From positions 3,003,605 to 3,067,604 of the forward strand of contig OX442321.1 in NCBI GenBank assembly GCA_949358305.1: DNA of 64,000 bases. The letters run 5' to 3'. The notes under the pieces were generated by a model, which had not been told where the DNA came from, did no database searches, and was given only the letters and a program-made list of their open reading frames with translations. Shown one piece after another: positions 1 to 64,000 of this stretch; position 1 is the stretch's first letter; each line of letters opens with the position of its first letter. Both the position numbers and the translations under genes were made by a program. Source of the stretch: Strigamia acuminata. Taxonomy: Eukaryota; Arthropoda; Chilopoda; Geophilomorpha; Linotaeniidae.

Positions 1-1765
1 TATTCATCCTCTCCATCCTTTCACCTCCATTCATCCTCGTCACCTTTCCACCTCCATTCATCGTCTCCACCTTTCCACCTCCATTCATCGTCTTCACCTC
101 CATTCGTCCTCTCCACCCTTTCACCTCCATTCATCCTCGTCACCTTTCCACCTCCATTCATCGTCTTCACCTCCATTCATCCTCTCCACCCTTCCACCTC
201 CATTCATCCTCGTCACCTTTCCACCTCCATTCATCGTCTCCACCTCCATTCGTCCTCTCCACCCTTTCACCTCCATTCATCCTCGTCACCTTTCCACCTC
301 CATTCATCCTCTCCACCCTTCCACCTCCATTCATCCTCGTCACCTTTCCACCTCCATTCATCGTCTCCACCTCCATTCGTCCTCTCCACCCTTTCACCTC
401 CATTCATCCTCGTCACCTTTCCACCTCCATTCAGCGTCTCCACCTCCATTCATCCTCTCCACCCTTCCACCTCCATTCATCCTTGTCACCTTTCCACCTC
501 CACTCATCGTCTCCACCTTTCCACCTCCATTCATCGTCTCCACCTCCATTCATCCTCTCCACCCTTCCACCTCCATTCATCCTCGTCATCTTTCCACCTC
601 CATTCATCGTCTCCACCTCCATTCATCCTCTCCACTCTTTCACCTCCATTCATCCTCGTCACCTTTCCACCTCCACTCATCGTCTCCACCTCCATTCATC
701 CTCTCCACCCTTTCACCTCCATTCATCCTCGTCACCTTTCCACCTCCATTCATCGTCTCCACCTCCATTCATCCTCTCCACCCTTCCACCTCCATTCATC
801 CTCGTCACCTTTCCACCTCCACTCATCGTCTCCACCTCCATTCGTCCTCTCCACCCTTTCACCTCCATTCATCCTCGTCACCTTTCCACCTCCATTCATC
901 GTCTTCACCTCCATTCATCCTCTCCACCCTTCCACCTCCATTCATCCTCGTCACCTTTCCACCTCCATTCATCGTCTCCACCTCCATTCGTCCTCTCCAC
1001 TCTTTCACCTCCATTCATCCTCGTCACCTTTTCACCTCCATTCATCGTCTCCACCTCCATTCATCCTCTCCTCCCTTCCACCTCCATTCATCCTCGTCAC
1101 CTTTCCACCTCCATTCATCGTCTTCACCTCTATTCATCCTCTCCATCCTTTCACCTCCATTCATCCTCGTCACCTTTCCACCTCCATTCATCGTCTCCAC
1201 CTTTCCACCTCCATTCATCGTCTCCACCTCCATTCATCCTCTCCTCCCTTCCACCTCCATTCATCCTCGTCACCTTTCCACCTCCATTCATCGTCTTCAC
1301 CTCCATTCATCCTCTCCACCCTTCCACCTCCATTCATCCTCGTCACCTTTCCACCTCCATTCATCGTCTCCACCTCCATTCGTCCTCTCCACTCTTTCAC
1401 CTCCATTCATCCTCGTCACCTTTTCACCTCCATTCATCGTCTCCACCTCCATTCATCCTCTCCTCCCTTCCACCTCCATTCATCCTCGTCACCTTTCCAC
1501 CTCCATTCATCGTCTTCACCTCTATTCATCCTCTCCATCCTTTCACCTCCATTCATCCTCGTCACCTTTCCACCTCCATTCATCGTCTCCACCTTTCCAC
1601 CTCCATTCATCGTCTTCACCTCTATTCATCCTCTCCACCCTTTCACATCCATTCATCCTCGTCACCTTTCCACCTCCATTCATCGTCTCCACCTCCATTC
1701 ATCCTCTCCACCCTTCCACCTCCATTCATCCTCGTCACCTTTCCACCTCCATTCATCGTCTCCAC
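1..1765. repeat. C/T-rich minisatellite with 27/27/19 bp sub-units
   Basis: The stretch is built almost entirely from variants of CACCTCCATTCATCC followed by TCTCCACCCTTC, TCGTCACCTTTC or GTCTC. Two 27 bp sub-units and one 19 bp sub-unit alternate irregularly, giving higher-order periods such as 73 bp and 127 bp. It begins before base 1 and stops sharply near 1765. Because the unit lacks stop codons in several frames it produces long artificial open frames on both strands, including one of about 455 codons. I see no gene in it. Confidence 0.95.
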
Positions 1766-2316
1766 GTTTCACCGACCACGTCTGGCCGTGTGTGTGACTG
1801 GTCGGTTGCTGGTTGGTCGTGCCTTTGCGGCACTGCCAACACGCGGGTGATGGGAGTCTCCAACCGCTAAAGGCCATCAACCAACAACCTGGAGTCTCTT
1901 ATCATTATTACGTGAATATGCATCTCAAACCATGGTAACCAGTCCCCTGGCTGCCATGGCAAAGACCATACCAGTCACAAACTTGATACCGGTTTGACTT
2001 GAGGTTGGGAAGATGTGCATTGGGTCTGCATGACACTTGGTTGACATGACATTAAGTCGACAGGCATTTTACAGTGGATTGATTGCACTGTTTCACCACT
2101 AGAATGAAACAAAAATATTGTTTAAAATTTTAAAACCATCATTTTCACATAGGGCTGTTTCAGATTCGATTTTGGTAATCGTCAACCCGATGCCGCGACG
2201 GCATCGCATGGCCGCGTGTCAGATATTGTTTCGCATTGCCCATGACTATTTTCTTGTGATATTTGTAGGTTGTAAAATTACACATTTGTTGTGCAGTCAA
2301 TTTTCCAATTTTGCAT
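1766..2316. other. Non-coding junction with a block shared with an LTR-like repeat
   Basis: Bases about 1850-1985 (TAAAGGCCA, GGAGTCT, then GACCATACCAGTCACA) match, with divergence, the block at about 29405-29520. This is therefore an old dispersed repeat, probably the 3' side of an LTR-type element. Around 2163 a good acceptor (ctgtttcag) is followed by a short open frame that might be an exon, but I cannot place it in a gene. Otherwise nothing is recognisable. Confidence 0.45.
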
Positions 2317-3874
2317 TAGGGGGTTTCATTATATGAATGATTTTGCAATTTTGTGATTTTGCATTAATCACAAAATCATTATTTTTTGATGCCTCCAAAA
2401 ATGAGTTTACATTGAATTAACCCAGTCAATTTTGCAATTGTGTGATCTGGACGATTTTGTGATTTTTGAGTATTGTCATGTGATATCTGTTCTACCAATC
2501 ACATTCACATTCACTAAAGCACAAAAGAGTAAAAACACAAAATCCCAAAAACATCTAAAAGGTAGTTTTTGTGATTTTGATAAGAAGTGATTTTGAGGCT
2601 TGTGAAACTCAAAACAAAATGGAGGCATCCAAGCTCTATCTAAGTGGCTAACTTGTATCCTTGTATATCATCAAAATGCTGATGCATCCATGACTGTATA
2701 ACAGCTAGGAAACTCAATACTTCGATTCGGGTAAAAAAAAGTACCGATTCAGGGCGATTCAGGGCGATTTTAGCGGGTGCCCGAATGGAAATTCAGGCGG
2801 AAATGTTCGTCGCGTATCGTTTTTTATTGTTTTCTATGTCAAGATGAGCTCGGAAAATTATGGAACCAAGCTCATTTTGAAGAGGAGACAATTCTGCACA
2901 AGCCTGTATTTTTTACTTTTTGATTCGGGCGAGGAAAAGTGCCGATTCGGGCCATCTTAGCGGGGGACCGAATGGGAAAATTTGGAAATTTGGTGCAGAA
3001 TTTGGATTCGAGATTCGACCATGACAAAACCAAAAATTCGTAAAATTAACCGAATGAAATGTTTAAAACAGGTTTCCAGAGAAGAAAATTCCGCTGAAAA
3101 CGATGGTACAGATAACTTTTTGATCGGATTAACCGTTGATTTTAAATTTTGGAAAAAACGATCTTTTTTGGGTTGATTTATAAGAAAAAGTTGGAAAAAG
3201 TGGTTGAATAATAAAGGAGGACAAAATAGCAGGTTGCAGTGGTTTGGGCCAAAATTGAATTGGCTGGATTGGCGTTGGGTTTGGGTTAACTTTTGGGTTT
3301 GATTGTGTTTGGGTATTGGCCAGATTGGCATTGGTTTTAGTTTGGTGTGGTTTGGGTTTGGGTTGCATTATTATGGGTTTGGTTTAGTTTTGCAAAAATT
3401 TATTTTATGATTTGGTTGTATACATTTGTCTGATCTATGGCTTTGGCTTTGTGGGTGAACAGCTAGTATTTATTAAAATGCACCTTATTAAAAAATATTT
3501 TGTTCCATCACACAAATAAGAACTAGTTTTTTTGCATCACATTTTAAAATTGGTTGGATATAACTATAACCTAATATGGTGGATAGGAAGTCACGTGACT
3601 ATTTAAATAATTGCAAAATTGCAAAATTATGAGATTGTTTTTGAAACTAATTATTAATCACAATTTGTGATGGCCACTTGGATTGAGTTTGGCTGCTGCC
3701 ATCTTTTCCAAAATAGCAAAACTACCTTTGATTTTGTGATTGTGTATTTTTTCTGTTTTGTGTTTTTGCAATTATGCACATGATTGGTGGAACTGATATC
3801 ATGTGACAAATCCAAAAGTGCAAAATTGCTAAAGTTGCAAAATTACAAAATTGCTTCATTAATGAAACCCCCTA
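2317..3874. mobile_element. Non-autonomous DNA transposon with long terminal inverted repeats
   Basis: The left end reads TA-GGGGGTTTCATTA and the right end TAATGAAACCCCC-TA, so TA is the likely target duplication, as for Tc1/mariner-type insertions. The inverted repeat extends inward for roughly 300 bp with divergence: the block TGTCATGTGATATC on the left has its reverse complement near 3780-3810 on the right. The middle contains two direct repeats about 200 bp apart (near 2723 and 2922, core CCGATTC-GGGC ... ATTTTAGCGGG) and a G/T-rich stretch (3235-3440). No transposase is visible. Confidence 0.7.
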
Positions 3875-3882
3875 TTGTTCAG

Positions 3883-3960
3883 TCCAATAAGGATGAAGCC
3901 ATGGATGAGGCACTGTTGTGGAGAAGAAGCTATGCAATTGGTGGGCAACCAATGCCTTAA
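3883..3960 (+). CDS. Orphan terminal exon of an unidentified gene (partial)
   Basis: Directly after the transposon a plausible acceptor (tattgttcag) opens a 26-codon frame that starts SNKDEAMDEALLWRR and ends GGQPMP followed by TAA. AATAAA signals lie about 30-70 bp downstream, as expected for a last exon. The composition is protein-like. The intron would contain the whole 2317-3874 element, so upstream exons would lie in 1766-2316 or outside the window. I could not find a convincing partner exon and do not recognise the C-terminus. It could also be a chance frame. Confidence 0.33.
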   Translation, partial: SNKDEAMDEALLWRRSYAIGGQPMP

Positions 3961-4202
3961 ACAACTATAAAAAACATAGAAAACTAGTGCTAATTGTGTT
4001 AAATAAATTTCAATTTCTAATAAATAAATAAACAAACTAGCAACTTTTCATGTTTGGAAATTCCCTTTCGTAATCGCTTTTACAAAAAAAAACAAACAGA
4101 TAAACTATAAACTTTAGCAAATTTTTGATAAAAGCAATACAACATTTCAATTCTGGTCTTGATAATCACAAATCATTTCTGAGCTTTGCTGATCACTCAC
4201 AA

Positions 4203-4606
4203 ATGGATGCGGAAAACTCACGTTCACGTAAGATTTCTTGACTTGATTAATCACCAAGTTTACATGAACACACCTAAAAAAAAATTCATTTTTAAGGTGG
4301 AGGTGACAACAATGCCGAAAGAGATAACACTGTCAGTAAGTTTTGCGAGTACATAGTGCCAGATCACCAATTTTCAATTATAAATAAAATTGAAACAATT
4401 TACAGGATATACACGAAGTGGACAGGCGGAGGCACCTGTTATTTCAGGTACATAAAAATAGGGTCAGAAAGAGATATATGGGTTAATTCCTCATAAAAAA
4501 TTCGCCTCCATTTTGCACAGGTTCTCACAACAAGACTGCGGTTGTAAACGGAAATTTAAATACTGACAGATTTAATCAAAGCGACTGTTGTTGCTCACTA
4601 CTTTAA
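4203..4606 (+). CDS. Small CaaX-box protein, four micro-exons (63 aa)
   Basis: Exons 4203-4227, 4297-4335, 4406-4447 and 4521-4606 (25, 39, 42 and 86 nt) join into one 63-residue frame. All three introns are about 70 nt, GT-AG and phase 1, with strong donors (gtaaga, gtaagt, gtacat). The start has A at -3. The protein is hydrophilic and Asn/Ser/Arg-rich, has no membrane segment, and ends QSDCCCSLL. The last four residues form a CaaX box with terminal Leu, the pattern normally geranylgeranylated, and two more cysteines could be palmitoylated. A membrane-tethered adaptor or regulatory peptide is therefore plausible. I do not recognise a family; it lacks the conserved core of G-protein gamma subunits. 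A polyadenylation signal follows 63 bp after the stop. Confidence 0.72.
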
Positions 4607-4668
4607 ACGTGCAAATCGCAGAAAACAAAATTTTATCTTTATTTGTTCTTTATAAATAATGAACAATG

Positions 4669-4674
4669 AATAAA
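4669..4674 (+). terminator. AATAAA polyadenylation signal of the small CaaX gene
   Basis: AATAAA lies 63 bp after the stop codon and is followed by a T/G-rich stretch, the usual layout of a metazoan cleavage site. Confidence 0.6.
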
Positions 4675-4679
4675 ATGTT

Positions 4680-5825
4680 TGTATTACTTTTCGTGCTCGA
4701 TGCTTTGAATTTTATCGTCGAATACCAAATATACAAAATGATTACTTGCAGTTATCAGCATTTCTTGTACCCCAAAATGGCCGCCGTCATCGCACTGTTC
4801 TACTCCGAATATCGCCTCCAGATGGCCTTTATTTATCTAGTTCTGTCGATTTCGTTAATATTAAAAGTTAAAAACACTTTCTTCCTTTTTATCTCGACTA
4901 AAAAGTCGCTTTTTAAATTTTAAACGACAGTTTCTGAGACAATTGGCCTCGAACCACTACCCGACGCCGTCATCTTGTATCATTAGCTGCCATTTTGTTT
5001 CTCGTCGGCCATTTTGACTGTTTATTTTTCTCACTCCGAAACGCAAATAAACAAACCTCAAGATCCACTCAAATTCTACGTCAATCTCCAATAAAATTTT
5101 TAAAAAAACGAAATAAATTTATATTTTATTTTAATCATTGGAGATAACTTTCCTTTTTATTTCCAGCAAACCAAATAAAATACAAAATATAACCGAAAAA
5201 AACATTAGCTACGTATTTAAGTTATACAAAGCAATCAATTCCAGTTTTGACTAAACTACCATCTACGAATTGCACCTAGTGCAGTTATACATTATACAAA
5301 GAAAATCAACGTGGGAAGAAAGGGATCGCCACTTCATAATTTTCTAGCCAATCTCCAAACACTAAGCGAATGTCTTCAACGGACAAACTAATTCATCTAA
5401 ATAAAAAAATTCATGTTTTCTCGTCTATGGTCTTCCTTCCACGATCAAATATGTCAAATCCGGTTTAAACAAGTGTCTTTTAATGTAAGTACTAAATAAA
5501 CTCGTAAAAATAATTTTTTTCGCAACCAAAACAAAAAAAAATTAAAAAAAAAAAATAAAAAAAATTAAAGAAAACGAAAAATATAGAAAAAAAACCAAAA
5601 AAAATCGAAAAATATTGTTTGCATCTGAGGAAAACTTGCGTTTTGTCTGTTTCTTTCATATATTTTCCATTTTTTTGTCCAATCGATTAACAATTATGAC
5701 CAACTACTTATTTAAATTCTTAATTTCTTTTTATTTGGAGATGTGAAGTAGGGCATTTTTAGTATGCTCATAATTTGCTAAACTGCTGCTTTGTATTCGT
5801 TTAAATCAAGTCACGTTGCTCGGTT
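4680..5825. other. Convergent intergenic region, VDAC 3' flank
   Basis: This region separates the plus-strand CaaX gene from the minus-strand VDAC stop. On the minus strand an AATAAA (about 5730-5735) lies roughly 90 bp past the VDAC stop and is the best polyadenylation signal. An A-rich run occupies about 5515-5605. The 85-codon plus frame from 4666 begins inside the polyadenylation signal and is hydrophobic low-complexity; I regard it as spurious. No other gene is seen. Confidence 0.5.
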
Positions 5826-7853
5826 TTACGCTTCCATGTCAAGAGCGAATCCCAATTTATGACCCCCTTGATTGAAATTCTTGCCATCAATTACGGCCGA
5901 CAACGTAGCCGTGATTCCTACACAACAGAAAACAAAACATTTAAATTCCATCACCAAAAATCACTTAATGCGTTCAAAGTTTCAATTTACACAAAAACAA
6001 ACACAAAAATTAATTTTCCTTCGTTTAACCGACGAATTGTGGTCGCCGCCCCCTTATTTAAGCCTAATTCACCATTTACTCACATTCTGGGGTCGTAAAA
6101 GCTTTAAACCAAAACTTTGAACGTGTTTAATGTTTTTTTTTTAATTTACCGTCTCGTAATCTATGGGTAAATCCCATTCCAACTTGACTAGCATTGTTAA
6201 CTTTAAGCTGAAAATTTTTTTTTAAAAAAAATTAGAAATTTCGGTTTTTAAAGTTGATTTTTTGAGATTTTTTGAGATTTTTCATTACACTAAAGCTGGT
6301 ATCCTTATCAATTTTGTATTTGGAGCCAAGGCTGAAGCGAGTAGCATTATTTCCAGCGGTCCAGCCAAGCTGTACTCCCGTCTCCAAATGATCGCTCACT
6401 TTTTGATAAATTGAACCTCCAAACTCCTGTCCATCATTGCTGTGAAATTAATTAATGTTGAAATTGATGTTGAATAAATAGAGTAGGATGGAATACTTAC
6501 ACACTAGTATGCAATACAAAATCGCACAGGCAATAACCCACACTAAAATTGCTTTTAGTTAATTTGGATTTTGCTGTGTCAAACCCCATTTGGTACCCAG
6601 CTAACCATCCATAATATCTGAAAGCAAAAAATAAACAAAAATTGATTAAAAATTAGAATTAATCACAAAAATTCATTAAAAAGCAAAATTAATCAACAAA
6701 AATTAATTAAAAAACCAAATTAATCAAGAAAAATTAATAAAAAAAATCAAATTAATCGACAAATATTGATTAAAAACCAAATCAATAAATAAAAATTAAT
6801 TAAAAAACCAAAAAAATCAACAAAAATTAATTAAAAAAACCAAAAAATCAACAAAAATTAATTTAAAAACCAAAAAAATCAACAAAATTAATTTAAAAAC
6901 GAAATTAATCGACAAAAATTAATGAAAAAACAAAATTAATCAATAAAAATTAATTAAGAAACCAAAAAAATCAACAAAAATTCATTAAAAAACCAAATTA
7001 ATCGACAAAAATTAATTAAAAAACAAAATTAATCAATAAAAATTAATTAAGAAACCAAAAAAATCAACAAAAATTCATTAAAAATCAAAAAAATCAACAA
7101 AATCGATTAAAAAACCAAAAAATTAATCAAAAACCGTTTAACAAACCAACAAATTCAACAAAAATTCATCAAGAAACAAAATTAACCAACAAAATCGATT
7201 AAAACCCAAAATTAATCAACCAAAATCAACTAAAAAACCAAAAAAACCACAAAAACTAATTAAAAAAAACCAAAAATCAATCAATCTATACCCAATAACG
7301 GCCGCAGCATTCACATTCGGTCCATTATCGAAATCGATATCTCCATTAACTGCAATAAACGGGCTTTTGAAGTTGGCCCTTACTCGACCCGCCTTTTTCC
7401 TACAAAAAAAAAACCAAAAAAATTAAAACCAAAACAACTCCAAACCAAAACTCCTCTACCCCGATTGTGGAGCAAATGTCGTGTCGAGCATAATCTTCAG
7501 CCCAGGTGCACAATTAATAAACCCATCTTCGAAGGCGATCTCCGTTTGAAGTGTGTTATCGGTATTCCATTTCTCCGTCAAACTAACACACCAATCCTTC
7601 AGTCTATATTTCGTCTCTAAAGAGCCGCATACTTTGGCCGTATCTAAGTGATGGTTTCCGGTCACGGTAAACTCGACGCCATTTCTCGTTTTCGTCTTCG
7701 TTTCCAACTTCACCAGGCCGAAATCTTAACAAAAACAACAAAAAAACATCAGTTTCACATCACTTTCGCCTCGATTAACTCACGGTATCCTTTATTGAAT
7801 AAATCCCGGGCTTGTTTTCCCAAATCAGCATAGAGAGGTGGACACGGGCCCAT
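5826..7853 (-). CDS. VDAC: Voltage-dependent anion channel (mitochondrial porin)
   Basis: Seven coding exons on the minus strand, 7784-7853, 7460-7724, 7292-7399, 6501-6617, 6289-6439, 6150-6207 and 5826-5917, join in frame to 286 residues, the normal VDAC length. The start follows an acceptor a few bases upstream and gives [19 protein letters not shown], the N-terminal helix of the family. Later hallmarks include the stretch around [11 protein letters not shown], the VDAC motif region [28 protein letters not shown], and the C-terminal [12 protein letters not shown] ... [10 protein letters not shown]. The product is a 19-strand beta-barrel of the outer mitochondrial membrane that passes ADP/ATP, metabolites and ions. 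The gene is divergent from SAMD8. Introns are short except one of 674 bp filled with an AT-rich repeat. Confidence 0.96.
6618..7291. repeat. AT-rich degenerate minisatellite filling VDAC intron 3
   Basis: About 650 bp of variants of AAAAATTAATTAAAAAACC and AAATTAATCAAC with a period near 30 bp and frequent slippage. It occupies nearly the whole intron between the third and fourth coding exons of VDAC. Confidence 0.85.
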
Positions 7854-9276
7854 TTCCAAACTAAAAAAAAATATATATATAAAAAACATAAAAAAAAATA
7901 ATTAAACGTGTAATTAAAAAATTTATCCAGCCTTATATAATTAGTTCTAGAACTCGTTGTGCGAGATATTCCGTGTTGGCTCGCATCCAAACACAGTTTT
8001 AAGCCTAAAAACGAGTTTTTCTTCATTTTTCCTAATATTTCTTAATCGGAAATTAAATTTAACGCCTTATGAACAAACTAACGTGTGTTTTCAGTGTTTG
8101 AAACTCGGTGGAAAGGAGCGTAAAGCGTAAATTAGAAAAAAGGTTCAAACTCGCTTATTCCGGAACATCAACAAATTCAGCCGCCGCCATTTTTCTTTCA
8201 AGTCCCGACTGGGCCTCGTGGGGTTAGGCCTTTTCCACTCAACAAATTAGTGTTCTAAGGTCGTTTGCGGAGCGAATCGAGCCGTTTTTTATCCGATCCA
8301 CACTTTGATTGCCCCCATTAGTTGTAGTGTTTGCCTCTCTCACCTGTTTTACAAGCGCAAAATTTAATCTCTCCTCGAAGGACAGAAATTAGCGTCGTCG
8401 CTGCAGACGTCACTCTGCTGAATTTACCAACTTCACGCTGGCAAAGATAGTTTTGATTTTTTTAGTCCTTAGCTGGATATAACTTAAAAATTTGGAAATT
8501 TATTTTAAATTATGGAAATAAATGTCGTTACCCCGGAACTGTGAGCGAATTTTTTTTCAATGAATCAGAACCTCGGAAGATCTCGTGTCGTCTGCCACGT
8601 GCTATGGTGTGTTAATGGACGAATCAAATCCAGGCAACGCCGAATAAATATTTATTTCGCCGAAAATATCACGATTTTAGACGAAATCGACCGATTTATT
8701 AATAAAACGCGTATTTTTTATTCCATAAAAAATTTTAAACGTTTTTTAAAAATAAATTCGTAAATAAAATATCTAGTTTACTGGTACAATCGGCTTGCCA
8801 TAGCAGCGCCATTTGTTGTTTATACCTCGTATCGATAACCCGACTCCAGAATCGACTTCTACGCATCGATACGCCAAACTTCGCAACTATTAATCGATTT
8901 CGCCCCAAAATCGACCTTGTTTCTCACGAATCGATAACACCTTATTCTTGGTCGCCATGCACAGCAAATTCTCATTGCACATAGACTATCTTAGTCATAG
9001 CTGAAAACATTGAAAAAAACCACATGACACCTGTTTTATAGCCTTTAATTTCATCTTTGGAACAACTTTCGGAGGTAAAACCACTCAAACCCGTACAAAA
9101 CTTCCCGATCGCTCGCGAAAACCCAAAAAACGTCAATCTTATCGCTAATTAACATAATTTATTTTGATTACAGAAATCCTTGATAAAACCCAAAAAGAAA
9201 AAAAATTCGAACAAGCAAAAAGAGAGCAACTCGATACTGGTTGCAAATGACCTTGTGGAATCACTTTTAAACTCAA
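7854..9276. promoter_or_regulatory. Divergent VDAC / SAMD8 promoter and 5' UTR region
   Basis: This interval holds the 5' leaders and promoters of two divergent genes. A minus-strand acceptor just upstream of the VDAC start implies a 5' UTR intron, with the first exon probably in 7920-8250. A GCCGCCAT block near 8180 is typical of a transcription start zone. On the plus side a candidate SAMD8 leader exon (about 9174-9282) ends at a donor after ATGGAG. It is preceded by a possible exon at about 9041-9075 with acceptor tttatag and donor ggaggtaaaa. ATCGAT-rich stretches occur at 8828-8940. No second gene is convincing. Confidence 0.5.
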
Positions 9277-9361
9277 ATGGAGGTTGAATTACGTTTGAAT
9301 TATTGAGTTTCACATCCCGGAGCACATATTTATTTATTTATTAATTTATTTTCGTTCCCAG

Positions 9362-12300
9362 ATGAATGTTGTACAGTGGCAGATCGACGACGTCGCCCAT
9401 TGGTTGAGCGAGAATGGATTTTCCGAATACACGGATCTTTTCTGCCAGGTGCACAAAATTGACGGCAAAGCACTTATAACGTTGACCGAAGCTGATTTAC
9501 GTCAGTCACCGCTTAATATTACAGTAGGTATTGATAATGGTGCGGTAAACGGTCGTTCCGTTTGGTTTAGATTGATTTAATTCGGATTGCGAGCGAGAAA
9601 TGCGGAATAAAAAATCATCGCGCGAAATTTGATGTGCTTAATAAGAGTCGCACTTGAATTGTAGTCGAAATAATTCGAAAAAATACGGTAGTAGGGAACC
9701 GTTAAGTTATTTAAACTAGTGAATAATCAGTTTTTAATGTGCGAAAATGTCAAAACGAGCAAATTGCATAATTTGGAAACGAAAAATTCATTTTTCTTGC
9801 TTTTTGTTGTCATTTTTTGGTTAGTTTTGTGTTGTTTTGAGATTTTATGTTGTTTTTGTCTTGTTTTAGTGTTATTTTGTGGTTTCATGTTCCAAATTTT
9901 GCGGTTTTATGTTGTTTTTGTGTTATTTTCGTGTTATTTTTGGTTATTTCTCTGTTTTTCTGTTGCTTTTGTGTTATTTTCCCGTTTTTCTATTGTTTTT
10001 TGTGTTGTTTTTGGTTATTTTTGTGTTGCCTTGCGGTTTTTTGTTGTTTTTGTCTCGTTTTTGTGTTATTTTTTATTTATTTTGCGGTTTTATGTTGTTT
10101 TTGTCTTTTTTTTGTGTTATTTTCGTGTTATTGTTGGTTATTTTTCCGTTTTTCTGTTGATTTTTGTGTTGTTTTGCAGTTTTTTGTTGTTTTTGTCTCG
10201 TTTTTGTGTTATTTTTTATTTATTTTGCGGTTTTATGTTGTTTGGGTGTTATTTTCGTGTTATTGTTGGTTATTTTTCTGTTTTTCTGTTGCTTTTGTGT
10301 TGTTTTTGGTTATTTTTTATTTATTTTGCGGTTTTATGTTGTTTTTGTGTTGTTTTTGTGTTATTTTCGTGATATTTTTGTGGTATTTTTCAGTTTTTCT
10401 GTTGATTTTTGTGTTGTTTTTGGTTATTTTGTCTTATTTTTCCGTTTTTCTGTTGATTTTTTGTTCTTTTTCTGTTTTTCTGTCGGTTTTACGCCATTTT
10501 CATGTAGTTTTTGTGTCATTTCAGACTCTGGGTGACATAAAACGGTTGATGATAAGCATCAGACAGCTGCAGGTGTCGCACAAATCGGAGCTTGAAATGC
10601 TTGGCTTGAATTTCGACAACTTCAACTCGCCTCACCAGCAGCACATGCAGCAAACGTTGACGGTTCCGTGCAGGGATTGGCCGCGGCGCAACAAGCACGT
10701 GCGGCGGGAGAGCGAGGGGTCGCAGACGTCGGATGTGAACGCCTCGGACCAGGAGGACGAGGGCCACAACACGAACCGTCGATTGGAACCCGAAGTTTGG
10801 AAGACCATTATAAGCATAGTGTATTTCTTCGCCGTCACGTGGATCACGGCCATCGTGATGGTGATCGTGCACAACCGCGTTCCAGACATGGACAAATATC
10901 CGCCGCTTCCCGACATTTTTCTCGACAGCGTGCCGCGCATTCCGTGGGCGTTCAACATGTGCGAAATTGCTGGCTGCACGTTAGGCACTATTTGGTTCGG
11001 TATTTTGGCATTCCATAAACACAGGTGCGAAGCTCGGGGTCACTTGGATTTATTATTTGCGATTGATTCCGACGCTTTTTTAAGGTTAAACTGCACGAAA
11101 AGTGAGGCGAAGGATGAAAATTTGGATAAAAATTGATTGGAATCATGAAATTTTGGATAAAGATTGATTGAAATCATGAAATTTTGGATAAAAATTGATT
11201 GAAATCATGAAATTTTGAGTAAAAATTGATGAAAATCATGAAATTTTGCACGAAAATTGATTGAAATCATGAAATTTTTCACGAAAATTGATTGAAATCA
11301 TGAAATTTTGTATAAAAATTGATTGAAATCATGAAATTTTAATTAAAAATTGATTGAAATCATGAAATTTTGTATAAAAATTGATTGAAATTATGAAATT
11401 TTGTGTGAAAATTGATTGAAATCATGAAATTTTAATTAAAAATTGATTGAAATCATTAAATTTTTCATGAAAATTGATTGAAATCATGAAATTTTTCATG
11501 AAAATTGATTGAAATCATGAAATTTTGTATAAAAATTGATTGAAATCATGAAATTTTGTATAAAAATTGATTGAAATTATGAAATTTTGTGTGAAAATTG
11601 ATTGAAATCATGAAATTTTAATTAAAAATTGATTGAAATCATGAAATTTTGTATAAAAATTGATTGAAATCATGAAATTTTGTATAAAAATTGATTGAAA
11701 TTATGAAATTTTGTGTGAAAATTGATTGAAATCATGAAATTTTAATTAAAAATTGATTGAAATCATGAAATTGTCCATAAAAATTGATTAAAATCATGAA
11801 ATTTTGTTTAAAAATTAATTGAAATCATGAAATTTTGTATAAAAATTGATTGAAATCATGAAATTGTCCACAAAAATTGATTGAAATCATGAAATTGTCC
11901 ACAAAAATTCATTGAAATCATGAAATTTTGTATAAAAATTGATTGAAATCATAAAATCGCCCACAAAAATTGATCAAAATCATGAAACTTTACTCGAAAA
12001 TTCATTTAAACGATGAAAACCGACATAAAACTTGATGTAAACAACGAAATCCTCCCCAAACCCACCCAAACCAAACACCGAAAAACACAAACATCCATAT
12101 TTCATTCCAACCATTTAACCCTTAAAAGAAACTCGAATTGCTTAAACCTATCTCTCTTAAAGCCCGGAATTCGCAAATCTAAATTTAACTCGTGACAACG
12201 ACATTGTCCAATTGGTGCCTCGTAAACACTACTCCAAACACCTATTTATACAATGCCAACCTTTTTTTCTCACAGATTTATTTTGCTTCGACGAATGTTC

Positions 12301-14086
12301 TCATTACTGGGCTCAGTATTTCTATTGCGATGTGTCACCATGCTCATTACGTCACTGTCCGTACCGGGTCGTCACCTGGAGTGCAAAGCGCGGGTAATTC
12401 AAATTAATCGTTTTTCTATGACCGGGAAAATTAATAAACAAAAATTTTGAATTTCAGCCAGAAGGAGACTTTTGGGGAACCCTCGACCAGGCGTTTGCGA
12501 TCTGGAAAGGTGCAGGCATGTCGATCCAAGGCGTACGGACCTGTGGAGATTACATGTTCAGTGGACACACCATCATGCTTACCATGCTCAATTTTTTCAT
12601 TACTGAATGTAAATTGATTCCCGGGCCGGCTCGAGATGGTTTTTCTCTGTCAAAATGATGTTGTTGTGGTTTTTCGGTTAAAAATGGGTGGATTCGTGCA
12701 TAAAAATGCATTTTGTTGTTAACAGATTCGATTTTTGGGCAGAAAATGCATTTTTTTTAGACAAAAACGTGCATATTTGCACCAAAAAGTGGATTGAAGC
12801 AACCGAGAATGGGTTTTTTTAATCTAAAAAATTTATTTATGTTGCAAAAATGCATATTTTTTAACCTTCCCATAGCCAAGCCTAGTTTCCACCATTGCTA
12901 GCTAAGGTCGGTCAAATCGGCCTTCTTTTAAAATGCTTCTGCGCATGTGCAGAATCACATTTTTCCTGGTGCAATCGCATTTTTCCTGGTAAAAGCACAT
13001 GTTTTAGGACTAATTTTAATACGCCACCTAGTGCAAACAGATGGCAAAGCAGTGTACGGCGCTCCCATTAAGGGTGTTTTATGTTATAAATATTAAATTA
13101 TCTTAATAATAATTGAAAAACTATTTGTATTTAGACATTATAAAATAAGAAAAAAAAGTTTTTGAGGAATACAACTTAACCTCATTAATTAATTATCAGA
13201 AAAAAAAGAATTACAGTGATTTTTCCCCTTCTGTAATTTTTTTGACCTACCATGGCTATGGGAAGGTTAAAAAAAAGCTTCTATTTTTGAGCAAAAAATG
13301 CATTATTTTCAATAAGCACGTGCATTTTGCACCAAAAAATGCATTATTTTCAATAAGCACGTGCATTTTGCACCAGAAAATGCATTATTTTCAATAAGCA
13401 CGTGCATTTTGCACCAAAAAATGCATTATTTTCAATAAGCACGTGCATTTTGCACCAAAAAATGCATTATTTTCAATAAGCACGTGCATTTTGCACCAAA
13501 AAATGCATTATTTTCAATAACAACCTGCATTTTGCACCAAAATGTGCAATTATGCAGCAAGAATTGCATTTTTTTTCAATAATTACCTGCATTTTGCACC
13601 AAAAATGTGCATTTATGCAACAAGAATTGCATTATTTTGCACCGAAACACCAAACATCCCCGAGCCGGCCCTGAAATTAAAAACAAAAACCAAAACAAAC
13701 TATTAACAAACCAAATTCATCTTGCAGATACGCCCCGCAACATGTACTATCTCCACACTTTTACCTGGGTTCTGAACATGTTCGGCATTTTCTTTATTCT
13801 GGCAGCGCACGAGCATTATTCCATCGACGTGTTCATGGCCTTCTACATCTCGACGAGGCTCTTCCTCTACTACCACACGCTGGCCAACAACCGCGACCTC
13901 ATGCAGAGGGACAGCAAACGCACGCGCATTTGGTTCCCCCTCTTTTCCTTCTTCGAAGGCCGCGTCGGCGGCATCGTGCCCAACGAGTACGAGTGGCCCA
14001 TCCCCACCTCCAAAATCAAGAGTTTACTCAGGAAGTTGAGCAATCTGACGAAAGAGGGCAGTATGCGCAAAGAGCGCATGGATTAA
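9362..14086 (+). CDS. SAMD8: Sphingomyelin synthase-related protein (SAM-domain ceramide phosphoethanolamine synthase)
   Basis: Exons 9362-9523, 10525-11024, 12276-12393, 12458-12608 and 13728-14086 join to 429 residues, the usual SMSr length. Residues about 1-75 form the SAM domain ([13 protein letters not shown], then LGDIKRLM). A basic/acidic linker follows, then six predicted membrane helices with the family signatures [20 protein letters not shown] and [14 protein letters not shown]. The catalytic His-His-Asp triad is complete (SGHT and AAHEHYSID). The enzyme acts in the ER membrane on ceramide and makes ceramide phosphoethanolamine; related proteins also restrain ceramide levels. The start is the first codon of its exon. 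If the leader exon ending at 9282 is used, an in-frame upstream ATG at 9277 would add two residues. Three of its introns carry private minisatellites and one also carries a MITE. Confidence 0.96.
9780..10510. repeat. T-rich low-complexity repeat in SAMD8 intron 1
   Basis: Runs of TTTTTGTGTTATTTTCGTG and TTGGTTATTTTTCTG are repeated irregularly over about 730 bp. The strand bias removes stop codons and gives long Phe/Leu/Val frames on the plus strand, one of which runs on into exon 2. These are artefacts of the repeat. Confidence 0.9.
11130..12000. repeat. 31 bp tandem repeat in SAMD8 intron 2
   Basis: About 28 copies of a 31 bp unit containing ATTGATTGAAATCATGAAA with variable TTTTGTATAAAA or TTTAATTAAAA tails. 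It starts about 100 bp after the donor of exon 2 and occupies roughly 70 percent of the intron. Confidence 0.93.
12861..13270. mobile_element. piggyBac-like MITE in SAMD8 intron 4
   Basis: TTAA at 12861-12864 is followed by CCTTCCCATAGCCAAG. The inverted copy CATGGCTATGGGAAGG is followed by TTAA at 13267-13270. The TIRs match at 15 of 16 positions and TTAA is the obligatory piggyBac target duplication. The 402 bp interior has no transposase, so it is a non-autonomous element. Confidence 0.78.
13290..13640. repeat. 41 bp tandem repeat in SAMD8 intron 4
   Basis: The unit contains CATTTTGCACCAAAAAATGC and ATTATTTTCAATAAGCACGTG with a 41 bp period; the first five or six copies are nearly perfect and the later ones decay. 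Related TGCATTTTT-type sequence also lies left of the MITE (12680-12860), so the MITE probably split an older array. Confidence 0.9.
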
Positions 14087-14304
14087 TCGAACCAAATTCC
14101 AATTTTTTGCACAAATTTATAATTTATTCCTAATATATTATAAAAAAAAAAAAAAAATTATACGATGTAATTATTATTTTTTTTGTGACCTTTTTTTGGA
14201 AATTGTTTCCATTTTGGAAAACTCTTTTTTCTGTAAATTTTGAATCGATTTTGTCGCTTTTTTCGCTTTTTTCGCTTTTTTTTCGTTTTCGGGTTCGAAA
14301 TTTT

Positions 14305-16208
14305 CTATTTAAATTTAGCGAAACGCTCGAGGAACCGTCGGAAAGGTTTTTCAGTGTCCGTGGGGGTCTTGGGGATGCGACAAACGCGTCGAAACGCCGG
14401 GGATTGCAAAGCGACGTTTTGAACGAGTCCGATTAAACTGGACGCGGTCCAATACAATGCCATACACTGTTACGTTTGAAATGAAATGGAAACAAATAAA
14501 AATTGATTATATTTTTATACGAATTTGTGTGCGATAATGAACTCACGCTGGGCACGTTGGCGGCGAAGAAAACCATGAATAAACTCGTGGCGCGCATCGC
14601 GTTGGTGACGAGGCGATGGAAGCGCGTTATTTTCACCTGGTTGAGTGCGTGGACCTGGAGGAAAAAGGTGTTGGTTGTTGGTTGGTTGGTTGATTGAGGG
14701 GAATTACTTCGACGATGGCTAGGTTGAGTAGTCCTAGAGTGATGGGGAGGATCCAGAAGGGGTCCGGGAGGGTTAGATTCGAGAACCATAGTGCGCCGCC
14801 GATGCTTAGGTCTTCGTGTAATGTTTGAGCAGCTGGAAAACAATTGGTTTTGATAAACAGAAGAATTGGTGGAAAATGTTGGGAGTTTTGGTGGAATTGG
14901 TGGAAAATGATGGAAGTTTTGGTGGAATTTATGGAAGATGTTGGAAGTTTTGTTGAAATTGATGGAAAATCGTGGAAATTTTGTCGAAATTTATCAAAAA
15001 TTTCTTAAAAATCTCGAAGTTTGTGTTGAAATTTATCAAAAATTCTCGAATTTTCTTAAAATTTATCAAAAATTCTCAAATTCTCTTAAAATTTATCAGA
15101 AAATTCTTAAATTCTCTTAAAATTTATCAGAAAATTCTCAAATTCTCTTAAAATTTATCAAAATTTAGCAAATTTTCTTAAATTTCACTAAAAATTGTCA
15201 AATTTTCTCAAAATTTACCAAAAATTGTCAAATATTTCTCAAATTTACAAAAAATTGTCAGATTTTCTTACAATTTATCAAAAGTCTCAAATTCTCTCAA
15301 AATTCATCAAAAAAATTCAAAATTTATTACAAATTTTCATCAACAAATCTGAAATTTTCTCAAAATTCATCAAAATTTCTCAAAATCATCAAAAATTATC
15401 AACATTTCTTAAAAAATTCATCAAAAATTTCCAAATTTTCATCAAAACCCCTCAAACTCCATCAAAATTAATCAACCATTCTCCAACACCCAGAAAAAAC
15501 CCCTTAAATCCAAATCCAAATCTCCAATTTACCCGCATTTTTCTCCGGCAACATATAAACCATATTCCTCAACGCAAACGACACACAAACCCACAACGGC
15601 ATCTGTATCAAAACGACCAAAACCGACTTCGCCGGATGACAATTCTCCTCCACAATCAATCCCTTTATCACCTTCTTCAACTAAAAAACAAAAAAAAAAT
15701 TAACAACAATCCCCACAACCTCAAAACCAACCGAAAACCAAACGCACAAAACCCGAATACTTACACTTCGGTTATACATATACCTCGAGTGTTTCTCCGA
15801 CCAATTATACATCTTCGCCGCCCGCGCCGTTTCCCGCTTTAATTCATCGACTAGCGGCGGAATTCGCAAATGCACATTCTGTATCTTGGCTATTATGAAC
15901 CGCTGATAAATCGACACTGGAAAAGTGATTAAAGTCCGCAACCCAACCGTACATATTACAATAGTCGCCCACCAAGGCAAATTCAAGCTGTTATGCGCAA
16001 CTTCTATGTATGATTGACAGGCCAAAACGGGCTCCGACTGCGATATTTGCGCCGCCCATTGAAAATTCCGCCGAAATTCACGTTGTGGTCTCACTATCCG
16101 CTCGTCCGCACTCAAATACGTCAAACTTCTCGCAATTTCCAACCCTGGTTTATAAAATTTCGGTTTAAACAACGTTTTAAACACCGGACTCAACGTTAGT
16201 ATTTTCAT
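14305..16208 (-). CDS. COX18: Cytochrome c oxidase assembly protein COX18 (YidC/Oxa1 family insertase)
   Basis: Minus-strand exons 15765-16208, 15533-15680, 14708-14832, 14547-14654 and 14305-14466 join in frame to 328 residues, close to the usual length of about 330. The N-terminus is basic, without acidic residues for the first 20 positions, as for a mitochondrial presequence. The core shows LPWWATIVICTVGLRTLITF (first membrane helix), the matrix loop VDELKRETARAAKMYNWS, then IQMPLWVCVSFALRNMVYM, TLPDPFWILPITLGLLNLAI and CMALYWTASSLIGLVQNVAL. It inserts and exports the COX2 C-terminal tail across the inner mitochondrial membrane. It converges with SAMD8 (218 bp apart) and diverges from GAR1 (159 bp apart). 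Confidence 0.95.
14985..15475. repeat. Degenerate AT-rich minisatellite in COX18 intron 2
   Basis: Repeated AAATTTATCAAAAATTCTC-type units with a period near 30 bp fill most of the 700 bp intron between the second and third coding exons. The right edge near 15475 grades into unique sequence next to exon 2. Confidence 0.85.
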
Positions 16209-16367
16209 TTTTCACCTAGCGGTGAATTTGTCAATTTGTCTATCCACAGACCAATCCCACCACAACGCGAATAGATTCGTCCTGCCAACAGACTAATCCT
16301 CCAAACCAGACGTGATTAATAGATTACAGCACTACACGTGGTTGTTTATACCTGCTTTGTATTGAAA
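16209..16367. promoter_or_regulatory. Compact bidirectional promoter between COX18 and GAR1
   Basis: Only 159 bp separate the two start codons, so both 5' UTRs and both core promoters must share this stretch. No TATA box is obvious. Shared regulation of a mitochondrial assembly factor and a nucleolar protein is inferred from the arrangement only. Confidence 0.6.
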
Positions 16368-17258
16368 ATGAGTCGCGGAGGTTTCAGAGGACGTGGCGGC
16401 GGTGGCGGAGGATTCCGGGGAAGAGGACGAGGTGGCGGCGGAGGCGGAGGCGGCGGATTCGGCCGAGGTGGTTTCAATCGCGGCGGATACGATCAGGAAC
16501 CGGAAAGTGTTGTCGGTGCGTTTTTCAATCGAAAAATTTTTTTTTAAATCTTTTAACGGATTTTTTCATTTATTTTCGTACAGAAATGGGAGAATTTAGT
16601 CATCCGTGTCAGGACCAACTTGTCGTTAAATCCACCATCGAACAAGTGCCATTTTTCAACGCGCCAATCTACCTTGAGAACAAGAAACCGATCGGAAAAA
16701 TAGACGAAATTCTGGGCGCGATCAGAAACTACGTCAGTAACTCTCAAAAATCATTCAAACCAGCGATAATTAATGACGATTTTTATTATTGTTTTCTTTT
16801 CTTTAGTTCGTCAGCATTAAACTATCGGACGACATGAAAGCGTCGTCATTCACGAAAAACCAAAAAGTAAAAAAATACACTCGAAAAATATTAAAATCCA
16901 GAAATTCTAATCGATAAATGATTTCAGCTTTACATCGACCCAGCGAAATTGTTGCCCTTGCAACGGTTTCTACCCAAAGCGCCCGGATCGGTTCAGAAAC
17001 GTGGCGGCGGCAGAGGGCGCGGCGGTTTGTTTTTATTTACTTTTTACCGATTAAATCAATAATTAATCGATTTTTTTTAACGTTTCAGGTGGTCGTGGTG
17101 GTGGACGAGGTTTCGGGGGCCGTGGGGGTGGCGGTGGACGGGGTCGTGGAGGCGGTGGTGGTCGCGGTTTTGGCGGCGGCGGTAGAGGCAGAGGTGGCGG
17201 CGGTGGTCGAGGGTTTGGCGGCGGCGGTGGTAGGAGAGGAGGATTTAATAAACACTGA
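16368..17258 (+). CDS. GAR1: H/ACA ribonucleoprotein complex subunit 1
   Basis: Exons 16368-16515, 16584-16732, 16807-16866, 16928-17024 and 17089-17258 join in frame to 207 residues. The N-terminus is a Gly/Arg (RGG) domain. Residues about 50-150 form the Gar1 beta-barrel with [35 protein letters not shown] and [15 protein letters not shown]. The C-terminus is a second RGG domain ending GGFNKH. GAR1 works in box H/ACA snoRNPs with dyskerin, NOP10 and NHP2 in rRNA pseudouridylation and in telomerase RNP in some animals. I chose the ATG at 16368 because it opens directly with the RGG domain; an in-frame ATG ten codons earlier would add an atypical hydrophobic leader. The stop is 341 bp upstream of the THAP start. 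Confidence 0.96.
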
Positions 17259-17599
17259 AAATGTTTAATTTTGTTTCGAAATGTCGTGATTTGCTTAAAT
17301 AAAAATTTTTATTCTATTAAAAATGTGTGTTTATGTGTTATTTGACTGGGGTATCGGTCTGGCGCTAGTTGGTGGGCTAGTTAGTTGTGAAATTCACCGG
17401 TAGGGATATTTTTGCAGGGACAATAATCATGTTAGCAAATTTTAAACTCGTATAATTCATTGTTGGTTGTGTGGATTATTCAATTGGGGATTGTTTTCGG
17501 TGTTTTGTGTTTTTAAAATTATCGTTGGTGGTGAGAAAAGGGAAGGATTTAAGTAGTGGTCGCGACAAGATGAGAAAGTCAGAATCCTAACGGGAAAAA

Positions 17600-19147
17600 A
17601 TGACAAATTGCTCGGTTCCGGACTGCAAATCGGCGAAACGTAAAACACCTGGTATCAGTTTTCACGAATTTCCATCCAAAGAACCCAGGAGAAGTCAATG
17701 GATCCAAATCATACAGAGTTGTGGTAAAAAAAAATCGAGATTTAGATGTTTTGGATGAAAATTTGACGCCAGTTGCGCTAACCGATCACAGGAGTGCTCG
17801 GTTCGCGCGGGCTGCTTCGTGCTTGGTGCGGAGAGACATCGACTTGTAGTAAATTCAGTTTGGTGCTTTAGTTTGTAAAGTACGTGTTGAAAAGCACCGG
17901 TTGGCCATTGTTGGATCCAGGAGGAGACCCGTAGCTAGGCAATGGAAAAAATTCATCTTTTGCGTCTAAAAATTCATTCGGAGACTAAAGATGTTCATTT
18001 TTAGACCAAAACAATCATTTTTTGATGTAAAATAATCAAATTTTGGTCATAAACATGCAATTTTTGGCCATAAACATGCAATTTTTGGCCAAAATCATTT
18101 AAATTGGGCCAAAACAATCATTTTTTGATCAAAAATAGTCAAGTTTTGACCATACACATCCAATTTTTGGCAAAAATCATTTAAATTTTGGCCAAAACAA
18201 TCATTTTTTGATTAAAAATAGTTAAGTTTTGACCATAAACATCCAATTTTTGGTCAAAATCATTTAAATTTTGGCCAAAACAATCATTTTTTGATTAAAA
18301 ATAGTTAAGTTTTGATCATAAACATCCAATTTTGGCCAAAATTATTTAAATTTTGGCCAAAACACTCAATTATTAGTCTAAAACAGTCAATTTTTGTTCA
18401 AATTTGTTTTCAAATTTGTTTTCAAATTTGTTTTCAAATTTTTGTTTAAATTTTTGTTCAAATTTGTTCAAATTTTTGTTCAAATTTGTTCAAATTTTTG
18501 TTCAAATTTGTTCAAATTTTTGTTCAAATATGTTTAAATTTTTGTTCAAAAAATTGAACCAAAATGGCCACCCTAATTGATGGGAAAAAATTCGATATTT
18601 CGGTCCAGCGAAAACACTAAATCTCAAATAATTAATTTTTCTTTTAAATTATAAATTAATTTCTATTTCCATTCCAGAGGGAAACGGTCAATCATGGCAG
18701 CCATCCGACCACTCGGTGATCTGCGGCTTCCATTTTCGCCCGGAAGACTTCAAACCAAACTGCAAACACTTCATCCTCCTACCAGAAGCCATTCCGAACG
18801 TTTTCAACGACGCTTCGAAATACCATCTGGCAAAACTGAAGAAAAGAAGACAAATCCTGACGCGCACGGTCCCGTCCGCGACTAAGATCCGATCGCTCAA
18901 GAGGAGCCGCAAAGAGGAGAAGGAGAACGACACGTCCACCGAAGAAAATCACAAAATTTCAAATCCCGACACCGAACCAGAGGTGGCCTCGGTCGGTTGC
19001 CAGACCGAAATCCTGTCCGTTAAAATGCTGAGGCGGTATCAGGATGAATTGCGACAAGCGAAGACCACGGCCAGTTGTTTGGTCAAGAGATTAGAAATGT
19101 TGGAAAATGAAATCAAAGAGTTAATCGATGAGAAAAGTGTTTTGTGA
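17600..19147 (+). CDS. THAP-domain DNA-binding protein with C-terminal coiled coil
   Basis: Two exons, 17600-17723 and 18678-19147, give 197 residues. Residues 1-90 form a complete C2CH THAP zinc finger: MTNCSVPDC supplies the first two cysteines, FHEFPS and RSQWIQII the invariant Phe, Pro and Trp, VICGFHF the last Cys and His, and LLPEAIPNVF is the AVPTIF-like box that closes the domain. A basic stretch (KKRRQ, KRSRKEEKE) and a heptad-like coiled coil (about 145-195, LRRYQDELRQAK) follow, suggesting dimerisation. THAP proteins bind specific DNA through this domain; some derive from P-element transposases, but no transposase core is present. The 954 bp intron is filled by repeats. The exact paralogue is not identifiable. 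Confidence 0.9.
17770..18560. repeat. Dispersed repeat plus private minisatellite in THAP intron
   Basis: A block ending GTTGGATCCAGGAGG-rGACC (about 17900-17945) is shared with 23578-23630, where it is also followed by an AT-rich tandem array. Here the array consists of AAAACAATCATTTTTTGAT and ATAAACATCCAATTTTTGG units followed by CAAATTTTTGTT repeats (18390-18550). The part before it (GTTGCGCTAACCGATCA ... CGGTTCGCGCGG) faintly resembles tRNA-type A and B boxes, so a SINE origin is possible but not shown. Confidence 0.6.
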
Positions 19148-19375
19148 GAACACGGAGAATTAAAGTACGCGCGATCACGACAAGAGCAGAAGTACTAGTA
19201 TGTATTTTAGTAATGCTTAATAAATTACTTTATGAAGAAGGGTTTGTTTGATGTTTTGTTAAGATAGCGTAAGTGCTCTGACAGATCACCCGTTCTTCTG
19301 TTGACAGAAATATAGATTCTTTTCCGAAGACTTGTTTAAACATCTTCCACTGCAATTTTTCGTACTTATTTCAAC

Positions 19376-19735
19376 AGTTTGGTCTGTTTAAATGTTTATT
19401 TTAGTCGTTTTGTTCAATTTAGACGTGTATTTTAGTCGTTTGTTTGTTCAATTTGGAGGTTTATTTGGGCCGTTTTGTTCAATTTAGACGTGTATTTTAG
19501 TCGTTTTCACCAATTTTGAAGTTTATTTGGGTCGTTTTGATCAATTTAGAGGTTTATTTGGGTCGTTTTGTTCAATTTAGACGTGTATTTTAGTCGTTTT
19601 GTTCAATTTAGAGGTTTATTTGGGCCGTTTTGTTCAATTTAGACATGTATTTTAGTCGTTTGTTCAATTTATTGAATTTATTGAATTCAGTTGTTTTGGT
19701 CAATTTACATACCGCATTGAATTAGCATTTTGCGC
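19376..19735. repeat. Minisatellite within a dispersed repeat (expanded copy)
   Basis: About nine units of GTTCAATTTAGACGTGTA / GTTCAATTTAGAGGTTTA plus TTTAGTCGTTTT spacers, followed by a tail GAATTAGCATTTTGCGCCCTA. The same element with only about three units and the same tail lies at 37470-37600 and in its duplicate, so the array has expanded here or contracted there. Confidence 0.8.
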
Positions 19736-19831
19736 CCTACGAGCTTTACGTTAATAACATAACACAATAACTATTCTGAAATATAGAAATATGAAACTTA
19801 CTTTTATTTAGCCTCAGAAATCCTGGAAATG

Positions 19832-20149
19832 CCAACTATACTCTGGTTCGACTCAAGAGTATGCTCTTCTAAGAGCCGCATTACTCCTAACTCAAGTTTT
19901 ATTACTACCACTAGGAGAAGTAGTTTTTATTTTTATTATGATTTGTGATTGTTATTACCATTTAAGTTGATATAATTTTGATTATTTTTATACATAAATA
20001 TTAATTCCTTGTAAGAAATAAAGTTCTATGGACATATGAATGAAAAACTCATGTTTGTTATGGTGTTTGGGTCTACATTTATGGATCACTACACCAGTGA
20101 TGCGGCTCTTAGAAGGGCATACTCTTGAGTCGAACCAGAGTATAGTTGG
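19832..20149. mobile_element. Hairpin MITE, family TATACTCTGG (copy A)
   Basis: CCAACTATACTCTGGTTCG on the left has a nearly perfect inverted copy on the right (one mismatch in about 50 bp). The body contains ATTACTCCTAACT, ACCACTAGGAGAAGTAGTTTTTAT and GGTGTTTGGGTCTA, shared with copies at 58325-58717 and 60723-61140. The 318 bp element sits inside a flank that is continuous at about 38475 (GGTCCATCTCGAAACTAT), which gives a filled-versus-empty comparison. Confidence 0.85.
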
Positions 20150-20890
20150 TCCATCTCGAAACTATATGGCAAGACTAATCAAAATTAGAAAATGAATACG
20201 AGAATTACAAAATTATAATCTCAGCGGTTCTCAAACCTTTTTGGCTGCGGAGCTGTTTACACGAATAAAAGTTTGATGTCGCGTCCCAGTGGTCCACTAA
20301 CAGCAGGTGTTGCATATCTATTGATGATGCTTACCTTTGTAGATTTTCTAGTTTTCTGAAATGTACCGTATTTATCAATTTGTGCTACTTGTACACATAC
20401 CTTCACCACACCAGAAAATGAAATAAATCATGTCAATTTTAAATTTCCGTAATTTTAAAATTTAAATTATTTTTTAAGTTTTAAATTTTTAAATTTAATT
20501 TTTTTAAAAATATTTAATTTAAATTTTTTTAAAAATATTTAATTTAAATTTTTTTAAAAATATTTAATTTAAATTTTTTTAAAAATATTTAATTTAAATT
20601 TTTTTTAAATTTTTTTTTTTAGAATTTAAAAATTAAAAATTTAATTTTTTTTTAAATTTGTCAACTTTTTGTTATGTTAATTGAAATAAACAGTCAAAAT
20701 GCCAAATTTAATAGTGCTCAAGACATTACTTTACACATGAACAATTTGTTTGTATATTTTCCGCCTAGGTGATAATCCTGGCTTACAATTCAGGCACAGG
20801 CTAATAACTATTGTTTCCACTATAATATATTCCCACAATTATTGTTGAAATGCCGCATAATCCCAAACAAAAGCAAGAGTTATTTCTTAA
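20150..20890. other. 3' flank of gene G1 with AT-rich 25 bp minisatellite
   Basis: Most of this flank (GGTCCATCTCGAAACTAT, TTTTTGGCTGCGGAGC, CTTTGTAGATTTTCTAG, GGTGATAATCCTGG) recurs beside A2, A3 and Q. It is therefore a conserved non-coding part of the duplicated gene unit. Bases 20455-20655 hold a tandem array of about 25 bp (TTTAATTTAAATTTTTTTAA); the homologous place at 38740-38940 has its own 25 bp array (TAATTTTCTTAAATATT). Confidence 0.6.
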
Positions 20891-20892
20891 AC

Positions 20893-23157
20893 TCATCCAC
20901 CTCCTGGCAATCCACCTGCTATTCCTGCTAACCCACCTCCTTGTCCTGGCAATTCACCTCCTTGTCCTGGCAATCCACCTCCTTGTCCTGGCAATCCACC
21001 TCCTTGTCCTGGCAATCCACCTCCTTGTCCTGGCAATCCACCTCCTTGTCCTGGCAATCCACCTCCTTGTCCTGGCAATCCACCTCCTTGTCCTGGCAAT
21101 CCACCTCCTTGTCCTGGCAATCCACCTCCTTGTCCTGGCAATCCACCTCCTTGTCCTGGCAATTCACCTCCTTGTCCTGGCAATTCACCTCCTATTCCTG
21201 ACAATCCACTTCCTATTTCTGACAATGCACCTCCTATTATTCCTGACAATGCACCTATTATTCCTGGCAATGCACCTTTTATTATTCCTGGCAATCCACC
21301 TCCTATTCCTGACAATGCACCTCCTATTATTCCTGGCAATGCACCTCCTATTATTCCTGGCAATCCACCTCCTATTCCTGGCCTTTCACCTCCTATTCCT
21401 GACAATCCACCTCCTGTTCCTTGCCATCCATTTGTTGCTCCTGGCCGGCCACCTCCTATTCCTGGCCATCCACCTCCTATTCCTGGCCATCCACCTCCTA
21501 TTCCTGACAATCCACCTCCTGTTTCTTGCCATCCACTTGCTGCTCCTGGCTGTCCACCTCCTATTCCTGGCAATCCACCTTCTATTCCTGGCAATCCACT
21601 TTCTATTCCTGGCAATCCACCTCCTATTCCTGGCAATCCACCTCCTATTATTCCTGGCAATCCACCTCCTATTATTCCTGGCAATGCGCCTCCTATTATT
21701 CCTGGCAATCCACCTCCTATTATTCCTGGCAGTGCACCTCCTATTATTCCTGGCAATCCACTTCCTATTATTCCTGGCAATGCACCTCCTATTATTCCTG
21801 GCAATCCACCTCCTAATCCTAGCAATCCACCTCCTATTCCGAGCAATCTACCTCCCATTCCTGGCAATCCACCTCCTATTCGTGGCCATCCACCTCCTAT
21901 TCCTGACAATCCACCTCCTGTTCCTTGCCATCCACTTGTTGCTCCTGGCCGTCCGCCTCCTATTCCAGGCCATCCGCCTCTTGTTCCTGACCATCCACCT
22001 CCTATTCCTGGCCATCCACCTCCTATTCCTGGCCATCCACCTCCTATTCCTGGCCATCCACCTTTTGTTCCTGGCCATCCACCTCCTATTCCTGGCCATC
22101 CACCTTTTGTTCCTGGCCATCCACCTCCTATTCCTGGCCATCCACCTCCTATTCCTGGCCATCCACCTCCTATTCTTGGCCATCCACTTCCTATTCCTGG
22201 CCATTCACCTCCTATTCCTGGCCATCCACCTTTTGTTCCTGGCCATCCACTTGTTGTTTCTGGCCATCCGCCTCCTATTCCAGGCCATCCGCCTCTTGTT
22301 CCTGGCCTTCCGCCTCCTGTTCCTCGCCATCCAACTCTTGTTTGTGGCCATCCGCCTCTTGTTCCTGCCAATCTGTATTCTGCTATTGGCGGATCATCTT
22401 CTGGTCGTAGCCAGTCATCTATCAATGGTTTAAGCACTGGATTTACAAATGTTTTTATAATAAAATTTACAAGTGTAGTTGCCAATGCTTTTACCACATT
22501 CCTTACAATCGGCTTTAGGAGGCCAATTACCTTTTCAAAGAGAAAATTTTTGACCAAATATGTCATCATCAAATCCCATGCCATATTAAATATCCAACCA
22601 GTTAATTCAGCAATTATCAATGTTATTATTTTATCTTTCAATTCCGCTAATGTTGTTGTTGTTGTTATATCCAAGGCAGTTATTTGGTCAGCCACTGGAC
22701 ACAGCATTTTACCGAACCATCCATTTTCTTTTGCTGCCAATTCACCAACCGATTTAGTTAGCAATTTAGCTAGCCATTTACTTAGAAGTGGAGCTAGGTA
22801 CAGATCTAGCAATTTATACAGAGTTGTAGTTATGAATGGAGAAATTATAAAAGCAAAGGGGATTGCACCTATCAGTTGACCTAGCAGTTCACTTAGCAAT
22901 TTAAGTAGCAATTTACCTAGCACTTTACCTAGCACTTCACCTAGCAATTCACCTATTCTTTTCAATTTGACTGGTTCTATTTTACAATCTTTTTTCATCA
23001 ATGTTTCTACAACAGCTGTTGTTGGTGCAGGAGTTGTTGGTGTTGTTGCAGGAGTTGTTGGTGTTGGTGCAGGAGTTGGTTTTGTTGTTGCTGCGTGTAT
23101 GTGCAAGACCAGGAGAAAACTCAAACAAACAAGATTGATTAAAACATTAACTTTCAT
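20893..23157 (-). CDS. G1: secreted glycine-heptad protein, single exon (754 aa)
   Basis: One uninterrupted minus-strand frame begins with a clear signal peptide (MKVNVLINLVCLSFLLVLHIHA). A Thr/Pro linker follows (about 23-50), then 230 residues of hydrophobic Gly/Leu helices starting RIGELLGEVLGKVLGKLLLK, and about 450 residues of heptads GGGWPGI, GGGLPGI and finally GGGLPGQ. It ends in the repeat without the cysteine tail seen in A2, A3 and B. The last twelve or so heptads (about 20930-21190) are nearly identical at the DNA level (21 bp unit). All six frames are fairly open because the repeat has no stops, but only this frame has a signal peptide and homologues. No known family is recognised; a secreted structural role is inferred. 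The repeat sequence makes assembly length uncertain. Confidence 0.82.
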   Translation of the reverse strand: MKVNVLINLVCLSFLLVLHIHAATTKPTPAPTPTTPATTPTTPAPTTAVVETLMKKDCKIEPVKLKRIGELLGEVLGKVLGKLLLKLLSELLGQLIGAIPFAFIISPFITTTLYKLLDLYLAPLLSKWLAKLLTKSVGELAAKENGWFGKMLCPVADQITALDITTTTTLAELKDKIITLIIAELTGWIFNMAWDLMMTYLVKNFLFEKVIGLLKPIVRNVVKALATTLVNFIIKTFVNPVLKPLIDDWLRPEDDPPIAEYRLAGTRGGWPQTRVGWRGTGGGRPGTRGGWPGIGGGWPETTSGWPGTKGGWPGIGGEWPGIGSGWPRIGGGWPGIGGGWPGIGGGWPGTKGGWPGIGGGWPGTKGGWPGIGGGWPGIGGGWPGIGGGWSGTRGGWPGIGGGRPGATSGWQGTGGGLSGIGGGWPRIGGGLPGMGGRLLGIGGGLLGLGGGLPGIIGGALPGIIGSGLPGIIGGALPGIIGGGLPGIIGGALPGIIGGGLPGIIGGGLPGIGGGLPGIESGLPGIEGGLPGIGGGQPGAASGWQETGGGLSGIGGGWPGIGGGWPGIGGGRPGATNGWQGTGGGLSGIGGERPGIGGGLPGIIGGALPGIIGGALSGIGGGLPGIIKGALPGIIGALSGIIGGALSEIGSGLSGIGGELPGQGGELPGQGGGLPGQGGGLPGQGGGLPGQGGGLPGQGGGLPGQGGGLPGQGGGLPGQGGGLPGQGGGLPGQGGELPGQGGGLAGIAGGLPGGG

Positions 23158-23440
23158 TTTGGATGACTGTTCTGTACACTTTGCATCCTCAATGCATTTC
23201 TGTAATCAGAGTAATTAAAACTGATCAAAGAAAGAGTAAAATATCATCTCTCTTGAATAAACTAAGAATAACAGAAAGAAAATATTTTTATTTGTTATTT
23301 GAGTAATAACGTGATTATTCTGGCTTCATGAAACGAATACAAAAGGATGGTCAAATATCAATAACTAAATCTAACGAACCATTAAATATATTCTGCATTT
23401 TTACAGTATTTTCTATTTTTCTTTTGTGATCTAAGTTGTG
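23158..23440 (-). promoter_or_regulatory. Family promoter block upstream of G1
   Basis: The first 280 bp upstream of the G1 start closely match the upstream regions of A1, A2, A3, Q and, in shorter form, P and B. Shared pieces are ACTTTGCATCCTCAAT, GAGTAATTAAAA-TGATCAAA, the TATA-like minus-strand string ATAAAAATATTTTC, and AATACAAAAGGATGG. Conservation at every member argues that it drives coordinated expression. Confidence 0.6.
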
Positions 23441-23577
23441 CCTTAAACTTGTACTTTAAGGATAAGGCGTTTGTGTCATTTGAGGATATTACAATTTGTT
23501 GCGATCCGACTTTAATCAATTAAATACCTGTTAATAAATTATTAATGAATGAAATAAATGCTATAAGTTTATAAAGT

Positions 23578-24165
23578 ACCGGTTGGCCACTGGTGGATCC
23601 AGGAGGCGGTCCACGGCTGGGCAAAGGAAAAATGTCATGTTCATTTTTAGACCAAAATAATCATTTTTGTACCAAAATAATCATTTTTGTACCAAAATAA
23701 TCATTTTTGTACCAAAATAATCATTTTTGTACCAAAATAATCATTTTTGTACCAAAATAATCATTTTTGTACCAAAATAATCATTTTTGTACCAAAATAA
23801 TCATTTTTGTACCAAAATAATCATTTTTGTACCAAAATAATCATTTTTGTACCAAAATAATCATTTTTGTACCAAAATAATCATTTTTGTACCAAAATAA
23901 TCATTTTTGTACCAAAATAATCATTTTTGTACCAAAATAATCATTTTTGTACCAAAATAATCATTTTTGTACCAAAATAATCATTTTTGTACCAAAATAA
24001 TCATTTTTGTACCAAAATAATCATTTTTGTACCAAAATAATCATTTTTGTACCAAAATAATCATTTTTGTACCAAAATAATCATTTTTGTACCAAAATAA
24101 TCATTTTTGTACCAAAATAATCATTTTTGTACCAAAATAATCATTTTTGTACCAAAATGTACAAA
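23578..24165. repeat. Near-perfect 20 bp tandem array (about 25 copies) after a dispersed element
   Basis: From 23651 the unit ACCAAAATAATCATTTTTGT is repeated about 25.5 times with essentially no variants. It is preceded by ACCGGTTGGCCACTGGTGG and a GGATCCAGGAGG block shared with the THAP intron. There are no unique spacers, so it is not a CRISPR array. Confidence 0.97.
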
Positions 24166-24721
24166 AAATGCATCTTTAGGGAAAAAATGCCACTTGGGAT
24201 AACGCCCCCCGACCTTTGTGTTTTACACATTATCAACAATGTCAAGGAACAAGTTCAACTTATATTTTAATACTCATGAAGACTTCTTGTTGGAGCTGGC
24301 TAGCACCTCTCTCTCCCTGGGCGCCCAGTTAGCCAAATGATAAAGATGAGCCTGCCGTGAATGAAGTAACATACCTCATTTTAATTATTACTCCGTAATT
24401 TTTTTGATTTTAATGTTTGTAAATTTAAATTTTTTATTTTTGTGTTATGTTAATTGAAATGCACAATCCTGATAAACAGTCAAAAAACCAAATTTAATAG
24501 TGCTCAAGGCAAGAAATTACTGTACACATGAAAAAATTTGTTTGATGTTGTATTAACTACTCCATTTATGTCTATTTTCCTCCTAGGTGATAATCCTGTT
24601 TCCACTATAATATATCCCCACAATTATTGTTGAAATGTCATATAATCCCAAACAAAAGCGAGACTTATTTGATATACACTTGTTAAACTAAAATTTAAAT
24701 TTAAACCCCTTTCGTCGTTGT
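24166..24721. other. 3' flank of A1
   Basis: It contains the family's conserved downstream block (CAGTCAAAAAACCAAATTTAATAG, then GGTGATAATCCTGTTTCCAC and CCCACAATTATTGTTGAAAT). No gene or other element is seen. Confidence 0.5.
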
Positions 24722-27553
24722 TTAACATGGTATTGCACCTCCTCTTCCTGTTCCTGGCCATCCACTTCCTGTTCCTGACAATCCACCTCCTGTTCCTGGC
24801 CACGGCCATCCAACTTCTCTTCCTGGCCATCCCTCTTCTGTTCGTGACCATCCACCTCCTGTGCCTGGCCGTCCGTCTGCTATTTTTAGCCATCCACCAT
24901 CACCTCCTATTCCTAGCAATCGCTCTTCATATCCTCTTTGTAGCAAATCATACACCAAGGCACTTATCACAAATTTTATAAATTTCTTTAACCCCTTTTT
25001 TATAGCTGAACTTTCCTCAGAAAGTATCCCATCTCCTCCTGGCACTAATTTTCTCAAAATAAAACTTATCACACCATACATGAAACCAACTATCGAATCA
25101 ACTAACTTATCTTTTAGTTTTTCTATCAATTCGTCTAGTGTTAATGTTACTCCCAGCCATTTAATTAATTTAGCAACCGATCGACACCACCATTTACCTA
25201 TCAATTCACTTTCTGCCAATGTAACTACTAATTTACTTAGCCATTTACTTAGCAATTTAGCTAGCCATTTACCTAGAATTGGAGATATAAATATATCTAA
25301 CAATTTATATAAAATTGTACCTACAAATGGAGTTATCAGAAAAGCAAATGGGATAATACTACCTATCGCTATATTTATCACTTCAACTAGCAATTTAATT
25401 AGCAATCCACCTGACGCTTTACCTATCAATTCACCTAGTAATTCACCTACTATTTTAAATGCGAATGTTGATATTGTACAAGAGGATGCTGTTGTTGTTG
25501 TTACATCTGTTGATGTTGTTGCAGTAGTTGTTGTTGTTGCAGTAGTTGTTGTTGTTGGTCCTACCAATTCAGCTATTAAATAAGCCAATTGACATAGCAA
25601 TTGTCCTAGTATTCCTTCTCCTTTTCCTGCATATTGAGCTAGCAATTGACCTATCAATTTTCCTATCAATTTTCCTAGCAATTGACCTATTTGTTTCCAT
25701 TTTTCTGGTGTTGCTTCACAAGAAGATGTTGCCTGGCGGGATTTCAGGAATTTTCCGATGGCCCATGATGGCGCCAATTTTTTTTTCTTTGTTGTGTCCC
25801 AATAAATTTGTTCTCGTGGCCCGATAAACTTGTTTCCGTGGCCCGGCCTGTCCAGATCTTCCGATAATAAATCTGTTTCCAGTCCAACTCTGGTTGTTGT
25901 AGGAGTAGTAGAAGTAGGAATAGTTGTCGTAGTAGCAATAGTAGGAGTAATTTTAGATCTTGTTGTTTCTTTGATCTTCTGTTGACCTGCTTGGCCACTG
26001 TATTAATATATTGTGAATGAATTATGAATAATCTGCTCCTACTATCTTGGTGGCAAATTCAAACATACAAATTCTTTGTGTGCACAAACAACCTGCAACC
26101 AAAAATTATTGCATACAAGTAAATAGGTATTTTGTTCTATTTCTGGGTACACAAAAAAAATTGTTGCTTAAAGTTGGCACCAAAATGCAGAGTATTAGCT
26201 TAAATTGTTAACCCATTCTGCTTGTGACTGGGTGCATTTAATCTATATTTCACACCTGCAGTGTACCCTTTACTATCGTATTTGCTGGACCCAACCTATA
26301 CCCAGCAATGTTAAATTCCGTCCCCCTTCTGAACAGTCTGTTTGTAAAGTCGACTTTCTGGGAACAGTTTCCTTAAAATTTAAAAGTTAATTGAGGGCCC
26401 CCGAAGTCACACTGCACCTGGTGACCTCAAATGGTGTACATCTCCTTGCCAAAAAAATGGCACGCTCGATTTTATTTCTGTCTTTCCATTTTCTAATTGG
26501 AAATTTAAGACAAAGATACAAATGTAAATTTTGCTTTTGGTACATAAAACTACAATCATAATTTTTAATTTAGGGCCCCTGAAGTCACACTGTGCCCGGT
26601 GGCCTCAAATGGTACATGCGCGCCACTGAGGCCGAGTGGTTTTTAATTAGACGGATTATCTGCTATGGTGGCTGGCTTGGGCTGGCTGCCAGTTCAGATA
26701 ATTTTCATTGCATCAACATATTCTTACCCATGTGTTAAAAAAGATGCATATTTGAAAAAAACCCTGCAATAAAAAAAAGATTTGTTATGAGAGAAAATGA
26801 AAATTAAATTTTAATCAGTTAGCATACATAATAGCACTATACTATCAGTAGTAATATTAAAAAAAATGTGTTTAAACTTTAAAGAAACTAGCTGGGCGCC
26901 CGTTGCTCCGCATTTCATTGCGGTAGCAGGTAACAGATGATCCCCGGGGGTACAAAAGTCATCAAAATCACTGACATGGGCTTTCGAAACCCGTTCCGAA
27001 TCTGAATTAATCCGAATTAATCAGCTAAATCTTTCCGAATCCCAACCGAATCCCATCCGAATCCTATGAAAGATTGTAATCTCTGATTGTCGTACCACCC
27101 TGGATGATCCGCTGTGGTAATCACCAGCCTAAATACTTTTTGAAAAATAGCTTCAACATATACTTGCTTGTAATTGGACTGACTGTGCCTGCAAAAAAGT
27201 TCAAACGTTAGTAAGTTGTAGAAAATATTCAACTCTGAGGGAAATTTTACCACCACGAATTGCTACGTAAATAAAACACACAACAATTTATCCTGCCGAA
27301 TGGACAACAAAAGCTAATCTTGCCGAAGCATTGATCATCGAAATGGCAACTTGAGCATTCCAAACCAGGATTGCTGGTAGGAGAAGGACAATCTAATTAA
27401 AAAAAATAACAAACTAATCAAACACTTTATAATTTAATGAAGCAATAAATTCTACTGACCGAGTGTGTTAGCGGTCCAATGGGATGTTCCATGTGTGTGC
27501 AAGAACCCAAAAAAATTCAAGCAAACAAGAATGATTAAAACATTAACTTTCAT
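24722..27553 (-). CDS. A1: secreted WAP-like / hydrophobic-helix / glycine-heptad protein (503 aa)
   Basis: My model joins exons 27460-27553, 27251-27392 and 24722-25997 in frame (94+142+1276 nt). Exon 1 is the family signal peptide (MKVNVLIILVCLNFFGFLHTHG). Exon 2 gives an eight-cysteine domain with spacing C-x10-C-x2-C-x5-C-x6-CC-x6-CC (core CSSCHFDDQCFGKISFCC), close to a WAP four-disulfide core but with the last two Cys adjacent. Exon 3 gives a Thr-rich linker (TPTIATTTTIPTSTTPTTT), two copies of an IGxLLGxLIGK helix module, further hydrophobic helices (VIPFAFLIT-type) and only about 45 residues of heptads. Compared with A2 it has lost most heptads and the cysteine tail, ending AIPC. The methionine-like start inside exon 3 is a TTG codon, so the upstream exons are needed. 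Function unknown. Confidence 0.7.
26375..26640. repeat. Direct repeat pair inside A1 intron 2
   Basis: Two copies of a roughly 45 bp motif (GAAGTCACACTG-xx-CC-GGTG, then CCTCAAATGGT) start near 26394 and 26573. The pair recurs in A2 (41882 and 42061) and, more diverged, in A3 (57833 and 58002). It is part of the conserved 1.25 kb intron 2; no function is evident. Confidence 0.5.
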
Positions 27554-27880
27554 TTTGAATGACTGTTGTGTACACTTTGCATCCTCAATCCATTTCTGTA
27601 ATAAGAGTAATTAAAATTGATCAAATATGTTATTACAAGAAAGAGTAAAATATCATCTCTCATGAATAAACTAAGAATAACAGAAAGAAAATATTTTTAT
27701 TGTAATTTGAGTAATAACGTGATTATTCTGGCTTCATCAAACGAATACAAAAGGATGGTAAAATATCAATAACTGCAATCTAATGAACAATTAAATATAT
27801 TCTACATTTCAACAGTATTTTGTCTATTTCTTTTGTGATCTAAGTCGTGCCTGTATTTGAGAGTAAGGCTTTCGTGTCAT
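27554..27880 (-). promoter_or_regulatory. Family promoter block upstream of A1
   Basis: It matches the blocks upstream of G1, Q, A2 and A3. On the minus strand a TATA-like ATAAAAATAT lies at about 27691-27700, some 140 bp before the start codon. TTATTACAG just before AAATGGATTGAGG could be an acceptor of a 5' UTR intron. Confidence 0.55.
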
Positions 27881-27894
27881 TTGTGGACACTACA

Positions 27895-28289
27895 ATTGTT
27901 TTGTGACCGCTTGGCCACCCAGGGTGAGCTGCATCAATGCCACACACCACCTTACGGCCCCAAGGTCATCCCCTCTGTGGGTGGACTGACCTAGCCTGGA
28001 GGAGAAGGGAGCTGAGTGGTGTGGTGAGGAGACGAGAGAGAGAAGACAGTCTGTCACTGGTCGTGATAGAGAGACGTGAGTCTCTCTCCGACCGTGAGAG
28101 AGAGAGGAGCTGCGACCTTCGAAGAGACAAGACGTGTCTCGGGCTATCGTGAACCAGGGCAAGCCTGCCCTGTGTGAACTCTGCACTCCTCGCCATTCAC
28201 CACAGTGAAGCTCGGTGTTGCGGCGGTCTCCATAATGCATCCTCCATGAGTGGCTGCGTGGGTCGTAAGTGAGTACAACATGAATGTTA
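27895..28289. other. GC-rich block of unknown nature
   Basis: About 390 bp that are much richer in G/C than the surroundings, with purine runs GAGAGAGAGAAGACAG and an imperfect palindrome around GACGTGAGTCTCTC. It carries open frames on both strands (about 137 codons minus) but no recognisable domain. It is present in both copies of the duplication (43383-43777). It is probably part of the adjacent LTR-like element. Confidence 0.4.
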
Positions 28290-29400
28290 TGTGGTGACCT
28301 CAAATATTCCTATTTGAGTAAGCACCATATTTCCAATTTGTCCTGTAATCATAGCAAACACTATTTTATGTTCTGTTTCAATGTAAATTGAAATAAAACA
28401 TATACTGCTATAGTTAAATAAAAGACACAATATTACCCAAATAATATTGTATCTTGCAGCAAGTTTTGGCCCGGCAACAGCGTCAACCAATCACGCTGCA
28501 GCGTGCATTGCTTTGATGATGCTGCTAGGCGTGTGCCTGGGCGGAGCATCCCTTCCTCTCGCGCGTGCCTGGCTCAATTGTTGCACACGACCCGAAGGTG
28601 GCCGTGTGTGATCTAAGCGCAACTCGTCATCTGCGCAGCTTTACTGAGCAGATTTTGGAGTGAGCCAAACGGTTTTGGCCCACTCTTCCCGCACTCTTGA
28701 TTCCACTTCCAAACTGTTCACAACCGTGTCAAACTTATGCCCAAACTTGCTAAGTGTGATCTGTGATATTGGAAGAATTGAGACTCATTGCTGGTCCGTG
28801 CCAACTGTACGGAATAGCGCCTTTCTACTTGAATTGTAGTGTAATTTAAGAGATTTCTGTGTGGAATTGACATTGAGCTTGCTCTGTCAATTTGAAGTGC
28901 TTTGTGTCGAGTCTAACTCCACAAAGCAATCTGTTTGTAGACGGATTGTTGCGTCGAGCTTGCTCCGTGATAATTAACCCGCTGTGTGCTAGACGTATTC
29001 TCGTGTTGAGCGTGCTCCACGGGAAGTTTTAGGTGTATTTAGAGGTAGGTTTTTGGCATCGAGTTTACTCTGCCAAAATCCCGCGCTCACGCGATGCCAT
29101 CGACGCCATCTTGGAGCCGACCGTTACTGTGAGTGTCCAAGTACGAGAAGAAGCCAGATCGACCCAGTCATTACTATTATTATTTCCCAATTATCGTGTA
29201 TTTGTAGGAACAATTAAAGCAATCTATGTATTCCTTTACTTTGTGTTAAAATCACTCCCCTAGACAACCATTTGGCCACAGAGTAGAAGTCCTAACGGCA
29301 TCTTGACGACGATTACTTGTTAAGTTTATTTTAATTTAGCAAGTGAAAACCCGGATTGCCGCAGTTATGTTGACGGGATTCCCCATACCCCTAGACAACA
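28290..29400. mobile_element. LTR-like repeat block a
   Basis: It opens TGTGGTGACCTCAAAT and closes CCCCTAGACAACA. Two other blocks (30800-32069 and 37913-38391, the latter inverted) open TGTTGTGACC or TGTGGTGAC and close CCTAGACA-CA, so the three look like related LTRs. Internal AATTAAAGCAATC and repeated GAGCTTGCTC phrases are seen. No clear target duplication and no internal coding region were found. A paralogue of the sequence just downstream (29405-29520) lies at 1850-1985. Confidence 0.45.
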
Positions 29401-29688
29401 AGTATTAAAGGCCAACAACCAATAATAGGGAGTCTTAGTCATTTATTCGTGAGTATGCGTCCCACACCAGGATAATCAGTCTCCGGATTACCTTGGTGAA
29501 GACCATACCAGTCACAGTTTATGTTCATGAAATTTACGTAAAAAATGTCACTCCCAAAAACATTTATTCCAGCTAACATAAAGGGCATAGATACATGATA
29601 CAAATGTAAATTTAACAGTTATAACTCGTTCCGTAAACCAGATTCAACCCTTTCCATATTGTCGCTTTCAATTAAGTTGAACACGATA

Positions 29689-30591
29689 TTAAACAAGGCA
29701 GTGGACAAATACATGGACGTGGACATGTAGGACATTAGAGGCAACAAACAAAACAAAGCCAACATTTCCAACAAACATCACAAGGACATGTTGGACATAT
29801 AGAGCATGAACATCCACATGTCCCTCCTGTTCCTGGTGATTCACTTCCTGTTCCTGGCAATCCACCTCTTGTTCCTGGCAATCCACCTCTTGTTCCTGGC
29901 AATCTACCTCCTGTCTTTAGTAATCCACCTTCTGTTCTTGGCAAATGGTTTTGTCGAGTATTATTATACCACGTTCACACAATGGATCGAGTTTGGCCGG
30001 ATCTGATCCACCCGATCAGATCCAACTGAACAGAGTTCCAATATCCACTTGGATGGAGTTGTGTTTACACCAAATGTGATTCAATCAAACCAAACAGGTT
30101 TTAGAAACACCTCACTACAATGGCTGCCATTTTATTATCGAATAATGCGCAACAATGGAATGCTACAGACTCCTGACATTATTTTATGATTTCCAATTCG
30201 AATCCAATCGTCGAATCGAGTTGTGGCAACTCAATTGACGAACAAAGTTGTTGGGTACACAGATCTAGATACATGAACGGAGTTCAGTGTTCACACCAAT
30301 CTTGGATCTGGATTCGCCGCTTTGGATGAGATCCAAAAGTTTGGTGTGTAAATGGTATAACTGTTATTACGATAGCATAACTACAACAGTTTAATTTTTC
30401 ATCAATTAACTTTGGGTTTTTATATTGTTTCCTTTAAGAATTTGATGAAAACCCACTCAGTGCATTTGACCTTTAAAGCAAAAAATAAATACTACTGACC
30501 GATTGTTTGAGCAGTCTAATGAGATTTTCCATTTATGTGCAAAACCACAAGAAATTCAAACAAACAAGAATGATTAAAATATTAAGTTTCA
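29689..30591 (-). pseudogene. P1: decayed cysteine-tail member of the secreted family
   Basis: A former exon 1 (start codon at 30591) encodes the family signal peptide but has lost one T, so it runs into a stop after MKLNILIILVCLNFLWFCT. The distal part keeps five or six heptads (GGRLPGT, GGLPGT) and the cysteine tail CSICPTCPCDVCWKCWLCF, interrupted by a TAA where relatives read CCPK. The reading frame resumes after the stop as CPTCPRPCICPLPC. A MITE (29964-30360) lies between the two parts. Two independent lesions argue for a pseudogene. The duplicate at 45177-46079 has the same lesions. Confidence 0.75.
29964..30360. mobile_element. TIR element (MITE D) inside P1
   Basis: TTATACCACGTTCACAC on the left matches the inverted right end (GTGTGTAAATGGTATAA). 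The roughly 400 bp interior shows GGATCTGATCC and GTTCACACCAA motifs and no coding capacity. The TTA/TAA termini would fit a PIF/Harbinger-type target but this is not certain. Confidence 0.6.
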
Positions 30592-30799
30592 TTTTGAATG
30601 ACTGTTCTGTACACTATGCATCCTCAATCCATTTCTATAATAAGAGAAATTAAAATTGATCAAATATGCTCTTACAAGAAAGAGTAAAATTTCATCTCTC
30701 ATGAATAGATGAGAATAACACAAAGAAAAAATATTTTTATTGTTATTTGATTATAAACAACCATCTTTTACCAGATTATTGTGTGTTCAAAGTTTAGGT

Positions 30800-32069
30800 T
30801 TGTTGTGACCTCAAATGTCCCTTTTATTTGGCCTATTTGGAGTACAAGAAATTAATAATCCAATTTATTTAATGTGTTAAATAAATTGTTTTACAGTCCC
30901 TTTAATTATTTGGAAATACTAGAAATTGGTAATTTAAAGAATCAATTTATTTTAGTGTTTTTAATGAATTATTTGTTAAAATAATTACATATTTTTGCTT
31001 GCTTGTGCAAATAAAATACTCATTTTATTTGCAATTGCCAAGTGCTTTTGGCTGTTAAACAGAAACCGTTAGGGCTGCCATGGCAACCTAACTGCCAAAT
31101 TGGGGGGTTGCTATGGCCAGCTCCTAATTTGCACCGTTGCTGGGCACGAAGTGTGCCAGGTGCATGCCACGCATGCGCACTCGGCCGATTTTCCGGCCAA
31201 AGTTTGAGTAATAAATTCGTTTATTACTCACTCTTTGCCTCCTCCTCACACCGTTCACACCGACACAGCTTTGTTCAAACCAAAAACACTGTTTTGTCCG
31301 TGATCCGTGAGATATTGCAAAGTTTCAACCGATTTGCTTGATGCCAATCCACATCAAGTGACTCCTTCCCGGACGACGAAGTCGACGTGCAACGGACCGA
31401 GCAACCGTTGTTTCCGCCGCCGCCCGAAAACAGACGTACACACGCCATCGTAGACCGACGCCCGGAATACGCCAAGCCGACGAAACCTCGACGCTAGCCA
31501 CCCGACGACGTCAATTCGAGTGATATACGTTGAAGACCGACGCCAGCCAGCCGCCGAGTTGACGAGGGACGACACGCGAAAGCCGACGAAACCTCGACGC
31601 TCGACTTACTGACGACGGTAATTTGCCGAGAAGAAGCGGACACCTGAAGACCGAATTCGACAGTGCGAACCACGCCATTGGATTCGTGAGTCTTCAACGG
31701 AGAATTTCCCGTTTCAACTCGAGGGTTCACACCTCGTATTCTCCACTTTGGCCTGGCTACCTAGCTGGCCACAGCCGAATCAACTCGCAAAGTCTCACGA
31801 TTTCGCGCCCGTTTGTGTGCATTTGCACCAATTTTCACGGCGATCCGTTGCCGCCATTTTCCAAACCTATTGTTTCCGCGCACGCGAACAATTCCATTGT
31901 TCTCGCGCCTCTCTCTTCTTTCCTTGTTTAACTTTAACAATATTCATTCGATAATTTATTTAATTCATGTAAACCTATTACCCCTTAATTCTAGCATTAA
32001 TAAAACTGTTTATTCATTTCAAACTACTCGTTTATTATTACATTTGTTACCAAAAAACCCCTAGACACA
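30800..32069. mobile_element. LTR-like repeat block b
   Basis: It opens TGTTGTGACCTCAAATGTCC and closes CCCCTAGACACA. A GC-rich centre (31350-31640) has GACGACG-rich phrases, and an AATAAAACTG polyadenylation-like signal lies near 32007. These fit the U3-R-U5 layout of a solo LTR, but I could not find matching target duplications. The ORFs inside (about 60-100 codons) show no domains. Confidence 0.45.
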
Positions 32070-32257
32070 AAACCAACAGCCAAACCCGATAGAAGACCTT
32101 TTACGGCATTCAACTGCTTCCACAGGTTGAATACCGGGACCTTATGCATTGAATTAGTTAATTAATTAGATTAATATTCGGTGCAATTATTATATTTTGG
32201 GACATCCAGGAACGCAACAGGTTTATACCGTTTGTACAGTTTATAAAAACAGCCTGT

Positions 32258-33544
32258 TCACTCTTCTCCTCCATCTTCTTCTCCTTCGTCTTCTTCTCCT
32301 TCATCTTCTTCTCCTTCTTCATCTTCTTCTCCTTCTCCTTCTCCTTCTCCTTCTCCTTCTTCATTTTCAGTTCCATCTGGATTTTCAGTTCCATCTTCAT
32401 TTTCAGTTCCATCTGGATTTTCAGTTCCATCTTCATTTTCTGTTCCATCTTCATTTTCTGTTCCGTCTGGATTTTCAGTTCCATCTTCATTTTCTGTTTC
32501 ATCTTTATTTTCTGTTCCATCTTTATTTTCTGTTCCATCTTTATTTTCTGTTCTATCTTTTCCACTTCCTGTTCCATCTTCTCCAATTCCTGTTTTAGTA
32601 GTAGTAGTAGTTGTAGTGGGAGTAGGAAATATCCTGGCCATCCTCGTTTTGGTAACTAGAAAATAATACAAAATTAAATTAATCACTTTTAAAGTATTGC
32701 AAAATTAGTAATGAGTTCTTTTAGGGGGATGGTTGGCAGGGTTGTGCGGTTATTTCTTTGGGCGAGTGCAATGTGGTTTCCGTAAAAAATCGCAATGTGT
32801 GCGGTATATCGCAAGGGTCACCTGATGTTGTTAGCCCAGGGTACTTAACTCAATTAGAACGACCCCAAATTCACAGCTTGTAGCAATCGCCAACTCACCG
32901 GGATATTGAGTTGTTGAAGTTGTAGTTGTAGTGGGAGTTGTTGTAGTTGTAGGAGGAGTTGTTGCAGCTGCTTTAGGAATTATAATTGCACCGGGAATTG
33001 TTGTAGTTGTATCGGGAATTGTTGTAGCTGTATCAGGAATTGTTTTAGCTGTATCAGGAATTGGTTTAGCTGCATCGGGAATTGTTATAATTGTATCGGG
33101 AATTGGTGTAGCTGCATCGGGAATTGTTATAATTGTATCAGGAATTGTTGTAGCTGCATCTGGAGTTGGTTGAGCTGTATTGGAAGTTGTTGTAGTTGTA
33201 GTGCGAGTTGTTGTATTTCTTAGGGCAGTTGTTGTAGTTGTAGTGGGAAATGTACCAGTATTGTCAATTAAACACGATATTAAACAAGGCAATGGACATA
33301 TACATCGAGGTGGACATGTAGGACATTTAGGGCAACAAGCAAAACAAATCCAACATTTCCAACAAACGTCACAAGGACATGTTGGGCATATAGGGCATGG
33401 ACATGCACATGTTCCTCCTGTTGGTGGCGAGTGTTTTTGCAATCTATCCTTTTTTAATTCTAATCTTCTGCTTGTAATTGCATGAACGTGAAAGACCCGT
33501 AGAAAAATCAAACAAACACGAATGATTAAAACATTAACTTTCAT
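32258..33544 (-). CDS. B1: secreted cysteine-dense protein with acidic repeat tail (347 aa)
   Basis: Exons 32899-33544 and 32258-32655 join in phase to 347 residues. The family signal peptide (MKVNVLIIRVCLIFLRVFHVHA) is followed at about 45-92 by 17 cysteines in CPxC, CxC and CC spacing (CPCPICPTCPCDVCWKCW), Thr-rich spacers, and imperfect TIPDAA/TIPDTI repeats. The second exon adds a Thr linker and then a very acidic tail of DGTENE/DGTENP repeats ending in Glu/Gly/Asp runs. The true start is ATG at 33544; a frame beginning two codons earlier would use TTG. The acidic tail could bind cations or pair with basic partners; that is inference. The C-tail domain is homologous to the C-terminus of A2/A3, so a domain has moved position within the family. 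Confidence 0.75.
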
Positions 33545-33700
33545 TTTCAATGACTGTTCTGTACACTTTGCATCCTCAATCCATTTCTGTAATAAGAGTA
33601 ATTAAAATATGTTGTTCCACGAAAGAGTAGTATACCATATCATATATCATATCATTTCATGAATAAACTAGAATAACACAAAGAAAAAATATTTTTATGT
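33545..33700 (-). promoter_or_regulatory. Shortened family promoter block upstream of B1
   Basis: It retains GACTGTTCTGTACACTTTGC, GAGTAATTAAAAT and the AATAAAAATATT-like minus-strand TATA candidate (with one base changed), but lacks the distal CAAACGAATACAAAAGG segment present at the A genes, Q and G1. Confidence 0.45.
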
Positions 33701-34563
33701 TATTCGTTGTTGAAAAATAACTTTTCGTTTTCCATGCAATTTTGAAATTGATGCTAGGAGTTGCTCTCATAAGATGTCCTGGTATTTGTCTGCATTCACT
33801 GTACCCTTTATGAATTCAAGGTTGTCAACTCCGTTACTGCTAACACACCCCCACACAATCAAATTTTAGGGAAAATTTATAGTGTGTTTCAGGCAATCTG
33901 GCTGAAAGGCCTCCGAATTGTTTCTCAACACCGTGAACAGTTTGATGGTTTACAATAAGTGTGGGACTTTATCACTCCTGCATATTATCAAGGACATATA
34001 GAAACCATGCCAGATCTGATTCAGGCAGTAGTAAGTGCTAAAGGAGATGTCACACAATATTAAAATGACTTGACCACTTTCACATGAATCAAGTAGTGCA
34101 GTGATCCCTTTCTCTTGTGTCAAGTGATTCAACTGAAATCTCTCATAACTTTCTTGTTTAGTTGTTTGTATTGTTGGTTTTTATTGCTTACCTTTGTGGA
34201 TTTTCTAGTTTTCTGAAATGTACTGTATTTATCAATTTATGCAACTTGTACACAAACCTTCATCACACCAGAAAGTGAAATACCTCATTTCAAATTTAAA
34301 TTTTATTTTAAATTTATAAATTTTAAATATTATCATTTTTTGTTATGTGAATTGAAATAAAGTCAAAATGCCAAATTTAATAATGCTCAAGACATAACTT
34401 TACACATGAACAATTTGTTTCTACATTTTCCTCTTAGGTGATAATCCTGGCTTACAATTCAGGCACAACCTAATAACTATTGTTTCCACTATAATAAATC
34501 CCCACAATTATTATTGAAATGCTGAATAATCCCAAACAAAAGCGAGAGTTATTTGATGTGCAC
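33701..34563. other. Intergenic stretch between B1 and Q1
   Basis: The right part (34190-34550) is the family 3' flank (CTTTGTGGATTTTCTAG, GGTGATAATCCTGGC, CCCACAATTATTATTG). The left part holds no recognisable gene. Confidence 0.5.
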
Positions 34564-36309
34564 TCATCTATCTCCTGTTCCTGGCCATCTACCTCCTGTT
34601 CCTGGCAATCCACGTCCTGCATCAGGCAATCCTGACGTTCTATTTTTTCCTACTGGCAGTTCACCTCCTGTCCCTGGCAATTTTCCTCCTGTTCCTTGTG
34701 ATCCACTTCCTGTTCCTGGCAATGCACCTCCTGTTCCTGGCCATCCGCCTCCTGTTTCTGACCATCCGCCTCCTGTTCCTCGCCATCCGCCTCCTGTTCC
34801 TCGCCATCCGCCTCCTGTTCCTCGCCATCCGCCTCCTGTTCTTTGCCATCCAGCTCCTGTTCCTGACAATTCACCTCCTGTTCCTGACAATCCGCTTCCA
34901 GTCCATGGCCATCCGCCTCCAGTCCATGGCCATCCGCCTCCTGCTCCTGGCCATCCGCCTCCTGTTCCTTGCCATCCACCTGCTGTTCGTGGCCATCCGC
35001 CTCCTGTTCCTTGCCATCCACCTCTTGTTCCTTGCCATCCACCTCCTGTTCCTGACAATCCGCCTCCTGTTCCTGGCCATCCGCCTCCTGTTCCTGGCCA
35101 TCCGCCTCCTGTTCCTGGCCATCCGCCTGCTGTTCCTGGCCATCCGCCTCCTGTTCCTGGCCATCTGCCTCCTGTTCCTGGCCATCCGCCTACTGTTCCT
35201 TGCCATCCACCTCCTGTTCCTTGCCTTCCACCTCCTGTTCCTTGCCATCCACCTCCTGTTCCTGACAATCCGTCACCAGTCCATAGCCATCCGCCTCCAG
35301 TCCATGGCCATTCGCCTCCTGTTCCTTGCCATCCACTTCCTGTTCCTTGCCATCCATCTGCTGTTCCTGGCAATCCGCCTCCTGTTCCTTGCCGTCCACC
35401 TCCTGTTCCTGACAATCCGCCACCAGTCCATGGCCATCCGCCTCCAGTCCATGGCCATCCACTTCCTGTTCCTTGCCATCCATCTGCTGTTCCTGGCAAT
35501 CCGCCTCCTGTTCCTTGCCGTCCACCTCCTGTTCCTGACAATCCGCCACCAGTCCATGGCCATCCGCCTCCAGTCCATGGCCATTCGCCTCCTGTTCCTT
35601 GCCATCCACTTCCTGTTCCTTGCCATCTGCCTTCTGTTCCTCGCCATCCGGCTCCTGTTCCTTGCCATCCATCTGCTGTTCCTGGCAATCCGCCTCCTAT
35701 TCCTTGCCGTCCACCTCCTGTTCCTGACAATCCGCCTCCTGTTTCTTGCAATCCAACTCCTCTTCCTGACCATCCGCCTCCTGTTCCTAGCAATCTATTT
35801 TCTGCTATTGGCGGTTCATCTGCTGTTCGTAGCCAAACATCTATCAATGGCTTTAGCGGTGGATCTACAAATTGTTTTAAAATAAAACCTACAAACATTT
35901 TTGCCAAATCAGTTATCACTTGCTTTACAAACGTCTTTAAAAACACAAATATCCAAGATATCTCGCTAGGAGTATATTTAACTAACAAATCAAATGCCAA
36001 ATCAAAATCCAAGAAGTTAACATTTTAACTATCAACCCTATTATACTCTCTTTCAATTCCCTTAGTGTTGTTGTTGTTGTTATATCCAATTCAGTTATTT
36101 GGTTAGCCACTGAACACAGCAATTTAACAAACAATCCTTTTTCTGTTGCTGCCATTTACTTAGAAGTGGAGCTATGTGTAGAATGTACATAATTTAAACA
36201 ATAAAATCTACTGACCGAGTGTGTTAGCGGTCCAATGGGATGTTCCATGTATGTGCAAGAACCCAAGAAAATTCAAACAAACAAGAATGATTAAAACATT
36301 AACTTTCAT
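34564..36309 (-). pseudogene. Q1: truncated and frameshifted relative of G1
   Basis: Exon 1 (36216-36309) is an intact family signal peptide with donor GTCAGT. Downstream, sequence homologous to G1 resumes at APLLSKW but the preceding 150 or so codons of the helix domain are deleted. One frame change occurs near 36155 and another near 36020 (SWI to DFDLAFDLL). From there a long open frame of 480 codons continues through LKPLIDVWLR and about 60 heptads of GGGWPGT, GGGLSGT and WPWTGGG type. It ends inside the repeat without a cysteine tail. The lesions suggest a pseudogene, though an unrecognised intron could rescue one shift. The identical lesions in the copy at 50052-51797 pre-date the duplication. 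Confidence 0.6.
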
Positions 36310-36813
36310 TTTGAATGACTGTTCTGTACACTTTGCATCCTCAATTTATTTTTGTAATAAGAGTAATTAAAATTGATCAAATATGTTGTTACAAGAAAGA
36401 GTAAAATATCATCTCTCATGAATAAACTAAGAATAACAGAAAGAAAATATTTTTATTGTTATTTGAGTAAGAACGTGATTATTCTGGCTTCATCAAACGA
36501 ATACAAAAGGATGGTCAAATATCAATAACTAAATCTAATGAACAATTAAATATATTCTACATTTCAACAGTGTTTTGTCTATTTCTTTTATGATCTATGT
36601 TGTGCCTGTGTTTGAGAGTAAGGCTTTTGTGTCATTTGTGGACACTACAATTGCTCATGGTTAAGAAATTATACAAACGGAAATGTAAACAATTATAAGT
36701 CGTTCTTAAACCAGATTAAACCACTTTCAATATTTTTTGCTTTTAATTGCGTTGAACACGATATTAAACCTTGTACCGTGATGGCAAATTGTTAGTCTTA
36801 GAAAATATTGAAA

Positions 36814-36902
36814 AATAGGGACCTGACACCTGACACCTGACACCTGACTTTTAGACTAAAAGTCATGTGTCAGGCGTCAGGTGTCAGGTGTCCATCCCTA
36901 TT
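36814..36902. repeat. 89 bp near-perfect palindrome with internal 7 bp tandem repeat
   Basis: AATAGGGACCTGACACCTG runs rightwards and its inverse GGTGTCCATCCCTATT closes the structure. Each arm holds three or four CCTGACA units and the tip is ACTTTTAGACTAAAAGT. It forms a hairpin with an arm of about 40 bp. It recurs at 52302-52390. Confidence 0.9.
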
Positions 36903-37024
36903 GTTATTGAAAGCATTTATTGTTTAACATTAGCGGGCTATACAGTATACTGTTGCGTATGACAACAGCTGTTACTATTGTTCTGTCCCAAAGATGGAGT
37001 AAATGCTCAACTTGTTTTATTCTT

Positions 37025-37180
37025 TTAATTCACATCTTGTGTTCCTGATTCTAACAGACAAATTTTGTCATCAGCAATTTCTTCAATATCGAACAGCGAC
37101 TCCATCCGTTCCACGTATTGCTCCCAGTCTGTGACCGGGTTGTGCTCCTGGAAAGGGGCTTGTGTAGAAGGCTTAGTGAC
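37025..37180 (-). mobile_element. Fragment of a retrotransposon gag gene
   Basis: A short minus frame reads FQEHNPVTDWEQYVERMESL followed by FDIEEIADDK. This resembles the conserved N-terminal part of Ty3/gypsy Gag proteins, where W-x-x-Y-x-E-R-x-E-x-x-F precedes an acidic-lysine block. It stops after LLESGTQDVN. It is a relic only; no protease or polymerase is nearby. Copy at 52513-52668. Confidence 0.5.
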
Positions 37181-37469
37181 AAAAAAAGTTGAAAAAAGCG
37201 ATGAAAATGTGATACGGCTCGGGCCGAACGCGTGGTGCAAGGTCAGTTCTACCAATACCGTATGTATTGTCGTGATCTCATAAGAAATATTTTTAAATAC
37301 TCTGGTTTGGCACGTGCCAAACCAGCCTGCTGTGTCTTGGGGATGAAAACTCACATCTCACCCAATTTAGCTGGGATGAGCTGCAAATTAACAGTTTTTG
37401 TGCAACAATTCCTTTGTTGCACCAAAATACAATCATTGCCATATTGACTGCACAGATATGAAGACATCT

Positions 37470-37620
37470 AATTTCGTCGTCTTGTTCAATTTAGACACCA
37501 AATTTTCTTCATTTTGTTCAATTTAGACATCAAATTTTGTCGTTTTGTTCAATTTACATCCGCACAATTTACATGTGCATTAAATTAGCATGTTGCGTCC
37601 TACTTTGGTGTAGGTTTAAT
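37470..37620. repeat. Contracted copy of the GTTCAATTTAGAC element
   Basis: Three units of TTTTGTTCAATTTAGACA-type sequence and the tail AAATTAGCATGTTGCGTCCTA match the longer array at 19376-19735. Confidence 0.7.
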
Positions 37621-37912
37621 TGCGCTAACGTGTCACACTTTACCTGTGATCTATTATGCAAATACCCAAATGAATACCAAATGTATTTAAATGAACAAGT
37701 TATTTATTCAATAGGCATTATGCCTTAAAATACACTCAGTTATAATTCTAGAGTCGACTTGGTCAGAGTCGAACAAAATATTTCTCAAGATGGCGTTCCT
37801 AGTTCCGCGTGGTCGGTGGAACGATGGTGGCGTCTCGAGTTGGCGTTAATTCGTCACGGATTCGTCGTTCGCGGACGCGGTGGAATGCTCTTTCTAGTTT
37901 TCTATCCGTGCC

Positions 37913-38391
37913 TGTTGTCTAGGAGTTGGTTTTAGCGTCTCAATGCTCTGACCAGGAACTGGGGGTTCCTTACCGGGCTCTCGGACACTTGGGTAGCAGA
38001 ATAACCGTGGGGCGGTTATTTGATGTGAATTCACAAGGGCTATTCTTCTGCTTTCAGGTAAATTCGTGAGAGTTACAGTTGCACTTTACTCAGCGGTCCT
38101 CGATCAATTCTAACTTGTACTTGAAGTTGGCCTGACGGTGAGGTAGTTGCTGTGTTCTTGGTGTCGTTTGTGTAAGTTCTGACTTTAGGCGGGAAACTCC
38201 ACCTTTTATAGGTCAGTGTGAGGGGCCAGGAGCAGCCAATGGGGCTCGCCACCGGCCGCATCACTCCCTTCGGGGCAGGCGCTTCCCAGGGGGGGGAAGG
38301 CGGAGCCAACGCGAGGGGAACGACTCTTCTTTCATAGTGACTCAGAGGGATGGTATCCACTGGAGGGAAAACCACCCGCTGTGTCACCACA
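37913..38391 (-). mobile_element. LTR-like repeat block c (minus orientation)
   Basis: Read on the minus strand it opens TGTGGTGACACAGCGGG and closes CTCCTAGACAACA, the same end signatures as blocks a and b. A 107-codon frame inside has no recognisable domain. The one substitution between the duplicates (38231/53719) lies in this block. Confidence 0.4.
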
Positions 38392-38739
38392 AGCATTCTG
38401 TGTTCAATTATGCCTTATTATAGAATATAGAAAAATACAGCATACTTTAATGCAGATATTGTGGAAATGTAAACCAGCCGGTCCATCTCGAAACTATTTA
38501 GCAAGACTAATCAATAACAGAAAAAAAGAATTTCAAAGTGATTATTTCAGCAGTTCTCACACCTTTTTGGCTGCGAAGCTGTTTACACAAATAAAAATGT
38601 GGCGTCCCAGTGGTCCGCTGACAGCAGGTCAACTACTATTGATGATGCTTACCTTTGTAGATTTTCTAGTTTACTGAAATGTACCGTATTTATCAATTTG
38701 TGCTACTTGTACACATGCTAACCACACCAGGAAGTTTTT

Positions 38740-38945
38740 AATTTTTAAGTTTTTAATTTTTAATTTTTAATTTTATTAAATATTTAATTTTTAATTCTCT
38801 TAAATATTTAATTTTTAATTTTCTTAAATATTTAATTTTTAATTTTCTTAAATATTTAATTTTTAATTTTCTTAAATAGTTAATTTTTAATTTTCTTAAA
38901 TATTTAATTTTTAATTTTCTTAAATATTTAATTTTAAAATTTGTT
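38740..38945. repeat. AT-rich 25 bp minisatellite in A2 3' flank
   Basis: Eight or so units of TTTAATTTTTAATTTTCTTAA with period about 25 bp, at the place homologous to the array at 20455-20655. Copy at 54228-54433. Confidence 0.85.
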
Positions 38946-39207
38946 ATGATAATTGAAATGCACAATCCTGATAAACAGTCAAAAAAACAAATTTAATAGT
39001 ACACAAGCACAAGATCAAGACATTACTTTACACATGAATAATTTGTTTGATGTTTTATTAACGACTCCGTTTTGGTCTGTTTTCCTCCTAGGTGATAATC
39101 CTGTTTCTACTATAATATGTCCCCACGATTATTGTTGAAATGCCGTATAATCGCTAACAACACTGAGAGTAATTTGATATACACTTGTTAATCTGAAGTC
39201 ATGAAAT

Positions 39208-42200
39208 TTAAACCCCTTTTGTTGTTGAACACGGTATTACGCAAGGCAATGGACAATTACATCGACGTGGACATGTAGGACATTTAGGGCAACAAGCAAA
39301 ACACATCCAACACTTCCAACAAACGTTACAAGGACAAGTTGGACATATAGGGCACGGGCAGCCATATGCCCCTTTTGGTCGTGGCAATCCACCTCCTGTT
39401 CCTGGCAATCCACCTCCTGTTCCTGGCAATCCACCTCCTGTTCCTGGCAATCCACCTCCTGTTCCTGGCAATCCACCTCCTGTTCCTGGCAATCCATCTC
39501 CTGTTCCTGGCAATCCACCTCCCATTCCTGGCAATTTCCCTCCTGCTCCTAGAAATCCAATGCCCATTCCTAGCAATCCACTTCCTATTCCTAGCAATCC
39601 ACTTCCTATTCTTGATAATCCACCTCCTGTCCCTGACAATATCCCTCCTGTTCCTTGCAATCCACTTCCTGTTCCTGGCAATGCATCTCCCTTTCCTGGC
39701 AATTTACCTCCAGTTCCTGGCCATCCACCTCCTGCTCCTGGCCATCCTTCTCTTACTCCTGAACATCCACTACCTGTTCCTGGCCACTCACCTTCTATTC
39801 CTGACCATTCACCTCCAGTTCCTGACCATCCATCTCCTGATCCTGGCCATACACCTCCTTTTGCTGGCCACACAACTCCTGTTTCTGGCCACACACCTCC
39901 TGTTCCTGACGACTCACCTCCTATTCTTGACCATTCACCTCCAGTTCCTGGCCATTCACCTCCCGTTCCTGCCAATCCACTGCCTGTTAATCCACCTCCT
40001 GTTTTTGGCCATCCACCTGCTAGTAACCATCCATCTCCTGTTTTTGGCCACTCACTTGTTCCTGGCCACTCACCTGTTTCTGGCCACTCACCTGTTCCTG
40101 GCCACTCACCTGTTCCTGGCCACTCACCTGTTCCTGGCCACTCACCTGTTCCTGGCCACTCACCTGTTCCTGGCCACTCACCTGTTCCTGGCCACTCACC
40201 TCTTATTCCTGGCCATCCACCTCCTGTTTCTGACAATCCACTTCCTGTTCCCGGCCACGGCCATCCAATTTCTCTTATTGGCCATCCCTCTTCTATTCCT
40301 GACCATCCACCTCCTGTGCCTGGCTGTCCATCTGCTATTTTTAGCCATCCACCATCACCTCCTATTCCTAGCAATCGCTCTTCATATCCTCTTTGTAGCA
40401 AATCATATACCAAGGCACTTATCACAAATTTTATAAATTTCTTTAACCACTTTTTTATAGCTGAACTTTCCTCAGAAAGTATCGCATCTCCTCCTGGCAC
40501 TAATTTCCTTAAAATAAAACTTATCACACCATACATGAAACCAACTATCGAATCAACTAAATTATCTTTTAGTTTTTTAATCAATTCGTCTAGTGTTAAA
40601 GTTGTAAGAGTTGTTGTTGTTATTCCCAGCCATTTAACTATTTTAGCAACCGATCGACACACCCATTTACCTATCAATTCACTTCCTGCCAATGTAACTG
40701 CCAATTGACCTAGCCATTTGCTTAGCAATTTAGCTAGCCATTTACCTAGAATTGGAGCTATAAATATATCTAACAATTTATATAAAATTGTACCTATAAA
40801 TGGAGTTATCAGAAAAGCAAATGGGATAGTAACACCTACCGCTATATTTATCACTTCAACTAGCAATTTAATTAGCAATTCACCTGACGCTTTACCTATC
40901 AATTCACCTAGTAATTCACCAATTCTTTTAAATTCGTCTTTTGTTATTGTACAAGGAGTTGCTGTTGTTGTTATAAGATCTGTTGTTGTTGCTTTATCTG
41001 TTGTTGTTGTTACATCTGTTGTTGTTGCAGTAGTTGTTGTTGTTGGTCCTACCAATTCAGCTATTAAATAAGCCAATTGACATAGCAATTGTCCTAGAAT
41101 TTCTTCTCCTTTTCCTGCATATTGAGCTAGCAATTGACCTATCAATTTTCCTATCAATTTTCCTAGCAAATGACCTATTTGTTTCCATTTTTCTGGTGTT
41201 GCTTCACAAGAAGATGTTGCCTGGCGGGATTTCAGGAATTTTCCGATGGCCCATGATGGCGCCAATTTTTTTTTCTTTGTTGTGTCCCAATAAATTTGTT
41301 CTCGTGGCCCGATAAACTTGTTTCCGTGGCCCGGCCTGTCCAGATCTTCCGATAATAAATCTGTTTCCAGTCCAACTCTGGTTGTTGTAGGAGTAGTAGA
41401 AGTAGGAATAGTTGTCGTAGTAGCAATAGTAGGAGTAATTTTAGATCTTGTTGTTTCTTTGATCTTCTGTTGACCTGCTTGGCCACTGTATTAATATATT
41501 GTGAATGAATTATGAATAATCTGCTCCTACTATCTTGGTGGCAAATTCAAACATACAAATTCTTTGTGTGCACAAACAACCTGCAACCAAAAATTATTGC
41601 ATACAAGTAAATAGGTATTTTGTTCTATTTCTGGGTACACAAAAAAAATTGTTGCTTAAAGTTGGCACCAAAATGCAGAGTATTAGCTTAAATTGTTAAC
41701 CCATTCTGCTTGTGACTGGGTGCATTTAATCTATATTTCACACCTGCAGTGTACCCTTTACTATCGTATTTGCTGGACCCAACCTATACCCAGCAATGTT
41801 AAATTCCGTCCCCCTTCTGAACAGTCTGTTTGTAAAGTCGACTTTCTGGGAACAGTTTCCTTAAAATTTAAAAGTTAATTGAGGGCCCCCGAAGTCACAC
41901 TGCACCTGGTGACCTCAAATGGTGTACATCTCCTTGCCAAAAAAATGGCACGCTCGATTTTATTTCTGTCTTTCCATTTTCTAATTGGAAATTTAAGACA
42001 AAGATACAAATGTAAATTTTGCTTTTGGTACATAAAACTACAATCATAATTTTTAATTTAGGGCCCCTGAAGTCACACTGTGCCCGGTGGCCTCAAATGG
42101 TACATGCGCGCCACTGAGGCCGAGTGGTTTTTAATTAGACGGATTATCTGCTATGGTGGCTGGCTTGGGCTGGCTGCCAGTTCAGATAATTTTCATTGCA

Positions 42201-43041
42201 TCAACATATTCTTACCCATGTGTTAAAAAAGATGCATATTTGAAAAAAACCCTGCAATAAAAAAAAGATTTGTTATGAGAGAAAATGAAAATTAAATTTT
42301 AATCAGTTAGCATACATAATAGCACTATACTATCAGTAGTAATATTAAAAAAAATGTGTTTAAACTTTAAAGAAACTAGCTGGGCGCCCGTTGCTCCGCA
42401 TTTCATTGCGGTAGCAGGTAACAGATGATCCCCGGGGGTACAAAAGTCATCAAAATCACTGACATGGGCTTTCGAAACCCGTTCCGAATCTGAATTAATC
42501 CGAATTAATCAGCTAAATCTTTCCGAATCCCAACCGAATCCCATCCGAATCCTATGAAAGATTGTAATCTCTGATTGTCGTACCACCCTGGATGATCCGC
42601 TGTGGTAATCACCAGCCTAAATACTTTTTGAAAAATAGCTTCAACATATACTTGCTTGTAATTGGACTGACTGTGCCTGCAAAAAAGTTCAAACGTTAGT
42701 AAGTTGTAGAAAATATTCAACTCTGAGGGAAATTTTACCACCACGAATTGCTACGTAAATAAAACACACAACAATTTATCCTGCCGAATGGACAACAAAA
42801 GCTAATCTTGCCGAAGCATTGATCATCGAAATGGCAACTTGAGCATTCCAAACCAGGATTGCTGGTAGGAGAAGGACAATCTAATTAAAAAAAATAACAA
42901 ACTAATCAAACACTTTATAATTTAATGAAGCAATAAATTCTACTGACCGAGTGTGTTAGCGGTCCAATGGGATGTTCCATGTGTGTGCAAGAACCCAAAA
43001 AAATTCAAGCAAACAAGAATGATTAAAACATTAACTTTCAT
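39208..43041 (-). CDS. A2: chimeric WAP-like / helix / heptad / cysteine-tail protein (837 aa)
   Basis: Exons 42948-43041, 42739-42880 and 39208-41485 join in frame (94+142+2278 nt). The layout is signal peptide 1-22, eight-cysteine WAP-like domain 33-69, Thr-rich linker to about 145, helix domain about 172-450 with two IGxLLGxLIGK modules (near 182 and 266) and TIPFAFLITPFIGTILYKLL, then heptads GGGWPGT, EWPGTG and GGGLPGT to about 780, and a C-terminal 16-cysteine tail (CPCPICPTCPCNVCWKCW ... CNCPLPC). Exons 1 and 2 and the first part of exon 3 are identical to A1. From 41170 leftwards it is identical to A3. It is thus a recombinant gene whose frame was preserved. Expected location is outside the cell. 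Function is unknown; a fibre or adhesive component is the best guess. Confidence 0.75.
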
Positions 43042-43777
43042 TTTGAATGACTGTTGTGTACACTTTGCATCCTCAATCCATTTCTGTAATAAGAGTAATT
43101 AAAATTGATCAAATATGTTATTACAAGAAAGAGTAAAATATCATCTCTCATGAATAAACTAAGAATAACAGAAAGAAAATATTTTTATTGTAATTTGAGT
43201 AATAACGTGATTATTCTGGCTTCATCAAACGAATACAAAAGGATGGTAAAATATCAATAACTGCAATCTAATGAACAATTAAATATATTCTACATTTCAA
43301 CAGTATTTTGTCTATTTCTTTTGTGATCTAAGTCGTGCCTGTATTTGAGAGTAAGGCTTTCGTGTCATTTGTGGACACTACAATTGTTTTGTGACCGCTT
43401 GGCCACCCAGGGTGAGCTGCATCAATGCCACACACCACCTTACGGCCCCAAGGTCATCCCCTCTGTGGGTGGACTGACCTAGCCTGGAGGAGAAGGGAGC
43501 TGAGTGGTGTGGTGAGGAGACGAGAGAGAGAAGACAGTCTGTCACTGGTCGTGATAGAGAGACGTGAGTCTCTCTCCGACCGTGAGAGAGAGAGGAGCTG
43601 CGACCTTCGAAGAGACAAGACGTGTCTCGGGCTATCGTGAACCAGGGCAAGCCTGCCCTGTGTGAACTCTGCACTCCTCGCCATTCACCACAGTGAAGCT
43701 CGGTGTTGCGGCGGTCTCCATAATGCATCCTCCATGAGTGGCTGCGTGGGTCGTAAGTGAGTACAACATGAATGTTA

Positions 43778-44888
43778 TGTGGTGACCTCAAATATTCCTA
43801 TTTGAGTAAGCACCATATTTCCAATTTGTCCTGTAATCATAGCAAACACTATTTTATGTTCTGTTTCAATGTAAATTGAAATAAAACATATACTGCTATA
43901 GTTAAATAAAAGACACAATATTACCCAAATAATATTGTATCTTGCAGCAAGTTTTGGCCCGGCAACAGCGTCAACCAATCACGCTGCAGCGTGCATTGCT
44001 TTGATGATGCTGCTAGGCGTGTGCCTGGGCGGAGCATCCCTTCCTCTCGCGCGTGCCTGGCTCAATTGTTGCACACGACCCGAAGGTGGCCGTGTGTGAT
44101 CTAAGCGCAACTCGTCATCTGCGCAGCTTTACTGAGCAGATTTTGGAGTGAGCCAAACGGTTTTGGCCCACTCTTCCCGCACTCTTGATTCCACTTCCAA
44201 ACTGTTCACAACCGTGTCAAACTTATGCCCAAACTTGCTAAGTGTGATCTGTGATATTGGAAGAATTGAGACTCATTGCTGGTCCGTGCCAACTGTACGG
44301 AATAGCGCCTTTCTACTTGAATTGTAGTGTAATTTAAGAGATTTCTGTGTGGAATTGACATTGAGCTTGCTCTGTCAATTTGAAGTGCTTTGTGTCGAGT
44401 CTAACTCCACAAAGCAATCTGTTTGTAGACGGATTGTTGCGTCGAGCTTGCTCCGTGATAATTAACCCGCTGTGTGCTAGACGTATTCTCGTGTTGAGCG
44501 TGCTCCACGGGAAGTTTTAGGTGTATTTAGAGGTAGGTTTTTGGCATCGAGTTTACTCTGCCAAAATCCCGCGCTCACGCGATGCCATCGACGCCATCTT
44601 GGAGCCGACCGTTACTGTGAGTGTCCAAGTACGAGAAGAAGCCAGATCGACCCAGTCATTACTATTATTATTTCCCAATTATCGTGTATTTGTAGGAACA
44701 ATTAAAGCAATCTATGTATTCCTTTACTTTGTGTTAAAATCACTCCCCTAGACAACCATTTGGCCACAGAGTAGAAGTCCTAACGGCATCTTGACGACGA
44801 TTACTTGTTAAGTTTATTTTAATTTAGCAAGTGAAAACCCGGATTGCCGCAGTTATGTTGACGGGATTCCCCATACCCCTAGACAACA
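43778..44888. mobile_element. LTR-like block a, duplicate
   Basis: Second copy of 28290-29400 created by the segmental duplication, not an independent insertion. No difference was seen. Confidence 0.45.
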
Positions 44889-45176
44889 AGTATTAAAGGC
44901 CAACAACCAATAATAGGGAGTCTTAGTCATTTATTCGTGAGTATGCGTCCCACACCAGGATAATCAGTCTCCGGATTACCTTGGTGAAGACCATACCAGT
45001 CACAGTTTATGTTCATGAAATTTACGTAAAAAATGTCACTCCCAAAAACATTTATTCCAGCTAACATAAAGGGCATAGATACATGATACAAATGTAAATT
45101 TAACAGTTATAACTCGTTCCGTAAACCAGATTCAACCCTTTCCATATTGTCGCTTTCAATTAAGTTGAACACGATA

Positions 45177-46079
45177 TTAAACAAGGCAGTGGACAAATAC
45201 ATGGACGTGGACATGTAGGACATTAGAGGCAACAAACAAAACAAAGCCAACATTTCCAACAAACATCACAAGGACATGTTGGACATATAGAGCATGAACA
45301 TCCACATGTCCCTCCTGTTCCTGGTGATTCACTTCCTGTTCCTGGCAATCCACCTCTTGTTCCTGGCAATCCACCTCTTGTTCCTGGCAATCTACCTCCT
45401 GTCTTTAGTAATCCACCTTCTGTTCTTGGCAAATGGTTTTGTCGAGTATTATTATACCACGTTCACACAATGGATCGAGTTTGGCCGGATCTGATCCACC
45501 CGATCAGATCCAACTGAACAGAGTTCCAATATCCACTTGGATGGAGTTGTGTTTACACCAAATGTGATTCAATCAAACCAAACAGGTTTTAGAAACACCT
45601 CACTACAATGGCTGCCATTTTATTATCGAATAATGCGCAACAATGGAATGCTACAGACTCCTGACATTATTTTATGATTTCCAATTCGAATCCAATCGTC
45701 GAATCGAGTTGTGGCAACTCAATTGACGAACAAAGTTGTTGGGTACACAGATCTAGATACATGAACGGAGTTCAGTGTTCACACCAATCTTGGATCTGGA
45801 TTCGCCGCTTTGGATGAGATCCAAAAGTTTGGTGTGTAAATGGTATAACTGTTATTACGATAGCATAACTACAACAGTTTAATTTTTCATCAATTAACTT
45901 TGGGTTTTTATATTGTTTCCTTTAAGAATTTGATGAAAACCCACTCAGTGCATTTGACCTTTAAAGCAAAAAATAAATACTACTGACCGATTGTTTGAGC
46001 AGTCTAATGAGATTTTCCATTTATGTGCAAAACCACAAGAAATTCAAACAAACAAGAATGATTAAAATATTAAGTTTCA
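45177..46079 (-). pseudogene. P2: duplicate of P1
   Basis: It has the same one-base deletion in the signal exon, the same in-frame TAA in the cysteine tail and the same MITE (45452-45848) as P1. Both lesions and the MITE therefore pre-date the duplication. Confidence 0.75.
45452..45848. mobile_element. MITE D, duplicate
   Basis: Second copy of the TTATACCA-ended element at 29964-30360, carried along by the segmental duplication. Confidence 0.6.
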
Positions 46080-46287
46080 TTTTGAATGACTGTTCTGTAC
46101 ACTATGCATCCTCAATCCATTTCTATAATAAGAGAAATTAAAATTGATCAAATATGCTCTTACAAGAAAGAGTAAAATTTCATCTCTCATGAATAGATGA
46201 GAATAACACAAAGAAAAAATATTTTTATTGTTATTTGATTATAAACAACCATCTTTTACCAGATTATTGTGTGTTCAAAGTTTAGGT

Positions 46288-47557
46288 TTGTTGTGACCTC
46301 AAATGTCCCTTTTATTTGGCCTATTTGGAGTACAAGAAATTAATAATCCAATTTATTTAATGTGTTAAATAAATTGTTTTACAGTCCCTTTAATTATTTG
46401 GAAATACTAGAAATTGGTAATTTAAAGAATCAATTTATTTTAGTGTTTTTAATGAATTATTTGTTAAAATAATTACATATTTTTGCTTGCTTGTGCAAAT
46501 AAAATACTCATTTTATTTGCAATTGCCAAGTGCTTTTGGCTGTTAAACAGAAACCGTTAGGGCTGCCATGGCAACCTAACTGCCAAATTGGGGGGTTGCT
46601 ATGGCCAGCTCCTAATTTGCACCGTTGCTGGGCACGAAGTGTGCCAGGTGCATGCCACGCATGCGCACTCGGCCGATTTTCCGGCCAAAGTTTGAGTAAT
46701 AAATTCGTTTATTACTCACTCTTTGCCTCCTCCTCACACCGTTCACACCGACACAGCTTTGTTCAAACCAAAAACACTGTTTTGTCCGTGATCCGTGAGA
46801 TATTGCAAAGTTTCAACCGATTTGCTTGATGCCAATCCACATCAAGTGACTCCTTCCCGGACGACGAAGTCGACGTGCAACGGACCGAGCAACCGTTGTT
46901 TCCGCCGCCGCCCGAAAACAGACGTACACACGCCATCGTAGACCGACGCCCGGAATACGCCAAGCCGACGAAACCTCGACGCTAGCCACCCGACGACGTC
47001 AATTCGAGTGATATACGTTGAAGACCGACGCCAGCCAGCCGCCGAGTTGACGAGGGACGACACGCGAAAGCCGACGAAACCTCGACGCTCGACTTACTGA
47101 CGACGGTAATTTGCCGAGAAGAAGCGGACACCTGAAGACCGAATTCGACAGTGCGAACCACGCCATTGGATTCGTGAGTCTTCAACGGAGAATTTCCCGT
47201 TTCAACTCGAGGGTTCACACCTCGTATTCTCCACTTTGGCCTGGCTACCTAGCTGGCCACAGCCGAATCAACTCGCAAAGTCTCACGATTTCGCGCCCGT
47301 TTGTGTGCATTTGCACCAATTTTCACGGCGATCCGTTGCCGCCATTTTCCAAACCTATTGTTTCCGCGCACGCGAACAATTCCATTGTTCTCGCGCCTCT
47401 CTCTTCTTTCCTTGTTTAACTTTAACAATATTCATTCGATAATTTATTTAATTCATGTAAACCTATTACCCCTTAATTCTAGCATTAATAAAACTGTTTA
47501 TTCATTTCAAACTACTCGTTTATTATTACATTTGTTACCAAAAAACCCCTAGACACA
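46288..47557. mobile_element. LTR-like block b, duplicate
   Basis: Second copy of 30800-32069, carried along by the segmental duplication. Confidence 0.45.
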
Positions 47558-47745
47558 AAACCAACAGCCAAACCCGATAGAAGACCTTTTACGGCATTCA
47601 ACTGCTTCCACAGGTTGAATACCGGGACCTTATGCATTGAATTAGTTAATTAATTAGATTAATATTCGGTGCAATTATTATATTTTGGGACATCCAGGAA
47701 CGCAACAGGTTTATACCGTTTGTACAGTTTATAAAAACAGCCTGT

Positions 47746-49032
47746 TCACTCTTCTCCTCCATCTTCTTCTCCTTCGTCTTCTTCTCCTTCATCTTCTTCT
47801 CCTTCTTCATCTTCTTCTCCTTCTCCTTCTCCTTCTCCTTCTCCTTCTTCATTTTCAGTTCCATCTGGATTTTCAGTTCCATCTTCATTTTCAGTTCCAT
47901 CTGGATTTTCAGTTCCATCTTCATTTTCTGTTCCATCTTCATTTTCTGTTCCGTCTGGATTTTCAGTTCCATCTTCATTTTCTGTTTCATCTTTATTTTC
48001 TGTTCCATCTTTATTTTCTGTTCCATCTTTATTTTCTGTTCTATCTTTTCCACTTCCTGTTCCATCTTCTCCAATTCCTGTTTTAGTAGTAGTAGTAGTT
48101 GTAGTGGGAGTAGGAAATATCCTGGCCATCCTCGTTTTGGTAACTAGAAAATAATACAAAATTAAATTAATCACTTTTAAAGTATTGCAAAATTAGTAAT
48201 GAGTTCTTTTAGGGGGATGGTTGGCAGGGTTGTGCGGTTATTTCTTTGGGCGAGTGCAATGTGGTTTCCGTAAAAAATCGCAATGTGTGCGGTATATCGC
48301 AAGGGTCACCTGATGTTGTTAGCCCAGGGTACTTAACTCAATTAGAACGACCCCAAATTCACAGCTTGTAGCAATCGCCAACTCACCGGGATATTGAGTT
48401 GTTGAAGTTGTAGTTGTAGTGGGAGTTGTTGTAGTTGTAGGAGGAGTTGTTGCAGCTGCTTTAGGAATTATAATTGCACCGGGAATTGTTGTAGTTGTAT
48501 CGGGAATTGTTGTAGCTGTATCAGGAATTGTTTTAGCTGTATCAGGAATTGGTTTAGCTGCATCGGGAATTGTTATAATTGTATCGGGAATTGGTGTAGC
48601 TGCATCGGGAATTGTTATAATTGTATCAGGAATTGTTGTAGCTGCATCTGGAGTTGGTTGAGCTGTATTGGAAGTTGTTGTAGTTGTAGTGCGAGTTGTT
48701 GTATTTCTTAGGGCAGTTGTTGTAGTTGTAGTGGGAAATGTACCAGTATTGTCAATTAAACACGATATTAAACAAGGCAATGGACATATACATCGAGGTG
48801 GACATGTAGGACATTTAGGGCAACAAGCAAAACAAATCCAACATTTCCAACAAACGTCACAAGGACATGTTGGGCATATAGGGCATGGACATGCACATGT
48901 TCCTCCTGTTGGTGGCGAGTGTTTTTGCAATCTATCCTTTTTTAATTCTAATCTTCTGCTTGTAATTGCATGAACGTGAAAGACCCGTAGAAAAATCAAA
49001 CAAACACGAATGATTAAAACATTAACTTTCAT
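47746..49032 (-). CDS. B2: secreted cysteine-dense protein with acidic tail, duplicate (347 aa)
   Basis: Exons 48387-49032 and 47746-48143. The sequence is identical to B1, including signal peptide, 17-cysteine domain, TIPDA repeats and DGTEN/Glu tail, and it has the same promoter block (49033-49188). With B1 it doubles the dose of the acidic member of the cluster. Confidence 0.75.
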
Positions 49033-50051
49033 TTTCAATGACTGTTCTGTACACTTTGCATCCTCAATCCATTTCTGTAATAAGAGTAATTAAAATATGT
49101 TGTTCCACGAAAGAGTAGTATACCATATCATATATCATATCATTTCATGAATAAACTAGAATAACACAAAGAAAAAATATTTTTATGTTATTCGTTGTTG
49201 AAAAATAACTTTTCGTTTTCCATGCAATTTTGAAATTGATGCTAGGAGTTGCTCTCATAAGATGTCCTGGTATTTGTCTGCATTCACTGTACCCTTTATG
49301 AATTCAAGGTTGTCAACTCCGTTACTGCTAACACACCCCCACACAATCAAATTTTAGGGAAAATTTATAGTGTGTTTCAGGCAATCTGGCTGAAAGGCCT
49401 CCGAATTGTTTCTCAACACCGTGAACAGTTTGATGGTTTACAATAAGTGTGGGACTTTATCACTCCTGCATATTATCAAGGACATATAGAAACCATGCCA
49501 GATCTGATTCAGGCAGTAGTAAGTGCTAAAGGAGATGTCACACAATATTAAAATGACTTGACCACTTTCACATGAATCAAGTAGTGCAGTGATCCCTTTC
49601 TCTTGTGTCAAGTGATTCAACTGAAATCTCTCATAACTTTCTTGTTTAGTTGTTTGTATTGTTGGTTTTTATTGCTTACCTTTGTGGATTTTCTAGTTTT
49701 CTGAAATGTACTGTATTTATCAATTTATGCAACTTGTACACAAACCTTCATCACACCAGAAAGTGAAATACCTCATTTCAAATTTAAATTTTATTTTAAA
49801 TTTATAAATTTTAAATATTATCATTTTTTGTTATGTGAATTGAAATAAAGTCAAAATGCCAAATTTAATAATGCTCAAGACATAACTTTACACATGAACA
49901 ATTTGTTTCTACATTTTCCTCTTAGGTGATAATCCTGGCTTACAATTCAGGCACAACCTAATAACTATTGTTTCCACTATAATAAATCCCCACAATTATT
50001 ATTGAAATGCTGAATAATCCCAAACAAAAGCGAGAGTTATTTGATGTGCAC

Positions 50052-51797
50052 TCATCTATCTCCTGTTCCTGGCCATCTACCTCCTGTTCCTGGCAATCCA
50101 CGTCCTGCATCAGGCAATCCTGACGTTCTATTTTTTCCTACTGGCAGTTCACCTCCTGTCCCTGGCAATTTTCCTCCTGTTCCTTGTGATCCACTTCCTG
50201 TTCCTGGCAATGCACCTCCTGTTCCTGGCCATCCGCCTCCTGTTTCTGACCATCCGCCTCCTGTTCCTCGCCATCCGCCTCCTGTTCCTCGCCATCCGCC
50301 TCCTGTTCCTCGCCATCCGCCTCCTGTTCTTTGCCATCCAGCTCCTGTTCCTGACAATTCACCTCCTGTTCCTGACAATCCGCTTCCAGTCCATGGCCAT
50401 CCGCCTCCAGTCCATGGCCATCCGCCTCCTGCTCCTGGCCATCCGCCTCCTGTTCCTTGCCATCCACCTGCTGTTCGTGGCCATCCGCCTCCTGTTCCTT
50501 GCCATCCACCTCTTGTTCCTTGCCATCCACCTCCTGTTCCTGACAATCCGCCTCCTGTTCCTGGCCATCCGCCTCCTGTTCCTGGCCATCCGCCTCCTGT
50601 TCCTGGCCATCCGCCTGCTGTTCCTGGCCATCCGCCTCCTGTTCCTGGCCATCTGCCTCCTGTTCCTGGCCATCCGCCTACTGTTCCTTGCCATCCACCT
50701 CCTGTTCCTTGCCTTCCACCTCCTGTTCCTTGCCATCCACCTCCTGTTCCTGACAATCCGTCACCAGTCCATAGCCATCCGCCTCCAGTCCATGGCCATT
50801 CGCCTCCTGTTCCTTGCCATCCACTTCCTGTTCCTTGCCATCCATCTGCTGTTCCTGGCAATCCGCCTCCTGTTCCTTGCCGTCCACCTCCTGTTCCTGA
50901 CAATCCGCCACCAGTCCATGGCCATCCGCCTCCAGTCCATGGCCATCCACTTCCTGTTCCTTGCCATCCATCTGCTGTTCCTGGCAATCCGCCTCCTGTT
51001 CCTTGCCGTCCACCTCCTGTTCCTGACAATCCGCCACCAGTCCATGGCCATCCGCCTCCAGTCCATGGCCATTCGCCTCCTGTTCCTTGCCATCCACTTC
51101 CTGTTCCTTGCCATCTGCCTTCTGTTCCTCGCCATCCGGCTCCTGTTCCTTGCCATCCATCTGCTGTTCCTGGCAATCCGCCTCCTATTCCTTGCCGTCC
51201 ACCTCCTGTTCCTGACAATCCGCCTCCTGTTTCTTGCAATCCAACTCCTCTTCCTGACCATCCGCCTCCTGTTCCTAGCAATCTATTTTCTGCTATTGGC
51301 GGTTCATCTGCTGTTCGTAGCCAAACATCTATCAATGGCTTTAGCGGTGGATCTACAAATTGTTTTAAAATAAAACCTACAAACATTTTTGCCAAATCAG
51401 TTATCACTTGCTTTACAAACGTCTTTAAAAACACAAATATCCAAGATATCTCGCTAGGAGTATATTTAACTAACAAATCAAATGCCAAATCAAAATCCAA
51501 GAAGTTAACATTTTAACTATCAACCCTATTATACTCTCTTTCAATTCCCTTAGTGTTGTTGTTGTTGTTATATCCAATTCAGTTATTTGGTTAGCCACTG
51601 AACACAGCAATTTAACAAACAATCCTTTTTCTGTTGCTGCCATTTACTTAGAAGTGGAGCTATGTGTAGAATGTACATAATTTAAACAATAAAATCTACT
51701 GACCGAGTGTGTTAGCGGTCCAATGGGATGTTCCATGTATGTGCAAGAACCCAAGAAAATTCAAACAAACAAGAATGATTAAAACATTAACTTTCAT
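50052..51797 (-). pseudogene. Q2: duplicate of Q1
   Basis: Identical copy of Q1 with the same deletion and frame changes. The intact signal exon is at 51704-51797. Confidence 0.6.
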
Positions 51798-52301
51798 TTT
51801 GAATGACTGTTCTGTACACTTTGCATCCTCAATTTATTTTTGTAATAAGAGTAATTAAAATTGATCAAATATGTTGTTACAAGAAAGAGTAAAATATCAT
51901 CTCTCATGAATAAACTAAGAATAACAGAAAGAAAATATTTTTATTGTTATTTGAGTAAGAACGTGATTATTCTGGCTTCATCAAACGAATACAAAAGGAT
52001 GGTCAAATATCAATAACTAAATCTAATGAACAATTAAATATATTCTACATTTCAACAGTGTTTTGTCTATTTCTTTTATGATCTATGTTGTGCCTGTGTT
52101 TGAGAGTAAGGCTTTTGTGTCATTTGTGGACACTACAATTGCTCATGGTTAAGAAATTATACAAACGGAAATGTAAACAATTATAAGTCGTTCTTAAACC
52201 AGATTAAACCACTTTCAATATTTTTTGCTTTTAATTGCGTTGAACACGATATTAAACCTTGTACCGTGATGGCAAATTGTTAGTCTTAGAAAATATTGAA
52301 A

Positions 52302-52390
52302 AATAGGGACCTGACACCTGACACCTGACACCTGACTTTTAGACTAAAAGTCATGTGTCAGGCGTCAGGTGTCAGGTGTCCATCCCTATT
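52302..52390. repeat. 89 bp palindrome, duplicate
   Basis: Second copy of the hairpin at 36814-36902, unchanged. Its survival without rearrangement is notable because long palindromes are unstable. Confidence 0.9.
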
Positions 52391-52512
52391 GTTATTGAAA
52401 GCATTTATTGTTTAACATTAGCGGGCTATACAGTATACTGTTGCGTATGACAACAGCTGTTACTATTGTTCTGTCCCAAAGATGGAGTAAATGCTCAACT
52501 TGTTTTATTCTT

Positions 52513-52668
52513 TTAATTCACATCTTGTGTTCCTGATTCTAACAGACAAATTTTGTCATCAGCAATTTCTTCAATATCGAACAGCGACTCCATCCGTTCC
52601 ACGTATTGCTCCCAGTCTGTGACCGGGTTGTGCTCCTGGAAAGGGGCTTGTGTAGAAGGCTTAGTGAC
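52513..52668 (-). mobile_element. Gag fragment, duplicate
   Basis: Second copy of the retrotransposon gag relic at 37025-37180. Confidence 0.5.
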
Positions 52669-53400
52669 AAAAAAAGTTGAAAAAAGCGATGAAAATGTGA
52701 TACGGCTCGGGCCGAACGCGTGGTGCAAGGTCAGTTCTACCAATACCGTATGTATTGTCGTGATCTCATAAGAAATATTTTTAAATACTCTGGTTTGGCA
52801 CGTGCCAAACCAGCCTGCTGTGTCTTGGGGATGAAAACTCACATCTCACCCAATTTAGCTGGGATGAGCTGCAAATTAACAGTTTTTGTGCAACAATTCC
52901 TTTGTTGCACCAAAATACAATCATTGCCATATTGACTGCACAGATATGAAGACATCTAATTTCGTCGTCTTGTTCAATTTAGACACCAAATTTTCTTCAT
53001 TTTGTTCAATTTAGACATCAAATTTTGTCGTTTTGTTCAATTTACATCCGCACAATTTACATGTGCATTAAATTAGCATGTTGCGTCCTACTTTGGTGTA
53101 GGTTTAATTGCGCTAACGTGTCACACTTTACCTGTGATCTATTATGCAAATACCCAAATGAATACCAAATGTATTTAAATGAACAAGTTATTTATTCAAT
53201 AGGCATTATGCCTTAAAATACACTCAGTTATAATTCTAGAGTCGACTTGGTCAGAGTCGAACAAAATATTTCTCAAGATGGCGTTCCTAGTTCCGCGTGG
53301 TCGGTGGAACGATGGTGGCGTCTCGAGTTGGCGTTAATTCGTCACGGATTCGTCGTTCGCGGACGCGGTGGAATGCTCTTTCTAGTTTTCTATCCGTGCC

Positions 53401-53879
53401 TGTTGTCTAGGAGTTGGTTTTAGCGTCTCAATGCTCTGACCAGGAACTGGGGGTTCCTTACCGGGCTCTCGGACACTTGGGTAGCAGAATAACCGTGGGG
53501 CGGTTATTTGATGTGAATTCACAAGGGCTATTCTTCTGCTTTCAGGTAAATTCGTGAGAGTTACAGTTGCACTTTACTCAGCGGTCCTCGATCAATTCTA
53601 ACTTGTACTTGAAGTTGGCCTGACGGTGAGGTAGTTGCTGTGTTCTTGGTGTCGTTTGTGTAAGTTCTGACTTTAGGCGGGAAACTCCACCTTTTATAGG
53701 TCAGTGTGAGGGGCCAGGCGCAGCCAATGGGGCTCGCCACCGGCCGCATCACTCCCTTCGGGGCAGGCGCTTCCCAGGGGGGGGAAGGCGGAGCCAACGC
53801 GAGGGGAACGACTCTTCTTTCATAGTGACTCAGAGGGATGGTATCCACTGGAGGGAAAACCACCCGCTGTGTCACCACA
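53401..53879 (-). mobile_element. LTR-like block c, duplicate
   Basis: Second copy of 37913-38391. It carries C at 53719 where copy 1 has A, the single difference found between the duplicates. Confidence 0.4.
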
Positions 53880-54695
53880 AGCATTCTGTGTTCAATTATG
53901 CCTTATTATAGAATATAGAAAAATACAGCATACTTTAATGCAGATATTGTGGAAATGTAAACCAGCCGGTCCATCTCGAAACTATTTAGCAAGACTAATC
54001 AATAACAGAAAAAAAGAATTTCAAAGTGATTATTTCAGCAGTTCTCACACCTTTTTGGCTGCGAAGCTGTTTACACAAATAAAAATGTGGCGTCCCAGTG
54101 GTCCGCTGACAGCAGGTCAACTACTATTGATGATGCTTACCTTTGTAGATTTTCTAGTTTACTGAAATGTACCGTATTTATCAATTTGTGCTACTTGTAC
54201 ACATGCTAACCACACCAGGAAGTTTTTAATTTTTAAGTTTTTAATTTTTAATTTTTAATTTTATTAAATATTTAATTTTTAATTCTCTTAAATATTTAAT
54301 TTTTAATTTTCTTAAATATTTAATTTTTAATTTTCTTAAATATTTAATTTTTAATTTTCTTAAATAGTTAATTTTTAATTTTCTTAAATATTTAATTTTT
54401 AATTTTCTTAAATATTTAATTTTAAAATTTGTTATGATAATTGAAATGCACAATCCTGATAAACAGTCAAAAAAACAAATTTAATAGTACACAAGCACAA
54501 GATCAAGACATTACTTTACACATGAATAATTTGTTTGATGTTTTATTAACGACTCCGTTTTGGTCTGTTTTCCTCCTAGGTGATAATCCTGTTTCTACTA
54601 TAATATGTCCCCACGATTATTGTTGAAATGCCGTATAATCGCTAACAACACTGAGAGTAATTTGATATACACTTGTTAATCTGAAGTCATGAAAT

Positions 54696-57600
54696 TTAAA
54701 CCCCTTTTGTTGTTGAACACGGTATTACGCAAGGCAATGGACAATTACATCGACGTGGACATGTAGGACATTTAGGGCAACAAGCAAAACACATCCAACA
54801 CTTCCAACAAACGTTACAAGGACAAGTTGGACATATAGGGCACGGGCAGCCATATGCCCCTTTTGGTCGTGGCAATCCACCTCCTGTTCCTGGCAATCCA
54901 CCTCCTGTTCCTGGCAATCCACCTCCTGTTCCTGGCAATCCACCTCCTGTTCCTGGCAATCCACCTCCTGTTCCTGGCAATCCATCTCCTGTTCCTGGCA
55001 ATCCACCTCCCATTCCTGGCAATTTCCCTCCTGCTCCTAGAAATCCAATGCCCATTCCTAGCAATCCACTTCCTATTCCTAGCAATCCACTTCCTATTCT
55101 TGATAATCCACCTCCTGTCCCTGACAATATCCCTCCTGTTCCTTGCAATCCACTTCCTGTTCCTGGCAATGCATCTCCCTTTCCTGGCAATTTACCTCCA
55201 GTTCCTGGCCATCCACCTCCTGCTCCTGGCCATCCTTCTCTTACTCCTGAACATCCACTACCTGTTCCTGGCCACTCACCTTCTATTCCTGACCATTCAC
55301 CTCCAGTTCCTGACCATCCATCTCCTGATCCTGGCCATACACCTCCTTTTGCTGGCCACACAACTCCTGTTTCTGGCCACACACCTCCTGTTCCTGACGA
55401 CTCACCTCCTATTCTTGACCATTCACCTCCAGTTCCTGGCCATTCACCTCCCGTTCCTGCCAATCCACTGCCTGTTAATCCACCTCCTGTTTTTGGCCAT
55501 CCACCTGCTAGTAACCATCCATCTCCTGTTTTTGGCCACTCACTTGTTCCTGGCCACTCACCTGTTTCTGGCCACTCACCTGTTCCTGGCCACTCACCTG
55601 TTCCTGGCCACTCACCTGTTCCTGGCCACTCACCTGTTCCTGGCCACTCACCTGTTCCTGGCCACTCACCTGTTCCTGGCCACTCACCTCTTATTCCTGG
55701 CCATCCACCTCCTGTTTCTGACAATCCACTTCCTGTTCCCGGCCACGGCCATCCAATTTCTCTTATTGGCCATCCCTCTTCTATTCCTGACCATCCACCT
55801 CCTGTGCCTGGCTGTCCATCTGCTATTTTTAGCCATCCACCATCACCTCCTATTCCTAGCAATCGCTCTTCATATCCTCTTTGTAGCAAATCATATACCA
55901 AGGCACTTATCACAAATTTTATAAATTTCTTTAACCACTTTTTTATAGCTGAACTTTCCTCAGAAAGTATCGCATCTCCTCCTGGCACTAATTTCCTTAA
56001 AATAAAACTTATCACACCATACATGAAACCAACTATCGAATCAACTAAATTATCTTTTAGTTTTTTAATCAATTCGTCTAGTGTTAAAGTTGTAAGAGTT
56101 GTTGTTGTTATTCCCAGCCATTTAACTATTTTAGCAACCGATCGACACACCCATTTACCTATCAATTCACTTCCTGCCAATGTAACTGCCAATTGACCTA
56201 GCCATTTGCTTAGCAATTTAGCTAGCCATTTACCTAGAATTGGAGCTATAAATATATCTAACAATTTATATAAAATTGTACCTATAAATGGAGTTATCAG
56301 AAAAGCAAATGGGATAGTAACACCTACCGCTATATTTATCACTTCAACTAGCAATTTAATTAGCAATTCACCTGACGCTTTACCTATCAATTCACCTAGT
56401 AATTCACCAATTCTTTTAAATTCGTCTTTTGTTATTGTACAAGGAGTTGCTGTTGTTGTTATAAGATCTGTTGTTGTTGCTTTATCTGTTGTTGTTGTTA
56501 CATCTGTTGTTGTTGCAGTAGTTGTTGTTGTTGGTCCTACCAATTCAGCTATTAAATAAGCCAATTGACATAGCAATTGTCCTAGAATTTCTTCTCCTTT
56601 TCCTGCATATTGAGCTAGCAATTGACCTATCAATTTTCCTATCAATTTTCCTAGCAAATGACCTATTTGTTTCCATTTTTCTGGTGTTGCTTCACAAGCA
56701 GTTTTTGCCTGGCGGGATTCCAGGAATTTTCCGATGGCCCATGATGCCGCCAATTTTTTTTCCTTTGTTGTGTCCCGATAAATTTGTTCTCGTGGCCTGA
56801 TAAACTTGTTTCCGTGGTCCGGCCTGTCCAGATTTTCCGGTAATAAATCTGTTTCCAGTCCATACCTGGTTGTTGTAGGAGTAGTAGGAGTAAGAATAGT
56901 TGTCGTAGTAGCAATAGTAGGAGTAGGTGTAGTTGTTGTAGGAGTAGTAGTTGTAAGAGTAGTAGTTGTAGGAGTAGGAGTTGTAGGAGTAGTAGTTGTA
57001 GGAGTAGGAGTTGTAAGAGTAGTAGTTGTAGGAGTAGTAGTTGTAGGAGCAGTTGTTGTAGAAGTAGTAGTTGCTGTAGGAGTAGTAGTTGTCGTAGTAG
57101 CAATAGTAGGAGTAATCTTAGAGGTTGTTGTTTTTTTGTTCTGCTGTTGACCTGGTTGACCACTGTATTAATATATTGTGAATGAATTATGAATAATCTG
57201 CTTCTACTATCTTGGTGTCAAATTCAAACATGCAAATTCTTTGTGTGTAGAAAAAACCTTCAACCAAAAATGTATTGCATACAAATAAATAGGTATTTTG
57301 TTCTGTTTCTGGCTACACACAAATAATTGTTGCTTCGAGTTGGCACCAAGATGCAGAGTACCGTACTTTATCGATTAAGAGCTGCAGTTCTTATTCAAAA
57401 CTGCCATTTTTGTTAGCAATTACAATTTCGCTTTTTCGTTGGTTATATTTGTTTAATGTAACAAACGAAGTCTGAACGTCACGAACGAAGCGTGCTTTCA
57501 TCGTTCGTGAGGTTAAATACGAAAACAATACCGTACTTTTGCAAAAATACGCTATTTTTGGTGTCTCAGCCGCAGCTACTATTCGAGGGCGGCTACAATT

Positions 57601-59344
57601 CGAGGGCGACTCTTAATCGGTAGAATACGGTATTAGCTTAAATTGGTAACCCATTCTGCTTGTGACTGGCAGCATTTAATCTGCATTTCACACATGCAGT
57701 GTCCTCTGTACTACCGGAAAGGTTTGCTAGACCCAACCTATACCCAGCAATGTTAAATTCCGTCCCCCATCTGAACAGCCTGTTTGTATCATCAACTTTC
57801 TGGGATCAGTCCTCTTAAAATTTAAATTAGTCACACTGCACCTGGTGACCTCAAACGATGTACATCTCCTTGCCAAAAAATTGGCATCCTCGATTTTATT
57901 TCTGTCATTCCATTTTCTAATTGGAAATTTAAGACAAACGTACAAATTTATGAACTTTGCTTTTGGTATATAAAACTACACTCATAATTTTTAATTTAGG
58001 GCCCTCGAAGTCACACTGTGCCTGGTGGCCTCAAATGGTATATGCATGCCATTGAGGCTGAGTGGTTTTTAATTAGACAAATTATCCGCTGTTGCGGCTC
58101 GCTTGGGCTGGCTACCAATACAGATATACATTTTTCATCGCTTTAACATACCCATAGTCTAAATATAACGCGTATTTGAAAAAAACCCTGCAAAGAAAAA
58201 AAAGTTTATTATGACTAAGAAAATAAAAAATTAATTTTAATCAGTTAGCATAGTAGCACTGTACCATCAGTACCATTAATTTATTTACAGGTTAAAAATT
58301 CTGGAAACATACAGATCTCTGGCCTATACTCTGTCTCACCATCTCCGTCTGAGTGGCCTATTTTCCATTGACCGAGCCTCATTACTCCTAACTGTGGACT
58401 GTGTGCTACCACCAGGAAAAGTAGTTTAGTTTAGTTTTTAATAATTGAAATGATGTAATGTTATTTTTATTTTATAAGAAAATGTTTTTTCAATTCATGA
58501 AGTAAAGAGTAATGATGTTTTTATTTCAATATTCATGTTTCTTCAGTTTATTGCTTGCTTTGTTAGGAAAGCAAACAATTTTCTAACAAAAGGTAATCGA
58601 TTACAATGTCTACGTTGTAATTCAATTCTGGTGTTTGGGTCTATTTTTTGGATCACTACACTCGTGAAATGGCTCGACCAATGAAAAATAGGCCACTCTT
58701 ATGGTGAGACAGAGTCCACCTGCGATCCTTTTGCACCCAAGAAATTTACTTGGGACCCCTGCAAAAGTTAAAATATTTTTGAATTTTTTATTAAAATAAT
58801 CATCTAAATCTTTCCGAATCCCAACCGAATCCCATCCGAATTCTACAAATGGAATCTCTGACATGCAGATTGTGATTGTTGTACTCCCTGGATGATCCGG
58901 TGTAGTAATTACCAGCTAAAATACATTATTTTAAAATAGCTGCAATATATACTTGCTTGTAATTGGACTGACCGGTCCTGCAAAAAAAATCAAATGTTAG
59001 TAAGTAGTAGAAAATGTTTAACTCCGAGGGAAATTTTACCACCACGTAGTGCTAGGTAAATAAAACACACAACATTTTATTCTACCAAATGGACAACAAA
59101 AGCTTATCTTGCCGTAGCATTGATCATCGAAACTACAACTTGAGCAAAAAAAACCTGGATTACTGGTAGAAGAAGGACAATCTAATTAAAAAGATAACAC
59201 AAACTAATCTAACACTTTATATTTTAATAGAAGAAATAAATTCTACTGACCGAGTGTGTTAGCGGTCCAGTGAAATAATGCATGTACGTGCAAGATCACA
59301 AGAAAATTCAAACAAACAAAAATGTTTAAAATATTAACTTTCAT
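54696..59344 (-). CDS. A3: WAP-like / helix / heptad / cysteine-tail protein (900 aa)
   Basis: Exons 59251-59344, 59040-59181 and 54696-57162 join in frame (94+142+2467 nt). The signal peptide is MKVNILNIFVCLNFLVILHVHA. The eight-cysteine exon is conserved against A1/A2 (CSSCSFDDQCYGKISFCC) although about a quarter of its residues differ. The Thr-rich linker is much longer than in A1/A2, built from TTTTPT, TTTLT and PTPTT units. The remaining helix domain, heptads and 16-cysteine tail equal A2. Intron 2 (57163-59039) is longer than in A1/A2 because two MITEs inserted. Conservation of exon 2 and of both splice phases between A1 and A3, while the introns diverge, supports the three-exon model. 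Function unknown, secreted. Confidence 0.74.
57361..57630. mobile_element. 270 bp MITE in A3 intron 2 with visible empty sites
   Basis: TA at 57359-57360 and 57631-57632 flank TIRs CCGTACTTTATCGATTAAG and, inverted, CTTAATCGGTAGAATACGG. A1 and A2 have the uninterrupted sequence CAGAGTATTAGC at the same place (near 26193 and 41681). This proves insertion with TA duplication, typical of Tc1/mariner/pogo-type elements. Confidence 0.88.
58325..58717. mobile_element. Hairpin MITE, family TATACTCTGG (copy B)
   Basis: The left arm TATACTCTGTCTCACCAT and inner GAGTGGCCTATTTTCCATTG pair with the right arm (GGTGAGACAGAGT and AAAAATAGGCCACTC). The body shares ATTACTCCTAACTG, CACCAGGAAAAGTAGTTTAG and GGTGTTTGGGTCTA with copy A. 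The outer right end has decayed. Confidence 0.7.
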
Positions 59345-59690
59345 TATGATTGAATGTTCTGTACACTTTGCAGCCTCAATCCATTTCTGTAATAAGAGTT
59401 CTTAAAATTGATCAAATATGTTGTTACAAGAAAGAGTAAAATATCATCTCTCATGAATAAACTAAGAATAACAGAAAGAAAATATTTTTATTTGTTATTT
59501 GAGTAATAACGGGATTATTCTGGCTTCATCATACGAATACAAAAGGAGGGTAAAATATCAATAACTGCCAATCTAATGAACAATTAAATATATTCTACAT
59601 TTCAACAGTATTTTGTCTATTTCTTTTGTCATCTAAGTTGTGCCTGTGTTTGAGAGTAAGGCTTTTGTGTCATTGGTGGACACTACAATT
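59345..59690 (-). promoter_or_regulatory. Family promoter block upstream of A3
   Basis: Same block as at A1, A2, Q and G1 with a few substitutions (ACTTTGCAGCCTCAAT, ATACAAAAGGAGGG). The TATA-like string ATAAAAATATTTTC is retained on the minus strand. Confidence 0.55.
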
Positions 59691-59849
59691 GTTTATGTTC
59701 AAGAAAAATCTCACTTCCAAAAAATTTATTTTGGCTAACATAAAGGGCATACATGTAGATACACGATACAAACGTAAATTTAACAATTATAACTCGTTCC
59801 TTAAACCAGATTCAACCACTTTCCTTATTGTTGCTTTCAATTAAGTTGA

Positions 59850-59912
59850 ACAGGCAGTGGACAATCACATGGACGTGGACATGTAGGACATTTAGGGCAA
59901 CCAGCAATAAAC
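59850..59912 (-). pseudogene. P3: cysteine-tail fragment cut by an LTR insertion
   Basis: The minus strand reads GCPKCPTCPRPCDCPLP, the end of a family cysteine tail. The sequence stops at the LTR starting at 59915, so the upstream part has been displaced or lost. Its 3' flank (59700-59850) matches that of P1 (29573-29690), showing that an A-P pair also existed at this end. Confidence 0.7.
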
Positions 59913-59914
59913 GT

Positions 59915-60715
59915 TGTGACGATGATGTTCTCCGCTCAAAATAAGTGTTTTAAGCATAACAAGCAAGTCTATCTTTCCTATACCTGTGAGATAAGCTTGA
60001 CAAATTTAAGTGTGAACTGGGTAAAATAATGAAACCTGTGTTTATCAAAACATAACACATTTATTGATATATAAATATAATCACCGTATGTAGGTTGTCA
60101 TAGGCCCGCAGAATGTGTAGGGGCGCTGTCTGAGCAATCATCAGACAGCTGTTGTCTATGCAATCAACAGACAACCGAAGTAATAGAAAGGACTCAAGAA
60201 AACATATTCAAAATATCTGGTCAAGAGCGAGTGACTTCCTATTGCGAGGAAGTTTATACTCGTGGTGAACAATAGCTTGACCATTGCTCCAAATCCCTCC
60301 AATCACTGGTCACAGTGATGGGATACTCAGGACACATTTCCAGTCCAGGTGGTCAACAGGAACTGGATACACAGGCCATAGCTCTCTGCTAGGTCGGGAC
60401 AGGAACTGGATAGCCAGGGACACTTTTGGATTACGTCCTTTCACTTAATCCGCGGGGGTCCTAGCTTGGTATTTAATCCCTTAAACCTAGTTTTGAGGTA
60501 ACTTGCAAGAGTTACCACAAAACAACACAATATCTATATTTATTTCCATAAATAAAGATAAACTTGCTTCTCTGCCTTAAAGTCACATAAAAGTTGCGTT
60601 TTATGTGGTTTTACATCAAGTGACAAACTCTATTCGAATTTGCCGCTTCGCGTCGTGAGCGCCATCTATTGGCGCAATTGTCGTTATATCAATGGGAGAC
60701 TGCGTGATTGTCACA
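59915..60715 (+). mobile_element. Solo LTR with 4 bp target-site duplication
   Basis: The 801 bp block begins TGTGACGATG and ends TTGTCACA (inverted ends TGTGAC/GTCACA). ACGT occurs directly on both sides (59911-59914 and 60716-60719). AATAAAG near 60552 may be the polyadenylation signal. The size, TG...CA ends and 4 bp duplication fit a solo LTR of a Ty3/gypsy-type element. Confidence 0.8.
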
Positions 60716-60722
60716 ACGTATA

Positions 60723-61140
60723 CTCTGGCTCACTGTTAGAGGGAAACCAGTTCCTATTGGTCGAGCCTGTTTACTCATAACTGTTACCTGTATGCTTTCA
60801 CTAGGAAAAGTAGTTTTGTTGTGGTTTCAATTAGTTTGATTATTTTAGATGTTTGAACTGATGTAAAATGATTAATATTTAATAATAAAATGTTTTTAAA
60901 AGTCTGGAAGGAATGTTTTAAGCTGTTACTTTTTCAAAATTCATGATTATTAAGTTCGCTCAGTTTATTGGTTGCTATGTCAAGCTGGTTTTGAAATTTA
61001 TGATCGATTGTTCTGTCTGGACACAAAATGGCTTCCCGTAACTCGAGCGTTTGTATTTTGGCTTACTTTTATGTAGCCCTAGACCCGTGAATAGGCTCGA
61101 CCAGTAGGAACTGGTCTCCCTCTAACAGTGAGCCAGAGTA
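60723..61140. mobile_element. Hairpin MITE, family TATACTCTGG (copy C)
   Basis: The left arm TACTCTGGCTCACTGTTAG and inner CCAGTTCCTATTGGTCGAGC pair with the right arm (TCTAACAGTGAGCCAGAGTA) over about 50 bp. TA flanks both ends. The body shares TTTACTCATAACTG and CACTAGGAAAAGTAG with copies A and B. Confidence 0.82.
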
Positions 61141-61177
61141 TAACAGCGACACATCAGCCACTATTTAAAATAAGAGT

Positions 61178-62864
61178 TATGACAAACATGCAGTCGCTCA
61201 TCGATATAACGACAATTTCGCCGATAGATGGCGCTGACGACCAAAAGCGGCAAATTCGAATAGAATTTGTCACTTGACGTAAAACCACATAAAATGCAAC
61301 TTTTATGTGATTTTAAGACAGAGAATCGAGTTTATCTTATATTTATGGAAATAAATACAGATATTATGTTGTTTTGTGGTAACTCTGCAAAGTTACCTCA
61401 AAACTAGGTTTAGGGGATTAAATCTCCCCCTCGCACCTGCTCCAAGCGTGGACCCCCGCGGATCAAGTTGAAAGACTTAATCCAAAAGTGTTCCTCGCTA
61501 TCCAGTTCCTGTCCCGACCTAGCAGAGAGCTATGGTTTGTCTTGTTGACCACCTGGACTGAAAATGTGTCCTGAGTATCCCATCACCTGGACCAGTGATT
61601 GGGGGGATTTGCAGGACCATTGCTCTCATTGGAGCAATGGCCAAGCTATTGTTTTCCCCGAGTATATACTTCCTCGCAACAGGAAGTAGCTCGCTCTTGA
61701 CCAGATATTTGACTATATGTTTTCTTGAGCCCATTCTACTACTCCGGTTGTCATGTTGATTGCGCAGACACTTGCTTGTCTGTTGATTGCGCAGTCAATG
61801 CCCCTTATACTGCGGGCCTATGACAACCTACATACGGCGTACACTTGACGTGGAGATGGGTGATATGATGCCTCCATGTCCGGGTGCCCGATGACGGCTG
61901 TGTGGCCGTGAGGAGATCAGGTCGCGGCGATGAGTAGTAAGAATCCCGTCGGGCCGGATATAATTCAACAAGTGTTCCACAAGGCCTGCCAGTTACAGTA
62001 AACCACGGCTGCCGAACAGCGTGTCGAAAATGTAACATTAGGGTTGAAATAACTAAACTCGGAAAAGTTTAGTTAGATTAAATCCCCAGCTAGTTTATGT
62101 CACAACTCAACATTGTGCATAAACACGGATACTTCTTCCAGAACTGTACAAAACTGAAGACTAGCTACATTAGCATTTACTTGCCAGTAAATGTGTAGCT
62201 AAATTGCCAACTTTATGTAAGCAGAATTATTACGAGTATTTACTGAAAAGTAATACTCTAATAAATGCATCCATTGCACGGAACCAGAAGTTATGATTGT
62301 GAACTCGCAACAGTTTACTCTCGTATGAAGAACCAATTTGACGTATCACACCAATTATAACTGTCTTAAAACATTTATAAGAGGTCAATTGGTAAATGGC
62401 TCTCACAAGCCATTTAAACCAATAACCGCCCCAAGTTTGTGGCGATGCAGATACAGTCAACCGGAAGTCCTCGGATACTAACCTTTTCATTACAGATTCG
62501 AACCAGGACCAAATAATCAACCGATTCAGACGACATCTTACCGGGACGAAGCCGATTGATATTATTATAGCGCCGCACAGGCAACTATATGTATAGTTTA
62601 ATCGAGAATTCCTTCGGCCATTTGTCGGCATAGTTATTGTGTAACTATATTTTATGCAAATTGATTAATATAATCACTTCACGGTGATTATATTTAGATA
62701 TCAATAAATATGTTATGTCTTGATAACCACCGGTTTCATTATTTTACCCAGTTCACACTTTAGGTTTGTTAACTTATCTCTCAACTACTAGAATTGATAG
62801 ACTTGCTTGTTATGCCAAAATACACATTTTGAGCGGATAGCGTCATCGAAAGGTCATCGTCACA
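61178..62864 (-). mobile_element. Inverted LTR of the same family, carrying an 850 bp extra segment
   Basis: On the minus strand it begins TGTGACGATGACC and follows the solo LTR at 59915 through CGCTCAAAAT, CATAACAAGCAAGTCTATC, the AGTTACC block and the TTATATCGATGAG end, where the terminal GTCACA has decayed to GTCATA. Between about 61836 and 62686 it holds sequence absent from the other LTR. That segment has a 133-codon minus frame without recognisable domains. Confidence 0.7.
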
Positions 62865-62934
62865 CGTGGAGGTTCCACCGAGATAGGTTGCAAGCTAAAA
62901 GTGAACTTAGGTAAAATTTTGAATTTTGACATTT

Positions 62935-63810
62935 TTGTTGTAATTTTTCTTTACCAAGAAAATTATGGCTGAGTTGTAATTTTCCTAACCAGAAAATTAT
63001 AACTAAATGTCCGCGTTGTAAATTTTCTTGCAAAAGAAATTTATAACCGTTTGGTTCGTGTTGTGATTTTCTTTAACGAGAAAATTACGACTATTTATTT
63101 GTTTGTTGTATTTTCTCTCGAAAAAGAAAAATATAATTTCAAATTTCACAGTGTTGATAATATTTTAATCAAAATATTATTTGAATACTGTCTCCCGAGT
63201 CTAGTTGCATTTTTCTTGCAAGAAGGTGTAACAAATAGACTACCGTACGTTATTTATTATTTTGCGAGAAATATAAATAAATGTGCCAGACGTTTGTTGG
63301 ATCATTTCTTTTGAATAAAAAGTTTTTGACTCTCGAAAACAAACAGAAGTTTCTACAACTCGAAGAATTTACGATGCTGTTCATTGTTAAAGTTATTTCT
63401 AATCAAAATGCTTGAACTTTAACTTTTTGAAAGAAAAGTTAACGACACTTGGATGGTAGTCTGAAAAGGTCATATTATCTCACCAAAAATGTGGCTAATG
63501 GTAGTATTTTGTGATTATTTCCCGAAAGGAAATAAAAACAATTTTCTCTTTACAAAGAGACTGGAGATTGTCAAGCAGCTGTGGAGAATGGGCGATTTTG
63601 ACTTGTCTTAAAAAACAGGTTAATCTTGCTGACAAGAATGGCAAAGTTCAAATTCTCGAAAAAGAATTTGGACCAAAACTCAGTGGGTGGCATATCCAAA
63701 AAAGGAAATGCATTGTTGGGTGATGAATGAGTGACACACGTCAAATGTGTCATTTTTTCATTCGTCCAATCCCACTGAACGGATTAACCCCCAAAATCCA
63801 TTTTTTGGGA
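62935..63810. repeat. Train of about 15 short stem-loops
   Basis: The first six hairpins are spaced about 35-55 bp and follow the pattern GTTGTAATTTTCTT, loop of 4-7 nt, AAGAAAATTATAAC. Their stems differ but remain complementary (for example ATAATATTTT/AAAATATTAT at 63157-63180). Further right, unrelated stems continue: TTAACTTTT/AAAAGTTAA (63419-63442), TTATTTCC/GGAAATAA (63515-63535), CAAATTCT/AGAATTTG (63648-63669), TGACACA/TGTGTCA (63732-63752) and CCCAAAA/TTTTGGG (63789-63808). No gene is evident; frames of 60-87 codons here lack domains. Confidence 0.7.
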
Positions 63811-64000
63811 AGTGTGAAGACCACTTGCATTCTTGCATCCACACCGACTGGACGTCTCTTGACCACCATTTTGGACCGTGACCACCTTGTTCGTTTGGAC
63901 CATTTTGCATCCGAAAAAGCCGTAAAGTTAAGTGTAATTTTGTTAAAACAGTGTAGTTTAAAGCGCACCTTCCTAAGCGCTAGTTTAGTATACAAAGTGT
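63811..64000. other. Unassigned right edge
   Basis: The last 190 bp contain GACCACC-rich phrases and no feature I can identify. Confidence 0.4.

Follow-up and report, generated by a model that had tools for sequence, protein, structure and literature searches.

The window, a 64-kb stretch of DNA of the soil centipede Strigamia acuminata, maps to chromosome 8 and contains part of a cluster of predicted secreted-protein genes that extends about 56 kb beyond it. We distinguished four sequence types, of which G, A and B lie inside the window and D lies outside. A preliminary description of this DNA had listed at least six intact-looking minus-strand genes; the models of G1 (single exon), A1-A3 (six exons) and B1 (two exons) are indeed open, but only four of the six are distinct sequences (G1, A1, A3 and B1); of the others, A2 is a chimera and B2 a duplicate. 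Scans of the 64-kb window found no Rfam families and no tRNA genes.

Gene models

G1 (20893..23157, minus strand, like all the genes and gene copies below) is a single open coding exon of 754 aa with a signal peptide, a Thr/Pro stretch, a helical domain and C-terminal Gly heptads (GGGWPGI, GGGLPGI and GGGLPGQ); glycine accounts for 32% of its residues. The A genes were each predicted to have six exons, with matching phases and frames that read through. A1 (24722..27553; exons 27553-27460, 27392-27251, 27188-27164, 26763-26728, 26092-26043 and 25997-24722; 540 aa) has a short heptad part and is missing the CPxC tail. A3 (54696..59344; exons 59344-59251, 59181-59040, 58977-58953, 58187-58152, 57257-57208 and 57162-54696; 937 aa) carries a WAP-like exon, a Thr-rich stalk, two helix modules, heptads and a CPxC tail. 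A2 (39208..43041; exons 43041-42948, 42880-42739, 42676-42652, 42251-42216, 41580-41531 and 41485-39208; 874 aa) has an A1-type front and an A3-type rear, with heptads and a 16-Cys CPxC tail. B1 (32258..33544; predicted exons 33544-32899 and 32655-32258; 347 aa) consists of a signal peptide, a 17-Cys CPxC head, a Thr/IPDT stalk and an acidic DGTEN/EGEE tail, and B2 (47746..49032), in the second unit of a tandem duplication, is identical to it. Predicted pI values are 9.6 for G1, 9.1 for A1, 8.1 for A2, 8.3 for A3 and about 4.1-4.2 for B1. The D1 and D2 frames outside the window contain 43% and 63% Thr.

Damaged copies are interspersed with these genes. In G2 (34564..36354, with a copy at 50052-51842) an A-type signal exon is fused to a G-type helix domain that is truncated and interrupted by two stops; G2 is probably a pseudogene, even with its heptad frame open (486 aa). 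Another copy (29681..30634, repeated at 45169-46122) has lost its signal-peptide frame and has one stop inside the CPxC block.

Modules of the mature proteins

The mature proteins draw on glycine-ladder helices, heptads of the GGGWPGT type, a CPxC block of 16-17 cysteines, a WAP-like exon, Thr-rich stalks and an acidic tail in which 53 of 122 residues are Asp or Glu. The helix module is common to G and A and to the D genes outside the window, the CPxC block to A and B, and the heptads to G and A. The preliminary description had seen mature parts of very different design behind the signal peptides; several designs do exist, but with modules shared in this way their diversity partly reflects one shuffled module set plus a recent duplication. 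Its broader claim of signal peptides followed by structural-type repeats, all at one locus, is supported. By alignment the CPxC block has 17 cysteines in B1 and 16 in A3, as had been reported for CPxC tails, except that A1 has no such tail.

A exon 2 (27250..27393 in A1, and 42738-42881 and 59039-59182; minus strand) had been called WAP-like. It has eight cysteines in A1, in an order similar to that of WAP domains, and covers positions 4-39 of the 41 in the Pfam WAP profile (PF00095), but its scores of 9.2 and 10.4 bits (E 0.83 in A3 and 2 in A1) fall under the 20.8-bit cut-off, and it was absent among 19 matches in the species' own genome. A cluster gene outside the window, B3, contains nine clear WAP stretches (142 bits, E 6.6e-42, against the same cut-off).

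All six helix modules, which are related and not independent, contain runs of three to five glycines at a spacing of four, the GxxxGxxxG pattern of glycine-zipper helices. On shuffling, the glycine run gave p values of 0.0006-0.04 and the GxxxG count 0.001-0.08, the latter above 0.05 in two of the six. G12, G16 and G20 do not vary in either helix alignment. AlphaFold models were of low confidence (mean pLDDT 46.7 and 68.7).

The shared 5' cassette

One leader-plus-signal cassette fronts all these mature designs, which combine a limited number of modules. Counted at a threshold of at most 12 mismatches in 42, the signal block occurs ten times in the window, always on the minus strand, and 18 times in 164 kb, with 11 occurrences on the minus and 7 on the plus strand. 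Across 14 distinct copies, mean column identity is 0.84 in the leader before the ATG (210 alignment columns, 152 usable; 140-180 bases per copy) and 0.87 in the first 60 coding bases, and drops to 0.46 past the signal peptide. In A3 the cassette occupies 59285..59497 on the minus strand (153 leader bases and the first 60 coding bases), and its leader contains a possible splice acceptor and a two-codon upstream ORF (ATG-GAT-TGA). Directly before the leader, an AG following a CTCTTATT-like tract is kept in 12 of the 14 copies, as at a 3' splice site. The near-identical signal peptide and promoter block of the preliminary description is a real common cassette, but what was called a promoter may instead be a splice site of the leader.

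In a whole-genome DNA search in which all 24 candidates were scored, the leader was found at C10:3.027-3.124 Mb, and outside the cluster as two decayed relics, one on chromosome 4 and one on the Y. At least four of the 14 distinct cassettes are broken (30592, 36309, 78546 and 118320); the first two have tandem counterparts at 46080 and 51797.

Tandem duplication and the origin of A2

Copies arose through tandem duplication and unequal crossover. Sequence comparison places a tandem duplication at 25683..56698, with units at 25683-41210 and 41171-56698, a period of 15,488 and a single mismatch (38231/53719) between the 15.5-kb units. Because of this duplication B1 and B2 are identical and A2, as judged from the same comparison, is an A1/A3 chimera from unequal crossover. 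The crossover interval, 41171..41210, is identical to both parents and lies within the first helix module, so that A2 offers a direct view of the crossover step. We considered whether A2 and B2 could be a false duplication made in assembly; the identity at the A1/A3 junction is only 40 bases, judged too short to mislead HiFi overlap, and a real duplication, perhaps allele-specific, therefore appears likelier than an assembly error.

Coding support and selection

Between A1 and A3, exons 1-5 contain no indels, and exon 6, as far as the tail helices reach, contains three (189, 15 and 18 bases), each a multiple of three, whereas only 4 of the 18 indels in the introns are. GT-AG is kept at five of five introns in both genes. 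Exon similarity is no higher than that of the short introns. A3 and G1 differ by 199 base changes over 189 codons without a stop, where simulated neutral change would have produced 6.5 (p = 0.0005); the stop test was significant at 0.05 in two of ten pairs (p 0.0005 and 0.04), the pairs having been chosen for open frames. Since exon indels preserve the frame and stops are depleted, the coding nature of the genes is supported.

The CPxC and WAP-like modules gave dN/dS values of 0.30-0.65 in all six pairs, out of seven, for which the ratio was computable. The 13 helix-containing pairs ranged from 0.59 to 3.45, with ten at 0.74-1.61, and the signal and CPxC head of B1 and B3 gave 1.38. Such values, near 1 in most helix pairs, agree with weak sequence constraint or decay no less than with rapid evolution.

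Searches for relatives

No match at E <=0.01 was found in a protein collection, which may hold no centipede proteome, for G1 residues 20-275 (among the best 7998 candidates), B1 residues 20-95 (two candidates shared words) or A3 exon residues 125-450 (among the best 7990 candidates); these negatives are weak evidence of absence of relatives. A PDB sequence match to heterodisulfide reductase over a Cys-rich stretch (best E 0.02) was attributed to chance, and other PDB matches were also marginal. Pfam hits of the family's proteins to DEC-1_N, DUF2512, MscL, New_glue, NICE-1 and others all fell under the cut-off; New_glue (PF21827) reached 14.1 and 14.8 bits in two of five proteins, against a cut-off of 31 bits. 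The preliminary description had known of no family with this combination and had proposed HMM- and BLAST-type searches of the models. For the whole proteins of the window that view holds in Pfam, PDB and the protein collection, none scoring above cut-off, but it does not extend to B3, which is recognisably a WAP protein. Among the literature matches listed, none described such genes.

A proposed secreted structural mixture

We propose, with a probability of roughly 0.4, that S. acuminata has at this single locus a young gene family whose products are the structural components of a single exocrine secretion; the likeliest candidate is the defensive glue produced by the sternal (ventral epidermal) glands. 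The gland we infer from the animal's biology. Some geophilomorphs are reported to discharge a proteinaceous glue (PMC7766067, PMC6023451), and a fast-hardening glue is described as exuded from the sternites of some centipedes (PMC7766067). The families listed as having cyanogenic secretion constituents (PMC6023451) include Linotaeniidae, the family given for S. maritima (PMC8056527). In such a glue the cluster proteins would be secreted together. Expression of all members in one gland, which the preliminary description had expected, is likewise a presumption, and the fibre, foam and cuticle roles that it named are hypothetical. The large Gly-heptad proteins (G1 and A) would form an elastic, phase-separating bulk, the glycine-ladder helices would self-associate, and the CPxC blocks would form disulphide cross-links while the droplet hardens; Thr-rich stalks could carry O-glycans that retain water, and G1 and A1, both basic, could serve as pairing partners for the acidic B tail.

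Other readings are each improbable to some degree. That the locus is a decaying, unexpressed repeat array, with frames open merely because 12-, 18- and 21-base repeats lack stops, would agree with arrays open in several frames, with the dN/dS of most helix pairs and with the broken copies, but the contrast in indel frame between exons and introns, the splice sites conserved between A1 and A3, the stop depletion in A3 versus G1 and the conserved cysteines make it very unlikely. Non-adhesive proteins of mucus or cuticle lining, whether in gut, duct or the general epidermis, would account for the mucin-like Thr stalks and Thr-rich D genes; we consider them quite unlikely, as the use of one cassette for Gly heptads, CPxC blocks and an acidic tail alike would better suit a setting composite, and no chitin-binding family appeared among the Pfam matches. 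A silk-like male product, such as sperm-web threads or an ultimate-leg gland secretion, is unlikely too: Gly-rich repeats are compatible with fibres, but to our knowledge known silks do not resemble the acidic Thr-rich or CPxC/WAP members. Geophilus flavus males are nevertheless described as producing silky threads, and in S. maritima the male ultimate legs have dense gland ducts for which a silk-like secretion is called possible (PMC8056527).

Just as unlikely is a chorion-like locus, in which follicle or accessory-gland cells would secrete cross-linking Gly-rich and Cys-rich eggshell or egg-coating proteins. Its one trace in Pfam is G1 against DEC-1_N, presumably the family of a fly eggshell protein, at E 0.17 over 27 residues of the Thr/Pro stretch and far under the cut-off; no chorion family, which Pfam would recognise by its conserved central domain, was found there at E up to 1, nor at E up to 0.1 in a second search. 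The silkmoth chorion genes, as described in PMC4639761, are likewise a clustered multigene family of secreted proteins with high-Cys members and pseudogenes, but their A and B genes lie mostly in tight divergent pairs served by one promoter. In the S. acuminata window a separate cassette precedes every copy, and the ten copies lie on a single strand; the two loci share no Pfam domain. Least probable is a membrane-active defence or venom, with basic glycine-ladder helices inserting in membranes and WAP domains inhibiting proteases or microbes. The invariant helix glycines and the nine-WAP gene would suit it, and in Lithobius forficatus the defensive secretion overlaps venom (PMC11170834), but the mature proteins here are long and repeat-dominated. 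Venom families named for S. maritima include Geotoxin 1-2 and Chilotoxin.

Comparison with known systems

For the sternal-gland glue that we favour, the nearest known system is that of Henia and Haplophilus, geophilomorphs of the same order as our species, whose glue is proteinaceous and hardening and is described as bands, of 12 and 130 kDa in Henia and three between 30 and 67 kDa in Haplophilus (PMC7766067); the S. acuminata genes are candidates for such a glue, which these animals release when attacked. The Henia bands have no clear match to the predicted protein sizes. The telopodal secretion of L. forficatus, with Glue1-18, is likewise a sticky centipede defence of unclassified, mostly secreted and in part Cys-rich proteins, although it comes from another order and another gland and is compared by description only (PMC11170834). 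Unlike that secretion, the S. acuminata cluster proteins showed no C-type lectin in Pfam searches. We know of no CPxC, WAP or helix modules in the glycine-rich proteins or peptides of tick cement or moth droplets. These are likewise Gly-rich parts of setting secretions, again compared by description (PMC11794139, PMC4778013). WAP proteins are matched by B3 and, below the Pfam cut-off, resembled in cysteine order by A exon 2, but the remainder of the A proteins is not WAP.

More tentatively still, the locus may be a secretory chassis, in which a fixed leader-plus-signal cassette was repeatedly coupled to short in-frame 12-, 18- and 21-base repeats turned into new materials (helix ladders, acidic tails and glycine heptads) and to captured CPxC/WAP blocks. 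A glue of several components would then have originated de novo at a single locus, where unequal crossover continues to alter it. The cassette is also a testable case of a new extracellular material set growing at one locus. In the text of PMC7766067 geophilomorph glue has so far consisted of protein bands; the G, A, B and D sequences give concrete peptides to seek in the secretion, and the cluster offers single genes to localise.

Tandem duplication and the A2 gene

The cluster of minus-strand gene models at 20893..59344 (G1, A1-A3, B1 and B2), predicted to encode secreted repeat proteins, lies on chromosome 8 of the geophilomorph centipede Strigamia acuminata (contig C10, 10,363,448 bases), the window being C10:3003605-3067604. 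Positions 25683-41210 recur as 41171-56698, at an offset of 15,488 and with one difference. Because of this duplication, B2, a second G-type pseudogene and a second broken CPxC copy are repeats. A2 has the sequence of A1 at and above 41171 and that of A3 at and below 41210, and this switch places the crossover in 41171-41210, an interval inside the first helix module. A2 is the product expected from an unequal crossover between A genes, here directly visible. The preliminary description counted A2 and B2 among at least six intact-looking members of a cluster of secreted structural-type genes sharing a signal block; the cluster stands, with corrections on the independence of its copies, on its "promoter" and on WAP.

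The shared cassette

The genes share a 5' cassette, consisting of a leader and the coding start of the signal peptide. Eighteen copies turned up over 164 kb spanning the window and its flanks when these were searched with a 42-base pattern taken from where the signal peptide begins, at up to 12 mismatches: 11 on the minus strand and 7 on the plus, with 10 falling inside the window. Discounting four copies repeated by the tandem duplication leaves 14 distinct cassettes, whose alignment has a mean column identity of 0.84 before the ATG (210 columns, 152 usable, with 140-180 bases from each copy). The value is 0.87 for the 60 bases that open the coding sequence and 0.46 beyond them. Similarity is thus high up to the signal peptide and falls after it, broadly as had been proposed, and several genes have modules in common.

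An AG following a CTCTTATT-like tract lies immediately 5' of the leader in 12 of the 14 distinct cassettes, and a two-codon upstream frame, ATG-GAT/CAT-TGA, lies in the leader 3' of the AG, also in 12 of 14 (for example, just upstream of 59344). Given these two features, the conserved block, originally taken for a promoter, may be where a leader intron ends and not a core promoter. Translational control by the upstream frame is possible.

When the B1 leader and exon were searched against the whole genome (237,517,015 bases in 157 contigs), the leader matched at C10 3.027-3.124 Mb and, off the locus, once on chromosome 4 (contig C5) and once on the Y (C13), both at 74%. At C5:11332501-11333184 and C13:1081145-1081823, the cassette and helix module survive as decayed relics, with the signal sequence divided between frames and the helix module fragmentary. 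The stretches of the two chromosomes that hold these relics match each other piecewise at 79-99%.

Module composition

The modules of the 164 kb were mapped by tblastn with nine module queries. G1 consists of the signal, a helix domain, tail helices and heptads. The A genes have the signal, a WAP-like exon, a Thr-rich stalk, two helix modules, a tail and heptads, with a CPxC tail in A2 and A3, and B1 has the signal, a CPxC head, a Thr/IPDT stalk and an acidic tail. To the right of the window, four copies of the D genes carry the signal, one helix module and a Thr-rich run. A further member outside the window, B3 (plus strand, L023:6529-9999 and on, or window coordinate 80529-84053), combines the same cassette with a CPxC head and, in its second exon, nine WAP stretches (Pfam E 6.6e-42), which sit in a 195-base tandem array with 98% matches; it has a long Thr run as well. 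Judged from their positions, the two exons of B3 join in phase.

The helix modules have Gly at every fourth residue, with G12, G16 and G20 invariant in both alignments. Runs of 3-5 Gly at this spacing occur in all six modules (shuffle p 0.0006-0.04), and the plain GxxxG count reaches p < 0.05 in four of the six. Tandem Repeats Finder gave periods of 12 bases in helix coding stretches, 21 in the heptads and 18 in the acidic tail.

Evidence for and against coding

The six-exon models of A1 and A3 match in phase, and all five introns are GT-AG in both. The two genes differ by no indels in exons 1-5 and by indels of 189, 15 and 18 in exon 6 as far as where the tail helices end, all three being multiples of 3; among 18 intron indels, 4 are. 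Between A3 and G1, 199 base changes in 189 codons produced no stops where 6.5 were expected (p = 0.0005), and hydropathy changes were gentler than chance (p = 0.017); for the remaining nine pairs, p was 0.04-0.44 for the absence of stops and 0.04-0.25 for hydropathy, the compared frames throughout having been picked for being open. In the CPxC and WAP-like modules, dN/dS was 0.30-0.65 in six of seven pairs, and the seventh had no synonymous change.

Several values count against coding: dN/dS was 0.59-3.45 in 13 helix-containing pairs (0.74-1.61 in 10 of these) and 1.38 for the signal and head of B1 and B3, and the short introns of A1 and A3 are as similar as their exons. Taken together, the indel, stop, hydropathy and dN/dS results suggest that frame and composition are retained while residues drift, a pattern that would fit repetitive structural proteins and also weak constraint. 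A 1220-codon open frame (window -1792 to 1867) spans a 73-base tandem array with about 1.7 kb in the window, a sign that a long frame in this genome may be nothing but repeat.

Relatives

Pfam gave no family above cut-off in the scanned family members of the window, the PDB sequence search with family proteins gave no match of weight, and homology searches of the protein collection with segments of G1, B1 and A3 gave no relatives at E up to 0.01, with the best 7998 (G1) and 7990 (A3) candidates and two word-sharing candidates (B1) scored. The initial view had likewise known of no described family with this combination. In the genome itself, the G1 helix domain and D1 found relatives at the cluster locus, the former also finding two short pieces of helix, on C5 and C13. 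Among the best 150 of 286 candidates, B1 had relatives at the locus and elsewhere matched only through its Thr-rich part. AlphaFold models were helical, with low confidence. The protein family is new to every search made, and its kind, clustered secreted repeat proteins, is already known; its most interesting aspects are a design that couples cassette to repeats and a crossover that can be seen directly.

Possible function

Sternites of some centipedes are described as releasing a glue that hardens fast; its bands lie at 12 and 130 kDa in Henia, and Haplophilus has three at 30-67 kDa (PMC7766067). The sticky secretion of L. forficatus includes 18 unclassified "Glue" families (PMC11170834). S. 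maritima is assigned to Linotaeniidae (PMC8056527), a family listed as having secretions with cyanogenic constituents (PMC6023451); in the S. acuminata genome note, Strigamia belongs to Geophilidae: Linotaeniinae (PMC10556566). A web is a less likely alternative product; silky threads made by male Geophilus flavus and ultimate-leg glands that are dense in male S. maritima have been described (PMC8056527). Eggshell and mucus are less likely alternatives as well. We give sternal-gland glue a rough probability of 0.4. A setting glue could use the Gly-heptad proteins, helices that could self-associate, Cys blocks and Thr-rich stalks, together with one basic and one acidic protein (G1 and B1, computed pI 9.6 and 4.2).

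Neighbouring features

Plus-strand exons at 9299-14086, one with a SAM_1 match (E 3.3e-10), encode a SAM-domain protein that we take to be SAMD8-like; long tandem repeats lie between them. Three frames follow at 16316-17268 (+), 15681-16211 (-) and 18632-19147 (+): one presumably GAR1-like (Gly/Arg-rich), one presumably COX18-like, which had no Pfam row, and one whose weak match to THAP falls short of the Pfam cut-off (E 0.0041). The left flank (L020-L021) holds frames that we assume to be DEG/ENaC-like channels and a long, presumably copia-like retrotransposon frame.
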